A stretch of DNA of 64,000 nucleotides from Chytridium lagenaria (Eukaryota > Chytridiomycota > Chytridiomycetes > Chytridiales > Chytridiaceae), in NCBI GenBank assembly GCA_025449115.1, contig JAHLKC010000020.1, positions 186,001-250,000 on the forward strand, written 5' to 3'. This document shows positions 1 through 64,000 of the stretch, piece after piece. A program made the position numbers and the translations under genes. The notes below the pieces were generated by a model. That model did no database searches and was not told the origin of the DNA. It was given only the letters and a program-made list of their open reading frames with translations. Numbering within the stretch: the first letter of the stretch is position 1; the number at the start of each line of letters is the position of its first letter.

Positions 1-840
1 TTTAACATGATCCTCCCCCTTAAAAAGCCGACTCAAGCTCGACAAAAAAGATTGCTCGATAGCGCGAACTGTGAAACTATACTATACGCGCGCGCGTGCA
101 GAATTATAAAGCAGGCTCATGCTTTAGGATATAACTTTCAGATGGTTGAGAGGGGATATGATGAAAGTGGTTACTGAAGCAAAGAGTCTTTTCTAGTGTG
201 TAGTGTGTATTGTCTTTCAGTAGTAGCTCGGTTTGATTGGATATACCTTGTTTGGTCAAGTGTGTGTGTGTGTGAGAGAGAGAGCAAGAGAGACATAGTA
301 TTTATATACCCATATATCCATTCGATAATTATATTATCCCAAAAGGTCAATTACTATTACCAAGGACTTGGATTTGATAAAAGAGAAACCCTTTCCATGT
401 TACACTGATCTAGACCAATGAAATCACCTCCGATTAATTATTTATTATTTAATTTATTAATGAATTAACTTGTATATTTGCTTGACCATCACTCTAATCA
501 CTATATCACTCCATCACTTATTGTTCATCATCATCATTTTGTTTATTATTATTATTATAAAAGAGACCGTCTCCACCAGCAGTGCACGTACATCCGTTAT
601 AGATACCTACAACCACCCGTCATCTCATACACACACACTCTTCACATTCATTTCATTACAACTCACCATCATACTTCTTTCTTCTTCTACTGCTGTTGTT
701 TGTTGGTACAACACAATAATCGGAAATCATCTGCTGCCTGGAATCGGTGGCTATTAGCATTTTAGGAAACTGAAAGAAAATCAATTCCTGTTCTCCTTGC
801 CTTCACACACCCAACACAAACATACAAGGGGACGGAAGAG
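1..840. other. Upstream intergenic region with simple repeats
   Basis: I see no convincing gene here. The stretch holds an alternating CG tract near 87-98, a GT run followed by a GA run near 260-285, and AT-rich sequence up to about 560. The 600-830 segment is pyrimidine- and CA-rich, as expected for a 5' leader or promoter of the gene that starts at 841. Short open frames here are low complexity. Confidence 0.5.
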
Positions 841-3630
841 ATGACGACAGCATCAGCCGGATCTACCTCTACGACAAAGCCTGATCCTCTGTCCTCTTCC
901 ACTCATGGATCAGCTTCAACTCACCTTCATGGCTCAGCCTCCTTCGCTGACTTTGCCACCTCATCCTCCGCCTCAGCACTGCACCAGCAAGCATGCCCTC
1001 ACCGTCTAGCACATCGTCATCTTCTACACCCACATCCCAGTCTCTGCAGCCTGGCTTGCTATGGGTGTTTGGGCAAAAGGTGTGGGAAAGGAGTCTGTGC
1101 GGTTGGTTGCAAAGGGGTTGACGAGAAAGCCGTCAACTCTTCGGAATTCTATACCCTCACCTCAGCCTCCTTCTTCACCGTCACTCTCAACATACCATTC
1201 CCTTCACCTCCTTTCGGCTCACTGCAGTTGTCCAGACCTGGACCATGGCGCAGAGGATCTGCTGTTGTTCTCAAACTTGGACTTGGACTTGAGATTGCTT
1301 CGAGATCTGATGCCAGTGATCGAGGATATATTTCTTCTGGGAGACATCAGGAGGACGACGAGTCTATGGAGGGAGATGAGGATGACGTTGAGCTGATGGA
1401 GCCAATGGACACGGGACTTTTATTTACAAAGGGCATGGAGTCGTCCATTCCTGTAAAAGCTAGTCTTACTACAACCACCATCAACGATTCCAGGCAACGC
1501 TTAAAGAGCCTTGGTGGTGGCCCCGGCGTGCTCGATCTCCCCGCGAGCTTCTCTACGAGGTAAGCCCCTTTCTTCGTCGTGTGACCTGCGCCTTCAAATA
1601 TGGCCTGACCTCTCTTCCTTGCACAGATCCTCGCGTACCTTCCAACCAACTCTCTCATCCCTCTCCTCCGTACCCGCGCACCCCTTTCCACCGTGACATC
1701 CTCTGAACTCTCCACCAGACTCTACTCGATTCGCACCCTCGATGACCTTAAATCCTTTGTCCGATCTGGCTTCGCCACCACGGCGGCACCCATTGGACCA
1801 TTGTTTTACCGCGCTGGGACAATTGTGCTGTTTGCGAGATACTTTATGAGACTTGTGCCAGAGGCAAAGGCGTTGTTGGGAGTTGGGTATGCTGTGGTGC
1901 TGGCGTGGTTCATGTGTTTTTTTTATGCAGTGCCGTTTCTTGGTAAGCCCCTCCTCTCTTTTAGCCTTTCTTTCTCATCAAATATGTTCCGAAACTTTAT
2001 CTCATATTCAATTCAAGGCGCTCTGGTGTTATATTCTTGTATGGACATTGTCGACGCCATCTCCCAACTCTTCAACTACACCCTAGCCCCTCCCTCCCCG
2101 ACACCATCCGCTCCCTCATCCTTCCCCGGAAAACATTCTCTCCACACCCACCGTCATCGCCAACCTCGTCCCCTCCATCCCTCCACACCTCGTCCAACGT
2201 CTCCGCTTCGAAGGTCCCACTCCAACCCTCTCCCCAAGTGATCCACCCAGATGTTGCGGACCAGCAGGATCCCTTGCAACCCCGATCCAGGATGACGACG
2301 TGGACGTGTCTGAGCAACTCGGTGAACCTATCAGCGGTATCCAACCCCAAGGAGACAATACATCACCCGGTTCACCTCCCCCTCAAAACTGGGGTCTCAT
2401 GTCCCCTTACACGCCTTGGCATCTCTATCTCCTCACTTACGCCGTCTCCCATCATACAAGGGTTTCAAAACTCCCTCCACAGACGTTCCCAACATCATCA
2501 CCGTTGCCTCCACTTGAAGACCAACCATCCCCAGATCTTCGACGTCGTAGACCCTCGAAAATCGCACCCCCCCCGTCATATGAAGATCTCATGGCCTCCT
2601 TCAACTCCTTTTCTGCATCCGCCACAGCGTCTGCTTCCACCCCTATGGCATCTGCAGCCACCGCGTTGACCATCAGACTCGCTACACCGGTTGTGAGCGT
2701 TATTTCCCTCGTCGTCGCCTTGTTTGCCCGACAAATGGTGTGGACTTATGTTGCTGTCATCACGTACTTTGCGCCAGGGTTTAGCTACATTCTTCGCCCT
2801 TACGCCGTGGATGGCGATACGTTGAACGAGGATGGCATCGGAAAACTGTCATTCCAACCGTGGAGGTTGTCGAGGACATGGAGGATGATGATATCGTTGA
2901 TGAACCTCCCGTGATCGACGAAACCCCTCCACACCATCACCTCCTCACCGCCACCGTCATCCACGGCGTCACAAGACTCACACTCTCCCGTGTCTCCCTC
3001 GCCTGGTGGTTCCGGCTCCACCCCATCCCCACGCTCCGTTCTCTCACCCTCACCCGTTGCGAGGTGGACGAGAACGGGATCTCGATTGTCGCAGCGGCGT
3101 GTCAAGGACTTCTCAGTCTTCTTCTTCGACACTGTGAGGTTCGTGGTGGAGATGGTGGATGGAGGTCGAGGGAGGCGTCGACGCAGGTTGGGGATGTGGC
3201 GGGTGTTTACGAGGTTGCGGATGGTGAGGTTTGAGATGTGTGGGGAGAGGAGTTGTGGGGTGGATGCTGTGAGGATGGTGCTTGAACGTGCGCCGAGGGT
3301 GGAGAGGGTGGAGTTTGTGGGGTGTGGAGGGGTTGAGGAGGGGATGTTGGATTTGATTGCGGATGTGGAGGTGGAGGATGGAGGTGGGGGGGGGTTGGAG
3401 GGGGGGATGTGGATTTGGTTGTGCAGGAGAGGATTGTGAAGGGGGGGGTTGTGGTGAGGAGACCGCCTGTGAGGGTGGAGGATGGGGGGGGTGTTGTTCC
3501 GCCTGTGGTGGTGCCTCCTGGGTTTAGAAAGTGTTATGTTGTGCAGGGGGTTGCGGTGAGGAATTTGAGGAGTGTGTGGAATGCGCATTTGAAGGCGAGA
3601 CAGAGGGAGTTGTGGGAGGGACATGTTTGA
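841..3630 (+). CDS. F-box/LRR-like protein, frame-disrupted
   Basis: An F-box-like segment is read across an intron: exon 1494-1559 ends ...SPRELLYE and the exon from 1627 continues ILAYLPTNSLIPLLR. F-box proteins usually act as substrate receptors of SCF ubiquitin ligases. Hydrophobic stretches follow near 1850-2050 and 2680-2790. A leucine-rich, LRR-like part follows at about 2930-3140 (LTLSRVSLAWW, LRSLTLTRCEV). Likely introns are 1453-1493, 1560-1626 and 1943-2017. The frame changes without a plausible intron near 1060-1400, at 2075-2125 (C-rich runs) and after 2880, so the gene is decayed or the assembly has indels. Start 841 is the first ATG of a long open stretch and the final frame ends at 3630. 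The F-box call is moderate; the precise model is weak. Confidence 0.5.
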
Positions 3631-3959
3631 GGAACCTCTTTATTTCAACCTCTCCATGAAACGTCCATGTTTGATTTGCGATTCCCTCGAAACCCCTTTC
3701 TCGCATTTTTTTTGTTTGGTTAACGTATTCGCGTTTATATCCCCCTTTTTTTTTTCGTGGACTTGTATATGCGGTGGGTCGCTGTTGGCATCCTTTTCTG
3801 TTTTTGGCACATGTATTATTCAAAGCACGCTCTTATAACCAAAAAAAAAAACAAGAATCGAACAAAAAATAGTACATCACATTGTCTTAACGCGAACATT
3901 AAAAGAGTTCCATCCACCTCTCATGTCGTCCACACCTCCCCTCCATCGCTTCTACGCAC

Positions 3960-4077
3960 ACACACATAAGCCCGACCCGCACCCCCTCCTTGTGTCTCCC
4001 CGTACACACAAAGCCGCACCCCCTCCTTGTGTCTCCCCGTACACACAAAGCCGCACCCCCTCCTTGTGCCTCCCCGT
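3960..4077. repeat. Minisatellite, 37-bp unit, about 3 copies
   Basis: Copies at 4004-4040 and 4041-4077 are nearly identical, differing at one base (TGTGTCTCC versus TGTGCCTCC). A diverged first copy lies at about 3960-4003. The unit begins ACACACAAAGCCGCACCCCC and ends in CTCCCCGT. It abuts the inverted-repeat arm at 4081. Confidence 0.85.
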
Positions 4078-4080
4078 CTC

Positions 4081-4190
4081 ATGGCGGGTCGAATGTATGG
4101 TCGTGTTAGCGGGTTGGGTGGCCGGTGATTGTTTTTGGATGGGGTTTATTGACTTTTTTGGTCGTGGCGTGGGAACCTCCAACCTGCGTT
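4081..4190 (+). repeat. Inverted repeat flanking SCC2, left arm
   Basis: This roughly 110-bp segment, from ATGGCGGGTCGAATG to CCTGCGTT, recurs in reverse complement at 12201-12315. Shared blocks include TTGGGTGGCCGGTGA and GGTTTATTGACTTTTTTGGT, with small indels between. It may be a decayed mobile element or a segmental duplication. Confidence 0.8.
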
Positions 4191-4592
4191 CCTTCTCGAT
4201 GGTTGTGGACTTGCATCAACAGTCACATCAGCCAGAGCCAATACATTGTATTTTCTTAATCCCAAGCCGTTCAGATTAATGACGCAAATCAAAAACGCTT
4301 ATTGCTGCGACAGGAAGGATGGTTGCCATGTTGTCTTCTGAATAACGGATCCGGTGGCCTTGTTAAGAGGTAAGGTCTGAGGTGCGCGTAGAGGTGCGAT
4401 TCGATGATTAAATTCGTTGGAGTTGAAAAGGTTCATGCATGATGGTTAGTGAGGCCCGTCTAAATATGTGTGTCCAGTCGCAAGACATGGCGCAAATTAA
4501 AATCTTTGTGCGTGTTATTGAAGTTTAAAGAAAACATAAGGACGGTCAAGTCAACGTTTATCAGTTCATGGAGCGTCGTGCGTTCGTCCGCA

Positions 4593-7500
4593 ATGTGGGG
4601 TGCCTCAGCTACACTTGACAGAGATCGTCCAGAACGACTGGACATTTCACAAACACCTTTCTCGGAATCAAAATTCAAAATTAGCGACAAGCTGAACCAC
4701 AACGTTGAGGGCCTAGAGATGCTGGCGAGAGGTCCTACATATGATGGGGGAGCATCTCTAAATGGGTCTGGAAACTCTACTGCTGCCATGCATCAGAATG
4801 GATCGTATAATGGAGCAAACTCTTTGAACGGCTCCAATGGTTTAAATGGTGCAAACGGTTTAACCAGTAACGCTGAGGAAAGCAAAGTTCCCTCCCGTCA
4901 AGGATCGTTCGTAAAAAGGGAGAGAGTGGAGGCATCTTTTAAGCTTGAAAAACTTGGTGGGGTGGTTGCCTTAAAAAGGCATGACGTTTGGGGGTTTTGT
5001 TGAAAGGAGAATGTTTGTGCTGAATCATCGCATTACACAACCGTAGATTGCACCGTCAAACAATCCGATCAATGAGCCAAATGGGAACCCACCGATGGTA
5101 CAAACAGCCATCCAATGATGGTGCTGTCAAAAGCATGTCGGCCGTTTTTGCAAGCGATGAGTTTGCGGTAAAGTCGTTTCACTCTAAAATGTTGGAATCC
5201 ATCAGTCGAGCTGCGCCAGCATGCTCTGCACCAAGCACTCACGGTATACATTTCTTTTAATTTGTATTCTAATGCAGCTATAGTTGCATCACTTATTCCG
5301 ACTTTGGAAGTGAAATTGCCAGAGGTTTCGCTTCTTGATGACGTGCCTTTATCACTTCAAGGATATTTTAAATTCTGGTGCAATACCATATGCCATGGAA
5401 CGCTTCAAAATCAGATTGCAGGATATAATGATGGGACGTATCAATATATACATGACATTGGGAATTTGTTGGGAGCGACGAATCTAAGTTATTTGTAAGG
5501 AGTGAAGGAAGACGTTTCTGACCATCCAAGGAGAGTAAAGAACTTTGACATGGATGGCGGTCAAGATGTTAACCCGATTCTTGATAATCATTCTGCCGAT
5601 ATACCTGATGTCGATACCTCACTCACAGAGATGGTTCTTTCTTTCTCAAAAAGCATGAATGATGTGGGTCTCTTTGAAACTAAGCCAGTAAGTGCTTTTC
5701 CACTAATCTTTCTCTACCATGGCATTTCAAATTTTAACTGAGAGTTCAGGTCTGCTGAGGATTCAAAGGCATATTGGATGACATCTGCGTCTATGCAGAT
5801 AGAACAACTTCTTTCAAGGAACTTTGGAGCCTTGTCTACTGCGCAAACACAGGCATCTACAGGCGCATCCAAAGGGAAAGAAGAGACGTAGGAAAGATAT
5901 CCCAATAGCTGAAGATCCCGCCCTACCTACGGTAGCACCCACCCTAACACCCCCAACTCCAACGACACAAATCGTTTCCGCGGATATCCGTAAAAGTATG
6001 ATATTATCCATGACGTATGCTTTTAACCAATTTAACAGAATCCTCGAAATCCGTCGTTGAAAAGCAGTAGAAAGTGCTGGCGCTGTATCAAACCTCCTCT
6101 CGGAATCATCAAGCGATGAATTCACTCCTGATCTTTATCAAAAAATTGTGTCCGCCAATCGACACATTGAGAAGGTTCTGGAGAAACAGCTACATGCTGA
6201 ATTTCTCGACACTTTTGCTGCTGATGATGAAGATGTCGTGATCAGGCTTTTGGGATGCTTGGAGAGTCTCATTAAAGATCGGGAATTCCTGGATCCGTGT
6301 TGGAATCCTTGTGAGTGTTTTTTATTAAACCTCTTTATTGATGGAAAAGCAACGGAGGTTCAGGATGATGATGTTTTTGGTAAAATGAGTAGGGATCTGG
6401 AGTTAAATATTTGGGCTTGCGATGAGTCTTTGATGGCAATGATGTTGTTGATCTGTCTTTTGAAGAGCGAGACGGTATCAAGAAAGGTAGAATTACATTT
6501 CGATTCTTAGCGACTGATTATACTTTTATTTATTTATATATATTTTTAGTTCCCAGGAGAGACTATCATTCTTCTTCTCCTGCAATTCTTAAAAACCCGC
6601 ATTGAGGATTTCCTTTTAAATATTGTAAAAATAATGGAGAATAATGGAGGTTTGCTACCGTTTATTTAGAGGCTGACATTCTTAGATGCGTTGACACCTA
6701 TACTAAAGTTGAAACAGAACACGATATTAAGATATGCTTAGTTTACTGCCCTCGGCTAAATTTTTTCTACAAAGGACATTCTTCAAAGCATAAAAACTGT
6801 CGTAGACAAACTATGCGCATAACCTCTGTCTTTTTCGACTTGATCTTGCTGAGAATTTTCAGGACCAGATTATTGTCATGGTAGCATGTCCTTTGCTGTC
6901 TGTGCTCATAAGTTATCTTAGGCCTATTCGATGGCTCTGTCTCCCTTCTTTGTGGAAGTCACGACATTTGGAAACGAAATCGGGATTCCTAAACTCCAAC
7001 GCCATTGCATTAAAGTGGTCATGTCGATTTTTTCAAAGTATCCGGCGCATAGGCAGTTGATCATGGAGAGATTGTTGGGAATATTGTGCGAACTGCGTCT
7101 ACAAAGAAAACCGCTGGACAATATAGGTAAGCGTAAAGTTGATGTTCTGTGTTAAGAATGTATTAGACTGCGCGATGGACGTGTATTCAAATGATGACAG
7201 CTTTAGTGCTTCAGCTGATCCAGTCGTGTTCTTTAAACAGTAGTTTTATGGATTCTGCAGAGGAGCTTTCACTGGAGATTGATAATAGCCCGTCCGACCC
7301 AGAGGTGAAGACCGAACCGGGCCTGAAACCCTTACGCGGCTTATCAAAAGTAAAGCCATGTTGTATATCGCTTAAATATTTAGACGATTGCACTAGCGCG
7401 GTCAAATCTGGAAGCCTCAAACACGTGTTCAGCATATATTTTAAAGTATCTCCTTAGCCGCGCTTTTCCTCCAAACGACTCTGGCAAAGGCGAAAAGAAG

Positions 7501-10500
7501 GGTCGGAAATCCATAGGTGTTGAGATTGAAGGTGAATTCCGCGTGACGTTGGATGGGTTTGTGAAAGATTGTCTTGATTTGGTGGCAGATGTTGAGTGGC
7601 CTGCAGCAATCATGATCGCGAATGTTTATTCTCAAATGATGGTGTGACGTGCAGTTTATGTCATTATGCTGACGTGCTTGCCTTTTTTTTTTTTTTTTTT
7701 TAGCGACAGGCTCTTGAAGAAAAGAGCGATACGGGGTTGAAACTTTTTGCGTTGGATTGGTTTGGAGATTGTATTGGGAAGATTCGACGGGTTACGCAAA
7801 CGTCGAGAGATGCGATGGCACACTTGAATTTCACGCCATCTGTTTCCTTTGAAGAACTTCAGATGGAGTTGGGATGTTCAGAGTGGAATGGAGAGTCGTC
7901 TGTGAGAAAGATTGGGATCGTGCATGAAGCTGAGGATGTTGTTTTGAATTGCTTGGAGTTGTGTGATCTTCAGGAATATCCGATAAAGGTATTGTATTAA
8001 GTTGACTACTGGAGTTTATTCACTGACTATTATCTAGGCCGCTTCAGCATTTTTCATATCAATGTGGATGCAAAGATTCTCCGCCCTTGCTGGGAGTGCG
8101 AATAGTGCGGAATCCCCATGGATGAAGGAATTGAGTCAATGCTACATTACTATTGCAATTATTGTAGACGTGTTTCTTCACGAAAAAGGTAAACGTTGCG
8201 AGTCGCACATATCTCATTATCTTAGTATATCAGGCGTTGGTATGCCGTCACTCCCAAATCAAAAGCGATCGTTATCATTATCAGACGGCGTCAAGCCCGA
8301 TCATAATATCGGCAGAGCCTTGGTCTACCTCTCCTCCAGCCGCTCTCAATTCTTTGGTTCCTCCGAATACTTTCTCTCTCTCATCCTATCTGCTCTTCGC
8401 ATTGACATTATTTCCGTCCGATCCCGAGCCGTTCGTGCGTTGGGTGATATCTCTAGCGCGGACGCAAGCGTTCTGGCGCGATCGCAATTGATGAATTTCG
8501 TGAACGAGTTGATGTGTGATTCGAGTACATCTGTGAGAGATTCGACCGTTCAGCTTCTAGGAGGGCTTTTAACAGCGAATATTAGCGAGGAGGTGATTGA
8601 TAGGTATTATCCAATGTTGCTGCCAAGGATTTTGGTGAGTTTTTTTTTTGAAGGCTTTTGTTGATGAGTTTAGGATGTGGGCCCTTCTGTGAGGAAACGG
8701 ACGTTGAAGCTTGTGAAGGATATGTATGATTCAGAGTATAAGATTGCTGTCAGCGCCGCTGGAAGCGCAGCCTGTTCTTATTCAAAAGCTGGGGCTATTT
8801 AGTGGACGGATTTTAGGCAGGATTATTGATGATGAAGACGCCGTCAAGGTATATAGTGCCAACGCGAAAAATACCTTACGATTGAACTTTATAGGACCTT
8901 GCCTTGAAATGCCTGTCCGGCATGTGGCTCTGTGGTCTCAGATCTGGAAAATCATTCGACGCTGATATCATCACCGACGAAACTGAGCAAATTGTTTTAA
9001 GGGAGGGGTGTTTTAAAACGCTTGGGGCTGGGGATAAACAGGATATTATTTTAAGAGTTTATGTGATGATGGACACGGTGCAACAGATTGGGAGCGCTTC
9101 GTTGCTGGAGGAATGTATGGGACGGATGGTGAAGGGGCAGACGTCGAAATCGTCAAAGAGAGATAGCCTTGCGTTGATGTCATTGCTTACAGAGTGTGTT
9201 GCGGAACAGGTTCTGTTGCAGGAGGAAAGTAATAATAGGGTGAGCTGTCTTCCTTTTGTAATAGTATTGATAAAATATTTCAGGAAAGGCTTTACTATGC
9301 AATGCAACTCCTTGAAATCTTTTCCAAATCCTGCCCCCACGCCGTCATCCCCTACCTCAAGATGCTTCAAATCCAAATGAAGATCACAACCTCAACCACC
9401 ACACCTGCAACCCCAACAACACCAAGCTCACTGAACCATCCCACAACCCCCACAACCCCATCACACCGTCGAAAGAGGGGATAGACGATGCTAGGATCAT
9501 GGATGACAAGATTGTGTGCTCAGCGGCGAATATTCTTATGAGGACTGTCCCTGTTGCCGTGAACCTGGATGCGGCGTTGGTGAATCGGATTGAGTTGGAT
9601 TTGATTGGGATGCTGTCGAATCGGTCACATAAGGTGACAGGGTTGCGTGTTGTTTTTTTGGTGCTGATCTTTGTAAGGTGTTGTCAGCGGTTGTGCCGTG
9701 TCTTTGTGTGCTCGTGGATGCGGTGTCGAAGAATTATGCAAAACTTATCAGGGTTTTGAAAACTTGTTATGGTAATGCTTTTTAATTTTTTTGTTGAAAC
9801 CTGCTCTCCTTTTAACAAGAGTTTATTTTACTAATGCATGGATGGTACAGAAACTTTAAGAAAAGTATTGCCGCAAGTGAACGGTTCAAGCGCTCCACCT
9901 TCAAACATTCTCCGCAATGTCGCGAGATCTCTCGTCATCTCTTCCTACATTCTCCGAAATTTTGATTTTGACGCCAAACTGTCTTGCTTTACTGGTATTT
10001 TACCGATGTTTACCCACTGATTAACGACTATCTCAGCTACCGATTTTAGCGTATTCGGTCCAGAGGGCAAGTCGGTTGCTGTCGCAGTATATGAGATCAT
10101 TCTCGCGTACGCGTCTCCCAAACTCCCTTTGATCATGTCATACGCGTTACAGGCTTTAGGTACTTATTTTTAACGTTTTAAGCTGATATTGTAAAGGACA
10201 CGTTTTCTCGCGATACCCCCGCATAATGCTCCGCGATGACGCCCGTTGTCTCATGGACAATGTCTTTAACAGCGGCGGGCAAAACCAAAAAATAGACTTG
10301 ATTAAAGTCTTTGAAGAGTTTTTGAGTAGCGAGCAAAGCAAGATTGAGACAAAGAGTTAAGTCTCCGTTTCATCGTTTTTTTTTCTCGTATTCATATCTG
10401 TCTATAGAAACCGGTGATGAATCTGGGATTGATTTGCAGGTGCTTGTGGGGAATGCGGAGGAGATGGGGGATGCTGGGGTTAGTTCGCAGTTGATGCAGT

Positions 10501-11892
10501 TGTATTTGGATAGGGTTTTGGGGTGTATGCTGAGTAAAGATATGGGGATTAGTGCTGCTGCTTTTAATGTTGTGGCGTTGATTTTGGAGCAAGGCCTTGT
10601 GCATCCGTTGAATGTAAGAAAACTTGGATTATTGTTTTGGTTGTTGTTGGCCTTTGATATCTTACATGTCTTTTAATTTCAGTGCATGCCTTCGCTCGTC
10701 GCCATGCAAGCACATCCAGACCCTATGGTCCACGAACGCGCCTACGAGATCTACGAAACCCTCGTCTCAAAACACGACAGCTTTATCCACACTCGCAACG
10801 CCGAATGCGTCCACCGGATGTTCACGTACCTCCAAACCCTCCACGTCCCCGTCAACCTATTTCAAAAGACCGAGATCGTATGGATACCCGGCTACAACAC
10901 TACTGCTGTCCTTGATCGTTTTTACTCAAACATACCGTTTAAGAAGGGTCGACGGATGGAGTTTTTGATGACAATGGTGAAGGGCGTTGAGGCTGGGGAG
11001 TTGGTGTTTGCGAGGTTCTTGTGTGAGAATTTGGGGGGGTTGGAGTATAAGACTTTGGAGGAGGTGTTGCATGTTATGTATTGTGTGGATTTGAGTGTTG
11101 GGGTGAGTGGCGAGGATGTGTATGTGGAGGTTGGGGAGGTTTTAGAGAAATGGAGTTTAGAAGGAGTCAATGCGTTTGGTGAGGTCACGCTACGGTATTT
11201 CGCAATTCTGACCCCCTTTTTTTTGGCGTTAGAACCCGAAACCCTTTTCTCGCTCTCGACGCGTTGCAGTAAGACTGCGATGCTGTTTTGTTTGAAATCG
11301 CATTTGAGCGCGTTGTACGGCGTTCCAGAAAGGTAATTTGTGGATGAGACTTTGTTCTTATTTTGGACAGTAAATGTCGAAAGTATAGCCCGACGGCTGC
11401 TAAGCAGGGGGATAAAGCCAAGACGTTGCAACGTGTTATGGGTGTGAGTGCGGCGATAAAGTGGGATAGGTTTGGGTTTGATCCGACTGAAGTGATGACG
11501 GAGGTGATGTCATTGATGGGTGTGTTTGAGAAGGTATTTAGAAACGCCCGTTTTTTTTTGTTTTGTTTTGTTTTCTTTTTCTGGTGTTTTTTTATTTTGT
11601 GTGTGTGTGCACCATTTGAGCTGACGTGATTTAGTTTAAGGAATTTATGGAAAAGGACTTTTTTGTTGCAAGAGAGGGGTTGTCGGATTTAGAAGGTTCA
11701 GATGGTGGTGAGAATGGGGTTGTGCCGGATAATGATGATGGTGGCGTACAGAATTTGCCTGTGAAACGACGGGCGTCGACGGGGGGTGCGAAGAGTAAGC
11801 CGAAAAAAGCGCAGAGGAGGGCGTCGGAGGTTGATAGGAGACGGAAGAGTGAGGATGGGGTGAGAGGGAAGAAGAGAAAGGGAGTTGAGTGA
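4593..11892 (+). CDS. SCC2: Sister chromatid cohesion protein 2 (SCC2/Nipped-B/Mis4), cohesin loader
   Basis: SCC2, with SCC4, loads the cohesin ring onto DNA in the nucleus. The protein is a long HEAT-repeat solenoid. Diagnostic stretches are STSVRDSTVQLLGGL (about 8530-8570) followed across an intron by DVGPSVRKRTLKLVKD (from 8674), both typical of Nipped-B. Other matching stretches are FFVEVTTFGNEIGIPKLQ (near 6950), FSALAGSANSAESPW (near 8080) and YLQTLHVPVNLFQKTE (near 10840). The C-terminus (11650-11892) is acidic and then Lys/Arg-rich, as in the family. There are many small introns, for example 5495-5530 (36 nt), 7989-8037 (49 nt) and 8635-8673 (39 nt). The start is the ATG at 4593; an upstream exon cannot be excluded. 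The N-terminal part has an Asn/Gly/Ser-rich linker. Some exons between 6500 and 6900 and near 8700-8960 are not resolved. Confidence 0.85.
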
Positions 11893-12161
11893 GAGGTTGG
11901 GTTTATCGTGTTTTATTAGATAATGGTGGTTTTTCTTCGGTTACATGTATATTTCTTTATTGAATGTTTCTTTTTTTTATTGTACTCCTGGTTCATTCGT
12001 TCGTTTTTATTTTATAGTCACTTTTTTCTACAATAAGAAATATATGCGTGTAGAGTGGTTATGTCTCAAGAAGAAACCCATCACCTCACTTTATTCTAAT
12101 GTGTTTTAGACCTTTGACAATTTCATCTCAATGTACATGAATCCGGGCTACATGGATATCA

Positions 12162-12585
12162 TTTGTCCATGCTCATTTTCCCCCACTCCACCATCTCCTC
12201 AACGCAGGTGGTGGTCCCATATACCCCCACGCCACTACCAAAAAAGTCAATAAACCTATCATCAAATACACTCACCGGCCACCCAAACCGCTAGCATGAT
12301 CATTCGAACCGCCATGACACGGAGAGGGACAAAGAGGGGTACGGGGTCGGGGTTATGGGTGGTTTTGATTGCTGGGTATGAGCGATGGCGTAGGGTAGGT
12401 GGGGACGACATTGGAGGGTGATGTAGATGGAAATCTTTTGATATTCGCGTTGAAAGAATTGGATCAAGAAAAACACTTTCTGACCCACACTTTGTTCATA
12501 TCATCATCGCGCCTTTGAATTTACACGTCTATACATCATTATTTGTCCATGCTCATTTTCCCCAACTCCACCATCTCCTCAACGC
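12162..12585. repeat. Direct repeat pair (about 44 bp) bracketing the IR arm
   Basis: ATTTGTCCATGCTCATTTTC and the following CCACCATCTCCTCAACGC block occur at 12162-12205 and again at 12541-12585, with very few differences. The pair encloses the right inverted-repeat arm. This could be duplication at an insertion or a nested repeat. Confidence 0.75.
12201..12315 (-). repeat. Inverted repeat flanking SCC2, right arm
   Basis: This is the reverse complement of the 4081-4190 arm, about 80% alike by eye. It includes GGTTTATTGACTTTTTTGGT and TTTGGGTGGCCGGTGA. The two arms are about 8 kb apart with SCC2 between them. Confidence 0.8.
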
Positions 12586-12656
12586 TGTCCATCTGCATTT
12601 ATGGGGCCCGGAGCTCAAATGAAAGGCCGTCCACTCTTCTCTCGGAAAAACTCACA

Positions 12657-12773
12657 AACCAGGAGGCTTTAAAAAAAGCAAACATGCGTCAATTCTTGTG
12701 GAGGATTGCAAGGTCTTTACTGGCCAAGGTGAACGAATAACGGCTTTGGATATGATGGTAAGGAAAGAGGTAC
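12657..12773 (+). pseudogene. Fragment duplicated from the PQQ beta-propeller gene
   Basis: About 115 bp starting CAGGAGGCTTTAAAAAAAGC match 13568-13682 of the downstream gene. Shared blocks include ATGCGTCAATTCTTGTGGAG and TAACGGCT. Small differences break the frame. It carries only the last blade's sequence, so it is a non-functional duplicate. Confidence 0.8.
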
Positions 12774-13149
12774 ATATGCCTCTTTTAAAATTATATTTCT
12801 GATTGTGTTTAATTAACTTGTCACTGATTTGAACTTGAAATCGGTGTGTTTGTGAGATGCCAAACTATTATTCTTGATGGGTGGCCAACTCAAGAGCATA
12901 TGATGTGGCCTGATAGCGCAATCGAACATGCAGTAGTCCATCGTAGGTGACCACAGTGCGGACCATCCTGTACCGTTCATTCTGGATAGGTGAATCAATT
13001 ATCGAAATTGGCTGTGAGCACTTCAGTTTGTCCAACGCAGACGTTTCATAGAGTTCAACTGACTGGCAACCTGTCTGACACCCTCAAGTTTCAAACTATA
13101 GAGATGATCACCCCTTGTCGCCATACATATCTGCTCAACGAGTTTAAGC

Positions 13150-13856
13150 ATGAGCATCGCTTCACACCTCTACGTAGGCTCTGCGGGAATTGTCTTTGCC
13201 CTCGACAAGGCCAATGGACTCGTTATTTGGAAGACAACACTGCATGGAGTTTTTTGGAATCATCCCATGCTTCTACCTGTAGCAGCAAGAGACGTAATTC
13301 TGGTTTCGGCAGGAGTCAATTTAAGATGCTTGAGTGGACTTGACGGCACCATAATGTGGGAAAACAAGCTCAACGGAATGGGACTCGGATTTGCAAGTCT
13401 ACTGGCACCGGCTGATGTGACTTATGCTGGACGGCAACAGCTTCGAGCCCCCGAGAAATCTATAGTTTATTCAGGGGCTGCTGATCCCACGGATATTGTA
13501 TTTGTAGCGGCCGGCGCTCATATAACAGCAATTCAGTCCTCTACCGGAACGAATTTGTGGAATTACAATCCAGGAGGCTTTAAAAAAGGAGTACATGCGT
13601 CAATTCTTGTGGAGGATGGCAAGGTGTTTTCCGGCCAAGGCGGACGTATAACGGCTCTGGACATGATGACAGGGAAGAGGTAATCTTTATTGCATCACAC
13701 ATCATTCATTGATGTTATAATGTATAGCTTTGGAGTATCGTTCTGGGACCATGGCACCCTTGCATTCTTGCTACGATGGCTTCAGGTTCTGGTCAGATCA
13801 ATCGCACAAACCACAGCAACGCTATTCTTCGAATGATGAAAGATTACGCAGCTTGA
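13150..13856 (+). CDS. PQQ-like beta-propeller protein
   Basis: Four beta-propeller blades of the PQQ/quinoprotein type are visible, each with the A-L-D-x-x-x-G-x-x-x-W pattern: FALDKANGLVIW, CLSGLDGTIMW, AIQSSTGTNLW and ALDMMTGKR followed by LWS in the next exon. Such repeats form all-beta propellers and may bind PQQ or proteins; no catalytic residues allow an enzyme call. A GT-AG intron (13682 to about 13728) is likely. The LWS continuation to the TGA at 13854-13856 is one base off the canonical splice, so an indel may exist. The protein is short for a complete propeller, so 5' exons may be missing. I see no signal peptide at the chosen ATG. Confidence 0.65.
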
Positions 13857-14309
13857 TCTGCTCATTTCGATGACCGCCCATTTTTTCGTCGATTTCACTC
13901 TCGCGAATGTATCGGATTCTGTTATGTTCTTCCAAGTCCTGTTATGCTGCCATCATTATCTATTCTTCGCGTCCCTTTTTTCAATATTTCGTCGATTAAA
14001 GTAAATATTTGTGTGCTTTGTGATTAATAAAGGATGAAGAACAGTGGCGACGTACCCGTCAATTAATTGTTCTGTAGAGAGCTTTTGATAAGATTTGAAT
14101 CATCTCCAATGAAGGTGGTGATGTTTATGCGCTATTACAACGTGCTGATGTGTCGGGGTTCCCAGCAATATGGCAGAAGGAGGATGAAGGGCACCATCAG
14201 CTCTTAGAAGGACTGACTGCGTAGGCACAGACGTTACGACTGGTGCGCGTTCGCTTGTAAGTTGTAAAATCCGACAAGCCTTTTCCTGTTTTCATTTCGA
14301 ACAAAAAAA
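13857..14309. other. Intergenic region before the PPR gene
   Basis: No gene or clear element is seen. The last 30 bases are T- then A-rich and end directly at the PPR gene ATG. Confidence 0.4.
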
Positions 14310-17300
14310 ATGCGATTGCTCCAGACGATCCGATGGTCAAGACTACAAGGCGCATCGCCCATGACCTCTTTGCGGCATTTGCATCGCCAATGCACTCAGC
14401 TCCCCATAATGTCCGTCATCTCATCATCAAGTCTTCAATCCCCTCGCCTCACCTTTCTCGCCTCCTCACGTGCGCAGCCTCTTTCCACCACCTCCATCAT
14501 TCAACCTACCTCAGCCTCGACACCGGAATCAACATCGATCCCCAAATCCTCATCCGACCAGCTGATCGAGGCAGTTGAAGGACACCTCAAGAACTCCCTA
14601 CCGCTCCCAAATTTCGCTGCTCTCTGCTACACCCTAATCCCGTCTGTTCCTACCTCCGCAAACCTTGAACCCCTTAAATCCCGTCAATGGACCGCTATCT
14701 TCACCGCCCTCGCATCTCTTTACAAAAAATCAGACATTCACATCATAGCAGATCAAGCATGGACGCTAATGACAAAAGATGGACCTCCACCAAAGTTGTC
14801 GCGAGACTGCATGTGGTTGTACTCCGTCTCATCATTGGAGGAAAACAGATCAAAGGGGCCGATGATGTCAGAAGATATTCGAAAAACTGCGAAAGATTTC
14901 CTGGGTAGACGCAAGGATGATGCGCTCGTTATCAGTTGCGATGGGATTCTCACTTGAAAAGAAGCGCATGTTCATAGAAGGCTGGGAAGCCATCAAGCAA
15001 GGTCACAGCCATTATCTCACTCTTTTTGCTCTTAGACCCTCAAAATCATCCGACTCGAACCCTCTCCCAGTGTTGAACACCGCAAAAGATTATGACGACT
15101 TTTTGGCATTCTTTCTTGGCGTTTACCCCACAGCTGCTGAAATGGCGAAGCTCGCCAAAAGCGCGGTTCAAGAGATCCTTGTTCAAAAAGCCCAAGAAGG
15201 ACATCCTATCACTCTTCGTAACCTTGGAATTCTGGCTCATCTTACGATAGATGTGACAGAAATTTCGAGGCTTCTTGATACCCTAGAAAGTGAGTTTGGG
15301 TTGAAGCCCGATCACGCTATCTACTCTAAGTGCATACGTAACGCATTGTTGGGTGGGAGCGGTGAATTGGCTGTTGACGTTTTGGAGCGTGCATTAAAGA
15401 GTGATGGGTTACAGTATCGCAACAGACTCGAAGAACGCGGTTAAAAGCGCTGCACGCGTTGATGATGTAATAAGAATACGTAAAAACTTTGGAAGTCGAC
15501 TCTTCCTTGGATGAGAATGGGGAGGTGTCAAGCGATGTTGTGGAAATGATGGCAGGGAGGGTGAACTCTTATAATTATTCTGTCGAAAGCTATGCGGATT
15601 TCAAGAAAATCTGGACAGCTATTTCAGACGAACGAAAAGGACAGATCTCTGCCAAGGCCTTTGGGGCTGCCATAACGGCTCATCTTACGCGCCGAAACTG
15701 TAATGCCGCTATTGAAGTATTAATCACGGCAAGAAGCAGATAATTGAGAAACTGTCTGAACCTAGGCAAGAGACTAACGTTAAAAACGATAAGGATTCTC
15801 AATACAATCTCGCTCGTGTTGTCGACCAACTATTGGAGCAATGGATTTACAGCAATGTCCATGCAGCCCGTATCGTCCTTGACGAGCTCACTGCCACCAC
15901 ATATATACCCTCCACCCCGTCTACCGCGCACTTATTGACGCCTCCGCCTACTTCTCCCCAACTGAAATTCAGCGTGTTCTGACTGAAATGCGCGCCAAAA
16001 ACGTTCCCCGCACTCAACAATTCTATACAACCCTTCTCACGAATCTTGGAAAGAGCGGACGACTCTCACATACTATTCTTGACGAGATGGCTGCAGACGG
16101 GGTCTCGCCTAATGTGTACATTTACAATACCTTCATTTCGACCTTCGTGAAAAATGGAGAGTATGAAAAGGCTGTAGGGTTGAAGGAGACCATGAGAAAG
16201 CATGGGATTGAACCTGATGCCACGACCTTTAATATTTTCTTGGAGGGATTTTTGTCGCGTGGGCAGTGGGATAAAGCGAATACGCTTCTCACTGAAATGT
16301 CTGCAGCGAACATTAAACGTGATATCGTGACGTTTAATACCCTTATAAGCGCCCATGCAAGACGAGATGGTGGGGATCCCAAGCATGGAGCGGTTTTGTT
16401 TAACGAATTGACGAACCCGCCGTACGTGCTTAAGCCAACGTTGAGCACGTTTTACGGGGTTGTTGAGGTGTCATCTTGCACTTAAAGAGTGGACAGAGGC
16501 GGAAAAGCTTTTCAAAAGTTTTGAAGAACATGAGAATCCCGCCTTTAGACCAACTTCGCAGACTTATGATGTCTATTTACGGGCTCTCGCTGAGGAATCG
16601 GTTGCAGTGATCAACCCTGTGCCCGTGGTTGAAGCTATCCAGAAAGTGGTGAAGACTATGGGTGATAATGGGGTGCCCATTCTGTATCTTCGTTGTCGGC
16701 TTTGATCAGGGCTGCAGGGAAACGCAAGGATGGAAGAAGCGAAACGATATTACGACGTATTTGGGCCGACCACGCCGTTTGTCGATTCGGATGGTGTAAA
16801 CTCCGCCATGATCACCGCGCTCGAAAATGCTGGGGATTACGCTGGGGCTGTAGCATGGGCTGATTCCAAAGTCCCTGCAAGTGGGACCGGGAAAGCTGTG
16901 GAGGGTGGATCCTCGATTGGTCGATCATCGACCTATGCGCTAATGGTTGCGCATGCTAAACGACGGAAGGGGGCGGAGATGGAGGCTGTGTGGAAGCAGT
17001 TGAAGAGGCTGGAGAGAGTGGGGTCGTTGTGTCGAAGGAGAGCAAGGGAAGTGGAGGGTACAGCGTGAACGAGATGAATGTCTTTATACAGTGTTATTGT
17101 AATTTGGGGTATATTGATAAGGCGATGGAGATGTGGAGGTCGGCATTCAAGGGCGGGAATGCTGGGAAAGTAGATGAGAGGAGGAGGATTGTGAAGTCGA
17201 CCGCCGCGTCAAAGGGGCTTGTGGATCGATTTGGGGTAGATCGGATTACAGTTTCGCTTATTATTGACATTGTGGGAGCTCATGGGACAAGAGCGCAACT

Positions 17301-17625
17301 TGAGGCGGTGTGGGAGGAGATCAAAGAGGCAGGCTTTCCGATGGACTTGAATAATTGGATTTCCTATCTTGAATCTCTAGCACGACTTGGGTTTGATGGG
17401 GAGGTGGTAGAGACTGTGAAGAGAGAGATGAACGGGTTGGGGGCGACCGAAAAAGTGTTTTGGTCGACGTTGCCGCTGATGAGGAATCGGGAGGAGTCGA
17501 AGAGATTGTGGGGAGTTTTGAAAGAGAATTATGGGGGGTTGGAGAAGGGCGTCAGGGTTAAAATGGCTAATTATTTGATGGAGAACCTTGGTTGGATAGT
17601 TAAGATGGTTGGCGTTATGTCTTGA
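14310..17625 (+). CDS. Mitochondrial pentatricopeptide repeat (PPR) protein, frame-disrupted
   Basis: The N-terminus is Arg/Ser/Leu-rich with almost no acidic residues (MRLLQTIRWSRLQGAS), as in a mitochondrial targeting peptide. PPR helices are clear between about 15990 and 16430: SPNVYIYNTFISTFVKNGEY, IEPDATTFNIFLEGFLSRGQ and RDIVTFNTLISAHARR. Further TPR/PPR-like helices run to the end (NEMNVFIQCYCNLGYIDKA near 17075). PPR proteins bind organellar RNA for processing, stability or translation. I see no introns, yet the frame shifts by one base repeatedly (near 14930, 15415, 15490, 15730, 15960, 16465, 16700 and 17030). Coding quality stays high across each shift, which suggests assembly indels rather than decay. 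It converges on the RGS gene. Confidence 0.75.
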
Positions 17626-17892
17626 TGTTATTTGCGAGAATGAGGTTTTTGGATAATTTGTTTTTTTTTGTTTGCGGGTGGAAGTGCTAGAAACCCAGAT
17701 ACACGTTTTTTATTTACGTTTATTGAGTAATAAGCGCAATGATTACGTGTTTACGATAAGTTAAAATTAATTGCGACGCCGTTTACAATCAAATAATGTG
17801 ATAAATGTGTAGGGTATATACATCAAAACCTTCCATCGGTACGGCGACCACACAAAAAACATAAACCAAGTTAAACGAAACTACGCGTCAAT

Positions 17893-20800
17893 TTAGAACG
17901 CCTGAGCATTCTTCAGCCTGCTCCCCGTACTAACCCTCTTCGACTCTTCATTCAACTCCCGCAACGCCCTGTCCTCCAATCCCTTCTTTAATTCATGGCT
18001 TTTCTGCACAATCTGGCTCTTACAGCCGCGAGCTCCGACCTTAACACCTCCCGCTCCTGCACATCCTCCACTTGATCTTCAATGTCCTTCTCAATATCCC
18101 CAACAAGGCTTTGTTCAAACAATTGCACCGGATTTAATTTACTTCCAAAAAACTTGTTGAGCTTTTGAAGTTTACGTTGACGCTGGAATTTATTGGTGGC
18201 GGCTGTCGTGGACTCATCGAATGACATGAGAAGGCCGCCGTCAGATTCAGCGCTTAGACGAAGGTCGACTTCGTATTGAACCATTTTGTCCATGATGTCG
18301 AGGACACGGTCTACGCGATTGTCTGTGAGGAGGGCGCTGATGCGTTTGAGGTTTTCGTGGTGGATGCTGCAGATGGAAGTTTTGCGGATGATTTTGGGAG
18401 TGTTGGTGGAGGCCTTGGTGCGTCAATAGATGAATTGTTGCTAAATGGTGAAGGGTTTAGGTCAAACTCTTCTTCGAGGAGTTGAGACGACATCTCAAAA
18501 TCTTCAAAGATGGTGCCGTTAGGCACCACGCTAGGACCGCTCACGCTGATTCTTGGAATAGGCTCTTCTGCATCTTCTTTAGCGTGGAGTGAAGGAACTT
18601 CGGACCGTCGTCTGAGATTGCCCATGTTTTTGGGTTTAGCTGCATTGTTCACGTCAAAACTCTTTCGACGATTACTGTCCGTCTCGACGGTGGGTGTGGC
18701 ATGGACAAGGTTGGAAGGTACAACCTCACCTAGCATTTTCTCCAGCTTAGCAGCTCTCCAAAGCGATACTTGACGTTCCTCTGGTGTCAAGGGTACTTTA
18801 GCCAGAGTAAGTGGAGCCTTTTGCTTGAGTTCTTGCTCGGCTGCACCGATGACACCCGTGTTCTCTCCGAGGAACGACGCAAGTTTTTTTAACTTCTTCA
18901 ACCTCAACTCCCGCTCCAGGACCTGCACGTCTCTTTCATGAGAAGAAGCTGTATCAATGGACGACCTCGAAGAATTATCTTCACTCGATACGCCCAGCTT
19001 CGCCTTCAATATATTAAGATGAGCGGCCACCCCCTCCTTGTTTCGTCTGCCTCCACTTCTGAAGGCTCAATAACAGCTGACGGAGAACTCATTAAATTCG
19101 CCACACTTTTCGCTGGCATAACCTGTTTCCCCGCAACCTCTTGATGTCCCAAATTGCTACCAACTTCTTATTTCTCTTCCTCAACTGTCGTTTCGTATCC
19201 TGGTCTAGCTCATTCACCGTCTCAAGCGGTTCATCGTCACTTTCGGAGCCAGACTCGGGGTTTTCTTGCGGCATTGACCCATGCGAGGCATCAGCAAGGT
19301 GCTGCATTCGCAACTCCACCCTCCCTAAATTCGTACCAAAAAACTCGCTCAACTTCTCTGCCCTCTTCCTCTTCACAAAACTATCCCCCTGATCTTCTCC
19401 GGCATCATAAATAGGCCTTGCGCTTCCAGGAGTCCAAGCCAACGAATGCTCGATGCCGGCCTGTGGTAAGTTTGCTGCAACGAGTTGACGTTGGAGCTGC
19501 TCGAAACTCGGACGTTCACCAAAGAACTTGTTGATTTTTTTTTCTTTGCGGATCTTACGCTTCTTTTTAACAGCGGTTAAGCGGGAGGGGTCGCTGAAGT
19601 AACCTTCTACTGGAAGGTACTTGGAGGACGGGAAGAGGGCTTGAATGACAGAGTTGAGGGCGGAGTCACGAGTCGGCGTGCTTTCGGGTTCAGAGGAGTT
19701 GGTGATGCGCTCAAAGTGTTGGATGAAGGAGTTCATATGATCTTCAGTGAGAGCAAAGGCGTCATAATAGTTTGTGGAAAGGTTTGCGCGCTTATATTCC
19801 TCGACACCTGAAGAGAAATTTACCAAATTAGTTTAATCCATTCTATAGCGAAGAAATAAAAAAAGGAAAAAAAGAAAAAAAAACCCGCAAAAATAAACAA
19901 ACAACAACAACTGCAAAAATAAAGAAGAAAAAAACTTACTTAAAGTACGCTTCTTCATCAACTCTGAAATTTTCACACTTTTTTCAAACCTCACAAATGA
20001 ATGTCCCTTCAAAATCGAATAAACATGTTGTTGCGCCTCATCGAAAATCATCTGATCCATAAACCTCCCACCGAAGGTACCGCAATATCCCTCAACACCT
20101 CCAAGCTCAGATTGATCCTCAACGGTGCCCCGTCACAAACGAACCCATAGTAAATGTACTTTGCATACAGGTGTTGCGAAGACGGCGGGCAACTCTGAAA
20201 GCCCTCCACACATAACCAGAAAAGAAGATTCTCTATGGTGTAATCGTCAACACAAAACTCGTGGAAAAAGTCTAAGGCGATGCGATTGCGAAGCACGCCT
20301 TGGAGACGGTCGTCTAGGGTTGTGCCCACCATACTGTAGGTGCGGTAGTTGGACGCGTGTCTATGGGATGAGCGACGAGCCATCTCCGAGCTCCCGCTCG
20401 CAGAGAGCCTGTCAAGTATATAAGGGTTGACAGAGCCTTCAAGATCCACATCCCCAGGCTTATCATATTGCTCCGAGAATTGTGCGTTAGATAGTTCCAA
20501 GGTAGATTTTCCTTGAGAGGCCTCCAAACCGTCATCTGTTTGAATAATTGTGTCCAAGTTTGGCTTTGCGAGCTGTGGGGATGTGACGAAGATGTTTTTT
20601 AAGGAGCTTTTCCGGAAAGCTGTGAGAAGAGGGTTCACTACGGCATTGTCGTCTGTATCATCGTCTACGTCCTCCATAAAGGATTCCATTGCCTCTTTGA
20701 GTTTGGATTCTACAGCTACCGTCTGCATGCCTGTACAATGAATTAGTTAATCGGAGCAGCATTGAGAGAAGTTGAAAAGTCCACAAACCTTCAAAGGCAT

Positions 20801-21519
20801 TCATAACATGAATCTCGGAGTCCAAATCAAGGATATCTTCAATTTTATCATCGTACCTTAACGATACCATAGCAGCATCATATAGCAATCCACACTCCAA
20901 TGGGAGTATACTTGACACGTTTTCCTCAAAATCCTTTTCCCCGCCTTTCATGGGAAGCAAAAACTTGTACGCGTATCTGCGACGTTGTCTTAGTTAAAGA
21001 AAACACCATTGAAAAGTCTCACTCTGCTTCTATGAGATGACTCAAATATTCCACAGTCTGCGTTTTATCCACGACGACCACAAAGTCCTTCTGCGGTCTA
21101 TCAATTTGCACCTTTAGCCGAATAAACTTTTCCAGATGCACCGTAGTCCTATCATGTCGTTTCCCCATAGCCCTCAACCATCTCAATTGTCGCAATGTCT
21201 CCGTAGACCCAGCATCACTTGGTCCTTTGCTGACTCTCGCCCCAAAACTCTCCACAACCCCGTGCTGGAATGACAACCTTCTCCCGGGCCCCTTTGTCGA
21301 AGACTCTCGTGACGACACGCTTTTGGATCGATGAGCGCGCGGAGGTATCACGCTGTTGCGGGTGGAGTTAAGTGATGATCCAATATCCTCAAGGACATCT
21401 TGGGATTCGTGGGAAGCTCTGTCAGGACCACTGATGGAGTTGGACCGTCGAGGTGGTTTCTGTGCAATATCGTCGCTTTTGCCCACAGGGAGCGACGGAA
21501 TCTCATCACTGGCCTCCAT
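17893..21519 (-). CDS. RGS-domain protein with repeated KLxxFFG motifs
   Basis: RGS domains accelerate GTP hydrolysis by G-alpha subunits. The RGS core lies at about 20060-20320, with LDFFHEFCVDDYTIENLLFW, and ends near 19950-20040 with AQQHVYSILKGHSFVRFEKS, matching conserved RGS helices. Upstream is a Ser/Arg-rich region, then a ubiquitin-like/Ras-binding-like stretch (KLQVQI-type, HLEKFIRLKVQIDRPQKDF, near 21100). Downstream are four similar short motifs: KINKFFGERP, EKLSEFFGTNL, KKLASFLGENT and QKLNKFFGSKL, each followed by a Leu-rich helix. Several introns are present, including an A-rich one near 19810-19940. The start is the first ATG at 21519. The end is at 17893 if a one-base shift near 18010 is accepted; otherwise 17988. 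Likely a G-protein signalling regulator. Confidence 0.8.
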
Positions 21520-21635
21520 TGATGCTGGAAAATGATGAAATAATATATTTTTGAGCTTGGATACGAACCAAGTGAACAAGAGATTTACATTATCGTGATC
21601 GACACATATTGATCCAGAAGCTTAATTACCCTGGA

Positions 21636-24600
21636 CTACCCCACTAAACCCGATGTTCTGCGTTCAACTGATTTCACGCTAGGTGGCGGAGCAGACGTTG
21701 GCCCACCATCGTCAGATGGCGCCAATATTGTCTCTACAAACTTCTCAAACGTCCATTTCGCTACGCGATGTCTAGAAGTCACCATCCTTATATCATTTGT
21801 GAATAAGCATGTTGATGCATCAGCCCGTGATGTCCGGTATGTATGGCAGCGCGATAAGCGTGCATAGCTGTTAGCCTGACAAGTGGACCCAAAGATCGCT
21901 TTGACAAGACCATTTTGTTTTGTAAGGGGCCGAATGAAGTGACCTGCAACCCATTAGCGCAAAAAGCTAAAGGATTTACCTTTGCGTCCCTCATTACGTC
22001 AATGGTGTATAATCCGTTGCTCATTGGCGTCACCACTATCTGAGCATTCCCAAAATCACCGCCAATCGTGTTTCTACGATACTCGCGGAAGTGTTCGTTC
22101 CAAATAATATGAACATGGTCGTTCCCAATATGCCGTTTCTAAAAGATTTTCAAAAGAAATCGGGATAACCAATCGTACCTTCTTAACTTGTTTTGGGTCT
22201 GAGGCATCCGTCGGCATCTTTGTCACATCATGAAACACGATCTCAACACCCTCACCACAGAAATACGTCGCCTTCGTCCCTGTGGCTCGACTCCTCTCCA
22301 ATCCTCCTAAATATCCTGGATGCGTGCTAATATCAATCTACACAGTAATTTAATAAACCGTAATATGTTTAAACATACCTCCCACCCAAGACTCCCCACA
22401 AACTCCTGATACTCCACACTCCCTCCATCGTTCCTTAAAAGCACCGTCTCATCCTCCTGCCCAGGCCCGACATACACCACCGCAATTTTCATCACCTCCC
22501 TCCCAAACTTCTTGTCGAGTCCTTTAATGTCTCTATACAACGACGGTGTTTTCGCCAAAAGATGAAAATAGTCTTCTTTCAGACTATCGAAATTGAGATG
22601 ACCAAAGTGGCTTAAAAAGAGTCTGCAGCGTCCGAACGGAGATGACTTGACATCATTCACGGCGGGTTTAGCGTATTGGTATGTTTTCATGGAATGATCG
22701 ATCGCTGGATTTTGGGGCGTCTCCCCAGAAAGCGCTGCAACATTTTGCGCAGAAGGAAACCGGGATGATACAATATGGTTGTCATCCAATGGCTTTGAAC
22801 AGGTTTTCGAAGCGGCAAACGCTTCGTGATACCTTTTCTCATATTCAACCTGTTTGTCGATTAGCCGTGACATATCCTTAACTTCCTCGTCTACTCGAGC
22901 TAGCACTTCCGGAGGTATATCGAGATTGATGTGGGAGTTCATAAAGCACTCCGGATGCTTTTTCCCCATACTTGCATGTATTAGTATTTGCCGTAGACTA
23001 GATTCTTACTATTTTAATAACTCCCCAAGCATATCTAAATCTCCATCACGATCAGGGCTGTACAAAGGCATTTCGTCATCCTTAAAACGGACCTTTTTGG
23101 CTGTCTGAAACGGATTAAACACACAAAAATGAATTACACACAAAAACGAACAAAACTTACGATACGGCAGTCACCGGTTCATCCTCTACTTTAACTTTAA
23201 TATCATACTGTAAATTAACCTTTGTTTCCGTGACCTCATGTTGAACAACAATTGAAGGATTGCTCTCCCTCCCCCGAAACACAGGAACCCCTTCCCATCT
23301 ATTGGCTCGTTGTTTCATCTCCTGCAAACTTTCGTAAAACAGATAGCTGTCCCAAACATATTTCCCCGTTACATCTCGCACAATAATTCGTGAGCGAGTC
23401 TCTAACAGGTGTTTAGACAGCAGTAAGACGCAAAAGCCTAACCTAGTGGCGATGCTCCCGGAACCTCCACAACTGTGACGAGGGTTGTATCATTAAAGGT
23501 AAAATATAAACACTTTTCCTCTTCCCTTGCCTCATCCACAAACCCAGGATCCATAATTTGGCTATTCATTAAAGCGGGGCCATGAGCGTTCGGAAAGTGA
23601 TCCAAATGATGAATGATGTGTAGGAGCACATTTTCAGCCGTCTCCTAGACTATATTAGCACATGAAAAACAGCTCCGCAAGAACCTTTATCACTGAATCG
23701 TAACAGTCATCATCTCCTTCTCCATTCTCCTTCGCGTTTGATCCATGTCTCGGCTTGGTTAAAATATTTCCCGAACTCTCCATCGTCATTCTCATTGCCT
23801 TCAGTCTTACCGAACCAGGGTTTGACTGAAGCCTTTCAGTAGGCTGAGTTGGAGACTGCGAGACATCTTTCCCGTCACTCTCTGACGATATGTTGAGCGC
23901 GTTTTCGAGAACTTCGAACACCAGTAAACTCATTTTCGGCGACGCGAACAAGTCAGATGGGAGAGCTACAACCCAGTCAAGAAGATTGTATAGAAGCCTC
24001 GAGATGATTTTTGCTATCCTTAGGTCAGACCTCTAAAAGTTCATCCGGTACCTCTAATCTCTTTTGTCGTCGCACCGCTTTGGAACATTATTTGCTCGGT
24101 GATCGCTCCACAAGCTTATGAACGACCCCTTGAAGAATTGATGTCTCCATGTACTCCAAAATCACTTTATTCTTCGCCAACAATGCAAGCCCATCCACCG
24201 CCGCGTCAACCACCTTCAAATTAGACAACGTCAAATGATCGAGAAGGGCATTGATGCAATCATCCACTACCTCTTTAGAGGACTAATTATAAATGTTAAC
24301 ATAGTTTTTGGATTTTCCCAAACCTTTTACAAGAGATCATCTCATCAAACGCCATGACCGCGCATCCCCATAGCAACATCGAATGCGTTTCGGGGCTTTT
24401 TTCATGACGAACTGGATCTCGTTCCCAGTCCAAAAATAACAAAAACGCGTCCTTGATTTGAAGCTTTAGGTCCAAAAATGATATTTCCTTGATGTCGACG
24501 GATGCATCGTGTTCGCCACCCCCACCGGAAGTCAACGAAGAAAATATGTGAAAGTTCGATGAAAATGTTGATAACTTCCGGCCAGCTCCTGCAAGAGGCA

Positions 24601-27600
24601 CAGGTAAATCCGTGTTAGATTTTTCTAGGACGTGAGAGCTGGTCGTTGAGAGAAGACTAGAGCTGCTTCCTGTTCCTTTTTTCGGCTTTGCGGGAAGTTG
24701 AGGAAGGTCGGCCGATGACATGTACATATTCTCCGTTGGCATATCGATGTTATAAAAATGATTCGAAACGCTGATGAGGGAGAATAGAATCGTGATAGCG
24801 TTTTGACGGACGGTTTCAGGTATTTTGTAGTCTTTGACACAGCCAGAAAACTAATTGCGTTAACTTACTGACGTAAATGTACAGGTTACCAATTTTTTAA
24901 AGCATTTCAGGAAAGTGGGTATGATCATTGTGCTCCCTGGAAGTCCCGACGCAAATAACTTTGAACAGTTATTGATGATCGCGTAAACGGACCGCATGTC
25001 ATCCCCCGTGAGTTCCTAAATTTTTAGAAGCGCTAAGATACCATACGTACCTTGAACAAAATTTTATAGAAATGGGGGAGGAGAGTCTCGGGATACCTTT
25101 GATCATGTCTTCGACACATTAGTCGACATAAACAACCAATCGCGGATGCTTTTCCATCATTAAATTCTCTATGAAGTATGTAAGAATGGAAAAGGAAATG
25201 CCGCTTCTTACGTATTCAACTCGGCGGATTTTACAAACCACGCCACAAAGTCAAAAAGATAGGGCATATGAACTCCATCAAATGGTTGAGAACTTCTAAT
25301 CTTTAAGAAGTAAGGACAGAGGAGGGTGGTGCTTTTACCTTCAAAAGCGAGTCTTGAACCCATGCAACGCAGTTCACCGCTTCCGCGAAATGTGTGGGTG
25401 TAGAGATAGCGGTGATATCACCAATAACACATATCATGTTCTTCCAAGCAAATAATATATGATCATGCGTCCAAGTGATGGCGGAACCGATATTTGGGAA
25501 CTCGTTTAACCGAGATAGCCAGGTAGTGTTTAGAGATGGAATCTTAATAGGTGCTTTCTCTGTCCTGCAGATGTTAAAAAAATGTGGAAGTGGGAAGCGA
25601 ACTTTTCGGTAATGGCTTCGAGGGACGGCATGGAATGGATGGATGGCATTGAGCTCCGCGAGTCCTTTGATATCTAAACCATTTAAATTTCATAATATTA
25701 TAATGACAAACCATCATTCCTTCTCGCTGTTTTACAATTACCGGGGTACCTATCGGAGTTTCTATGTCGGATAGAGGCGATTTTATGTAAGAAGACGAGC
25801 CACTTCCGCTTTCTTCCAATCCCGTCAAAGTGACCCCAGATTTAGCGTACCCAAGAATACTGAGTGGAGTTGGGGTTGAAGATATCGATGCAGTGGTTGA
25901 CATTATCCCGAAGATTTCATCCGGTGTTTGAGATGTTGAATCCGCGCTCATGACTGATGCTCCAAGTGGACTCGGATCCGCAATGGAATACGTAAAACCT
26001 CTTTCTGTAGTTGCAGGATTTGATTTTATAACGCTATTGACAGCCGATAAAGCCGACGTTCGAGCCCTTGAACTCTGGATAGAAGCTGCCCGAAGTCGAA
26101 GCACAGTTTTGTTATCCGGATCTTCCAACTTTGTCACCTCCATATCAATCCCGTACACATTTATCGACATGAGTTTCGTCAATTTATGCACGATTTTCTG
26201 TGAATGCGTTAATACAAGCATAATATCAATTGACACATACCGTCCACTGTCCTACAACCTGATTCCATCTCAACGAATTCACAACGCATTCCCGTAACCT
26301 TATCCAGCATTCTTCAGTTGTGATACGGCTGTAAATCCAGGTATAAAAAATGGTTTCGAATAAACTGTCACATATTTCTTCGGCGAGAGGGGGTGACGCG
26401 ATACCGGCAAACTTATTGGGACGACCGAATGTATGGGAGGCGATATCGGTGAGAGTCGTCATGAGGACACGCCAAGTCTCTGCGGTCAAGTTTAAGGTAG
26501 TAGATTCGAGGGCAAGGAGACGAAGGTATTGGATCCCTTCACGCATGAGAGAGACCTTGGAAGGAATAAGATATTCTACAATATTTCAAAGAACAGTAAC
26601 CGTACCTGCGAATCCACATTCTCAACGAAGTCTTTTTTATCGATAAACATCAGCTGTACATATCGGATGTATCGACGTATAAAAATATTTGAACATTCCT
26701 CCGGTCCCTCTTTATGAGGAATCACAGGGACATCCCCAAATGCCTGGATCTCAGTCAGTTCGCCCTCAGAACTCGCAAAATTCTGTAAAAACGAAGGCGT
26801 ATTATCCTAGTATGTCAGCCAAGTATTGCAATACCCCTACATTGTTGAAAGTCCAACATCTCAAGATATACAGTCCCAATTTTCCAAGATGTCCCATCGC
26901 GAATGGCGCCAAAAAGCTTTGACGAATGATCTCGTGTATGTACTCACGGTTCTCAACATCATCTAAGAGAAGTTGTCGAAGCTTCGATTTAGGCTGGGAT
27001 GAAATTGACATCGATAACATTGGATAGCTTGGTGAACGCATGGGACTGCTCGCTTTAATGGCAGGATTTAAATCAACAAGGTTTTGCATCACGAACTCCA
27101 ATAAAGCTTGCAGGATTTGAGGCGGGCAGGTCAAGTATCCTGGAAAACCGATAATGTCAATATAGTAAAGCTGACATGACACAATGCACCTTCATTCTCA
27201 TCTATCCCCGAATAAAACTTTTTGGAAAGTGACGGAAACAGTTGCTTGAGATAGCTTTCTTTGAAAATATTCCAATGTATAGCAAGTGAATTTGTAGCAG
27301 ACCCCATATTAGAAGGCAATGGCTCCAAAAGTTATCCAATGTTGTCGATACAGCCTTTCCAAGACTCCCAAACGGCATGTCACTGTCGCTTCCTAGACTC
27401 ACAGCAGCGGAAAGAGGTGCCAAGTCGGGCTCCCGGTTGTAATCCGGAGAAACAAAGTTAAGTAGAATATCGTGAAGAAGGTCAAGGTAATCAGCGGTTG
27501 TATGCGGTGATGGTGTAGATATTATTGGAACTTCACATGAATGAGAATATTTAATATGATCAATAACAAAAATTACAAGGATGGAAAAAATAACAGAAAA

Positions 27601-28566
27601 TGCACAGAAAGAATACCTACAGGTTGCGTTTGGGGTTGAGGAAGAAATGGAAGTGGAAGCGCTTTTAATTTTCACCTCCCGTCTCGATATCTTGCTCTCC
27701 ACCCACGCGCGGTCCTCTCCGAGACAATCACTTTTCGCATATTCAAACGGGGATGGCAACGCAAATGATTCAAACACAGAAAGATTAATGCAGGATGCAT
27801 AGAGGTGGGTGACTTCAGGAAACTCCCAGTCCATGGCATTGATCCATAAAAGAAGTAGCTGCATACCCTCGTGGCGAAGCTTTGCATGGTTGGTTTGTAT
27901 TAACAAGGATTGGATGATGGAGACTAGATTTAAGCGACGGCGAGTTAAATGCGTTCGAGAAATAAATTCAAACAAATATTACATATTAGACGAGCCACTC
28001 ACATAAACTCTTTCGCTGCCATCCTTGTTTGATCTTATCCTCCAAATAAGCAATCGCCTTTCCGAGAACCGTCAACGTCTTCAAAAACTCTGTCGCTTCT
28101 TTACAGCTGATAGATATTGATCGATCCGCCTTGTCCTTTACTGGGATTTGGATGCATTAAACTATTTGCATTTAAATATAGGATAGCAACCTCGCAACTT
28201 CTCAGCCTGATAAGAGAATGTCTCTGAGAGGACGTAAAATATTTGCTGGTCGTGCTCCTGAAAGAACTTTTCCTGATCAGCATCCGATGCAGAGTCTGTT
28301 GGGGGGTTGATAATGTTAGCCCAATATTTATACAGCTCTTAAGGACGAAATCCGTTCGGTAGGTAGATGACATTGCAACAATTGCATCAACAAAACGAGG
28401 AGAGACGCTGGGCTCACTCATCGTTAACGCTTCCAAAGAATATATCTACCTATAAAGCTTAGGAGAGAATTCATCCGATGCTTTGGCCTCTGTTATCATC
28501 CAGGAAGCCTCTCGCCTTCTTAAGAGCCTTCTCTGTCCTTTTAGCCTCCGCATTGTTGTCACCCAT
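21636..28566 (-). CDS. RalGAP-alpha/tuberin-like GTPase-activating protein
   Basis: The C-terminal Rap/Ral-GAP catalytic domain (about 21790-22540) contains MKIAVVYVGPGQEDE, HIGNDHVHIIWNEHFREYRR and GPLVRLTAMHAYRAA. The Asn of HIGND is the expected catalytic Asn thumb, so the domain looks competent. The N-terminus also resembles RalGAP-alpha, with FFQEHDQQIFYVLSETFSYQ near 28250 and KLRHEGMQLLLLWINAMDW near 27850. Family members inactivate Ral/Rheb-type small GTPases, linking growth signals to TOR or membrane traffic. The middle is an alpha-solenoid with many introns. The ATG chosen is at 28564-28566 (MGDNNAEAKRTEK). The end is at 21636 after a one-base shift near 21788 that restores a family-like tail; without it the stop is at 21788. 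RalGAP-alpha fits better than TSC2. Confidence 0.85.
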
Positions 28567-29409
28567 CCCTCCAGTTGTCACTCGGCTGACAATTCCAAGA
28601 GTTATGGCGGCGCGAGGTGCGGCCTGTGGCTCTGTCCAAAACACACTACAAGTTATAAAACAGCCTCTTCAAAAGCGTGAAAGTCATAATACAGTCACGC
28701 ATTCTATGAAAGTGAAGACAGATTGGTTTAACTTAACTTTTTTTTTAGTTGAAAGAAAAAAACAAGGATCTTAATACTTTTAAATTGAATAATAAACAAC
28801 CGTTAGGAACCCCAACCGCAAGAAAGGAAAAGCTTTTGGCCATACTCAGATTTTAATAGTTTAGGGGCATCTACAAGCGCTGCGGCCTTCACTTTAAAGA
28901 AAAGTGGTCAATCCCGTAAACATGAAAAGACGAGAAACACGGCGAGGACTCGACAGCAGAAGGGCGAAAACAGTTTTGAGCAGTTAAACAAAGAGATGAT
29001 GACGATATACAAAATAACAACAAGAAAGGGCTTAAAGCATGAGTAAATGCCATGAATGGTTAGATGTCCGGTTTAATGGATCAACAGAATCCAGTCAAGC
29101 CGAATTTTACATAGGCTGAAATGGGCAAAGTGGCAGCCATGGTGCATAGTTCCTTTAAAGGTCTAGCACAGGAGCGCTAGCCTCAAATATCGCCAAGAGT
29201 TCATTACTTCGACATCTCGCCAAAGGTCTCAGATTTTTCCAGAGACAAATCTTGAAAGTGATGGTCTTTCAGTGAACCGAAAACGATCGCGAACCACTCT
29301 AACCTCCACTAGCCCATCCCACACCACACCGGATCAGTTATTCATCCTCGTTAGTGGTCCATTCAAGACTCGACCATACATACCATTCCCACCGCTCGAT
29401 TGACACAAC
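28567..29409. promoter_or_regulatory. Shared divergent promoter region
   Basis: About 840 bp separate the divergent RalGAP-like and GPHR genes. I see no ORF of substance and no specific operator. A bidirectional promoter is inferred from gene orientation alone. Confidence 0.4.
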
Positions 29410-31309
29410 ATGCCCATCCTCTCCGGACTGATTCTGACCGCATCCCAAGGCTTTTTCTTCTATCTCGGCCAAATACTATTCAGCAAGTACATTGAAGCCG
29501 CAGGGAATGCTGGATCGAGATTCAGGTCGGCATCGTCAAAGACTTTGAACACAGTGAGGCCTTTAGCAAGACTAGCGTTCTGCGGAACGTTTGCGTCGTC
29601 TTGTGTGTTATTTGAGTTGTTGACTTTTGATATTATTGGATTCGCGGCGCCAAGGTATGTGTCAATACAATCTTCTTTTGGTTATGTAAACCTGCACGGT
29701 TCCTTCGTTCATCCCTTTTATTTATAGCTCGCGTCTCTTTTTCTGGAAACTACATCTTCACCTCGCATTATGCAACGTCCTACTCGCTCTCCCATTCCTC
29801 CAATTCTTTGTCATATTTGAGGATGCATCAAACTGTACGTAAATGCCACCCGCCATATATCCTTGACATTTAAAAAAGCATGGGTCCGCCAAAACCGTTT
29901 TCGCATCTCCTTTGCATGTCTCTCCGTCTACCTCTTTGTAATGTGGCGTATAGGCGACGGGTTCGCCGAAGCGCCGACATCCTGGTTCCATCCATGTAAG
30001 CTTTTACCCATTCGCCTTAAACTCACTCCAAAAGGGATTTTCTCGATTGACCAAGGCATTTCCCGGATTGCTGTCGTTGGGGTGACGCTGATGGCGGTTC
30101 TATCGGGATTTGGTGCAGTCAACACACCTTATACGACATTGTTTTTCTTTTTGAAGGGGGTGACAGCAGATCATGTGCTTCAGGCTGAGAGAGAGTTGGA
30201 TGGGACTGCAGATATGATTATGGAGAAGAAGAGAAAGCTTGCGGATTTTTTGAAAAGAAAGTCGGATAGAGAAACGGTGAGTTTGATTAAAGTACATCCT
30301 TTTTGTTTCGTCAATGTATATTATACTTAAAAATAATTGCAGCACACCGGAAATACCAGTTTTGTACGGCGAATGGTGACAAGCGTATCTTCTAGCCTTT
30401 CGATGGGTTTGGTTGATGGTAAAGTGAACACTGCTTTTAAATATCTTTGTCTACTATCTAACATAGTAATTTCACACAGAATTCGCATCTCTTAGCACTG
30501 AGATAAAAGCTCTTGAGACTCTCAGCGCGAAAATGCAGGCTAACCTCGACTCCCTGCAAGCGGAAAGGGTAACCTCTCCATCTAATAGAGCTTTATCTAA
30601 CTCCTTTTAGAGCCGTTTCCTCGATTCCAAAACCGCAAAAGGCAAATTCTTCAACATTGTCGGCTATTTTTTCTCTATATACTGCTTATACAAAATCATC
30701 ACTGTAAGCCCTTTGAGCCTTTTTCTCACATCTAACATCCTTTTAGTCGTTCCTTAATCTTATCCTTCGTCGCTCCGCAGGCGGTACCGACCCCGTGACC
30801 CACACCCTTAATGTCGCAGTCCACAGCCTCGGTTACGATCTCGACGTTGAGCAAGTATCTCAGCAGCTTTCGTTTGCGTTTGTCGGAGCCTTGGTCGTGT
30901 TTTCGATACGAGGGGTGTTGATTCAATTCGCAAAGGTAGTCTCTTAATCACACATGTAGTATTTAACGTTTGTTTGGAAGGTGTTTCGACGCTTCTCCGG
31001 TTCCATTTCAACCGACAGCATCATCTTATTCCTGACACACCTCATGGGAATGTATTTTATTTCCACCGTTCTCATGATGCGTATGAACCTTGCCCCACAA
31101 TACCGGAAGCGCCACCCTACCACCAACAACCCCGTCTAACATTCCATAGTACCATGATGACAACGGTCCTCGGAAACCCTCTTTTTGACTATTACGCTCG
31201 TTGGTTCGACGTCATCTTCCTCATTTCCGTTCTCGCCTCCGTAGCCTTTATTGTCCTTTTTGAATCTATGCAACGGATGGATGGAGTGGTAGACAGTCAT
31301 GGGATTTAG
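29410..31309 (+). CDS. Golgi pH regulator (GPHR/GPR89 family)
   Basis: GPHR is a multi-pass Golgi anion channel-like protein needed for luminal acidification; plant relatives (GTG) were proposed as GTPase-linked receptors. The sequence follows the family end to end. It has an N-terminal helix (ILSGLILTASQGFFFYLGQ), then GVTLMAVLSGFGAVNTPYT (near 30090), a Lys-rich linker (MIMEKKRKLADFLKRK), GKFFNIVGYFFSIYCLYKI (near 30650), FAFVGALVVFSIRGVLIQFA (near 30870), LTHLMGMYFISTVLMMRM and the closing YYARWFDVIFLISVL. At least seven short introns are visible. Near 31130 the open frame changes just before the last exon, through a small intron or a one-base indel. The start ATG at 29410 immediately precedes the first membrane helix, as in relatives. 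Confidence 0.93.
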
Positions 31310-31710
31310 GGGGAAGAGGCGGTGGGGTATAGAGCTGGGGATGGCTTGTTGGGAGGGAAAGCGTATGATTGAGAGCATACCCTGCTTTTTAGTTGTTTCT
31401 TTCTTCTGCGCTTTTATTGTATTTATTGAATTTTTGGGGGGATCCAACAAGCCGCATTTAATTACAACACCATATATAGAGGACGAACAAAAATTCGCAG
31501 ATGAGTATATCTTTGTTTTTTTCCCAACAAAAATATTACACAATATAATCAATTCATCAATCATAAAACCCAACCAAAAAATCGAGATGTGGGTATTTTT
31601 ATCATCTTGACACATCTGTCTCGCGTCATCCCCAGAAAAGAATCTTTAAAAAATAAAGGCGACTGCTTGCAGGAAACGCCAGAATCATCAACGCGCTAAA
31701 TCAAGGGGTC
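31310..31710. other. Convergent intergenic region
   Basis: This is AT-rich sequence between the 3' ends of GPHR (+) and the mitochondrial uS15 gene (-). It presumably holds both polyadenylation regions. No gene is supported. Confidence 0.5.
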
Positions 31711-33058
31711 TTAGACGCGGATACTGTCGGGATCGATACCAAGGGCATGGCAGGACTCGACGAACCTCGAAAGATCCTAAGAATTAAAAATGAGACGTAA
31801 GTACAAATCACGAAAAATCAGAAAATCTAAACATACCTTTCGCCTCAGGTACTTGAGCATCGCAGTACGCTTCGACAGAATTTGCTGAAGTTGCCTCTTT
31901 GTGGACTTATCTTTTACAAACTTCGCGAGGTGCGCCTTCATCGCCTCAATCTTGACAGTAAAAAATCGCGGCTTGAAACAAAAAACACGGTTAGATGCTC
32001 AGCTCACCTGTCACAAGGGAGAAACGGTAGAGTATTAAAAAGACGGGAAAAGCTTACCTTGAACTTCTGGACTTCCCGTATCAAACGGCCTCCTACCAAA
32101 CACCTCCACCATCCTCGCTCTATTCCACTTATGCAGCCCCTTCATCCCCGAATTTTCCAATGCCGTTAACCGTCTCACCATCTCCGCCTGTTCCCCAACA
32201 TCCTCCGTCGTCTTGGTCCCGTTACTCATCTCCTTAACAGCCTTTGTCGCCTCCCCAAACAAAAACTTAGCGTCCGAATCCGTCAACCCAAATCCAAACG
32301 CCGGGCCCTGCGACGTTGTGGGGACTTTAGGGTAAGGTGCGGTGGGCTTTTTAGAACGTAAAAAGGCCGGGACGGGGAGGGGTTGGGATGGTGTGATGAA
32401 AGATTCATGGTCGGAGGCGGGGATGGTGAGGAAGGTGTTGGGACCGGTGGTTTTGGTGGTGTCCTCAAGCGCGTCTGTTCGCATTGAGCGAATTGATTTC
32501 GATGAGCGGGTTGAAGCAGTTGTGTCTGCATCTGTAGTTCCCTGTTCCTTTTGATGCGATTTTAGCGCTTCCAAAGTTGCCATCAAATCATACGGGACAA
32601 CAGGGGCAGGTCGAGGGTTTTCCAACGTTGCTAAATGGGCAGCACTTTTGGCTTACTCGGCGGAGGATGACCAGCATGATACGGAGGATTCAACGACGTT
32701 GATGCATGATGGGCAACAAGGGTCCGTTCCTTTGCTCTCAGTCTCATTTGATGGACTTGGTTTGGGATGATTCGGTTTTCTTTTTCGAGGATTTAGTGAC
32801 TTCTTCGCCACCGAGACGCTTTGTTTGACGTTTAAGGATACGGTTGGCGAGGATTGCTTCTCGTTTTTCTTGACGGTCGTCTCGGCGACGGTTGGGGGCG
32901 ACGTAGAGGGCAGGGAAGCGGGAGGAAGAGATGGGGGTGGTGCGGAAGGTTCGGATGGTTGTGAGGTTGGATGCAATTGTGGGATGAGGCTTCGGTGTCC
33001 ATGGTACGGATCTTTGGAACAGCATTGACATGGCTGTCGTTCTTGCTGTTGAAGTCAT
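31711..33058 (-). CDS. Mitochondrial small-subunit ribosomal protein uS15m
   Basis: uS15 binds the central domain of small-subunit rRNA. The signature DTGSPEVQ lies at about 32065-32085, directly before an intron. The following exons read VKIEAMKAHLAKFVKDK, RQLQQILSKRTAMLKYLRR and KDLSRFVESCHALGIDP, matching the helical S15 core. The long N-terminal extension opens with a presequence-like stretch (MTSTARTTAMSMLFQRSVP), pointing to mitochondria, and is Lys/Ser/Pro-rich. Mitochondrial S15 proteins are normally longer than bacterial ones. The frame changes near 32750-32640, where an intron or indel lies between the Lys-rich extension and MENPRPAPVVPYD. Start ATG at 33058, stop at 31711. Confidence 0.9.
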
Positions 33059-33312
33059 GGTCGCGGGTGAGTACCGAGGCGGCATCGTTTTCCTATTTTT
33101 TTTTTTGGCAAACTGCAAAAATAGAAAAAAGCGTCCTTGTATCTCTGGTGCTTGTCACCGCCAGCGACCGAAATTCCGATCTCTTTTCAACAGTACTTCA
33201 TCGTCAGCCGTTGCTCTAAGCTTGCGCCTTTGTTGTCGTAAACACCCCGTCATCTCTGCATCAACGGGATCCTATTGTGAATTTAAGGAATTTTAAAAGA
33301 AGGGAGGAGAGG

Positions 33313-33486
33313 ATGCCTGTGAACCAAGAGGAAGAAGCGCCATGGCCATTAGCACTTGGACACCCACCATCATACTTTGAGAATCTTTTAGAGAAGGCGG
33401 AAAGAGAGGCACGGCTATCGGGACTTCTCTTGGAGTATGGGTCAGTGTTCAACTCTCTCATCCGGTTTTTTGAGGCGGTTCTGTGA
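33313..33486 (+). CDS. Possible small protein, unknown
   Basis: The open stretch begins MPVNQEEEAPWPLALG and runs through an amphipathic helix (YFENLLEKAEREARLSG) to a stop at 33486. The same frame is open upstream to about 33220 and could be a terminal exon of a small gene divergent from uS15m. A minus-strand frame also overlaps but looks less protein-like. I do not recognise a family. Confidence 0.35.
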   Translation: MPVNQEEEAPWPLALGHPPSYFENLLEKAEREARLSGLLLEYGSVFNSLIRFFEAVL

Positions 33487-33644
33487 ACGGACTCCTTGCG
33501 AGCATCCTCTATGTGTCCGATGTCATAGTCTGCTGGCTGAAGCAATTTAAAACTTAGCAACCTCAGAATGGATGCCACTTGTATGCACTCAGGACATTTG
33601 CTACTATATAATTACTGGCTTTGAGTAAAATAGCTAACCGCGAA

Positions 33645-34035
33645 ATGTCAAACATCTTCATTCAAAACACTACAGGATTCGCGGCAGGTGCTGGTGCATT
33701 TCTTTATCGCAAAGAAACAAGGAGTCATGCTCAACGCAAGGCCTCTAAATATCTACCACGCCGGCATCGTAACGTCACGTGAGTATAGCTTTTCATTTTC
33801 TCGTTCGTGTTCTATCTCAGTGCGTACCTTCGTTACATACTTTGAATTTGTTCTCCTTTCTTTTCTGTCTTTTCTTTCTTCTGTTTGAATGAACGTTGAA
33901 CATCGTGTATGTAGTCACTGGACTCTGCGCATCCCAACTCGGCACCCACTACACCTTCCTTGTCAAACATCAAGACATTAATGAACAGAGAAGAAGAGAG
34001 GCTCATCTTCGAGCAGAGTATAAGAAAAGATGAAT
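33645..34035 (+). CDS. Small two-exon membrane protein, probably mitochondrial
   Basis: Exon 1 starts MSNIFIQNTTGFAAGAGAF and, after a one-base shift, continues FFIAKKQGVMLNARPLNIYH up to a GT donor near 33779. The second exon starts near 33915 (TGLCASQLGTHYTFLVKHQD) and ends in a highly basic tail (QRRREAHLRAEYKKR) with TGA at 34033-34035. There are two weakly hydrophobic segments. Size, hydrophobicity and the charged C-terminus recall accessory subunits of mitochondrial membrane complexes, but I cannot assign one. The exon boundaries are tentative. Confidence 0.45.
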
Positions 34036-34906
34036 ATGTGAGGACAGTGCGGGACTTTGGGGGGAACTAAGTGATAGACAACGTATGTGGTTATGTGGGA
34101 TTTAGCTGTTGAAGATTTGAAATGCATGTATATAGAATTCATGACACGTAGAGTGAGAGTTGGAAGAGATTTTTTTATTTTTGGTGGCATATATGCTCGA
34201 GATGTTTATCGCAGGAGGTATTTGTACGAAGATGATGTTGAGAAAGATTGTTCATTTGCAGGCAATTGTAAGGAGTATTGTGAGGTTTTTCTCTTAAAAT
34301 CAAATATACGTTACGATGCCATGTAGCTCTATCCATACGCCTTTATCCTGTATTCAACGCAATTTCCTTCTACTCATTAGAGTAGTTTTAGTTAAAGCTC
34401 CAAAGTTGAGCAAAGATGATTACAGACTTTTAGGTGGCTCTTGCATGTACCGGCAGCGCCAGCAGCATTGCTTGAGCTCACACAATAATAATAATGGAGC
34501 AGTCCACAGAAGACTGAAATAAGTTAGTTATATTTACATGGATTTACCTTTTATTGTGCATGGTTGTCCGTCCAGCGCCTTTCGTCATAGACGGAATTAT
34601 AGACGTCAGGATTAAGTAGCTGACTTTGATCAAAGGAGGATCAGCTGGTGTGGTTGAATGGCTTTGACGCGTCCTATGTCATAAAAAAAGTACACCTCCC
34701 TTTACGCCGCCAAGAACATCTCATCGTGTCAACTGCCATTTTCCAAAGGAACGGTGGCGAGTTGCAAATAGAAAAATCTTTAAAAACAGCCATGCCGCCC
34801 GAAGTAATATTTCTTAGCCTTGACATTCCGCCTCACACTCGCTAACAGACTTATAAAGACGTTTCTTTCTCCTCTGTCCTTCATTCCCCGTCTTTACTTA
34901 ACAATA
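34036..34906. other. Intergenic region
   Basis: Only short open frames with poor coding character are present. I see no repeat or RNA gene. The last 60 bases are CT-rich and likely form the leader of the SAM gene at 34907. Confidence 0.4.
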
Positions 34907-35430
34907 ATGTCCATCTCCGTCATGTCCACCCCTTCAACCTTCACCTCCCAATTCTACCAGACGTCAATACCTTCCCTCGCCACGATTACTACATCAGCTT
35001 CCCTCTCTACGACGACTACAGCGATCACCAGACCTACCAACACCACGTAAGACTCTTTCTAATACCTAAGCGGTTAAACTAAACATGTTAAAGCAACATC
35101 CCCCAAACCTCCCCATCTCCCATCCTCCCCTCTCCACCGTCTCCCAATGGTCACAACACTGTATCATCCTGGCTCCGCAGCTGCGGCATAGAAGAATCCA
35201 TCATCCGCATCTTAAACCGTAAGTCATCCCGTTTTCTCATTGACTTTTACTCAACCATTGCCTTTTTTTAGATGAGGATGTGGATGGACGGAAACTCCTT
35301 GCTTTGAGTGAGGCAAGGCTTGAGATGTATGGGATTACGGGTGATATGAGGGCGTGTATACTTAGTCATGTGGATTGGTTGAGACGTGATATTCGGAGAA
35401 GGACGATGGGGGAGGTGGAAGTCGTGTAGT
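34907..35430 (+). CDS. SAM-domain-only member of the receptor-like family
   Basis: Three exons are resolved: 34907-35046, 35094 to about 35219, and about 35273-35430. The first encodes a Ser/Thr-rich leader (TITTSASLSTTTTAIT). The other two form a SAM domain: VSSWLRSCGIEESIIRIL, then after the intron EDVDGRKLLALSEARLEMYG and ILSHVDWLRRDI. SAM domains mediate homo- or hetero-oligomerisation. The intron falls at the same place as in the other family members, just before the x-x-D-G turn. Unlike those, it lacks the Cys-rich domain, membrane helix and PPxY tail, so it is a truncated paralogue or a soluble partner. It is convergent with the next gene, with overlapping ends. Confidence 0.7.
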
Positions 35431-36970
35431 CGTGTCGATGGAGTGTAGAGATATATACCCGTTTATTTTTGTAATATATTAGTTTGACGTCTCGTGAAGT
35501 TGTTTTTGGGTATAAAGCACGGACATTAAAATCTATACAATGTAGACCGTTTAAATCATCACAAACAAAAGATATGCTATCCCATCCTATTCTATTTTTT
35601 CTATGTAAATTGGGTATATAAATACAAAACAGAGATTCAACAACGGTATCAAACTCCTGCGCCACATAAGGCGGAGGTGCCATCTCACTTTGCGTTTTCA
35701 CAACAGGTCGTACCCTCACCCCATCCGAAGTAGAAGGTTGCGAATGCATACTATTCCTCAACTCATCCACATTCTGAATCATAACCTTCCGTAACGTCTC
35801 ATCCATGATCCCATACACCCTTTCAAGCGCAGAATCCGTGAGAAAGAGGAGTAACCTCCCATCCAGGTTTTGATCTACGTGTTTCATTAAAAAAAGGGAG
35901 GGGGAAGGGGGCGTACCGTGAAATCCTGCAACGATTTTATCATCCCAACCGGTTTCCCGCATCCAGGTGGCGACTTGATCGGGATCCCAGTCTTCTACTG
36001 ATGGTGAGGGGGTGGGTTGGGTGGATGGGTCTTGACCGTCTTTGAAGAAAATGGTCGGAGGGGGAGAAAAGATGGGGGGGTGGACCGGTTGTGGGTTTTG
36101 TGAGACCGCCATGACGCATCAGGGGGGTGTGGAGACGTCTCTAAACATTTTGGAGCCAGTGCGGCGGATGGGTGGAGGTGCCTTTAACATAATATTTTAA
36201 TTAAAGAGAGTGTGTGATGAAGTTGAGGATCAAGATGGGACTTACTGTTATAATACTTGGTGCGTCGCTAATACCCGAATCCGACTCTGTATTCCCACCA
36301 TTTCCTCGTTCAAACGAATCGATTTCACCATCTCCACACGTCTCTTCTTTGATCGTCTCCAAAGCACCACCGCTATCGACACCCCAACCGCAAGAAGCGA
36401 CACAGGGGTCGCAATGGATACCGCCAACATGGTTGACGAGATACCGGGACGATCTAAATGTTGTAACGGAGGGTGAAGGTGATGGCGGGATGACTGAGAA
36501 AACCGGAGAATTCAGGTACATGGTTGTTTCCCACGAAATTCCCCAAACGATCCCGCTGTGAATGGTTAATCCATGGTTGAACATTGAGCTTTACGTTTGA
36601 AAAAACCGTTGTAATCGTACACCCCGTTTGTGCGTGATGATTCATCAATGTTGACGGGACTACTGTAGAGAGAACATGGATCACCCTCTTTGCTTCCACA
36701 TATGATGGCTGCGCAGGCTACACTGGATGCGCAGATGGTTTTAGCGATGGTGGAGTTGGGGCGGGTGCATGCGTCTGGGAATATGGTGCAACCGTCCGAG
36801 AAGGGAGTGGAGTTTTGGAGGGCGATGGTGCCGGGGAATGAAAGGTAGGGGTAGATGTCGCCTAAAAATGTGAGGGATGTGAGGGATGGTGAGTCGGATG
36901 ATGAGGATGATGAGGTTGTTGAGGACGTGGTTGAGGATGTTGTTCTTGAGGACGTCGTTGAGGAAGACAT
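35366..36970 (-). CDS. Receptor-like membrane protein: Cys-rich domain, TM helix, SAM domain, PPxY
   Basis: The N-terminus is a Ser/Thr run, followed by the Cys-rich domain (TICASSVACAAIICGS, then CSLYSSPVNIDESSRTNG) ending in YDYNGFFK. A 39-nt intron (36556-36594) follows, then a stalk, a membrane helix (VSIATPVSLLAVGVSIAVVL) with a basic stop-transfer (WRRSKKRR), and the SAM domain (WDPDQVATWMRETGWDDKIV, then DQNLDGRLLLFLTDSALERV). Near the C-terminus is APPPYVAQ, a PPxY motif. The open frame continues about 75 residues past it to 35366, unlike the paralogues, so the true end may be nearer 35600. One-base frame shifts occur in the stalk. No classical signal peptide is seen, so the membrane helix may act as a signal anchor. 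Confidence 0.75.
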
Positions 36971-38325
36971 GGTTTGGAGATTTGAAAAGTGAAAGTGACA
37001 CAGTGTGTTACTGAGCCTTCATCCGTGCGAAATGCGTTGTGGTCTGTGATGGTGGGTGAGGTACGCATCCTGATCATCTGTGCGTACTGGATGTCGTGGT
37101 GTGATTTACAATGTGAGAAGATAATGAGTGACAACACCAAAACAACGACATGGCAGCCAAAGCACAGAAGTAATGCACTGATCTAACAGGCTAGGCTCAC
37201 CATGTCTCCTAGATGGACTGGGTGAAGTTACAATTTCACTGCAGACACTGATAACTTTCAACTACACGGGAGTGCGACCAGCTAATACGTTGACTCATTG
37301 TCAGCGATTTCATACAAAGTGATGATGGGGGAATGCTTGTTTGAAGTATGAATCAACAGCTTTCTCTACGATATCCTTCATCACACCTGCGTATATATAA
37401 ACAGCATAAATGATTGCGTACATACTGTATTATACAGTTTCTTCCGCTTATCGCATTTACACCATCAAATCAACGGAGAAAAAGGAGTCTGTGATAAGTT
37501 AAAAAAGCACCTTCCCGCCTCATATTCAGTTTCTACTCAAAAAAGAAAACAAAAGGCAAATACAAGACATGACAAAAAACTTAGAACGAATACCGTAATG
37601 AACATTCTGGTATATTTGATATAAAAAGACTTTTTTTCTGACTCTGTGGGCGAGTTCATGGTATACTGTCCTTACACATTTTTGTTTTTCATCATGTCGA
37701 ACCTTCTGTTGGACTTTTCATTCAACGTCGCCTTGGCAGGACAAAGAAGAAATGCGTACGGTTTGGTGAGAATACCCTCATTATTGTTATAAACTGGTGA
37801 TTTAACAAAGCAGAAAGTAGAACCTTGAGGATGCATTTTTAAACCCTTCGGAAATGTCAACTTTGACTATATAGGTGCAGACGAGTGGAAGAGATATGTC
37901 AAAGGGTATTTATTATAAATACCCACATGGATGAATCAAGGGGCGCATCCAGTGAAAAGGGGCTTTGGAACCAGCCAAAGTCGCCATGGAAGAAGCGGCT
38001 TTGGTGGTACAATGTGGTACATTGAGGGCTTAACATGTTTGGAAACATACCGTGCCGCCCAGGGGAAGACCGAAATCTCTGGTTTCATCTGAAACGTAAA
38101 CAAAATTAACAAGAACCTGAAACAAATACATCCCTCTTCTTTACCCTTTACCCCGATTTCTTTAATACCACTATCTTTACATTTTTTTACTCTTTTCTTT
38201 ACCCCATTTCCTTCCACCTTTTCTTTAATACCCTTTACCCCGACTTCTTTAAAACCTATCCCCATAATTCCTTCCACACTTCCATTTATAATCTTTCCCC
38301 CATCTCCATTTCTCTCACCCTCACC
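36971..38325. other. Intergenic region between divergent family members
   Basis: There is no convincing gene. A 62-codon minus frame at 37672-37860 has some protein-like character but no recognisable features. From about 38120 to 38300 the plus strand is pyrimidine-rich, with repeated TTTACCCCGA and CTTCTTTAA blocks directly upstream of the next gene, probably promoter sequence. Confidence 0.4.
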
Positions 38326-39934
38326 ATGTCCACCGGCTACACCTTCATTCCTGGCGTCTTTGGTCTAGCTGGAGCAGGACGCTTCAGAGACCCCGAATGC
38401 GAAGGCTACATTGACCACGGTGCCTGTGTAGCTCCCACCCCGTCCAAAGCGACCGCCATGTGTGATCGCATACCGGAATGCATCGGGTTCATCTGCATGA
38501 ACAGTCAGGTGCATCCTGATACGAGGTGTTTCTTGTCGGCGAATCCGGTCGTCGTCAATGAGTCGGGGAAGACGAGGGGCAGTTTGATCAGAATGGGTTT
38601 TATAAAGGTGCGGCGATGGGTTTGTTTTAGTGGGGTGTTTCTGATGTGTTTTTTTTTTAGATGGGGCGAGTGGGGTTATTAAGGGTGTTGTGACGACTGT
38701 TAGAGCCGTGCCTCCCGCTCCGACCAACACACCGACGGAAGACCCTACACCCAACGATCCAGTTCCTAGCGATCCCCTCCCCACCGAACCAGCAGAGACA
38801 ACCACCGCAACCGCCACCACCACAACCACCACCACAACAACCACCACGTCCATCCTCTCCCAAATCAAGATGACCACCATCCCCCCCATGACCACCATTC
38901 CATCCGACATCTACTCCAACCCCCAAATCGGTGACACCCCGACGCCAACACCCGCCGCCACAAGCTCATCCACCAACGTCGCGGTAGGTGTTGGTGTGCC
39001 GGTTGCCTTTGTGGGTGTGGTTGGAGCACTTGTTGGAGGTTGGATGTGGTTGAAAAAGTCAAAGAGGAAGGGAGGAGAGAAAATGGGGGTGTTTCAACAG
39101 GGAAGTGAAAGTGGGTATCGCGGGCAGAGGGATTCTCCTTCTGAAAAGATGATGTTGGGGTTGGCGTATAACTCTACGCCGTATCATCCTCCTACGACGT
39201 ATAGTCCTCCCACTCAAAGCATGGTACGTTTTTTTTGTTTTCCCGTGATTTCCTTGTGGCTTATATGGCTCCACTAGACATCCGTTTCCATCCCCCAAGT
39301 TTCTTACAACCAAACCATCTCGCACAACACCTACCCCACACAAACCCAACGCCCCTCCAACCACGACACATTTCCTCCCCGCGGTCAAAGCCACCTTCAC
39401 TCCAACGCCATCACGCCCCCACAAACAATCTACACTCAACCCCCGTCCACGCTAGGCCGCATCCCCCCAAATCATCCCAACCAAACGCACCAGCACGTCA
39501 AAAGAACCTTCAACCTCCATGTTCTCACATCACGCTACATCCTCTCCCCATTGGTCATTGCAACCCGGCGCAACCGCGGACCCACACATGCCGTGTATGA
39601 GTGGGACAAGAATGCTGTTCGGATGTGGATGAAACAATGTGGTGTTGACGAAAAAGCCATTCTACGTTTATACGGTACGCGTGTTTTTTGTATCCTCCCT
39701 TCTGACTTTTTTTTGAATAGATGAAGGTATGACCGGTCAAACCCTTCTTCTCCTCACCGACGCGTCTCTGGCACAAAACTATGGATCATGAACCCGTCGC
39801 ATCGACAATGTGTTCTTGAGAATGTGGATAGATTGAGAAGGGAGATTCGGGATGGACCTGTGCCGCCTGTGAGGAGTCCGGGGGCTTCTGGGAGTGATGC
39901 TGCGCCGCCTCCTTACATCCCTCCTTCGTATTAA
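38326..39934 (+). CDS. Receptor-like membrane protein: Cys-rich domain, TM helix, SAM domain, PPxY
   Basis: The Cys-rich domain runs from 38326 (FRDPECEGYIDHGACV, then CIGFICMNSQVHPDTRCFL) to the FDQNGFYK motif at about 38590. That motif is one base out of frame after a GGGG run. The next exon (from about 38661) has a Thr-rich stalk, the membrane helix (VAVGVGVPVAFVGVVGALVG) and a basic stop (KKSKRK). After an intron near 39223-39278 a long linker leads to the SAM domain (WDKNAVRMWMKQCGVDEKAI, then GQTLLLLTDASLAQNYG). A further one-base shift at about 39783 precedes NPSHRQCVLENVDRLRREI and the tail APPPYIPPSY. It is the most complete member with the longest cytoplasmic linker. SAM suggests oligomerisation; PPxY suggests binding to WW domains such as those of Rsp5/NEDD4 ligases. 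Confidence 0.8.
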
Positions 39935-40440
39935 AGGCTTTGAACACTTTGTTTTGCTTGTGTTTTTTTTGGGTAATAAATAATCTGAATGTGAGGTTTT
40001 AAATGGGTTATAGGGTTTAATGTATCTCAAGAAGACGCATGAATCGACGCTGTATGATTTGGATGAGCTTGGGGAATTGAGATCACTGGCTTGACACTTT
40101 GGACGCAACTCGCCGACTATTAGTGTCTTTGTTTTTTTTTTGTCCAAGAAAAGAAAGAAAATGAAAAGCCCAGCGATGAAACCATATGTCATGTATCCAA
40201 CCAAGCCAACCATAATAAAGTTAAAAACTAAAAAAATGAATAGAATTGTCAGGTCTATCGTCTCATGTCTGCCCCCTCACTGATGGCGTGGCATGTCAGG
40301 CACAAGTGAAAAGGAGGGTGGTATTTATAATAGGGAGGTTTCAGGGCAACTCCCTAGTTTCACCCCTCAAACTTGATATCCCCTCCATCCTCATATTAAT
40401 ATCACATTCATCCCACTTCTCCCCAACGAAAAAAAAAGAT

Positions 40441-41757
40441 GGCCAACATCACCTACACCTTTATAGACGGCGTCTACCCGCTCCCAGGCACCGGTCTCTT
40501 CAGGGACCCCGGCTGCGATGGCTACTCTGTGTTCTTTGAAGGATTCGCAGCATGCACCGTCAAGAACAGCGCGGCGGCCAAAGTGCTTTGTAATCTGAGA
40601 GATGTCTGCGCAGGGTACTTGTGTTTGAACACGGAGGTGCATAAAGATGATCCGAGGTGTTTTTTGATGGCGAATCCTTTGAATATGACGCAGAGTGGGA
40701 GGACGAGAGGGGTGTTGGATCAGAATGGGTTTTTTTAAACGTGAGGCATACTTTTTTTCTTTGTTTTGGAGGGTGGTGATTTGGGTTGGGTGTGGTGTTG
40801 AGAGGTTAATATGGTGTTTCTTTTTTTTCTAGCGGGAGCATTGGAATCATCAAAGGCCAAGAAACCACATTTGGTCCCATCCCCACCGCCACGTCCCCAC
40901 CCGACCTCATCATCGTCATCGTCGTCGTCATCGTCATCATCATCCAACTCTAGTCTTCCCCCTACAACCCTCGCGATCGCCGTTGCAGTCCCCATTGTTC
41001 TCATTCTCCTGATTGCGGGTTACTCATTGGCTGGATGTGGATGAAGAGGATCAAGGCCCGGGAGGCGAGTGTGTTGAAGGTTGAGAGTGGGTATGGTGGT
41101 GGTGAGACGGGGGGTTCTGGGATGTTGAAGAGTGTAGGGAAGACTGGGGAGATGCAAGTTCAGCCGCAAATGCCTCCATACCAAGGACAAGGATCGGTGA
41201 GTGACTCTTTTTTGTTCAGGTCGTGGTGTTTATGATGTTAATGCGGATGAATGTATTGTGTAGATGAACACCTCATACCAAGACGCTGCGTCATCCTCTG
41301 CGTCGACACCACCTATTGCACGAAAAGAAAGCATGTCAAAACAAACGGTATCGCACCTCTTTTCAAGCCCGCAAAAGGTGTATGAGGAAAAGGAAGCCCT
41401 TCCTGTCGCGTTCACCTGGGACAAGGATGCAGTGACAGATTGGATGCGGGCTCTTGATATTGACGAAAAGGCCGTATTACGATTGAACGGTAAGCCTTGG
41501 ACTTTGTTTTTTTCTATATTACAATTTTGACTGACTGGAATAACATAGATGCCAATTTGACGGGTCCAAAGCTCTTGTTCTTGACGGATGCCACGTTGGA
41601 ATCGACGTATGGCATCTTGAATGAGACCCACCGGAGAAAGATCTTGGAGAATGTGGAGATGTTGAGAGCGGATGTGCAAAAGACGCCTGTTGCACCCCCT
41701 CGCAGGGATGGTGTGAGGGATGAGCCCGCACCGCCGCCCTACCTCCATGCGGCATAA
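40441..41757 (+). CDS. Receptor-like membrane protein: Cys-rich domain, TM helix, SAM domain, PPxY
   Basis: It starts MANITYTFIDGVYPLPG. The Cys-rich domain (FRDPGCDGYSVF, then CAGYLCLNTEVHKDDPRCFL) ends in LDQNGFF. A run of seven T where paralogues imply six puts the expected Lys out of frame. The next exon carries a poly-Ser stalk encoded by a TCATCG-type microsatellite (about 40905-40950) and the membrane helix (TTLAIAVAVPIVLILLIAGY). The SAM domain is split by the family intron: WDKDAVTDWMRALDIDEKAV, then GPKLLFLTDATLESTYGI. The tail ends APPPYLHAA, a PPxY motif six residues from the end. It lies in tandem with its neighbour 500 bp upstream. Confidence 0.8.
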
Positions 41758-42469
41758 TACTATTCTAGTAATAACAACAGAGTTTATCAATGTATAACTT
41801 TTCCCTCCTCATTCCATTAAATAAATAAATAATAATAATTAATAGATACAACCATGACAACCACCAACTGGTTACACCATGACAATCATTAATAGATAAT
41901 GAATGAATTAAAAATAAATAATTCTCTTGGGGTGTAAACACCAAGAGTAGACCAACCTCTTAAAATTTATGGGTAGGGTCGGAGATAGGCCAATAAAGAA
42001 GCAAGAACAGTAAAGTGAGGCGTTCCGCAGCCAATCAGAAGAGGAGATTCGGCGTCCAGAAGGGCAGACAAGGGTCGGATAACAAGGGTGAGTCCATTGT
42101 TGCACAAACTGAAAGTAAATGGAGATATGTCATTGGGTAAAAACTGATAAAAATGTTCTCATTGGACGTTAGAACACTACAAAAGAATATTTTTTGTACT
42201 ACAAAACTCTAATTTCTTGCGTTCAGAAACTACTTGTTTTGTACAACCGTGCAACGTACTACAAAACCCTGAGGAGAGGTGGAAGGAGGAGAAGAAAAAA
42301 AAATCGGGAAAGATATGGGTGGAAATAGAATAAAATAAAAGAAAACAGTGAGGAGTTGTCAAAAGTCACGTGACTTGAACTTGTCTGTGTAACCGCAGGT
42401 CCTGATGTCGGGAGGATACTGATTAGTTTTAAGGAAAAAAATCCATACATTCCTCTGAATCGTTTTTAC
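41758..42469. other. AT-rich junction between receptor array and mobile block
   Basis: AT-rich sequence with TAAA/TAAT repeats near 41815-41850 and a direct duplication of ATGACAA-type segments near 41850-41900. The first degenerate palindrome of the mobile block lies at 42401. The left end of the element is probably here but I cannot define it. Confidence 0.4.
42401..42412. repeat. Palindrome copy 1 (degenerate)
   Basis: CCTGATGTCGGG; one arm has T for C, which still allows a G-U pair in RNA. Leftmost copy of the family. Confidence 0.5.
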
Positions 42470-43961
42470 ATGGATCGCTTCGGTCGTCCCATTCACACCT
42501 GTGTGAATCGCCATTCACACTGCTGTCCGGCGTGTCATGTTCAGGTTTCCTCATGCGAACACTGTCGACCGCTTACTATCCATGTGCATACATGTGGGGA
42601 TGGGAATGAAAAATGCTGCGAATTGTGTCATGTTCAAGTTATGCGCTGTGGTCGCTGCATAGACGTGCCAGTCATTGCTTCTCCGTCTGCTGCCAATACT
42701 GTTCGCCGGAGTTGGAGAGCAACAATCATGCCTTCTGTGGCCCAAACATGCCGTCGTTGTAACTCCATGGAATCATTGTGTTTCTGCATTGATGGGATAT
42801 TGGGTATTCGGCATCGCACTCCGACGTCTACCATAGATAAATCAACAGTCTGTATTGGGCGAAGCTGTCAAAACTTCACCAAAGCGTCAACGGTTGTTTG
42901 ATCCCGATGAATTTGACAGGAACCGCAATAATGCTCATCGTCATCTACTATCGGTCGAAGACGAATTGGTAATGGCTGATACCGGGCAGTTCACAATACC
43001 TACCAGTGATACACTGAGAAGTATCACAGAACAGGCTGTAAACGCTTTACAAGCTGATACTCTTGACTCATTAGTGTGCGCTGTGTGCGAATTATATCAT
43101 TCGCAGAGAGAAAGCGTTCTCATCGATCCTACGCCATTCTTGCAAGTATGTTATTACTGCTGAATCAACTAATATGTTCAAGGAATGGAAAGAACTTCTT
43201 GCTCCCCCGTCCAACCTACCTGAATCTCTAATTAACGACTATTGTGCGAAGGAAATATCTTCTAGTATTTCTGATATGATGTTACAACGGCAAGGTATGT
43301 CATTTCAAATTTCTCATATGACTGCGTTAACGTTCAAAGGAGTTTCTAACTACGACGGAATCCCTCTTCTTCGCCTTTGTGCCGAGTGTAATCAGTACCT
43401 GGTGAATACAAGACCGTCGAAATTGCCTCCTAACAGTATATGCAATGGGAATTATATCGGGCACCTTCCGGAGCAGTTCCACACACTTTCCCGATCCGAT
43501 GAGATGCTCTTGGCACTTGCTACTCCAGTATGCAATATAACTACAGTGACGCCGAACAAAAATGGGAAATCCGAAGCCATACTTACCTCGTGAAGAATAC
43601 AGCTGGTCCTTGACAGCTCTTGTTCTCGAGACATAACATCTGTGTGTCGAGTAACTTCGTTGGATCTTCACGCCCCGTCAATTGCATTTCTAAACGCCGT
43701 TACGACATTCAGTTAGACAATGTCGTGATATGTTAACGTTTCTTCGCATCAATAATTCTATGTATTCTGCTCAAGAATTATCCGAGTTCACCCTCCATCC
43801 ACTACGCCAGGTATGGACAATGATTGATTTTCGGTTTGAACCCACATCCGCATTCCCTTTTTATTTCCCGACATCGGACCTCCGGTATCAATTGTATTTT
43901 ACCATTCGGTGTATGTTGTTCGTTGGTCTGATTGTTTTTACACAATTCTTTCCTTTCCGTC

Positions 43962-43977
43962 CTCCCGATGTCGGGAG
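43962..43977. repeat. Palindrome copy 2
   Basis: CTCCCGATGTCGGGAG; perfect 7-bp arms, centre TG. It lies within the Helitron-like coding region. Confidence 0.8.
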
Positions 43978-45552
43978 CGTTGCCAACCCATATTATGTTG
44001 AGAATAATTTCATACCCTATTCTTCTTGTGCTTACCAGTTTGTGTAGATATTTATGCGTACGCGAAGATCATTCTGACGATGTCGATTTCGATGTCGAAC
44101 TCGCTACCCACCACATACCTCACGACAGTCCCTCTTTGTCTCATGTGATACTACCTTGACCGACCCTCAACTGTCGTCTTTTGTCTTGACCCAGACCCCT
44201 GTAGATCAGATCCTTTATTCTTGGTTCGGATTCTAATCGGACGGAATCCTCGTGGGAATGGACAGAGGTCGTTAGAATGTTCCAACATTGTTTCCCTACG
44301 GTCGTGGCGGTCCGTCTGAGTATCGTCTTCAAAAGTTGTCACTGATACATTGGATTCGCCGCGCTTTACGCGTCTATGGTCGTCGATTCGCCATTCATTA
44401 CGCTTTTGCTGCTTTCGCATTTGATAAGATCGCTACTCAGGCGGCTTATCGAAGTCTTAGTTGTACTTTAAGGTAAGGCGTCGTGTTGCTTCCAATTCGA
44501 CGTTAACAGCTGCCCTGGTTGAAAGAGCTCTTCGCGAGATAGAGACTTATGCCGTGCGATCTCGGTTCGCACTTCAAGGACTTTCCCCGGAATCAGCCGG
44601 AACCGTCGCATCCGTCGATTCTCTCCGACGTGGTGTTCAAGCTGGGGAACAAACGTTCCGGGATCTAATGCTTCGTCGGCGCGTGGGCGTCGGGAAGGTT
44701 TCGCTGTCGTTCGTCGACTTGGACAGGCTCACGTTTTCCTGACGCTAACTCCAATTCTGTTGGAATTACTCCATCGGTGTTCTCGCGGTCTCATATCCCA
44801 TCGTCCTCACAGCTTTTCACCCAGCTCTTCCGGGTGATGACCTCTTGAGGAGTGTTGTGAGAGGGAATTCTTATGCTACGGCGTCGTACTTTGTTCGATG
44901 TCTCAATGTTTTGATAGATGATGTTCTAGGCTTTGATCGGCGCTACGGGAGATCTAAGGCTAAAGGCGGTATTTTAGACACGTCGATAATTACCTTTGTT
45001 CCATTGAAACGACCAAACGAGGTGACCTTCACGCCATTTCGTTATTTGGTTGGTCGGAATGCCTCGTACTCACTCAGCCTATATCACCTCACTGCGTAAC
45101 GACACTTTCCGACAGCGTCTTTGCAACCTCCAAGATCCATAGGAACGTGTTGTCCCCCAATTTTCCGATTTGGGCTTGCGTCAAATGCTTCTCATCTCTC
45201 GGGCTGTCCGAGTATCGCGTGCACTGGTTCGGTTTTACCGACTCCTTATCCGGTGAAGTGTACACCTACAAGAAGGAAGGTGTCCCTGTCATTCCCCTGT
45301 CGAGATGCATCGAGTGTGATCGGCATTACGGTGATTCTGAGTTGTATTGGGAGCGCTGGCGATATGCTTGCCTTTCCGCCGGTGTGAATGGAAAAGATAT
45401 GCAAGATGAACTGCCTTTCTTTTTGTCCGCTCCACCGTCGATGACGTACGTATCGCGAGCCCCTAAAGTCCAGCTCTTGCTCGCGTTGGCAATCCTAAAG
45501 GTTCAATTCCATAAATGGTCACACGTGGCAAGTTGTTTCAAGGTACCTCGAC

Positions 45553-45585
45553 CTCCCAAAGTCGGAGACCTCCCGAAGTCGGGAG
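45553..45585. repeat. Palindrome copies 3a and 3b, tandem
   Basis: A degenerate copy (CTCCCAAAGTCGGAG, 45553-45567) is followed two bases later by a perfect one (CTCCCGAAGTCGGGAG, 45570-45585). They sit in the open frame, adding Pro/Lys/Gly residues. Confidence 0.8.
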
Positions 45586-46942
45586 CCCTCCACCATTTTA
45601 TCTTTTGTGACACACATCGTTGTATTAATAGTCTACTTTGTTCCATAGAAATCTTCGAGATCTCCTACTGGTTCAGTCTGTCGTATGTTTATGCCTCGTG
45701 AAGTCAGTCCACTTCCTACACATCTGTCTGCAGACAACGAAATGATACCTGTCAGACCCGTCGGTTGTGAATATATCAATGTTTACAATCCGACGTTGAT
45801 GTCCCTTTTTCGATCAAACTGTGATGTTCGCCTCCTCATTGCTTCACCAACCAAGGACATCGTTGGGTACACTACCAAGTACATCACAAAAGATCAGCTG
45901 TGTTTTAACGACAACCTCAAACTTGGTTTATCTTCTGCTTTGCGCTGTTTTCGGCGCCTAGAACAATCCTCGATATCCCTAACGCCTGAACAATCGACGG
46001 CTAAATTGCAACGCTCCCTTCTGTATCGATTAACGAACTCCGTCAACGTTCCTTTCACTATGGCAAACTTCTTTTTGATATCCGACATACCTCAGTATTC
46101 CCAGGGTCTTCCTTTAATTACTTTTAACATCGCTCATGTATTGGCTGAGTTGGACATGTCTCGCTCTGTTGTGTATACGCTGTCAAACGGTGCTACGGGT
46201 ACGTCAAGGGCAATTGCAATGTGTCAAGACTATCACAGTCGTCCGACAAATATGTCCCACATATGGTGGGCGTCATTCTGTGAAAATTATGATGTTGTGG
46301 ATCACAAGTCTCATTCATCATCTTCTGCCTCTCCTCTAGAGACTCATCCTCGGTGGACATCAAAACGCGTTGTCCCATCCTTGTGTCGAAAGGTTTTGAT
46401 GTTGACTGGTACTCGATTGCCTGATATCAACAACTGCACATTGTCGGACGTGGATCGTGAAGAGTATTATAAGATATGCTCATTGTTATTCATACCGCAT
46501 CGCTCGTTTTCAGAACTCGCTCCTATTTATCCTTCAACTTGGTCAATGATGTATTCTGAGTGGAAGGCCCGTGATGCACGTTCTCCTGCCGTGGCAGACG
46601 CCATATTGTGGGAAAATACCAACTCTGATTATTATAGACCGATCGCCTCCCGCAACGATGATCTTTCCAAAGAGGAGATTCTTCTTTCCAAGCATCCGCT
46701 AAAGGGGCCGATTCCATACGGTCCTCAGATGGATGACTGTTCCGATGCGGCCTCAACAGCTTCCTCAATCATCACAAATAATGGTTCAGCGCACGGTGAT
46801 GGACACCCTCTTAATTGCGACTTACCTACATCAGTGTCTGCTAAATCCGCTTACGTGGATAGCGTAGTATGTCGCATATCCCGTATCTTCCGACACTGGC
46901 ACTGTCACTTAATGATAGACTATCTGGAAAGGGTATCATATT

Positions 46943-46958
46943 GTCCCGACCTCGGGAG
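46943..46958. repeat. Palindrome copy 4
   Basis: GTCCCGACCTCGGGAG; one outer mismatch, centre CC. It lies where the frame passes from the Rep-like part to the helicase part. Confidence 0.75.
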
Positions 46959-48972
46959 GTCACGCTTCCTGATATGACACCGACTTTACTCAACTCCATG
47001 ATAACTTGTTCTCCTGATAACATCAACCCTCACGACAGCTCCAATATTGTAACGACCGCATCTGCCTACACGTCTCTGGAATTATTAGTAGACTTAAATG
47101 CACCTATTCCGTGGGTTGACCCTGGTGACTCACCACAGACCGTTCATCTTCTACCTTCCTATCCATCTATCTCTCAGGTGTCTTTCGCGTATACTTTGAG
47201 GTTTTGGCAGCACGTTATCTTCGAGAAATTCGCTCGACGTTTGCTGTTTACGTTCGCAAATCACGACGCTGATCACGCTCCATCTTCAGTCGACATGGAT
47301 CAAACCATAATGCTTGCTTGTGGTCTCGCAGGTTCCGGAAAGTCGCAGGTTATCATGGCACTATTGTCTTTTGTGACACTTTGGGGTAAGAGGGAGTCAA
47401 TAGAAACAACCTCTTTTACCGGAACCGCCGCAATGAATATCCACGGGCAAACGATGCACTCATTACGTCGTATCGGAATGCAGTCTGGAAAACCCAATTC
47501 GTCTGTAAAGCTGTCAGACGTAAAGGATTTCGCGCGTGTAAAATTGATCATAATCGATGAGGCTTCAATGATTGACGTTAAACTTTTTGGTGCTTTCGAG
47601 GTATACTTTCTTATTTCGTTCCTTTATTATAACATACTGTTTGTAAGACTGGTTGTCGTCAACTTGCCGAATCCGAGGATGCTGCCCTGTCGGTCATGGC
47701 TGGTCGACATATCTTGATATTCGGTGATTTTCTACAGTTGCTACCTGTTGCTGGAATACCTTGTAAGTTATCCGTTATATTATTCGGGCGCTAAGTCCAT
47801 CAGTTTTCATTCCAAACACTGGATCCAAACCAAACCTTATGCATGATGCTGGCTTTGAGTTATTTGAAGCAATTAATTCATGGGTCTTCCTCCGTGACAA
47901 CGTGAGACAGAGAACAGATGTGCCTCTGCAGCGAATCTTGGAGGGACTACGCCTAGGTACAATATCTGACGATGATTTGGTCCTTCTTAATAATCGTCAC
48001 TCGGCTCTGGGCTCTCTACCACCGTTTGATGCATCGTCTGGTCTGTTTTGCCCTGTCGTGTGCTCTCTTAATCGAGATCGCTGGGCTATCTCGTACAAGC
48101 TAACATTCACCCTCTGACCGAACACCAATCCGATATACCGTTGCTTGGCAAGACCTGCAAAAGATACCAATTCTGAATTCGGCAAATTCTTAAACATCGA
48201 CGATTATCTCACTGGAAACATACCATTCACCTTATATATGTTTGTCGGGATACCAATAGTCACGACAAAACATATCTACCATGACAACAAGATCCTGGTA
48301 CCGAAGGGAACGATAGCCACTATTGCCAAGATTCAATTGCATCCGGATGACGAAATTTCCGTAGAATCTTTCAGTCTCGAGCATCGCACGGTTGTTAACT
48401 TGACGCAGCTTCCTCAGTACATAGACCTAAAAATTCGTCAGGAGCATCCTAAACAATACGGCCAATTTCCAACAGGCTATATCCCCATTTCTCCATGGAG
48501 TGGGAGTGTAGAGATTCATCCGCAGGGGATTCCGAGTTATGTTCCCAAATACGTCGTCAACAAAAAAGGAAAGAAAGTTAGAAAGGCAGTAACCAAAGTA
48601 ATTACACAGTTTCCGCTGGTTCCTTTTTTTGCATGCACTCCCGAAAAACTGCAAGGACAGACGCTACGACAAGGACTTTACCTCACCAATTTACGCGTTC
48701 GAAACGGGACGCAAAAGGCCGCACTATACGTTGTTTTATCGCGCCTCAACTCCATTAATGACCTCGTTTTGCTATCACCGATCACACGCGCAGATATTGA
48801 ATACTTCACTCCGGACAGACTGATATGTAACACCATTCGCAACCTTCTACAAGGATTCAATTTCCTTCGTATGCGCCTGACGATGAGATTGATAGGTTTA
48901 ACGAATGGAGAGAGCGCCAAAATATCCTTCTTGCGCGATAAATGATTTTCTCATAAAGCTGTACGCGGATAG

Positions 48973-50370
48973 TCAATATGATGATTTTATAATTTTGTTA
49001 TCGAATTTATTTTTCGTTATTTCTCTAAGAGGCCATTCAGTAGTAATGGGTCGTATCTTTTTTTTCGGGGAATACAGCTGTCCAGACCCCCGTTTAAACA
49101 CGGATATCCAATTAGGTAAAAATCTGATGCCTTCTTTGCCGAGACCAATCGTAACGCCGATGAACCCAACGTCACCAGGCTCAACACGGGCCATCGTATC
49201 GTTCTTGTCGAGCTCCATGAGATCAAATGCGCGACGGGTGTTATCGAAAATAGGGATGTACGGCACATCCCCCTTTCTATACGTCGGCAACCCCTCATCG
49301 GCTACACGTCCCTTACCAGGAACTATAAAACGGTTAAAGTTAGTTTCCTTGTTTAATAACGTCAGATCACAACTTACAGTAAGTACGTCGCATCACCATA
49401 TAGGCGTCAGAGTTGAATGGTTTCCTGAAGTCGAAGTCGTCCATGTATGCCTTTTTCCATCCGATATCTCGGCATACAACATTAAGTAATGAAGACATGT
49501 CATCATGCGTCATGCCGACCTTCACCCCGACCCCTAAACGGTAAAGAGGGCCCTGAATCTTGTCCGTTACGATCCTCTCTCCTACTAGATCCGTGCTAGT
49601 CAGGACCATCACTGGAATCACGAAAGAGGTGGCGGAGAGTGTATTGATTCCGTCGTGATCTTGTCCGATAACAGCCACTTGATAAGAACCTAAAACATAC
49701 CACCGAAATTATGTCATCAAAATGGAAAAATCATGTAATAACACCTCCCGACCTCGGGAGATGGTGTGGCATACATTGGCACCGCTATCACAAAATATTC
49801 TTCGAATATCATCTATATATGGTTCCCGACCTCTGGAGTTTATCAATCGTCGTTTCTGATGTCAAACGGTTCAGATCGTTACTCCCATTCAATATCCTTC
49901 CATTAATACATGGCTCCCTCCTTCCGTCCCTAAATCAATGTCGTCCGCTCCATCCTTGAGTTACAGAGCTGTCTAACTATGGATGTTTAATGTGACTTAC
50001 CGTTGTTAAATATATGCCCCGTCAATGCGTTATCCTCCTTGATGATAGCGTACGGTGAGACCCCGTTGCCAACTACACCGATGAATTTCCTGAGCGTATC
50101 ATTGAATGTGACCATCCTTTCGCACCGTCCGGCTACTTCGGGGTCACACTCCATCCTATCAACGAGCTGTTTTATCATCTCACTGATAGACCTTTCAGTT
50201 GCGTTTTGATTTTCTCCGAAGTCCGTATCTTTTGCATCGAAGTTGGCTAGTATGTTCTTTTCTCGTTTTGCGTTCGGGGAGGATGCCACTTCCATGTCGG
50301 TCTCGATGATGTCGTCCGTCTCAGCGACTTTTCTTTTGGAGCTTCTGGTCTTGCTCATTGTAACGTCCAT
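48973..50370 (-). CDS. Intact three-exon gene of unknown function in the mobile block
   Basis: Three exons splice cleanly by GT-AG: 50370-50001, 49689-49378 and 49322-48973, giving exactly 344 codons including stop. The first exon encodes a basic then acidic, Ser-rich start (MDVTMSKTRSSKRKV, a possible nuclear signal) and a helical part. The second reads SYQVAVIGQDHDGINTLS and GPLYRLGVGVKVGMTHDD. The third reads KGDVPYIPIFDNTRRAFD and ARVEPGDVGFIGVTIG, suggesting beta-rich structure, conceivably an OB-like fold. I recognise no family. It is the only gene in the block without frame damage, so it is probably active or recently so. An accessory role for the element (such as a single-strand DNA-binding protein) is speculation. 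Confidence 0.7.
49745..49760. repeat. Palindrome copy 5
   Basis: CTCCCGACCTCGGGAG; perfect, centre CC. It lies in the first intron of the unknown minus-strand gene, close to its 3' splice site. Confidence 0.8.
49823..49838. repeat. Palindrome copy 6 (degenerate)
   Basis: TTCCCGACCTCTGGAG; two differences from the consensus. Same intron as copy 5. Confidence 0.6.
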
Positions 50371-50834
50371 TACATTGTTCTCTTTTTTTTGTTACCTCTT
50401 TAAATAGACATCGTTAGACCCTTCCTTCTGCTTCGTGGACCCTTCTTGGACTTCATAAACCCTTTCCGACAAAACTTTTCAAAGCTTTTTTTTAGCTCCC
50501 TCTATGACTTAAAGACCCTGCATTCGTCCTGCCCAACCGGACGTCCTCTTGTGTCGTCGAATCTCCGGACCCTTTGTAATTACCTACAATGACTTGCTCA
50601 TTAAATGCTGTGAAAATGCTTCGCTTACATGACTAATAATATTGTCCCCATTCTGTGGACCCTACTTACTGATCTTATGTCCTTTCATCAAACTACAAAT
50701 CACTGAACGGAGAATAAATACTCTAATCATCGTCGTCAAACATCTATATAGTCTTTATTCAAACCATTCGTTATCCCAAAGTATTCTTCATAACCACCAC
50801 CTATTCCATATTTGTAGATCTTCAAACTGTCAAC
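50371..50834. other. Divergent intergenic region in the mobile block
   Basis: It separates the minus-strand unknown gene from copy A of the duplicated gene. It is pyrimidine-rich near 50380-50560. No gene is supported. Confidence 0.4.
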
Positions 50835-52488
50835 ATGGTTGACGTTCCTCCCATGACGATAATAGTCTCCAGTCTGTAGTTTCCGTTCGTACTCCTCCCG
50901 TCTCGCCGCATATCAACTTCGCCGAGAAGGTTTATGGTCGTCCCGTGAAGGTACTCATATGGCGGTTTTATTTACTGACTTATACCAAATTAGTCACCAA
51001 CAAACAGTCGCAATCTCTCGTTGTTCACGGAATGTGCTTTATTCGTAAATGACTCCGTGCAAAACACAAACGTCCTTATCCTCGCCTCATTGTCTGCCAT
51101 GCATAAGCTTTGGTATCCGGAGAAGACAACGTCGAAGACTTCAGCGATCGATTCTGTTGCTCCTCGATGGCCGACCGAGCTCCAAGAATATCAAGACGGC
51201 ATTAAACAAAATCATCGATCCTGAACTATGCTCCGATCAGGATCCTTCTCAATTTGGGTACTGGCCGCGGTGTTTGTCGCATCAAAAACCATTTCAAGAA
51301 AACGTAACGTCGTAGGCTATTTTGATACCTGTGTTTACTCTCTGCCGTATAGCCCCTCACCCTTCTTTTGTAACAGCGCAATCTGGGATCACTGGGTCAA
51401 GACTTGGGGTCCTCAGCGGATTTCTTTAAATTCCATCCTCAACCGATGGAAGACGATTCAAGATGGTGAGACGGGAAAACGTAAAGCTGCAATCTCCGAG
51501 GGCAAAACCATCAAAAAGTCTAGGTATTTTACGTTGTTGCGTTTTCATTGCCTCTTTTTCTATATCTAAATCTCTATCATTCTGATCACATCTCTACCTT
51601 AAAGATCTTCTTCCTCACCTGGACTCTCCAACGCTGCCTTCTTTTACCTTCGCATCCTCGACTCTCTACTGTTATGCGTTGCAACGACGGTTCTTATCCG
51701 ACGACGCGTCATCTTCTTCGGTTCACGTTTCGTTGCCTGCCCCTCCGCCGTCGTCATCTGACGACATGCAATACAAAATTATATGGAATATCTGCGCACG
51801 GGGTGTCCTATCCTCATGTCTCACATCACCTCTATCTTCGCGATGACCATCGAGTCTGAGGTGGATAATCTTACAACCACCGTCGCAAACCACTATATTT
51901 GCGTAGTATGTCATTTCCCCAATGTTTTCCATACCTAATTCTCTTCCATAGATAAACACCATTTCGTCGCGACCTACACCTCCTGTTCTTGGCGGTAGAC
52001 CAAGGTGGACCGAATTCACAGGACGGTAATGCAAGATTTGCTACAATCCTGGCGTGATTGCTACCTTGGGAAAGATGGTTTCACTTTGGTTGCGACGGAC
52101 GACTCTATTAGTGTTGCATACACAGCTGATACCATTTTACCCTCAGGATCCTCAGTCTTTAAAACATTGCGTGGTTACATTTATTATGGTTTATCTTTTG
52201 CTAACAGTTTTAGCTCCAACCTCTTACTTGGGACCGGCGGGGTTGCTACAATACACATCTACGGCAATTTGTCCTAGTGTACCGCCTTTGCACTCGTCGG
52301 ACGATTACTCCCTTGAGGTGATCAGAATTAAAACTTGTCTAACTTACTCTTAGATGATCATTAATGAGTTTGATGTAATCAGTGTGGTTACTCGAACAGA
52401 TATTAACCGTGGGTCAATTTATCTTGTCTCACCCATGACCACTCAAGATGTCTGTGTCCTCAAATCTGATTGCATTTATTTTAAATAA
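50835..52488 (+). CDS. Unknown protein, copy A of a duplicated gene
   Basis: Several exons can be followed by comparison with copy B at 53984-55613. They encode INFAEKVYGRPVK (near 50910), SILLLLDGRPSSKNIKTALN (near 51150), IIDPELCSDQDPSQFGYWPR, IWDHWVKTWGPQRISLNSIL (near 51390), a Lys-rich stretch (GKRKAAISEGKTIKKSR), TIESEVDNLTTTVANHYICV (near 51850), DLLQSWRDCYLGKDGFTLVA (near 52030) and a C-terminal NEFDVISVVTRTDINRGS. The stop is at 52486-52488. I do not recognise the family. Small frame breaks occur (near 51110 and 52260). The first exon's frame does not connect cleanly to the ATG at 50835, so the start is uncertain. Introns have normal GT-AG ends, for example from 50950 and around 51950. 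Confidence 0.5.
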
Positions 52489-52569
52489 AATGATACAACA
52501 TATCTCTTATTTCTTTATCCAGATGGGCTCCTGGGCGGTTATCACCTCCATTCAAATTGGTTCTTAAGC

Positions 52570-52585
52570 CTCCCGAGGTCGGGAA
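52570..52585. repeat. Palindrome copy 7
   Basis: CTCCCGAGGTCGGGAA; one outer mismatch, centre GG. Located just after copy A's stop. Confidence 0.75.
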
Positions 52586-52642
52586 ATATTATCCAAATAG
52601 GCTCCTAAACGGTTTCCACCTCTGTCATCTTAGTTATTGAGC

Positions 52643-52658
52643 CTCCCGAAGTCGGGAG
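52643..52658. repeat. Palindrome copy 8
   Basis: CTCCCGAAGTCGGGAG; perfect arms, centre AG. The flanks of copies 7 and 8 are also alike (CCAAATAGGCTCCTAAACGG versus CCAGATGGGCTCCTGGGCGG), so a roughly 75-bp unit was duplicated in tandem. Confidence 0.8.
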
Positions 52659-52720
52659 ATGAAATACAACCAGATCGATACTTTCAACACCGTCTATAGA
52701 CTCGTGGCATGTCTCCCACA

Positions 52721-52736
52721 CTCCCGAGGTCGGGAG
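52721..52736. repeat. Palindrome copy 9
   Basis: CTCCCGAGGTCGGGAG; perfect arms, centre GG. Third of three copies spaced 73 and 78 bp apart. Confidence 0.8.
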
Positions 52737-53976
52737 ACATCAAAACAAATCAGATCTTTATATATATTCTAAGTAATTGGTCCTTCCTCCTATTACACAA
52801 CCTTTCGTCAATCATCCATAACAACCTCTTCACAACGGCCAGCTACTATTTAGTTAAGTAAAGGTGTGCCCGTTTCGTATACGCTGTGCCTGTATGTAAA
52901 GCATACACGTAAGAGCTTGGATTCCGTGTGATTAGGTGAACGTACAGCATTGGGGCTCCAGGGGTTTTCCTTTCACGCTTGCTAGTTGCGTTGTGTGTTC
53001 CGTTTACCTAAACGCTAAAAAGTGCATTTATGCTCTACTCGTTGTGCCTGTCCTGAAACCCTCGTCGCTAAGGATCACCCACCTATGTCTGCCAACTGAC
53101 ATTATCTTGTTTTCATTACGTACGCCCGTCGTCTCGTTATCGAAACTGTCACATCGTAATGTTCTCAATGATGTTTACCCGTGCATCGTTACTCCCTGAC
53201 CGCTGTAACGACAGCTTCGTTGGTACAGACCCTTGGCATGTTGTGCTCCATTAATGATCCACGTTGTCCATGGTTTACATAGTATGGTCTCGCACAACAC
53301 TCTCTCACCGCGATGTTCGCTTCACTATTGATCCTTCATCGGCTGCAATACCCTTGCTATACTCTCCTCGACCGTTCTTCGTTTTAAGCTTGTTATTTAC
53401 TTCCTTTTCATCCTTTACTTATGTTATTCGACTTTCCCTTTGCGATTATATAACAACTTCATCATGGAATAACGACTGAATCTTTTGTCATCGTTCCTTT
53501 ACTCTGTCTTCATCAATATCACTCCGTTCGTACCTCTAATTCGATAAACTCCCTTGCGACCGATATTCCTCGTCGCTTCGACCACTCCCTCCTAAACTGT
53601 TGGTAAAATTCCTTTTCCTCTCAATCATCAGTCTTCATGACTACGATCCAATTTCTTTCTCTTCATTCTTCCTTGTATACACCTTCCTCCTCTCAATCTC
53701 TTCGTCTAAGGCTTCCGTGTCCCCCCCCCCGCCCTCCATTACTTACCCCCGTCCTATTCTTCCTTCGTCCCCATCTCTTCGTTCTTTTTCTTTCTATACT
53801 ACTTCTGATACCCTCAGTCTCATGCTTCCGTCTCCCCCTTATCGGACCTCATATACTTATCCACTTCCTTTTCTTTTTTTATCCTCCTTCCCGTCATTTC
53901 TTCTCCTCTTTAACTAACTCTCTTCGAATTCAGTTCACGATTCTATTTCAACTATTTCATCCCTCAAAAGTTGGAC

Positions 53977-53993
53977 CTCCCTGATGTCGGAAC
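53977..53993. repeat. Palindrome copy 10 (degenerate), at copy B start
   Basis: CTCCCTGATGTCGGAAC; a diverged copy that contains the likely ATG of copy B (53984-53986). Confidence 0.5.
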
Positions 53994-55613
53994 GCCACTC
54001 AGATGACAACCGTCCTACTTCTTCTGAATCCACGGTCCCTGACACCTCCGTTCCACACCCCCTGTTTCCCCTCACGTCACTTTGCTGAACGAGTTTATGG
54101 CAAGTCGGTGAAGGTAAACTATATTATCCGATATTAGTACGTAGTAATGTCTTCAGTCACCTACGAATAGTAGAAACCTTTCACTTTTCACTCAGTGCGC
54201 TTTGTTCGTCAAGACACCGTTCAGAACACCAACATCCTCATCCTCGCCTCGCTCTCATTATGAACAAGCTCTGGTACCCCCGGTGAGGATAACGTCGAAG
54301 ACTTTCAACGCTCAATACTTCTTCTGTTGGACGGACGGCCAAGCTCGAAGCATATAAAAACGGCCCTTAACAAGATTATCGACCCCGAACTTTGCTCCAG
54401 TACGGATCCTTCGGACTTCGGTTACTGGCCACGTCGACTTTCCCCTCATGTCGACTTCCAAACAAACGTCAAGTTGTTTTCTCCACTACTGCATATCTAA
54501 CTCCTTATCTCTTGAACACCAGCGCCGTCTGGGACCACTGGGTTACAACTTGGGGACCTCAACGCATTTCCTTGAACTCTATTCTCAATCGCTGGAAGTC
54601 GATACCGTCGATCGACCTGGTAAACGGAAGGCGTCTCATACGGATAGTAAGACCCATAAGAAGTTTAGGTGAGTACATCCTCTAACAATTTCTCTTCGTC
54701 TTCTCTCCATCACTCCATGTTATGAACATTTCACTACTCCTGCATCCTACAGGACGACTTCCTCGCCGGGTCTGTCAAACACCGCCGTATTTTACTTACG
54801 AATTCTCGACTCGCTTCTCTTCACTGCGGCGAAAAACTGTCCTCAAAGTTCAGACCAACGATGCAACACCCTCCGACAATACTACCGGATCTGCTTTACC
54901 CGACACCGATGGCTTCGTCCCCGTTCTTACAATACCTGAGTAATGACTGTCCGATTCTGACTACTCAGGTGTCCTCCATCTTCGCCACATCCATCGAGTC
55001 GGAGGTCGAAAACCTCCCCGCCACCGTCGCTAACCACTTCGTCTGTGTGGTTATTCCATTATTTCAACTATTATCTAACCACCTTTAGATTAACACTATA
55101 ACTAACCGACCAAAGCCTCCGTCCTCGGGAGCAAGCCTCGTTGGACGGACTTCGACAAAAGTGTTATGCGAGATATTATACAGTCGTGGCGTGACTGTTA
55201 CTTAGGAAAACACGGACTCTCCATTACTCCAAAGCTGATTCCGTTACAATCACTTACACTTCGGACTCCCCTCTCCCTGCCGGTTCACCCGTCATGAAAA
55301 CCATAAAAGGTATCTTCCTCCAACCCCTTGAAACACGCTTACATCATTAAGTTATGGGAACTTATCTAGGTCCCGCCAAACTTCTTTCTCTCACATCCAC
55401 CTCAATGTGCTCCGCCGTGCCGCCTTTGCATTTAACTGAGCCGTACTCACTCGAGGTATTCATTACATTTACCTAATTAAATTAACTTCTTCCTAGATGG
55501 TCATCGATGAATTCGACGTCATCACCGTGCTCACTCGTTCCCCTATCGACAGCCACACAGGTTTACTGTGTCTTACCTGTGACCACTCCAAATGCGATTG
55601 TAGAGCCCCCTGA
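53984..55613 (+). pseudogene. Unknown protein, copy B of the duplicated gene, decayed
   Basis: Segments match copy A in order: HFAERVYGKSVK (near 54085), SILLLLDGRPSSKHIKTALN (near 54320), IIDPELCSSTDPSDFGYWPR (near 54380), VWDHWVTTWGPQRISLNSIL (near 54530), GKRKASHTDSKTHKKFR, SIESEVENLPATVANHFVCV (near 54990), IIQSWRDCYLGKHGLS (near 55170) and VIDEFDVITVLTRSPID (near 55500). Stops and one-base shifts separate them, so as read it is broken. The protein is more alike between copies than the introns and spacers, implying past selection. The closing segment has three Cys and one His (CLTCDHSKCDC) that copy A lacks in that form. Confidence 0.6.
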
Positions 55614-56013
55614 TGACATCCTGAATAAATTGCTATGCTAATGCCTATCGAATCTCTCTTATCCATATCCTTCTTAGTAATTAATGTATTCATCCTACTA
55701 ATCTCATATTCTTTTCCACGAAACACCCCAAGAGATCTCGGCGAAGCCCTCCCAGTAGTAAATATATAATAATAAAAAGAAACTTTTCCACTGGCACCTT
55801 GCCTCACTCACTCTTCCATGGAAATTAAACTTTTACTGTAATACAATACGGAATGGCGTCTCCTTGAAACAGTCACACAACTTGAACAGACAATATAATT
55901 AAAAAGACACTTTTTATGTTTTCTATTACATAAACGTTATTTATTATATTTTAGTTATACGTTGATGTAATTTATTTACTCACTCACTCATTAATCAACC
56001 ATCACCTCTGGTT

Positions 56014-56152
56014 TATTCATTCATTCATTCATTCATTAATTCACTCTTGCCAAATTCACTATTCATCTATACTATACATCCATCCATCTATTACTATACT
56101 ATACTATACATACTATACATCCATACTATACTATACTATACTATCCATCCAT
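56014..56152. repeat. Microsatellites before the receptor-like gene
   Basis: Six ATTC units lie at 56014-56037. An ACTAT-type array with interspersed CATCC units follows at about 56071-56152, ending 10 bp before the ATG of the next gene. It therefore lies in that gene's leader or promoter. Confidence 0.85.
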
Positions 56153-56162
56153 ACTCCAAAGC

Positions 56163-57666
56163 ATGTCCTCCACTCAATACCTCTTCTTCCCAGGATCATA
56201 CGGGCAACAAGGCACAGGCACCTTTCAAGATGACGCCTGCGAAGGATACATTGACACTGGAGGTTGCGTCACACCTGACTCTACCGCTGCACGTCGCATC
56301 TGCTCTTACCGCAACGAGTGTGCAGGCTACATTTGCATGAACAGTGATGTGCATCCGGATAAACGATGCTTCTTGTTTGCAAATCCATTGCTGATTGATG
56401 AGAGTGGGAGGACCAATGGAGGGTATGATCAGAATGGATTCTTTAAAGGTGAGAAGTGTGGCAAATATGGTCGGGGCATCTATACTAATTCTTTCCTCTT
56501 TTTTTTTCTTTTTCTTTTTTCTTTTTTTTTAAATTTGTTGTTATTGTATGTATATTATAAGTGGGATCTTTTGGAACTATTCGAGGCGTGGCGACGACTG
56601 TTGGGGTGACTGCTACACCTGCTCCTGCCCCTTCCCCTACTCCTTCTTCATCACCACCTCAACCATTACCAGAGAACCCCATCACACCATCATCAGTAAC
56701 CCCCGCAAATGACCCTCCACCCATCACCGACCCTTCCATCTCTGTCATCACCATCACAGCGGAAGGCACCCAAGCCATCATCTCCACCATCGCCATCCAA
56801 CCCTCATCCCTCTCATCCATCCCTCCACTCCATAACGTCATCTCAACCTCCCAAAACCCTCTCTCCTCCCCTTCCTCCTTCACAGCCTCGCTTCAGACCT
56901 CCCTCCCATCCTCCTCCTCCATGTCTCCAACAACCATCGCCATCATCGTCACAGTCCCCGTCGGCATCATTGCCCTCATCCTCGCAGCCCTCGTCGTCTG
57001 GATGTACACTCGATTAAGAGCAACTCAAACCTCGGAGCAGAAAATACATTATACCCAACCAACCCCTACACAAAAGAGAACACCCGTCGAATACCATTCA
57101 TCAGCGCCTTCCGTTACAGTAAGAAGCCCTCATTTTTCTTCTTGAAAAACTAAACAATATCCCTTAGCCACCTTCTTCATCCCTATCACCTCCATCACGT
57201 CCCAATCCACCAACATTATCATCATCACCACCACCACCCGTCCAAACATGGAAAGACTTGACCGCGTCCACATTTACACCACCCCTCTCATCAACAACCC
57301 CTCTCCAACCTCCTCCAAACTCTCTCTAGACCAATGGACGCCTCAAGACGTCTCCACCTTTCTCCGCACATGCAACATTGACGAAAAAACCGTCATTTTA
57401 TTAAACGGTAACCTTTCCCCCCCCTCCAATTCCATATGCTCATGTCTTTTTTTTATATTCTTTTTGTAGATTCAAACGTGGATGGAGTCGCGTTGTTGTA
57501 TCTTTCGGAAAAGACGTTGATGGGGTTTGGTGTCAAGAAGGAGGAGACGAGGAGGATGATTTTGGGGTATGTGGATACCTTGAGGAGGCATGATGGAAAG
57601 AATGAAGAGGTTTTGGGAGATGGTCGACCACCTTCTTATGCGTATGTGAATGGGACGAGTGGATGA
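56163..57666 (+). CDS. Receptor-like membrane protein: Cys-rich domain, TM helix, SAM domain, PPxY
   Basis: This is the cleanest member. The Cys-rich domain (FQDDACEGYIDTGGCV, ICSYRNECAGYICMNS, PDKRCFLFANPLLIDESGRT) ends in YDQNGFFK at about 56445. After an intron a Pro/Ser/Thr stalk leads to the membrane helix (TTIAIIVTVPVGIIALILAA) and a basic stop (YTRLRATQ). A linker exon follows, then SAM: WTPQDVSTFLRTCNIDEKTV, the family intron after LLN, and GVALLYLSEKTLMGFGVKKE. The tail RPPSYAYVNG contains PPxY. About 400 residues once spliced. The N-terminus has no clear signal peptide, so topology with the Cys-rich domain outside is inferred from the stop-transfer charges and the position of SAM. 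It lies just right of the mobile block. Confidence 0.85.
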
Positions 57667-58130
57667 TGAAGATTGGTTTTTCGTGGCGTGCTTTTATGAA
57701 TTTATAGAGGTTGATGAGAGGCACAACAAAAACAACGCATTGAAAATATATACCATCCATGTGTTTGGAGCCTGGGAAAGTTAGTTTGGATCATAACCCT
57801 GACTGTCTTACAAGCATGCTAGTAAACTTTAACTTTACCAGCCATAATTAGTGTTACCAAGAACCATGTAGTTCGTGTGTTACTACCTTTGTAGACAAGC
57901 CCAGCCCGGACCCACTCGTCGCATATTCAAACTTGCGAGTCACCTCAATCCCACGCGACGAGACATTCTTGGGTGATGTTACATGGTATGTCGTGGATTC
58001 GTGCATGCCGCGACGGTGAGGAGTTTCATATCATGTATATTGATAAAATAGATTTATAATTCGCTTTTATTCAACTGCAATAAGGAAATGAGGCGGGAAC
58101 CCAACGGATACCTCAAAGCCATAATTTTTT
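57667..58130. other. Intergenic region
   Basis: It separates the convergent receptor-like gene and Kazal gene. No gene or repeat is seen. Confidence 0.4.
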
Positions 58131-60283
58131 TTATAACAGGAAAACACCAACCCCCATCATCGTCATCATCACCCTACTCGCCGTATTTTCAAAACCCCGA
58201 CTCACCACAATCCCACCATCCTTCGATGCCGTCCTCACACCCCTCGTCGTTGTCGTCATCCCACAACTCCCTTTATACAAAACCCTCAACCCCTCCATCC
58301 CACACGCTGCATTCCTCAACTCACATTCACTTCCATACGTGATTCCGTTGGATCCGCAAACAGGTGCACCGGGGAGACACGCGACGAGGCATTCTTGGGT
58401 GGGGTTGCAGGGTCCGTCGTGGAGTTTGGTGAGAGTAGAGTCCTTGCATGAGTCGATGGCGAGGATGCATGCGTTGTCGTAGGTTTTGCCGTTGGATCCA
58501 CAGACGGGTTCAGCGATGGCGGGACATGTGGTATCACATTCGCATTTTCCTTCATGCGCAACAATGAGTCCTGGAATCCCGCATGCCTTGTTTCGTAACT
58601 CGCATGCACTGCTGTACGTGATTCCGTTGGATCCGCAAACGGGGGTATCGGGGAGACACGCGACGAGGCATTCTTGGGTGGGGTTGCAGGGTCCGTTGTG
58701 GAGTTTAGTGAGAGTAGAGTCCTTGCATGAGGCGATGGCGAGGATGCATGCGTTGTCGTAGGTTTTGCCGTTGGATCCACAGACGGGTTCAGCGATGGCG
58801 GGACATGTGGTGTCACATCCGCATGTCCCTTCATGCGCAACAGTGAGTCCTGGAATCCCGCATGCCTTGTTTCGTAACTCGCATGCACTGCTGTACGTGA
58901 TTCCGTTGGATCCGCAGACAGGGGTATCGGGAAGACACGCGACGAGGCATTCTTGGGTGGGGTTGCAGGGTCCGTCGTGGAGTTTAGTGACATTAGAGTC
59001 CTTGCATGAGGCGATGGCGAGGATGCATGCATTGTCGTAGGTTTTGCCGTTGGATCCACAGACGGGTTCAGCGATGGCGGGACATGTGGTGTCACATCCG
59101 CATTTTCCTTCATGCGCAACAATGAGTCCTGGAATCCCGCATGCCTTGTTTCGTAACTCGCATGCACTGCTGTACGTGATTCCGTTGGATCCGCAAACGG
59201 GGGTATCGGGGAGACACGCGACGAGGCATTCTTGGGTGGGGTTGCAGGGTCCGTTGTGGAGTTTAGTGAGAGTAGAGTCCTTGCATGAGGCGATGGCGAG
59301 GATGCATGCGTTGTCGTAGGTTTTGCCGTTGGATCCACAGACGGGTTCAGCGATAGCGGGACATGTGGTATCACATCCGCATTTCCCTTCATGCGCAACA
59401 ATGAGTCCTGGAATCCCGCATGCCTTGTTTCGTAACTCGCATGCACTGCTGTACGTGATTCCGTTGGATCCGCAGATGGGGGTATCGGGGAGACACGCGA
59501 CGAGGCATTCTTGGGTGGGGTTGCAGGGTCCGTCGTGGAGTTTAGTGAGAGTAGAGTCCTTGCATGAGGCGATGGCGAGGATGCATGCGTTGTCGTAGGT
59601 TTTGCCGTTGGATCCACAGACGGGTTTAGCGATGGCGGGACATGTGGTATCACATCCGCATTTTCCTTCATGCGCAACAGTGAGTCCTGGAATCCCGCAT
59701 GCCTTGTTTCGTAACTCGCATGCACTGCTGTACGTGATTCCGTTGGATCCGCAGACGGGGGTATCGGGGAGACACGCGACGAGGCATTCTTGGGTGGGGT
59801 TGCAGGGTCCGTTGTGGAGTTTAGTGAGAGTAGTGTCCTTGCATGAGGCGATGGCGAGGATGCATGCGTTGTCGTAGGTTTTGCCGTTGGATCCACAGAC
59901 GGGTTCAGCGATGGCGGGACATGTGGTATCACATCCGCATTTCCCTTCATGCGCAACAATGAGTCCTGGAATCCCGCATGCCTTGTTTCGTAACTCGCAT
60001 CCACTGCTGTATGTGATTCCGTTGGATCCGCAGACGGGGGTACCGGCAAGACACGCGACGAGGCATTCTTGGGTGGGGTTGCAGGGTCCGTTGTGGAGTT
60101 TAGTGAGAGTAGAGTCCTTGCATGAGGCGATGGCGAGGATGCATGCGTTGTCGTAGGTTTTGCCGTTGGATCCACAGACGGGTTTAGCGATGGCGGGACA
60201 TGTGGTGTTGCAGATGGGGATGATGCTATGACGGATGTTGTGGCTGCGAGGATGGTAAGTGCGTTGATGAGGATGGAGATCAT
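58131..60283 (-). CDS. Secreted multi-Kazal serine protease inhibitor, 14 domains
   Basis: In the frame that continues to a stop at 58131, each repeat encodes two Kazal domains. One has CPAIAEPVCGSNGKTYDNAC ... GPC; the other has CLPGAPVCGSNGITYSSAC ... GKC. CGSNGxTYxxxC is the Kazal signature. Kazal domains block serine proteases such as subtilisins and trypsins; the residue two after the second Cys usually sets specificity. I count seven of each type. The start at 60283 encodes a signal peptide (MISILINALTILAATTSVIA) in a frame one base off the Kazal frame, the switch falling at a CCCC run near 60210. A longer 655-codon frame from the same ATG lacks Cys and is a by-product. The C-terminus ends in a short hydrophobic stretch (SRVMMTMMGVGVFLL), possibly a GPI-anchor signal. 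Confidence 0.88.
58345..60200. repeat. 279-bp tandem repeat (two Kazal domains per unit)
   Basis: Between six and seven head-to-tail copies are almost identical, with only scattered substitutions. The unit is exactly 93 codons, so any frame open in one unit stays open through the array on either strand. The near identity points to recent expansion or gene conversion. Confidence 0.95.
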
Positions 60284-61976
60284 TGCTGGGATGGTAACTT
60301 GAAGAGTAGGTTTTGGTTGTAATGTAGAGGTGTGTTGTTTGAGACTGGTTCTGTTTTTATACCTTTTTTTTTTTGTCTCCAGCCAGCATGTACTGGGACT
60401 GTTTTATTGTTTTTCGCCCAGTCACATAAAATCCCAGTCATTTCGTTTGGGCTGATGGAAAAAACCTCACGATTCCCTCTTAACACAAAGCATGGATATG
60501 ATGAGGCTCGACAAGGACGTTTTCTTAGAATAAAAATGTGATCAGTCCTGGAGCTTTTATTATTTTTTAAAATTATATGACCCCCTTTTTAGTTATAGTT
60601 AATGACCAACCTTATACCTTTAAAAAGCGCCGTAACTCTGTCACGCTGATCTCCTCCACGTCACGCGCTCCGTAACAAAAGACCCCAACATGGAAATCTC
60701 CCAAGAGTGCTTTTTTTTTTTTTTTCGCTTGCTTTTCCCTTCATGCGCTGATGTCTGTCTTCAAAAAAATCACCTGAACTTGTTCTTTTGGAGGTCATCC
60801 AATATCTGTATCTCTGCATCCCACTTACCGACTCTTGCGACTTTGATAAGAACGACCGTGCTGGCGGAGCATAATGTCATTTTTACATTAACAAAGGTTG
60901 ACAGATGATGTAACATGCGTCACTCACGATGACCTGTTTCTGCTAGCGAGCTAATGGTGGAGTCACTTTTGAGAGTGATTATAAGTTGCTCCAGACACTT
61001 GTGAGGAGAAGCGTTGAAGGGACGGTGACGTTGAAGACAATGGTAAGCATATGTGTACACCAATTCCGGTAAGGGCTTGTGATCCGTGACCGGTTCCAAA
61101 ACTGATGGTGTAGTGTTGATGACCTGGGCGCTGTTGAAGTTTTTCGACGGGATGGTTACGGATGGCTTCTGTTTACTTATTTTTTGATATGACCACGTAT
61201 GTATCCACCGTCATATCTTCCTTTATTTTTTTAACTTGTCTTTCAACCCCTATATATTTTCAAGTATCTTCAAAGTGTTTCCAATAACGAAACCAGGGAA
61301 CGTAATCATAGAAAGGGGCTCGAAACCAAATTTACCCCTAATTGCCATCGACGCTGCAACAACGGAAGTGAGAAAAGTGGAATATCACCGAGACGGGATG
61401 AACTCATTGTACTATTTGACATTTTAAACAACGATACTAGATTCGAGCTCATTTTAAATCCTGGCTTCATTTCACCTTACATAGTTAAGGGCTATCCGTA
61501 ATCCTTCTGATGGTCATTCAAGAAAAGACCTGAGACACAGTAAAGGTATCTCAGCTTAGGAACAACCATCCCGTTTTTCCCTTCCCCTTTTTAATTTCCC
61601 TTTTTCGCCTGGATTTTCACTTCATTAGCCTAAAAACATGGCAAACGTCATCCAGGATTAACGCCGTCAAATGAACCCAAAATAAAGTTGGCTTAAATAC
61701 TTCCACGGTAAAATGTTAAGGAGTATGCACTGTAAACGTTTAAAATAATGTAAAAAACTGCGCACGTATGCGCACCCCCTTAGAGCTGCCCTTGTTTCAG
61801 ATAAAGAAAGTCCATCCGCTCGAAGACGTAATGCGCTAAAATTCTTCTGAAACTGACTCCGTATTTATTCTTCTCATTGAGATCCTTTTCTTTTCCTTTC
61901 TTTTATAACATCACAAGAAAAAAACCTGGGTTCTTCAACAGTACCATCCTTCTACACACATGTCCGTCTCGAGTAC
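60284..61976. other. Intergenic region
   Basis: About 1.7 kb without a supported gene. It contains T homopolymers (near 60365 and 60710) and AT-rich stretches. Short open frames have no recognisable features. The 61870-61950 part is pyrimidine-rich and probably belongs to the next gene's promoter. Confidence 0.4.
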
Positions 61977-63500
61977 ATGTATATTCCTGGCTCCTACGCC
62001 TTGATCAGTACAGGAAGTTTCACCGATGACGCCTGCGATGGCTACTCTGAATCAAACGGTTGCGTCTCACCCAACCCTACGGCTGCCAAGTATCTCTGCG
62101 ACAGGCTCTCTGAATGCGCCATGTATACCTGCATGAACAGTGACGTACATGTAGGCGATACACGATGTTTTTTGTTTGCGAACCCTTTGGATATTGATGA
62201 GAGGGATGACGGATGGGGCGTATGATCATAATGGGTATTATAAAAGTACGGAGATAGAGTTTGTTTGTTTTGTTGTTTTCATTTTTGTACTGACGCCCGC
62301 TTTCTTTCTTTCTTTCAACTTTTTTCAGTTGGTGCGTTTGGGGTTGTAAAGGGCGTTACGACGACGATTGGTGTTGCGCCCGTGACGGCTGCGCTGTAAC
62401 AGTTGCACCGACTTCTACTACTGTCGCTGTCGAGCCTTACCAATATCGCCAACATCTCCACCATCCCCAATCTCTTCCATCCCCCCACTCCCCCCGCAAT
62501 CACACAAAGAATCACCATCACCGTTGACGGCACCATCTCCACCATCTTCTCCACCCTCCCCATCGTCACATTAAATCCAACCCACCTTCCCCTAGTTCTC
62601 AACCCACTCTTGTCGAAACACCCCTCGCCATCCAAACGACCCCTTCACACCCGCAACAGCCATCGCTAATCCACTCAAATCATCACCCAAATCACCTCTG
62701 ACAATATCTCCCCATCCACTCTTGCTCTGTTCATCGCGGTACCTGTGACCGTTGTCGCGTTGATACTGGGAGCCGTTGTTGCTTGGTTGTTTGTGAGAGT
62801 TCAAAGACGCGTGGACGTGTCAAACGCGTATATCAAGGAAACGTATGCCAAGACCGATGATGAATCTATTGAAACCATCAGTGATATGTCAACAGCACCT
62901 GTTTCAATCCCTTCTACACCTGTCACGCGTCAACCACTGAAACAACAATTCCAGTAGTGGTACGTCATTATTCACTTGAAATCATAATGTTCTACTTTGT
63001 ATAGCCACGCGTCAATAAGTTGTTTCAGAACTCTCTTCAACCCCGAGTTTCTGGGGGACTCACGAAATCCGATACCGCAAACATCTTCTCATTATCAACC
63101 TCCCAGTTTCTCCAAGACGACGACACCGCAGCTTCGTCCCGTACGTCCATCGACGACTGGAGTGCAGAACAAGTCGCAGATTATCTGAGTGGATGTGGCA
63201 TTGACGAGAAGATTGTGAACCATTTTTACGGTAAGAAAAAAAACTCCTTTCTCATTTTTTGTTCCTCACGTTTGACTGCTGTTTTGTCTTACCCGTGTTT
63301 TCTCTTAAGACCAAAACCTGGACGGCGAGCAGATGCTTTTACTCACGGATGATGCGCTCGTCAATCTTTATGGTATCAAGAATGGGAATGTGAGGAGGAC
63401 GCTTTTGGCGCAGATTGAGATGGTTAGGGAGGTTGAGGTTCAGGAGGGTCGTGCGCCTGTTGATGATGAGACGGAGGAACGGGCACCGCCTGTTATGTGA
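61977..63500 (+). CDS. Receptor-like membrane protein: Cys-rich domain, TM helix, SAM domain, PPxY lost
   Basis: The Cys-rich domain starts MYIPGSYALISTGSFTDD and has CDRLSECAMYTCMNSDVH and TRCFLFANPLDIDE. The YDHNGYYK motif at about 62225-62250 is one base out of frame. The next exon begins VGAFGVVKGVTTTIGV as in the paralogues, and the stalk again changes frame near 62395. The membrane helix (LFIAVPVTVVALILGAVVAW) and basic stop (RVQRR) follow near 62730-62810. SAM (WSAEQVADYLSGCGIDEKIV, intron, DQNLDGEQMLLLTDDALVNL) ends near 63430. The C-terminus is ERAPPVM: the PPxY Tyr is lost. An upstream ATG near 61961 in another frame may be the true start if an indel lies there. Confidence 0.78.
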
Positions 63501-63781
63501 CAAGGGGGAACGAGAGCGAGTAATGGAGGGAATAGTTTTATGTGTTTTTTTTTAAGTATTTAATGATATGGTGAAATGCGAGATAAGGGTTTAGATTTAC
63601 AACTTTTATTTGGAATGAACAGGGGGAAGGGCACATAGATCTCTATTTATAATAAGCATGAACAGAAGCACGAACAAAGCAGCGGAAGAAGAACTGTATC
63701 TCTAAAAAAGGAAGAGGGACGAACTGAAGCCTCGAGAAAAAAAAAAGAGGGATTTACAAAAGGAAGCCCCGACAATACCCA
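63501..63781. other. Convergent intergenic region
   Basis: A-rich and purine-rich sequence between a receptor-like gene (+) and a Kazal gene (-). It presumably holds both 3' ends. Confidence 0.4.
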
Positions 63782-64000
63782 TCACAGCTGTGTGAGAACT
63801 CCACCAACGATCTTGGAACCCCCGCTGATAATAATCCCGTCCTTGGAGGTGGAAACAGGGCCATCCGTGGTCGCTGCCGTCTTAATCGCCGTGGTGGTCG
63901 TCAAAGTAGGGGTGTACCCATCACAAGCTCCCTGCCGAGCAACCTTGAGTCCAGTAATACCACAAGCGGCATTCCTCAAGTCACATTCACTGTTGTAAGT
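63782..64000 (-). CDS. Second Kazal inhibitor gene, 3' end only
   Basis: The reading frame enters from beyond the window. It carries the end of a Kazal domain (CDLRNAACGITGLKVARQGA), a Thr-rich stretch (TPTLTTTTAIKTAATT) and a tail with SKDGIIISGG before the stop at 63782. The Kazal end and the SKDG tail resemble the C-terminus of the 14-domain gene (CELRNAACGMEGL, SKDGGIVVSRG), so the two are paralogues about 3.5 kb apart. The number of domains in this copy is unknown. Confidence 0.8.
   Translation of the reverse strand, partial: TYNSECDLRNAACGITGLKVARQGACDGYTPTLTTTTAIKTAATTDGPVSTSKDGIIISGGSKIVGGVLTQL

Follow-up and report, generated by a model that had tools for sequence, protein, structure and literature searches.

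Eph receptors are single-pass proteins with an intracellular SAM domain and then a terminal short binding motif, and in adaptors of the Bsd2/Ndfip type a PY motif brings a ubiquitin ligase to its cargo. According to the available text of one paper, membrane proteins with PY motifs are bound by NEDD4/Rsp5 ligases (PMC8509885). Receptors with leucine-rich repeats (LRR) were reported in 2010, in the available text of that survey, to be almost entirely absent from Fungi, with complete absence from 45 of 49 fungal genomes, and the survey raised the question of how fungi perceive microbes (PMC2939053). Here we describe a tandem cluster of genes in the chytrid Chytridium lagenaria that apparently belongs to a large unnamed family of single-pass membrane proteins with the N terminus outside. 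The inner module of this family, which occurs with a Cys-rich domain in the cluster, also stands behind LRR exons elsewhere in the genome, and this is new.

The cluster and the family around it

The window, the whole stretch of 64,000 nucleotides analysed, holds six genes of the cluster (A to F) on contig C20. An earlier note on this DNA had claimed that five genes (A to E) consist of a Cys-rich domain, a stalk, a membrane helix and a SAM domain, and that a sixth (F) is SAM only. This was borne out by tblastn, helix scoring and Pfam: A to E have an N-terminal domain with six cysteines, a Pro/Ser/Thr-rich (P/S/T) stalk, one helix followed by basic residues, and a SAM domain; no Cys domain, helix or PY motif was seen in F. 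The shared layout is real and wider than the window. The note did not report the broken frames. The features are listed below by position in the window; C270 is the second haplotype contig.

34907..35429, + strand: gene F, SAM only; S/T-rich first exon from ATG 34907; ends GEVEVV, stop
35155-35217 and 35274-35393, + strand: gene F, SAM halves (SAM_1, 26.5 bits)
36596..36970, - strand: gene A, exon 1; S/T-rich start; Cys-rich domain 36847-36596, closing YDYNGFFK
36338..36433, - strand: gene A, membrane helix, then WRRSKKRR
35747..36001, - strand: gene A, SAM; exons 36001-35918 and 35872-35747, phase-1 intron between
35660..35677, - strand: gene A, PPPYVA; frame open on to 35366 in the assembly, true end uncertain
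38326..38606, + strand: gene B, Cys-rich domain; match span 38326-38580; frame change at about 38580, before QFDQNGFYK; C270 copy open
38975..39070, + strand: gene B, membrane helix, WLKKSKRK
39593..39847, + strand: gene B, SAM; 39593-39673, 39723-39785 and 39785-39847; frame change within second half
39905..39934, + strand: gene B, terminal PPPYIPPSY, stop
40439..40735, + strand: gene C, Cys-rich domain, closing LDQNGFF
40964..41064, + strand: gene C, membrane helix, split by frame change at about 41020
41408..41676, + strand: gene C, SAM; 41408-41488 and 41551-41676
41731..41757, + strand: gene C, terminal PPPYLHAA, stop
56163..56447, + strand: gene D, Cys-rich domain, closing YDQNGFFK
56930..57019, + strand: gene D, membrane helix
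57326..57594, + strand: gene D, SAM; 57326-57406 and 57472-57594
57628..57666, + strand: gene D, terminal PPSYAYVNGTSG, stop
61971..62244, + strand: gene E, Cys-rich domain; 61971-62201; YDHNGYYK at 62221-62244 in other frame; C270 copy open
62715..62810, + strand: gene E, membrane helix
63149..63437, + strand: gene E, SAM; 63149-63229 and 63312-63437
63474..63500, + strand: gene E, end EERAPPVM, stop

Searches with the SAM exon suggest that the family has roughly 40 loci in the genome. A minority of these loci were read, and the tail and intron counts given below rest on those; SAM-exon loci outside the read set are C27, C106, C15, C26, C194, C70, C228, C40, C206:34484, C39:3796 and others. 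A homologue search with spliced gene D gave no match at E <= 0.001 among 7992 scored candidates, most of which were probably drawn in by its P/S/T stalk. A narrower search with two Cys domains returned 138 candidates, C. lagenaria proteins only; it needs shared words of five residues and distant relatives could escape it. Judged from these sequences, the family is so far known from C. lagenaria alone. In titles and abstract openings, a literature search did not find this architecture in a fungus, and an Rfam search of the window gave no match at gathering scores.

Outer parts and the common inner module

The Cys-rich domains of A to E match one another (tblastn within the window, E about 5e-6 to 1e-32), and their six cysteines are invariant across 11 sequences of the C. 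lagenaria genome. The closing motif that had been described as common to the five domains is present in A (YDYNGFFK), B (FDQNGFYK), C (LDQNGFF), D (YDQNGFFK) and E (YDHNGYYK). In Pfam, the Cys part showed no homology to a known family with another role: hmmscan of 11 members gave no match at E <= 1, PAN models included. A PAN_4 search of the genome found seven matches, none of them at family loci; the best hit of the Cys profile in a PDB sequence search had an E of 0.46, and Foldseek gave nothing at E <= 0.001. Both Cys-domain models, which are weak, rank chains of SRK and SML-2 first. The domain appears to be an undescribed family, and the models give a weak lead to a PAN/Apple-like fold.

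In the LRR group, LRR, helix and SAM follow in this order on one strand at C18, C110/C202, C206 and C8, read from DNA as separate pieces. Four of the five LRR-group loci read have a single membrane helix after the LRR peptides, in the same orientation, and LRR_1 is above its cut-off in joined pieces; no LRR was seen in the 2 kb read at C39. The LRR call at C18 is carried by an LRR_8 match (E 2.7e-9), and the LRR pattern occurs there once on either strand.

The helices of A to E have Kyte-Doolittle 19-mer means of 2.2-3.0. Over the 15 residues after the helix the net charge is +2 to +6 in A, B, D and E (the helix of C is cut by the frame change), and it is positive in 10 of 10 complete helices examined. 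No cleaved signal peptide was seen in the proteins inspected. The proteins probably have the N terminus outside and are probably located at the surface. Membership in SKG6 was rejected, with 20.8 bits against a cut-off of 30. A match of the annotated paralogue P0004 to PF06084 (Cytomega_TRL10; 21.2 bits, above the cut-off of 20.2) spans stalk and helix and was taken as putative compositional chance.

Five of the six window genes have a SAM domain above the curated Pfam cut-off (PF07647/PF00536): A, C, D and E by SAM_2 (23.1, 26.3, 26.2 and 29.6 bits) and F by SAM_1. Gene B, typed from the haplotype copy, falls just short (SAM_1 22.5 bits against 23). The SAM of a second, divergent Cys subfamily is below Pfam detection and aligns to the window SAM profile (hhalign E 2.9e-5, probability 73.7%, one comparison). 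All 18 genes read have a phase-1 intron at one position of the SAM, between the same two codons. The same intron site occurs in C279, a SAM gene lacking the helix and PB1-like by eye, and so the intron is found beyond the membrane family too. Pfam detected no kinase in the four tails scanned, those of D, C206, P0001 and P0004. At another locus, C32, a SAM is followed after about 0.7 kb by a match below threshold to the Byr2 Ras-binding domain, and this Byr2-like SAM kinase is a candidate partner.

Four genes had been said to end with PPxY. The motifs are there (PPPYVA in A, PPPYIP in B, PPPYLH in C and PPSYAY in D), but the frame of A runs past PPPY and stays open for 99 codons, on the strand opposite the last exon of F. 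Gene E has no in-frame PPxY on either haplotype (window copy and C270). When the post-SAM tails of A, B, C and D were shuffled, [PL]PxY arose in 1.5%, 17.7%, 7.2% and 1.6%, respectively, and a single tail alone is thus weak evidence. In the tails read, [PL]PxY follows the SAM in 16 of 19, all except E, F and C102a: 4/6 in the window, 1/2 in C102, 6/6 in the second Cys subfamily and 5/5 in the LRR group. This count takes C202, with its open frame, instead of its allele C110, and leaves out the C270 copies of B, C and E, P0001-P0003 (which repeat C83b, C36 and C22a) and those second-subfamily copies whose end was not reached. The genome also has, in C29, three WW matches and a HECT match in order, which make a gene for a three-WW HECT ligase; by its sequence it is a candidate WW partner of the PY tails. 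This gene and the 16 of 19 tails support the PY part of the note's interpretation, in which the motif would recruit a NEDD4/Rsp5-type ligase.

Gene models and broken frames

In each of two annotated paralogues, P0001 (584 aa) and P0004 (442 aa), a single protein runs from the Cys domain through the helix and a SAM-like domain to a terminal LPxY. P0002, a partial protein, ends once the first half of the SAM is complete, and P0003 departs from the SAM frame and has no LPxY at its end. In the DNA of C83, a single open frame of 555 codons runs from the Cys domain through the first SAM half. P0001, P0004 and this frame led us to reject two separate genes per locus. A split of Cys and SAM exons into different transcripts is answered at the level of gene models, since P0001 and P0004 hold both; the answer applies to the divergent subfamily, but not to the window copies or to RNA. 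Two named genes, BC829DRAFT_419616 and BC829DRAFT_415334, are available for direct tests.

In this assembly the coding parts of B, C and E contain frame changes, and A and D seem broken too, given the splice sites chosen. Annotated proteins for A to E were not found, and a Helitron-like helicase gene and a haplotype rearrangement occur within the cluster. All this would fit window copies that are decaying pseudogenes of a growing family, with an architecture that is real elsewhere and inert here, but we consider this improbable. Exon 1 of both B and E is open on C270 where it is broken on C20, which indicates that the breaks are largely assembly noise and led us to reject pseudogene decay as their main cause; C270 has breaks of its own, and the helix of B shows the reverse, open on C20 and broken on C270. 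One LRR member likewise differs by short indels between its copies on C110 and C202, and in exon 1 the three substitutions that separate the alleles of B and of E are all synonymous.

How the proteins may work

The domains and their order, the unity of the gene in two paralogues, the common SAM intron, the recurrent PY and the WW/HECT gene are best explained, as a whole, by membrane receptors that bind a ligand, cluster through SAM, are downregulated through PY and have exchangeable outer parts (probability roughly 0.5). The N-terminal six-Cys domain, probably PAN/Apple-like, would bind a ligand outside the membrane on its P/S/T-rich stalk, and the helix would connect this domain with a tail that has no recognised enzyme domain. 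The SAM may cluster the proteins or dock signalling proteins that bear SAM, such as a Byr2/Ste11-type kinase. The terminal PY (PPxY or LPxY) would recruit a NEDD4/Rsp5-type ligase, and the clustered protein would be ubiquitinated and removed, presumably by endocytosis.

Instead of receptors, the proteins might be adhesins or wall tethers, whose outer domain holds on to surfaces of algae, of chitin or of the fungus itself; SAM clustering would then make adhesion stronger, and PY would only set turnover. The P/S/T stalks resemble those of wall proteins and the four tails scanned have no kinase or other enzyme domain, but SAM and terminal PY are kept behind two unrelated outer parts. This points to the inside as the part that stays constant and does the work, and we regard adhesins as rather unlikely. 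The frequency of PY in the tails and the lack of a visible cleaved signal peptide would also suit adaptors of an Rsp5-type ligase in inner membranes, whose PY brings the ligase to cargo of the lumenal domain or the SAM. However, a housekeeping adaptor would not usually expand to about 40 SAM-exon loci whose outer domains diverge, and such a role seems quite unlikely.

For receptors, the same tail behind LRR exons suggests a chassis of receptor type on which the outer part can be exchanged: the outside varies (Cys-rich or LRR) and the inner SAM and usual PY are kept, which may be a basis of how the fungus senses its surroundings. More tentatively, there may be some 40 single-pass receptors on one chassis of helix, SAM and PY, with Cys-rich PAN-like or LRR outer parts, in which SAM clustering signals to a MAPK pathway and a NEDD4-type ligase is the off-switch. 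They would be a fungal counterpart of the recognition-receptor families of plants and animals, without the kinase or TIR tail. Such a repertoire would put a limit on the view that Fungi have practically no LRR receptors. Tens of SAM/PY tails in a chytrid genome, with a Cys-rich or LRR part in front of those read, bear on surface sensing in fungi.

Compared with known systems, the Cys domain has a weak fold likeness to PAN/Apple domains (S-receptor kinase, SML-2, TgMIC4) over residues 9-92 of the gene D domain, with a helix and then Cys-bearing strands in both. Five other SAM matches in the genome (PF07647/PF00536) are without an intra-SAM intron, unlike the family. Eph receptors are alike in single-pass layout, inner SAM and terminal short motif; however, the family tails scanned showed no kinase, Pfam detected no ephrin-binding domain in D, P0001 or P0004, and PY takes the place of the PDZ-binding end. 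Like the membrane proteins bound by NEDD4/Rsp5 in the available text of PMC8509885, the family has a PPxY or LPxY tail by a helix, in a genome with a ligase gene, whereas its PY, with predicted binding, is joined to SAM and large outer domains. The LRR group resembles the LRR receptors of plants and animals in the LRR peptides and single membrane helix seen at four of its five loci read, but instead of a kinase or TIR, neither of which was found in the one LRR-group tail scanned (C206), it carries a tail of SAM and PY.

Architecture of the family and its annotated members

Chytridium lagenaria appears, from its sequence, to encode an unnamed family of single-pass receptor-like proteins. The earlier note had described five genes in the window (A to E) with a Cys-rich domain and a sixth SAM-bearing gene (F), and this was borne out by tblastn within the window, in which the Cys-rich domain was located at five places and the SAM halves came from six genes. 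The genome searched comprised 41.9 Mb in 356 contigs, with the window at C20:186001-250000; it gave 23 matches to the Fungal_trans family, in keeping with its assignment to a chytrid. The following frames were also observed in the window.

58131-60356 (-): 741-codon open frame built of near-identical 279-base repeats, with 14 Kazal-type inhibitor domains (Kazal_2 E 5.7e-131)
64000-63923 (-): a further Kazal-like piece, beginning at the window edge
42374-48945 (+): PIF1-type helicase frame (PF05970) among other long frames; by eye the stretch, which separates genes C and D, is Helitron-like
20048-20743 (-): RGS-domain frame, outside the cluster
13108-13683 (+): frame for an EMC1-like PQQ propeller, likewise beyond the cluster

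The annotated protein P0001 (hypothetical protein BC829DRAFT_419616, Chytridium lagenaria; 584 aa) was retrieved in a protein search with the paralogue on contig C83, identity and query cover both being 100%. From N to C terminus it contains MSGRNQLNTPGYG..., the Cys domain, stalk, helix, SAM-like domain and a terminal GPALPVYRD, and in the DNA of C83 one 555-codon frame spans the Cys domain to the first SAM half. A second protein, P0004 (442 aa), has the same domain order and ends in GPSLPVYQN. Two others are less complete: P0002 is partial and ends past the first SAM half, and P0003 departs from the SAM frame at a frame change in the DNA read, with LPVY visible beyond.

P0001 and P0004 belong to a second, divergent Cys subfamily, which, upstream of the PGYG motif (L033, L035, L036, L037), seems in five of the six copies read to begin with a tiny ATGAG first exon followed by an intron with GTA at its start. 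This agrees with the MS start of both proteins. By eye, no signal peptide was visible in P0001, P0004 or the window gene starts; therefore, the helix must be a reverse signal-anchor or a first exon was missed.

The SAM module and its PY tails

The SAM of the second Cys subfamily was undetected by Pfam. Its profile aligned end to end with that of the window SAM (hhalign E 2.9e-5, probability 73.7%), and its intron lies between the same codons. A phase-1 intron occupied this one site in 18 of 18 genes read (A to F; two on C102, two on C83, and one each on C22, C43 and C36; and C18, C202, C206, C39 and C8 of the LRR group, relatives with leucine-rich-repeat exons), as in F-H-[D]-Q-N-L-D-G of A and F-K-[S]-H-Q-I-D-G of C206. 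The helix-less, PB1-like gene C279 has the same site, and five other genomic SAM matches (C32, C71, C22:39855, C12, C1) run uninterrupted across that point.

After the SAM, [PL]PxY was present in 16 of 19 tails read, many of these 16 being paralogous to one another and so not independent; it was absent from the tails of E, F and C102a in the frames read. According to the excerpted text of PMC8509885, WW domains of the NEDD4 family recognise both PPxY and LPxY.

Tails with a PY motif after the SAM
Window genes A, B, C, D: PY-bearing
C102b: LPPY
C83a, C83b: LPVY
C22a, C43, C36: LPVY
C206, C39: PPQYS*
C18: PPPY
C202: PPQY
P0004: LPVY
C8: LPEYS*

Broken frames and the second haplotype

As assembled, gene B has frame shifts in exon 1 and within the SAM, C at the exon 1 end, stalk start and helix, and E at several places. 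Genes A (stalk versus helix) and D (exon 2 versus SAM frame) are apparently broken under the splice sites chosen, for which other introns might account. Contig C270 (25 kb) is a second haplotype, aligning at 90-97% with positions 37396-41841 and 61321-64000 of the window. Noise of small indels in the assembly is the simplest main cause of the broken frames, with some real decay possible, because the two contigs differ by one or two bases in length at 9 places in B (with 41 substitutions per 1587 aligned bases), 29 in C (60 per 1279) and 11 in E (34 per 1519). The breaks are also reciprocal, since exon 1 of B and E is open on C270 and broken on C20, while C270 has breaks of its own in B's helix and at many places in C. 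Moreover, none of the three substitutions in exon 1 of B and E changes an amino acid, and C110 and C202, two copies of one LRR member, show the same kind of differences.

Between window 41841-61321 and C270 4724-14133 the haplotypes are strongly divergent (19.5 kb versus 9.4 kb). The Cys domain of gene D had no match on C270, and D therefore looks haplotype-specific. The SAM end of gene B, together with its PPPYI tail, recurs as a second, incomplete copy at about 2657-2900 of C270 (L029).

LRR relatives, candidate partners and known receptors

Upstream of the helix and SAM, and in the same orientation, plant-type LRR peptides (NxLxGxIP) numbered 6 in C110, 7 in C202, 3 in C206, 5 in C8 and 1 in C18, with none in the 2 kb of C39 that were read. 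Opposite strands held one in C18 and zero in the other LRR-group loci, and neither strand of the 64 kb window held any. Pieces joined from C18, C206, C8 and C202 each exceeded the LRR_1 cut-off; sub-threshold LRR_8 matches lay upstream of SAM-exon matches on C26 and C194. A genome search with the SAM tail of C206 gave 23 matches, 16 of which extended to residue 61 or 62 of 62 (the Tyr of PPQYS being 61), and one with the P0004 tail gave 15, of which 9 extended to residue 53 or 54 of 54 (Tyr at 52), although an alignment reaching the tail end is no proof that the motif was kept. The architecture proposed in the earlier note is real and larger than was seen there, extending to P0001 and P0004, with its inner module to the LRR relatives and, as these matches together with the window and C102 genes suggest, to roughly 40 loci, a count that may include allelic copies, fragments and genes not yet read.

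Basic residues follow the helix in all ten complete helices. On C29, three WW matches (159671-160395, -) stand directly before a HECT match (158441-159319, -, E 2.5e-97), a domain order by which this gene is judged a putative NEDD4/Rsp5-type ligase. C32 has a SAM (51.4 bits) and, roughly 0.7 kb further downstream in the same orientation, a sub-threshold Byr2 Ras-binding match (21.7 versus 27 bits), the order found in Byr2/Ste11 kinases. Our data concern anatomy alone, and the mechanism is probably as follows. Outside, the Cys-rich or LRR part, borne on the stalk, would bind a ligand; the single helix would cross the membrane with its basic residues on the inner side; inside, the SAM would cluster the proteins or dock a Byr2-like kinase, and the PY motif would recruit the ligase, leading to turnover.

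Our literature searches turned up no fungal protein described with this architecture. The excerpted text of a 2010 survey (PMC2939053), which defined an LRR receptor by at least one LRR and a single helix, reports 45 of 49 fungal genomes as completely without such receptors and was left with five examples having no other functional domain. The LRR-group genes of C. lagenaria, by comparison, are numerous and carry a SAM domain and PY motif in addition, but their LRR part is known from exon order, not from gene models.
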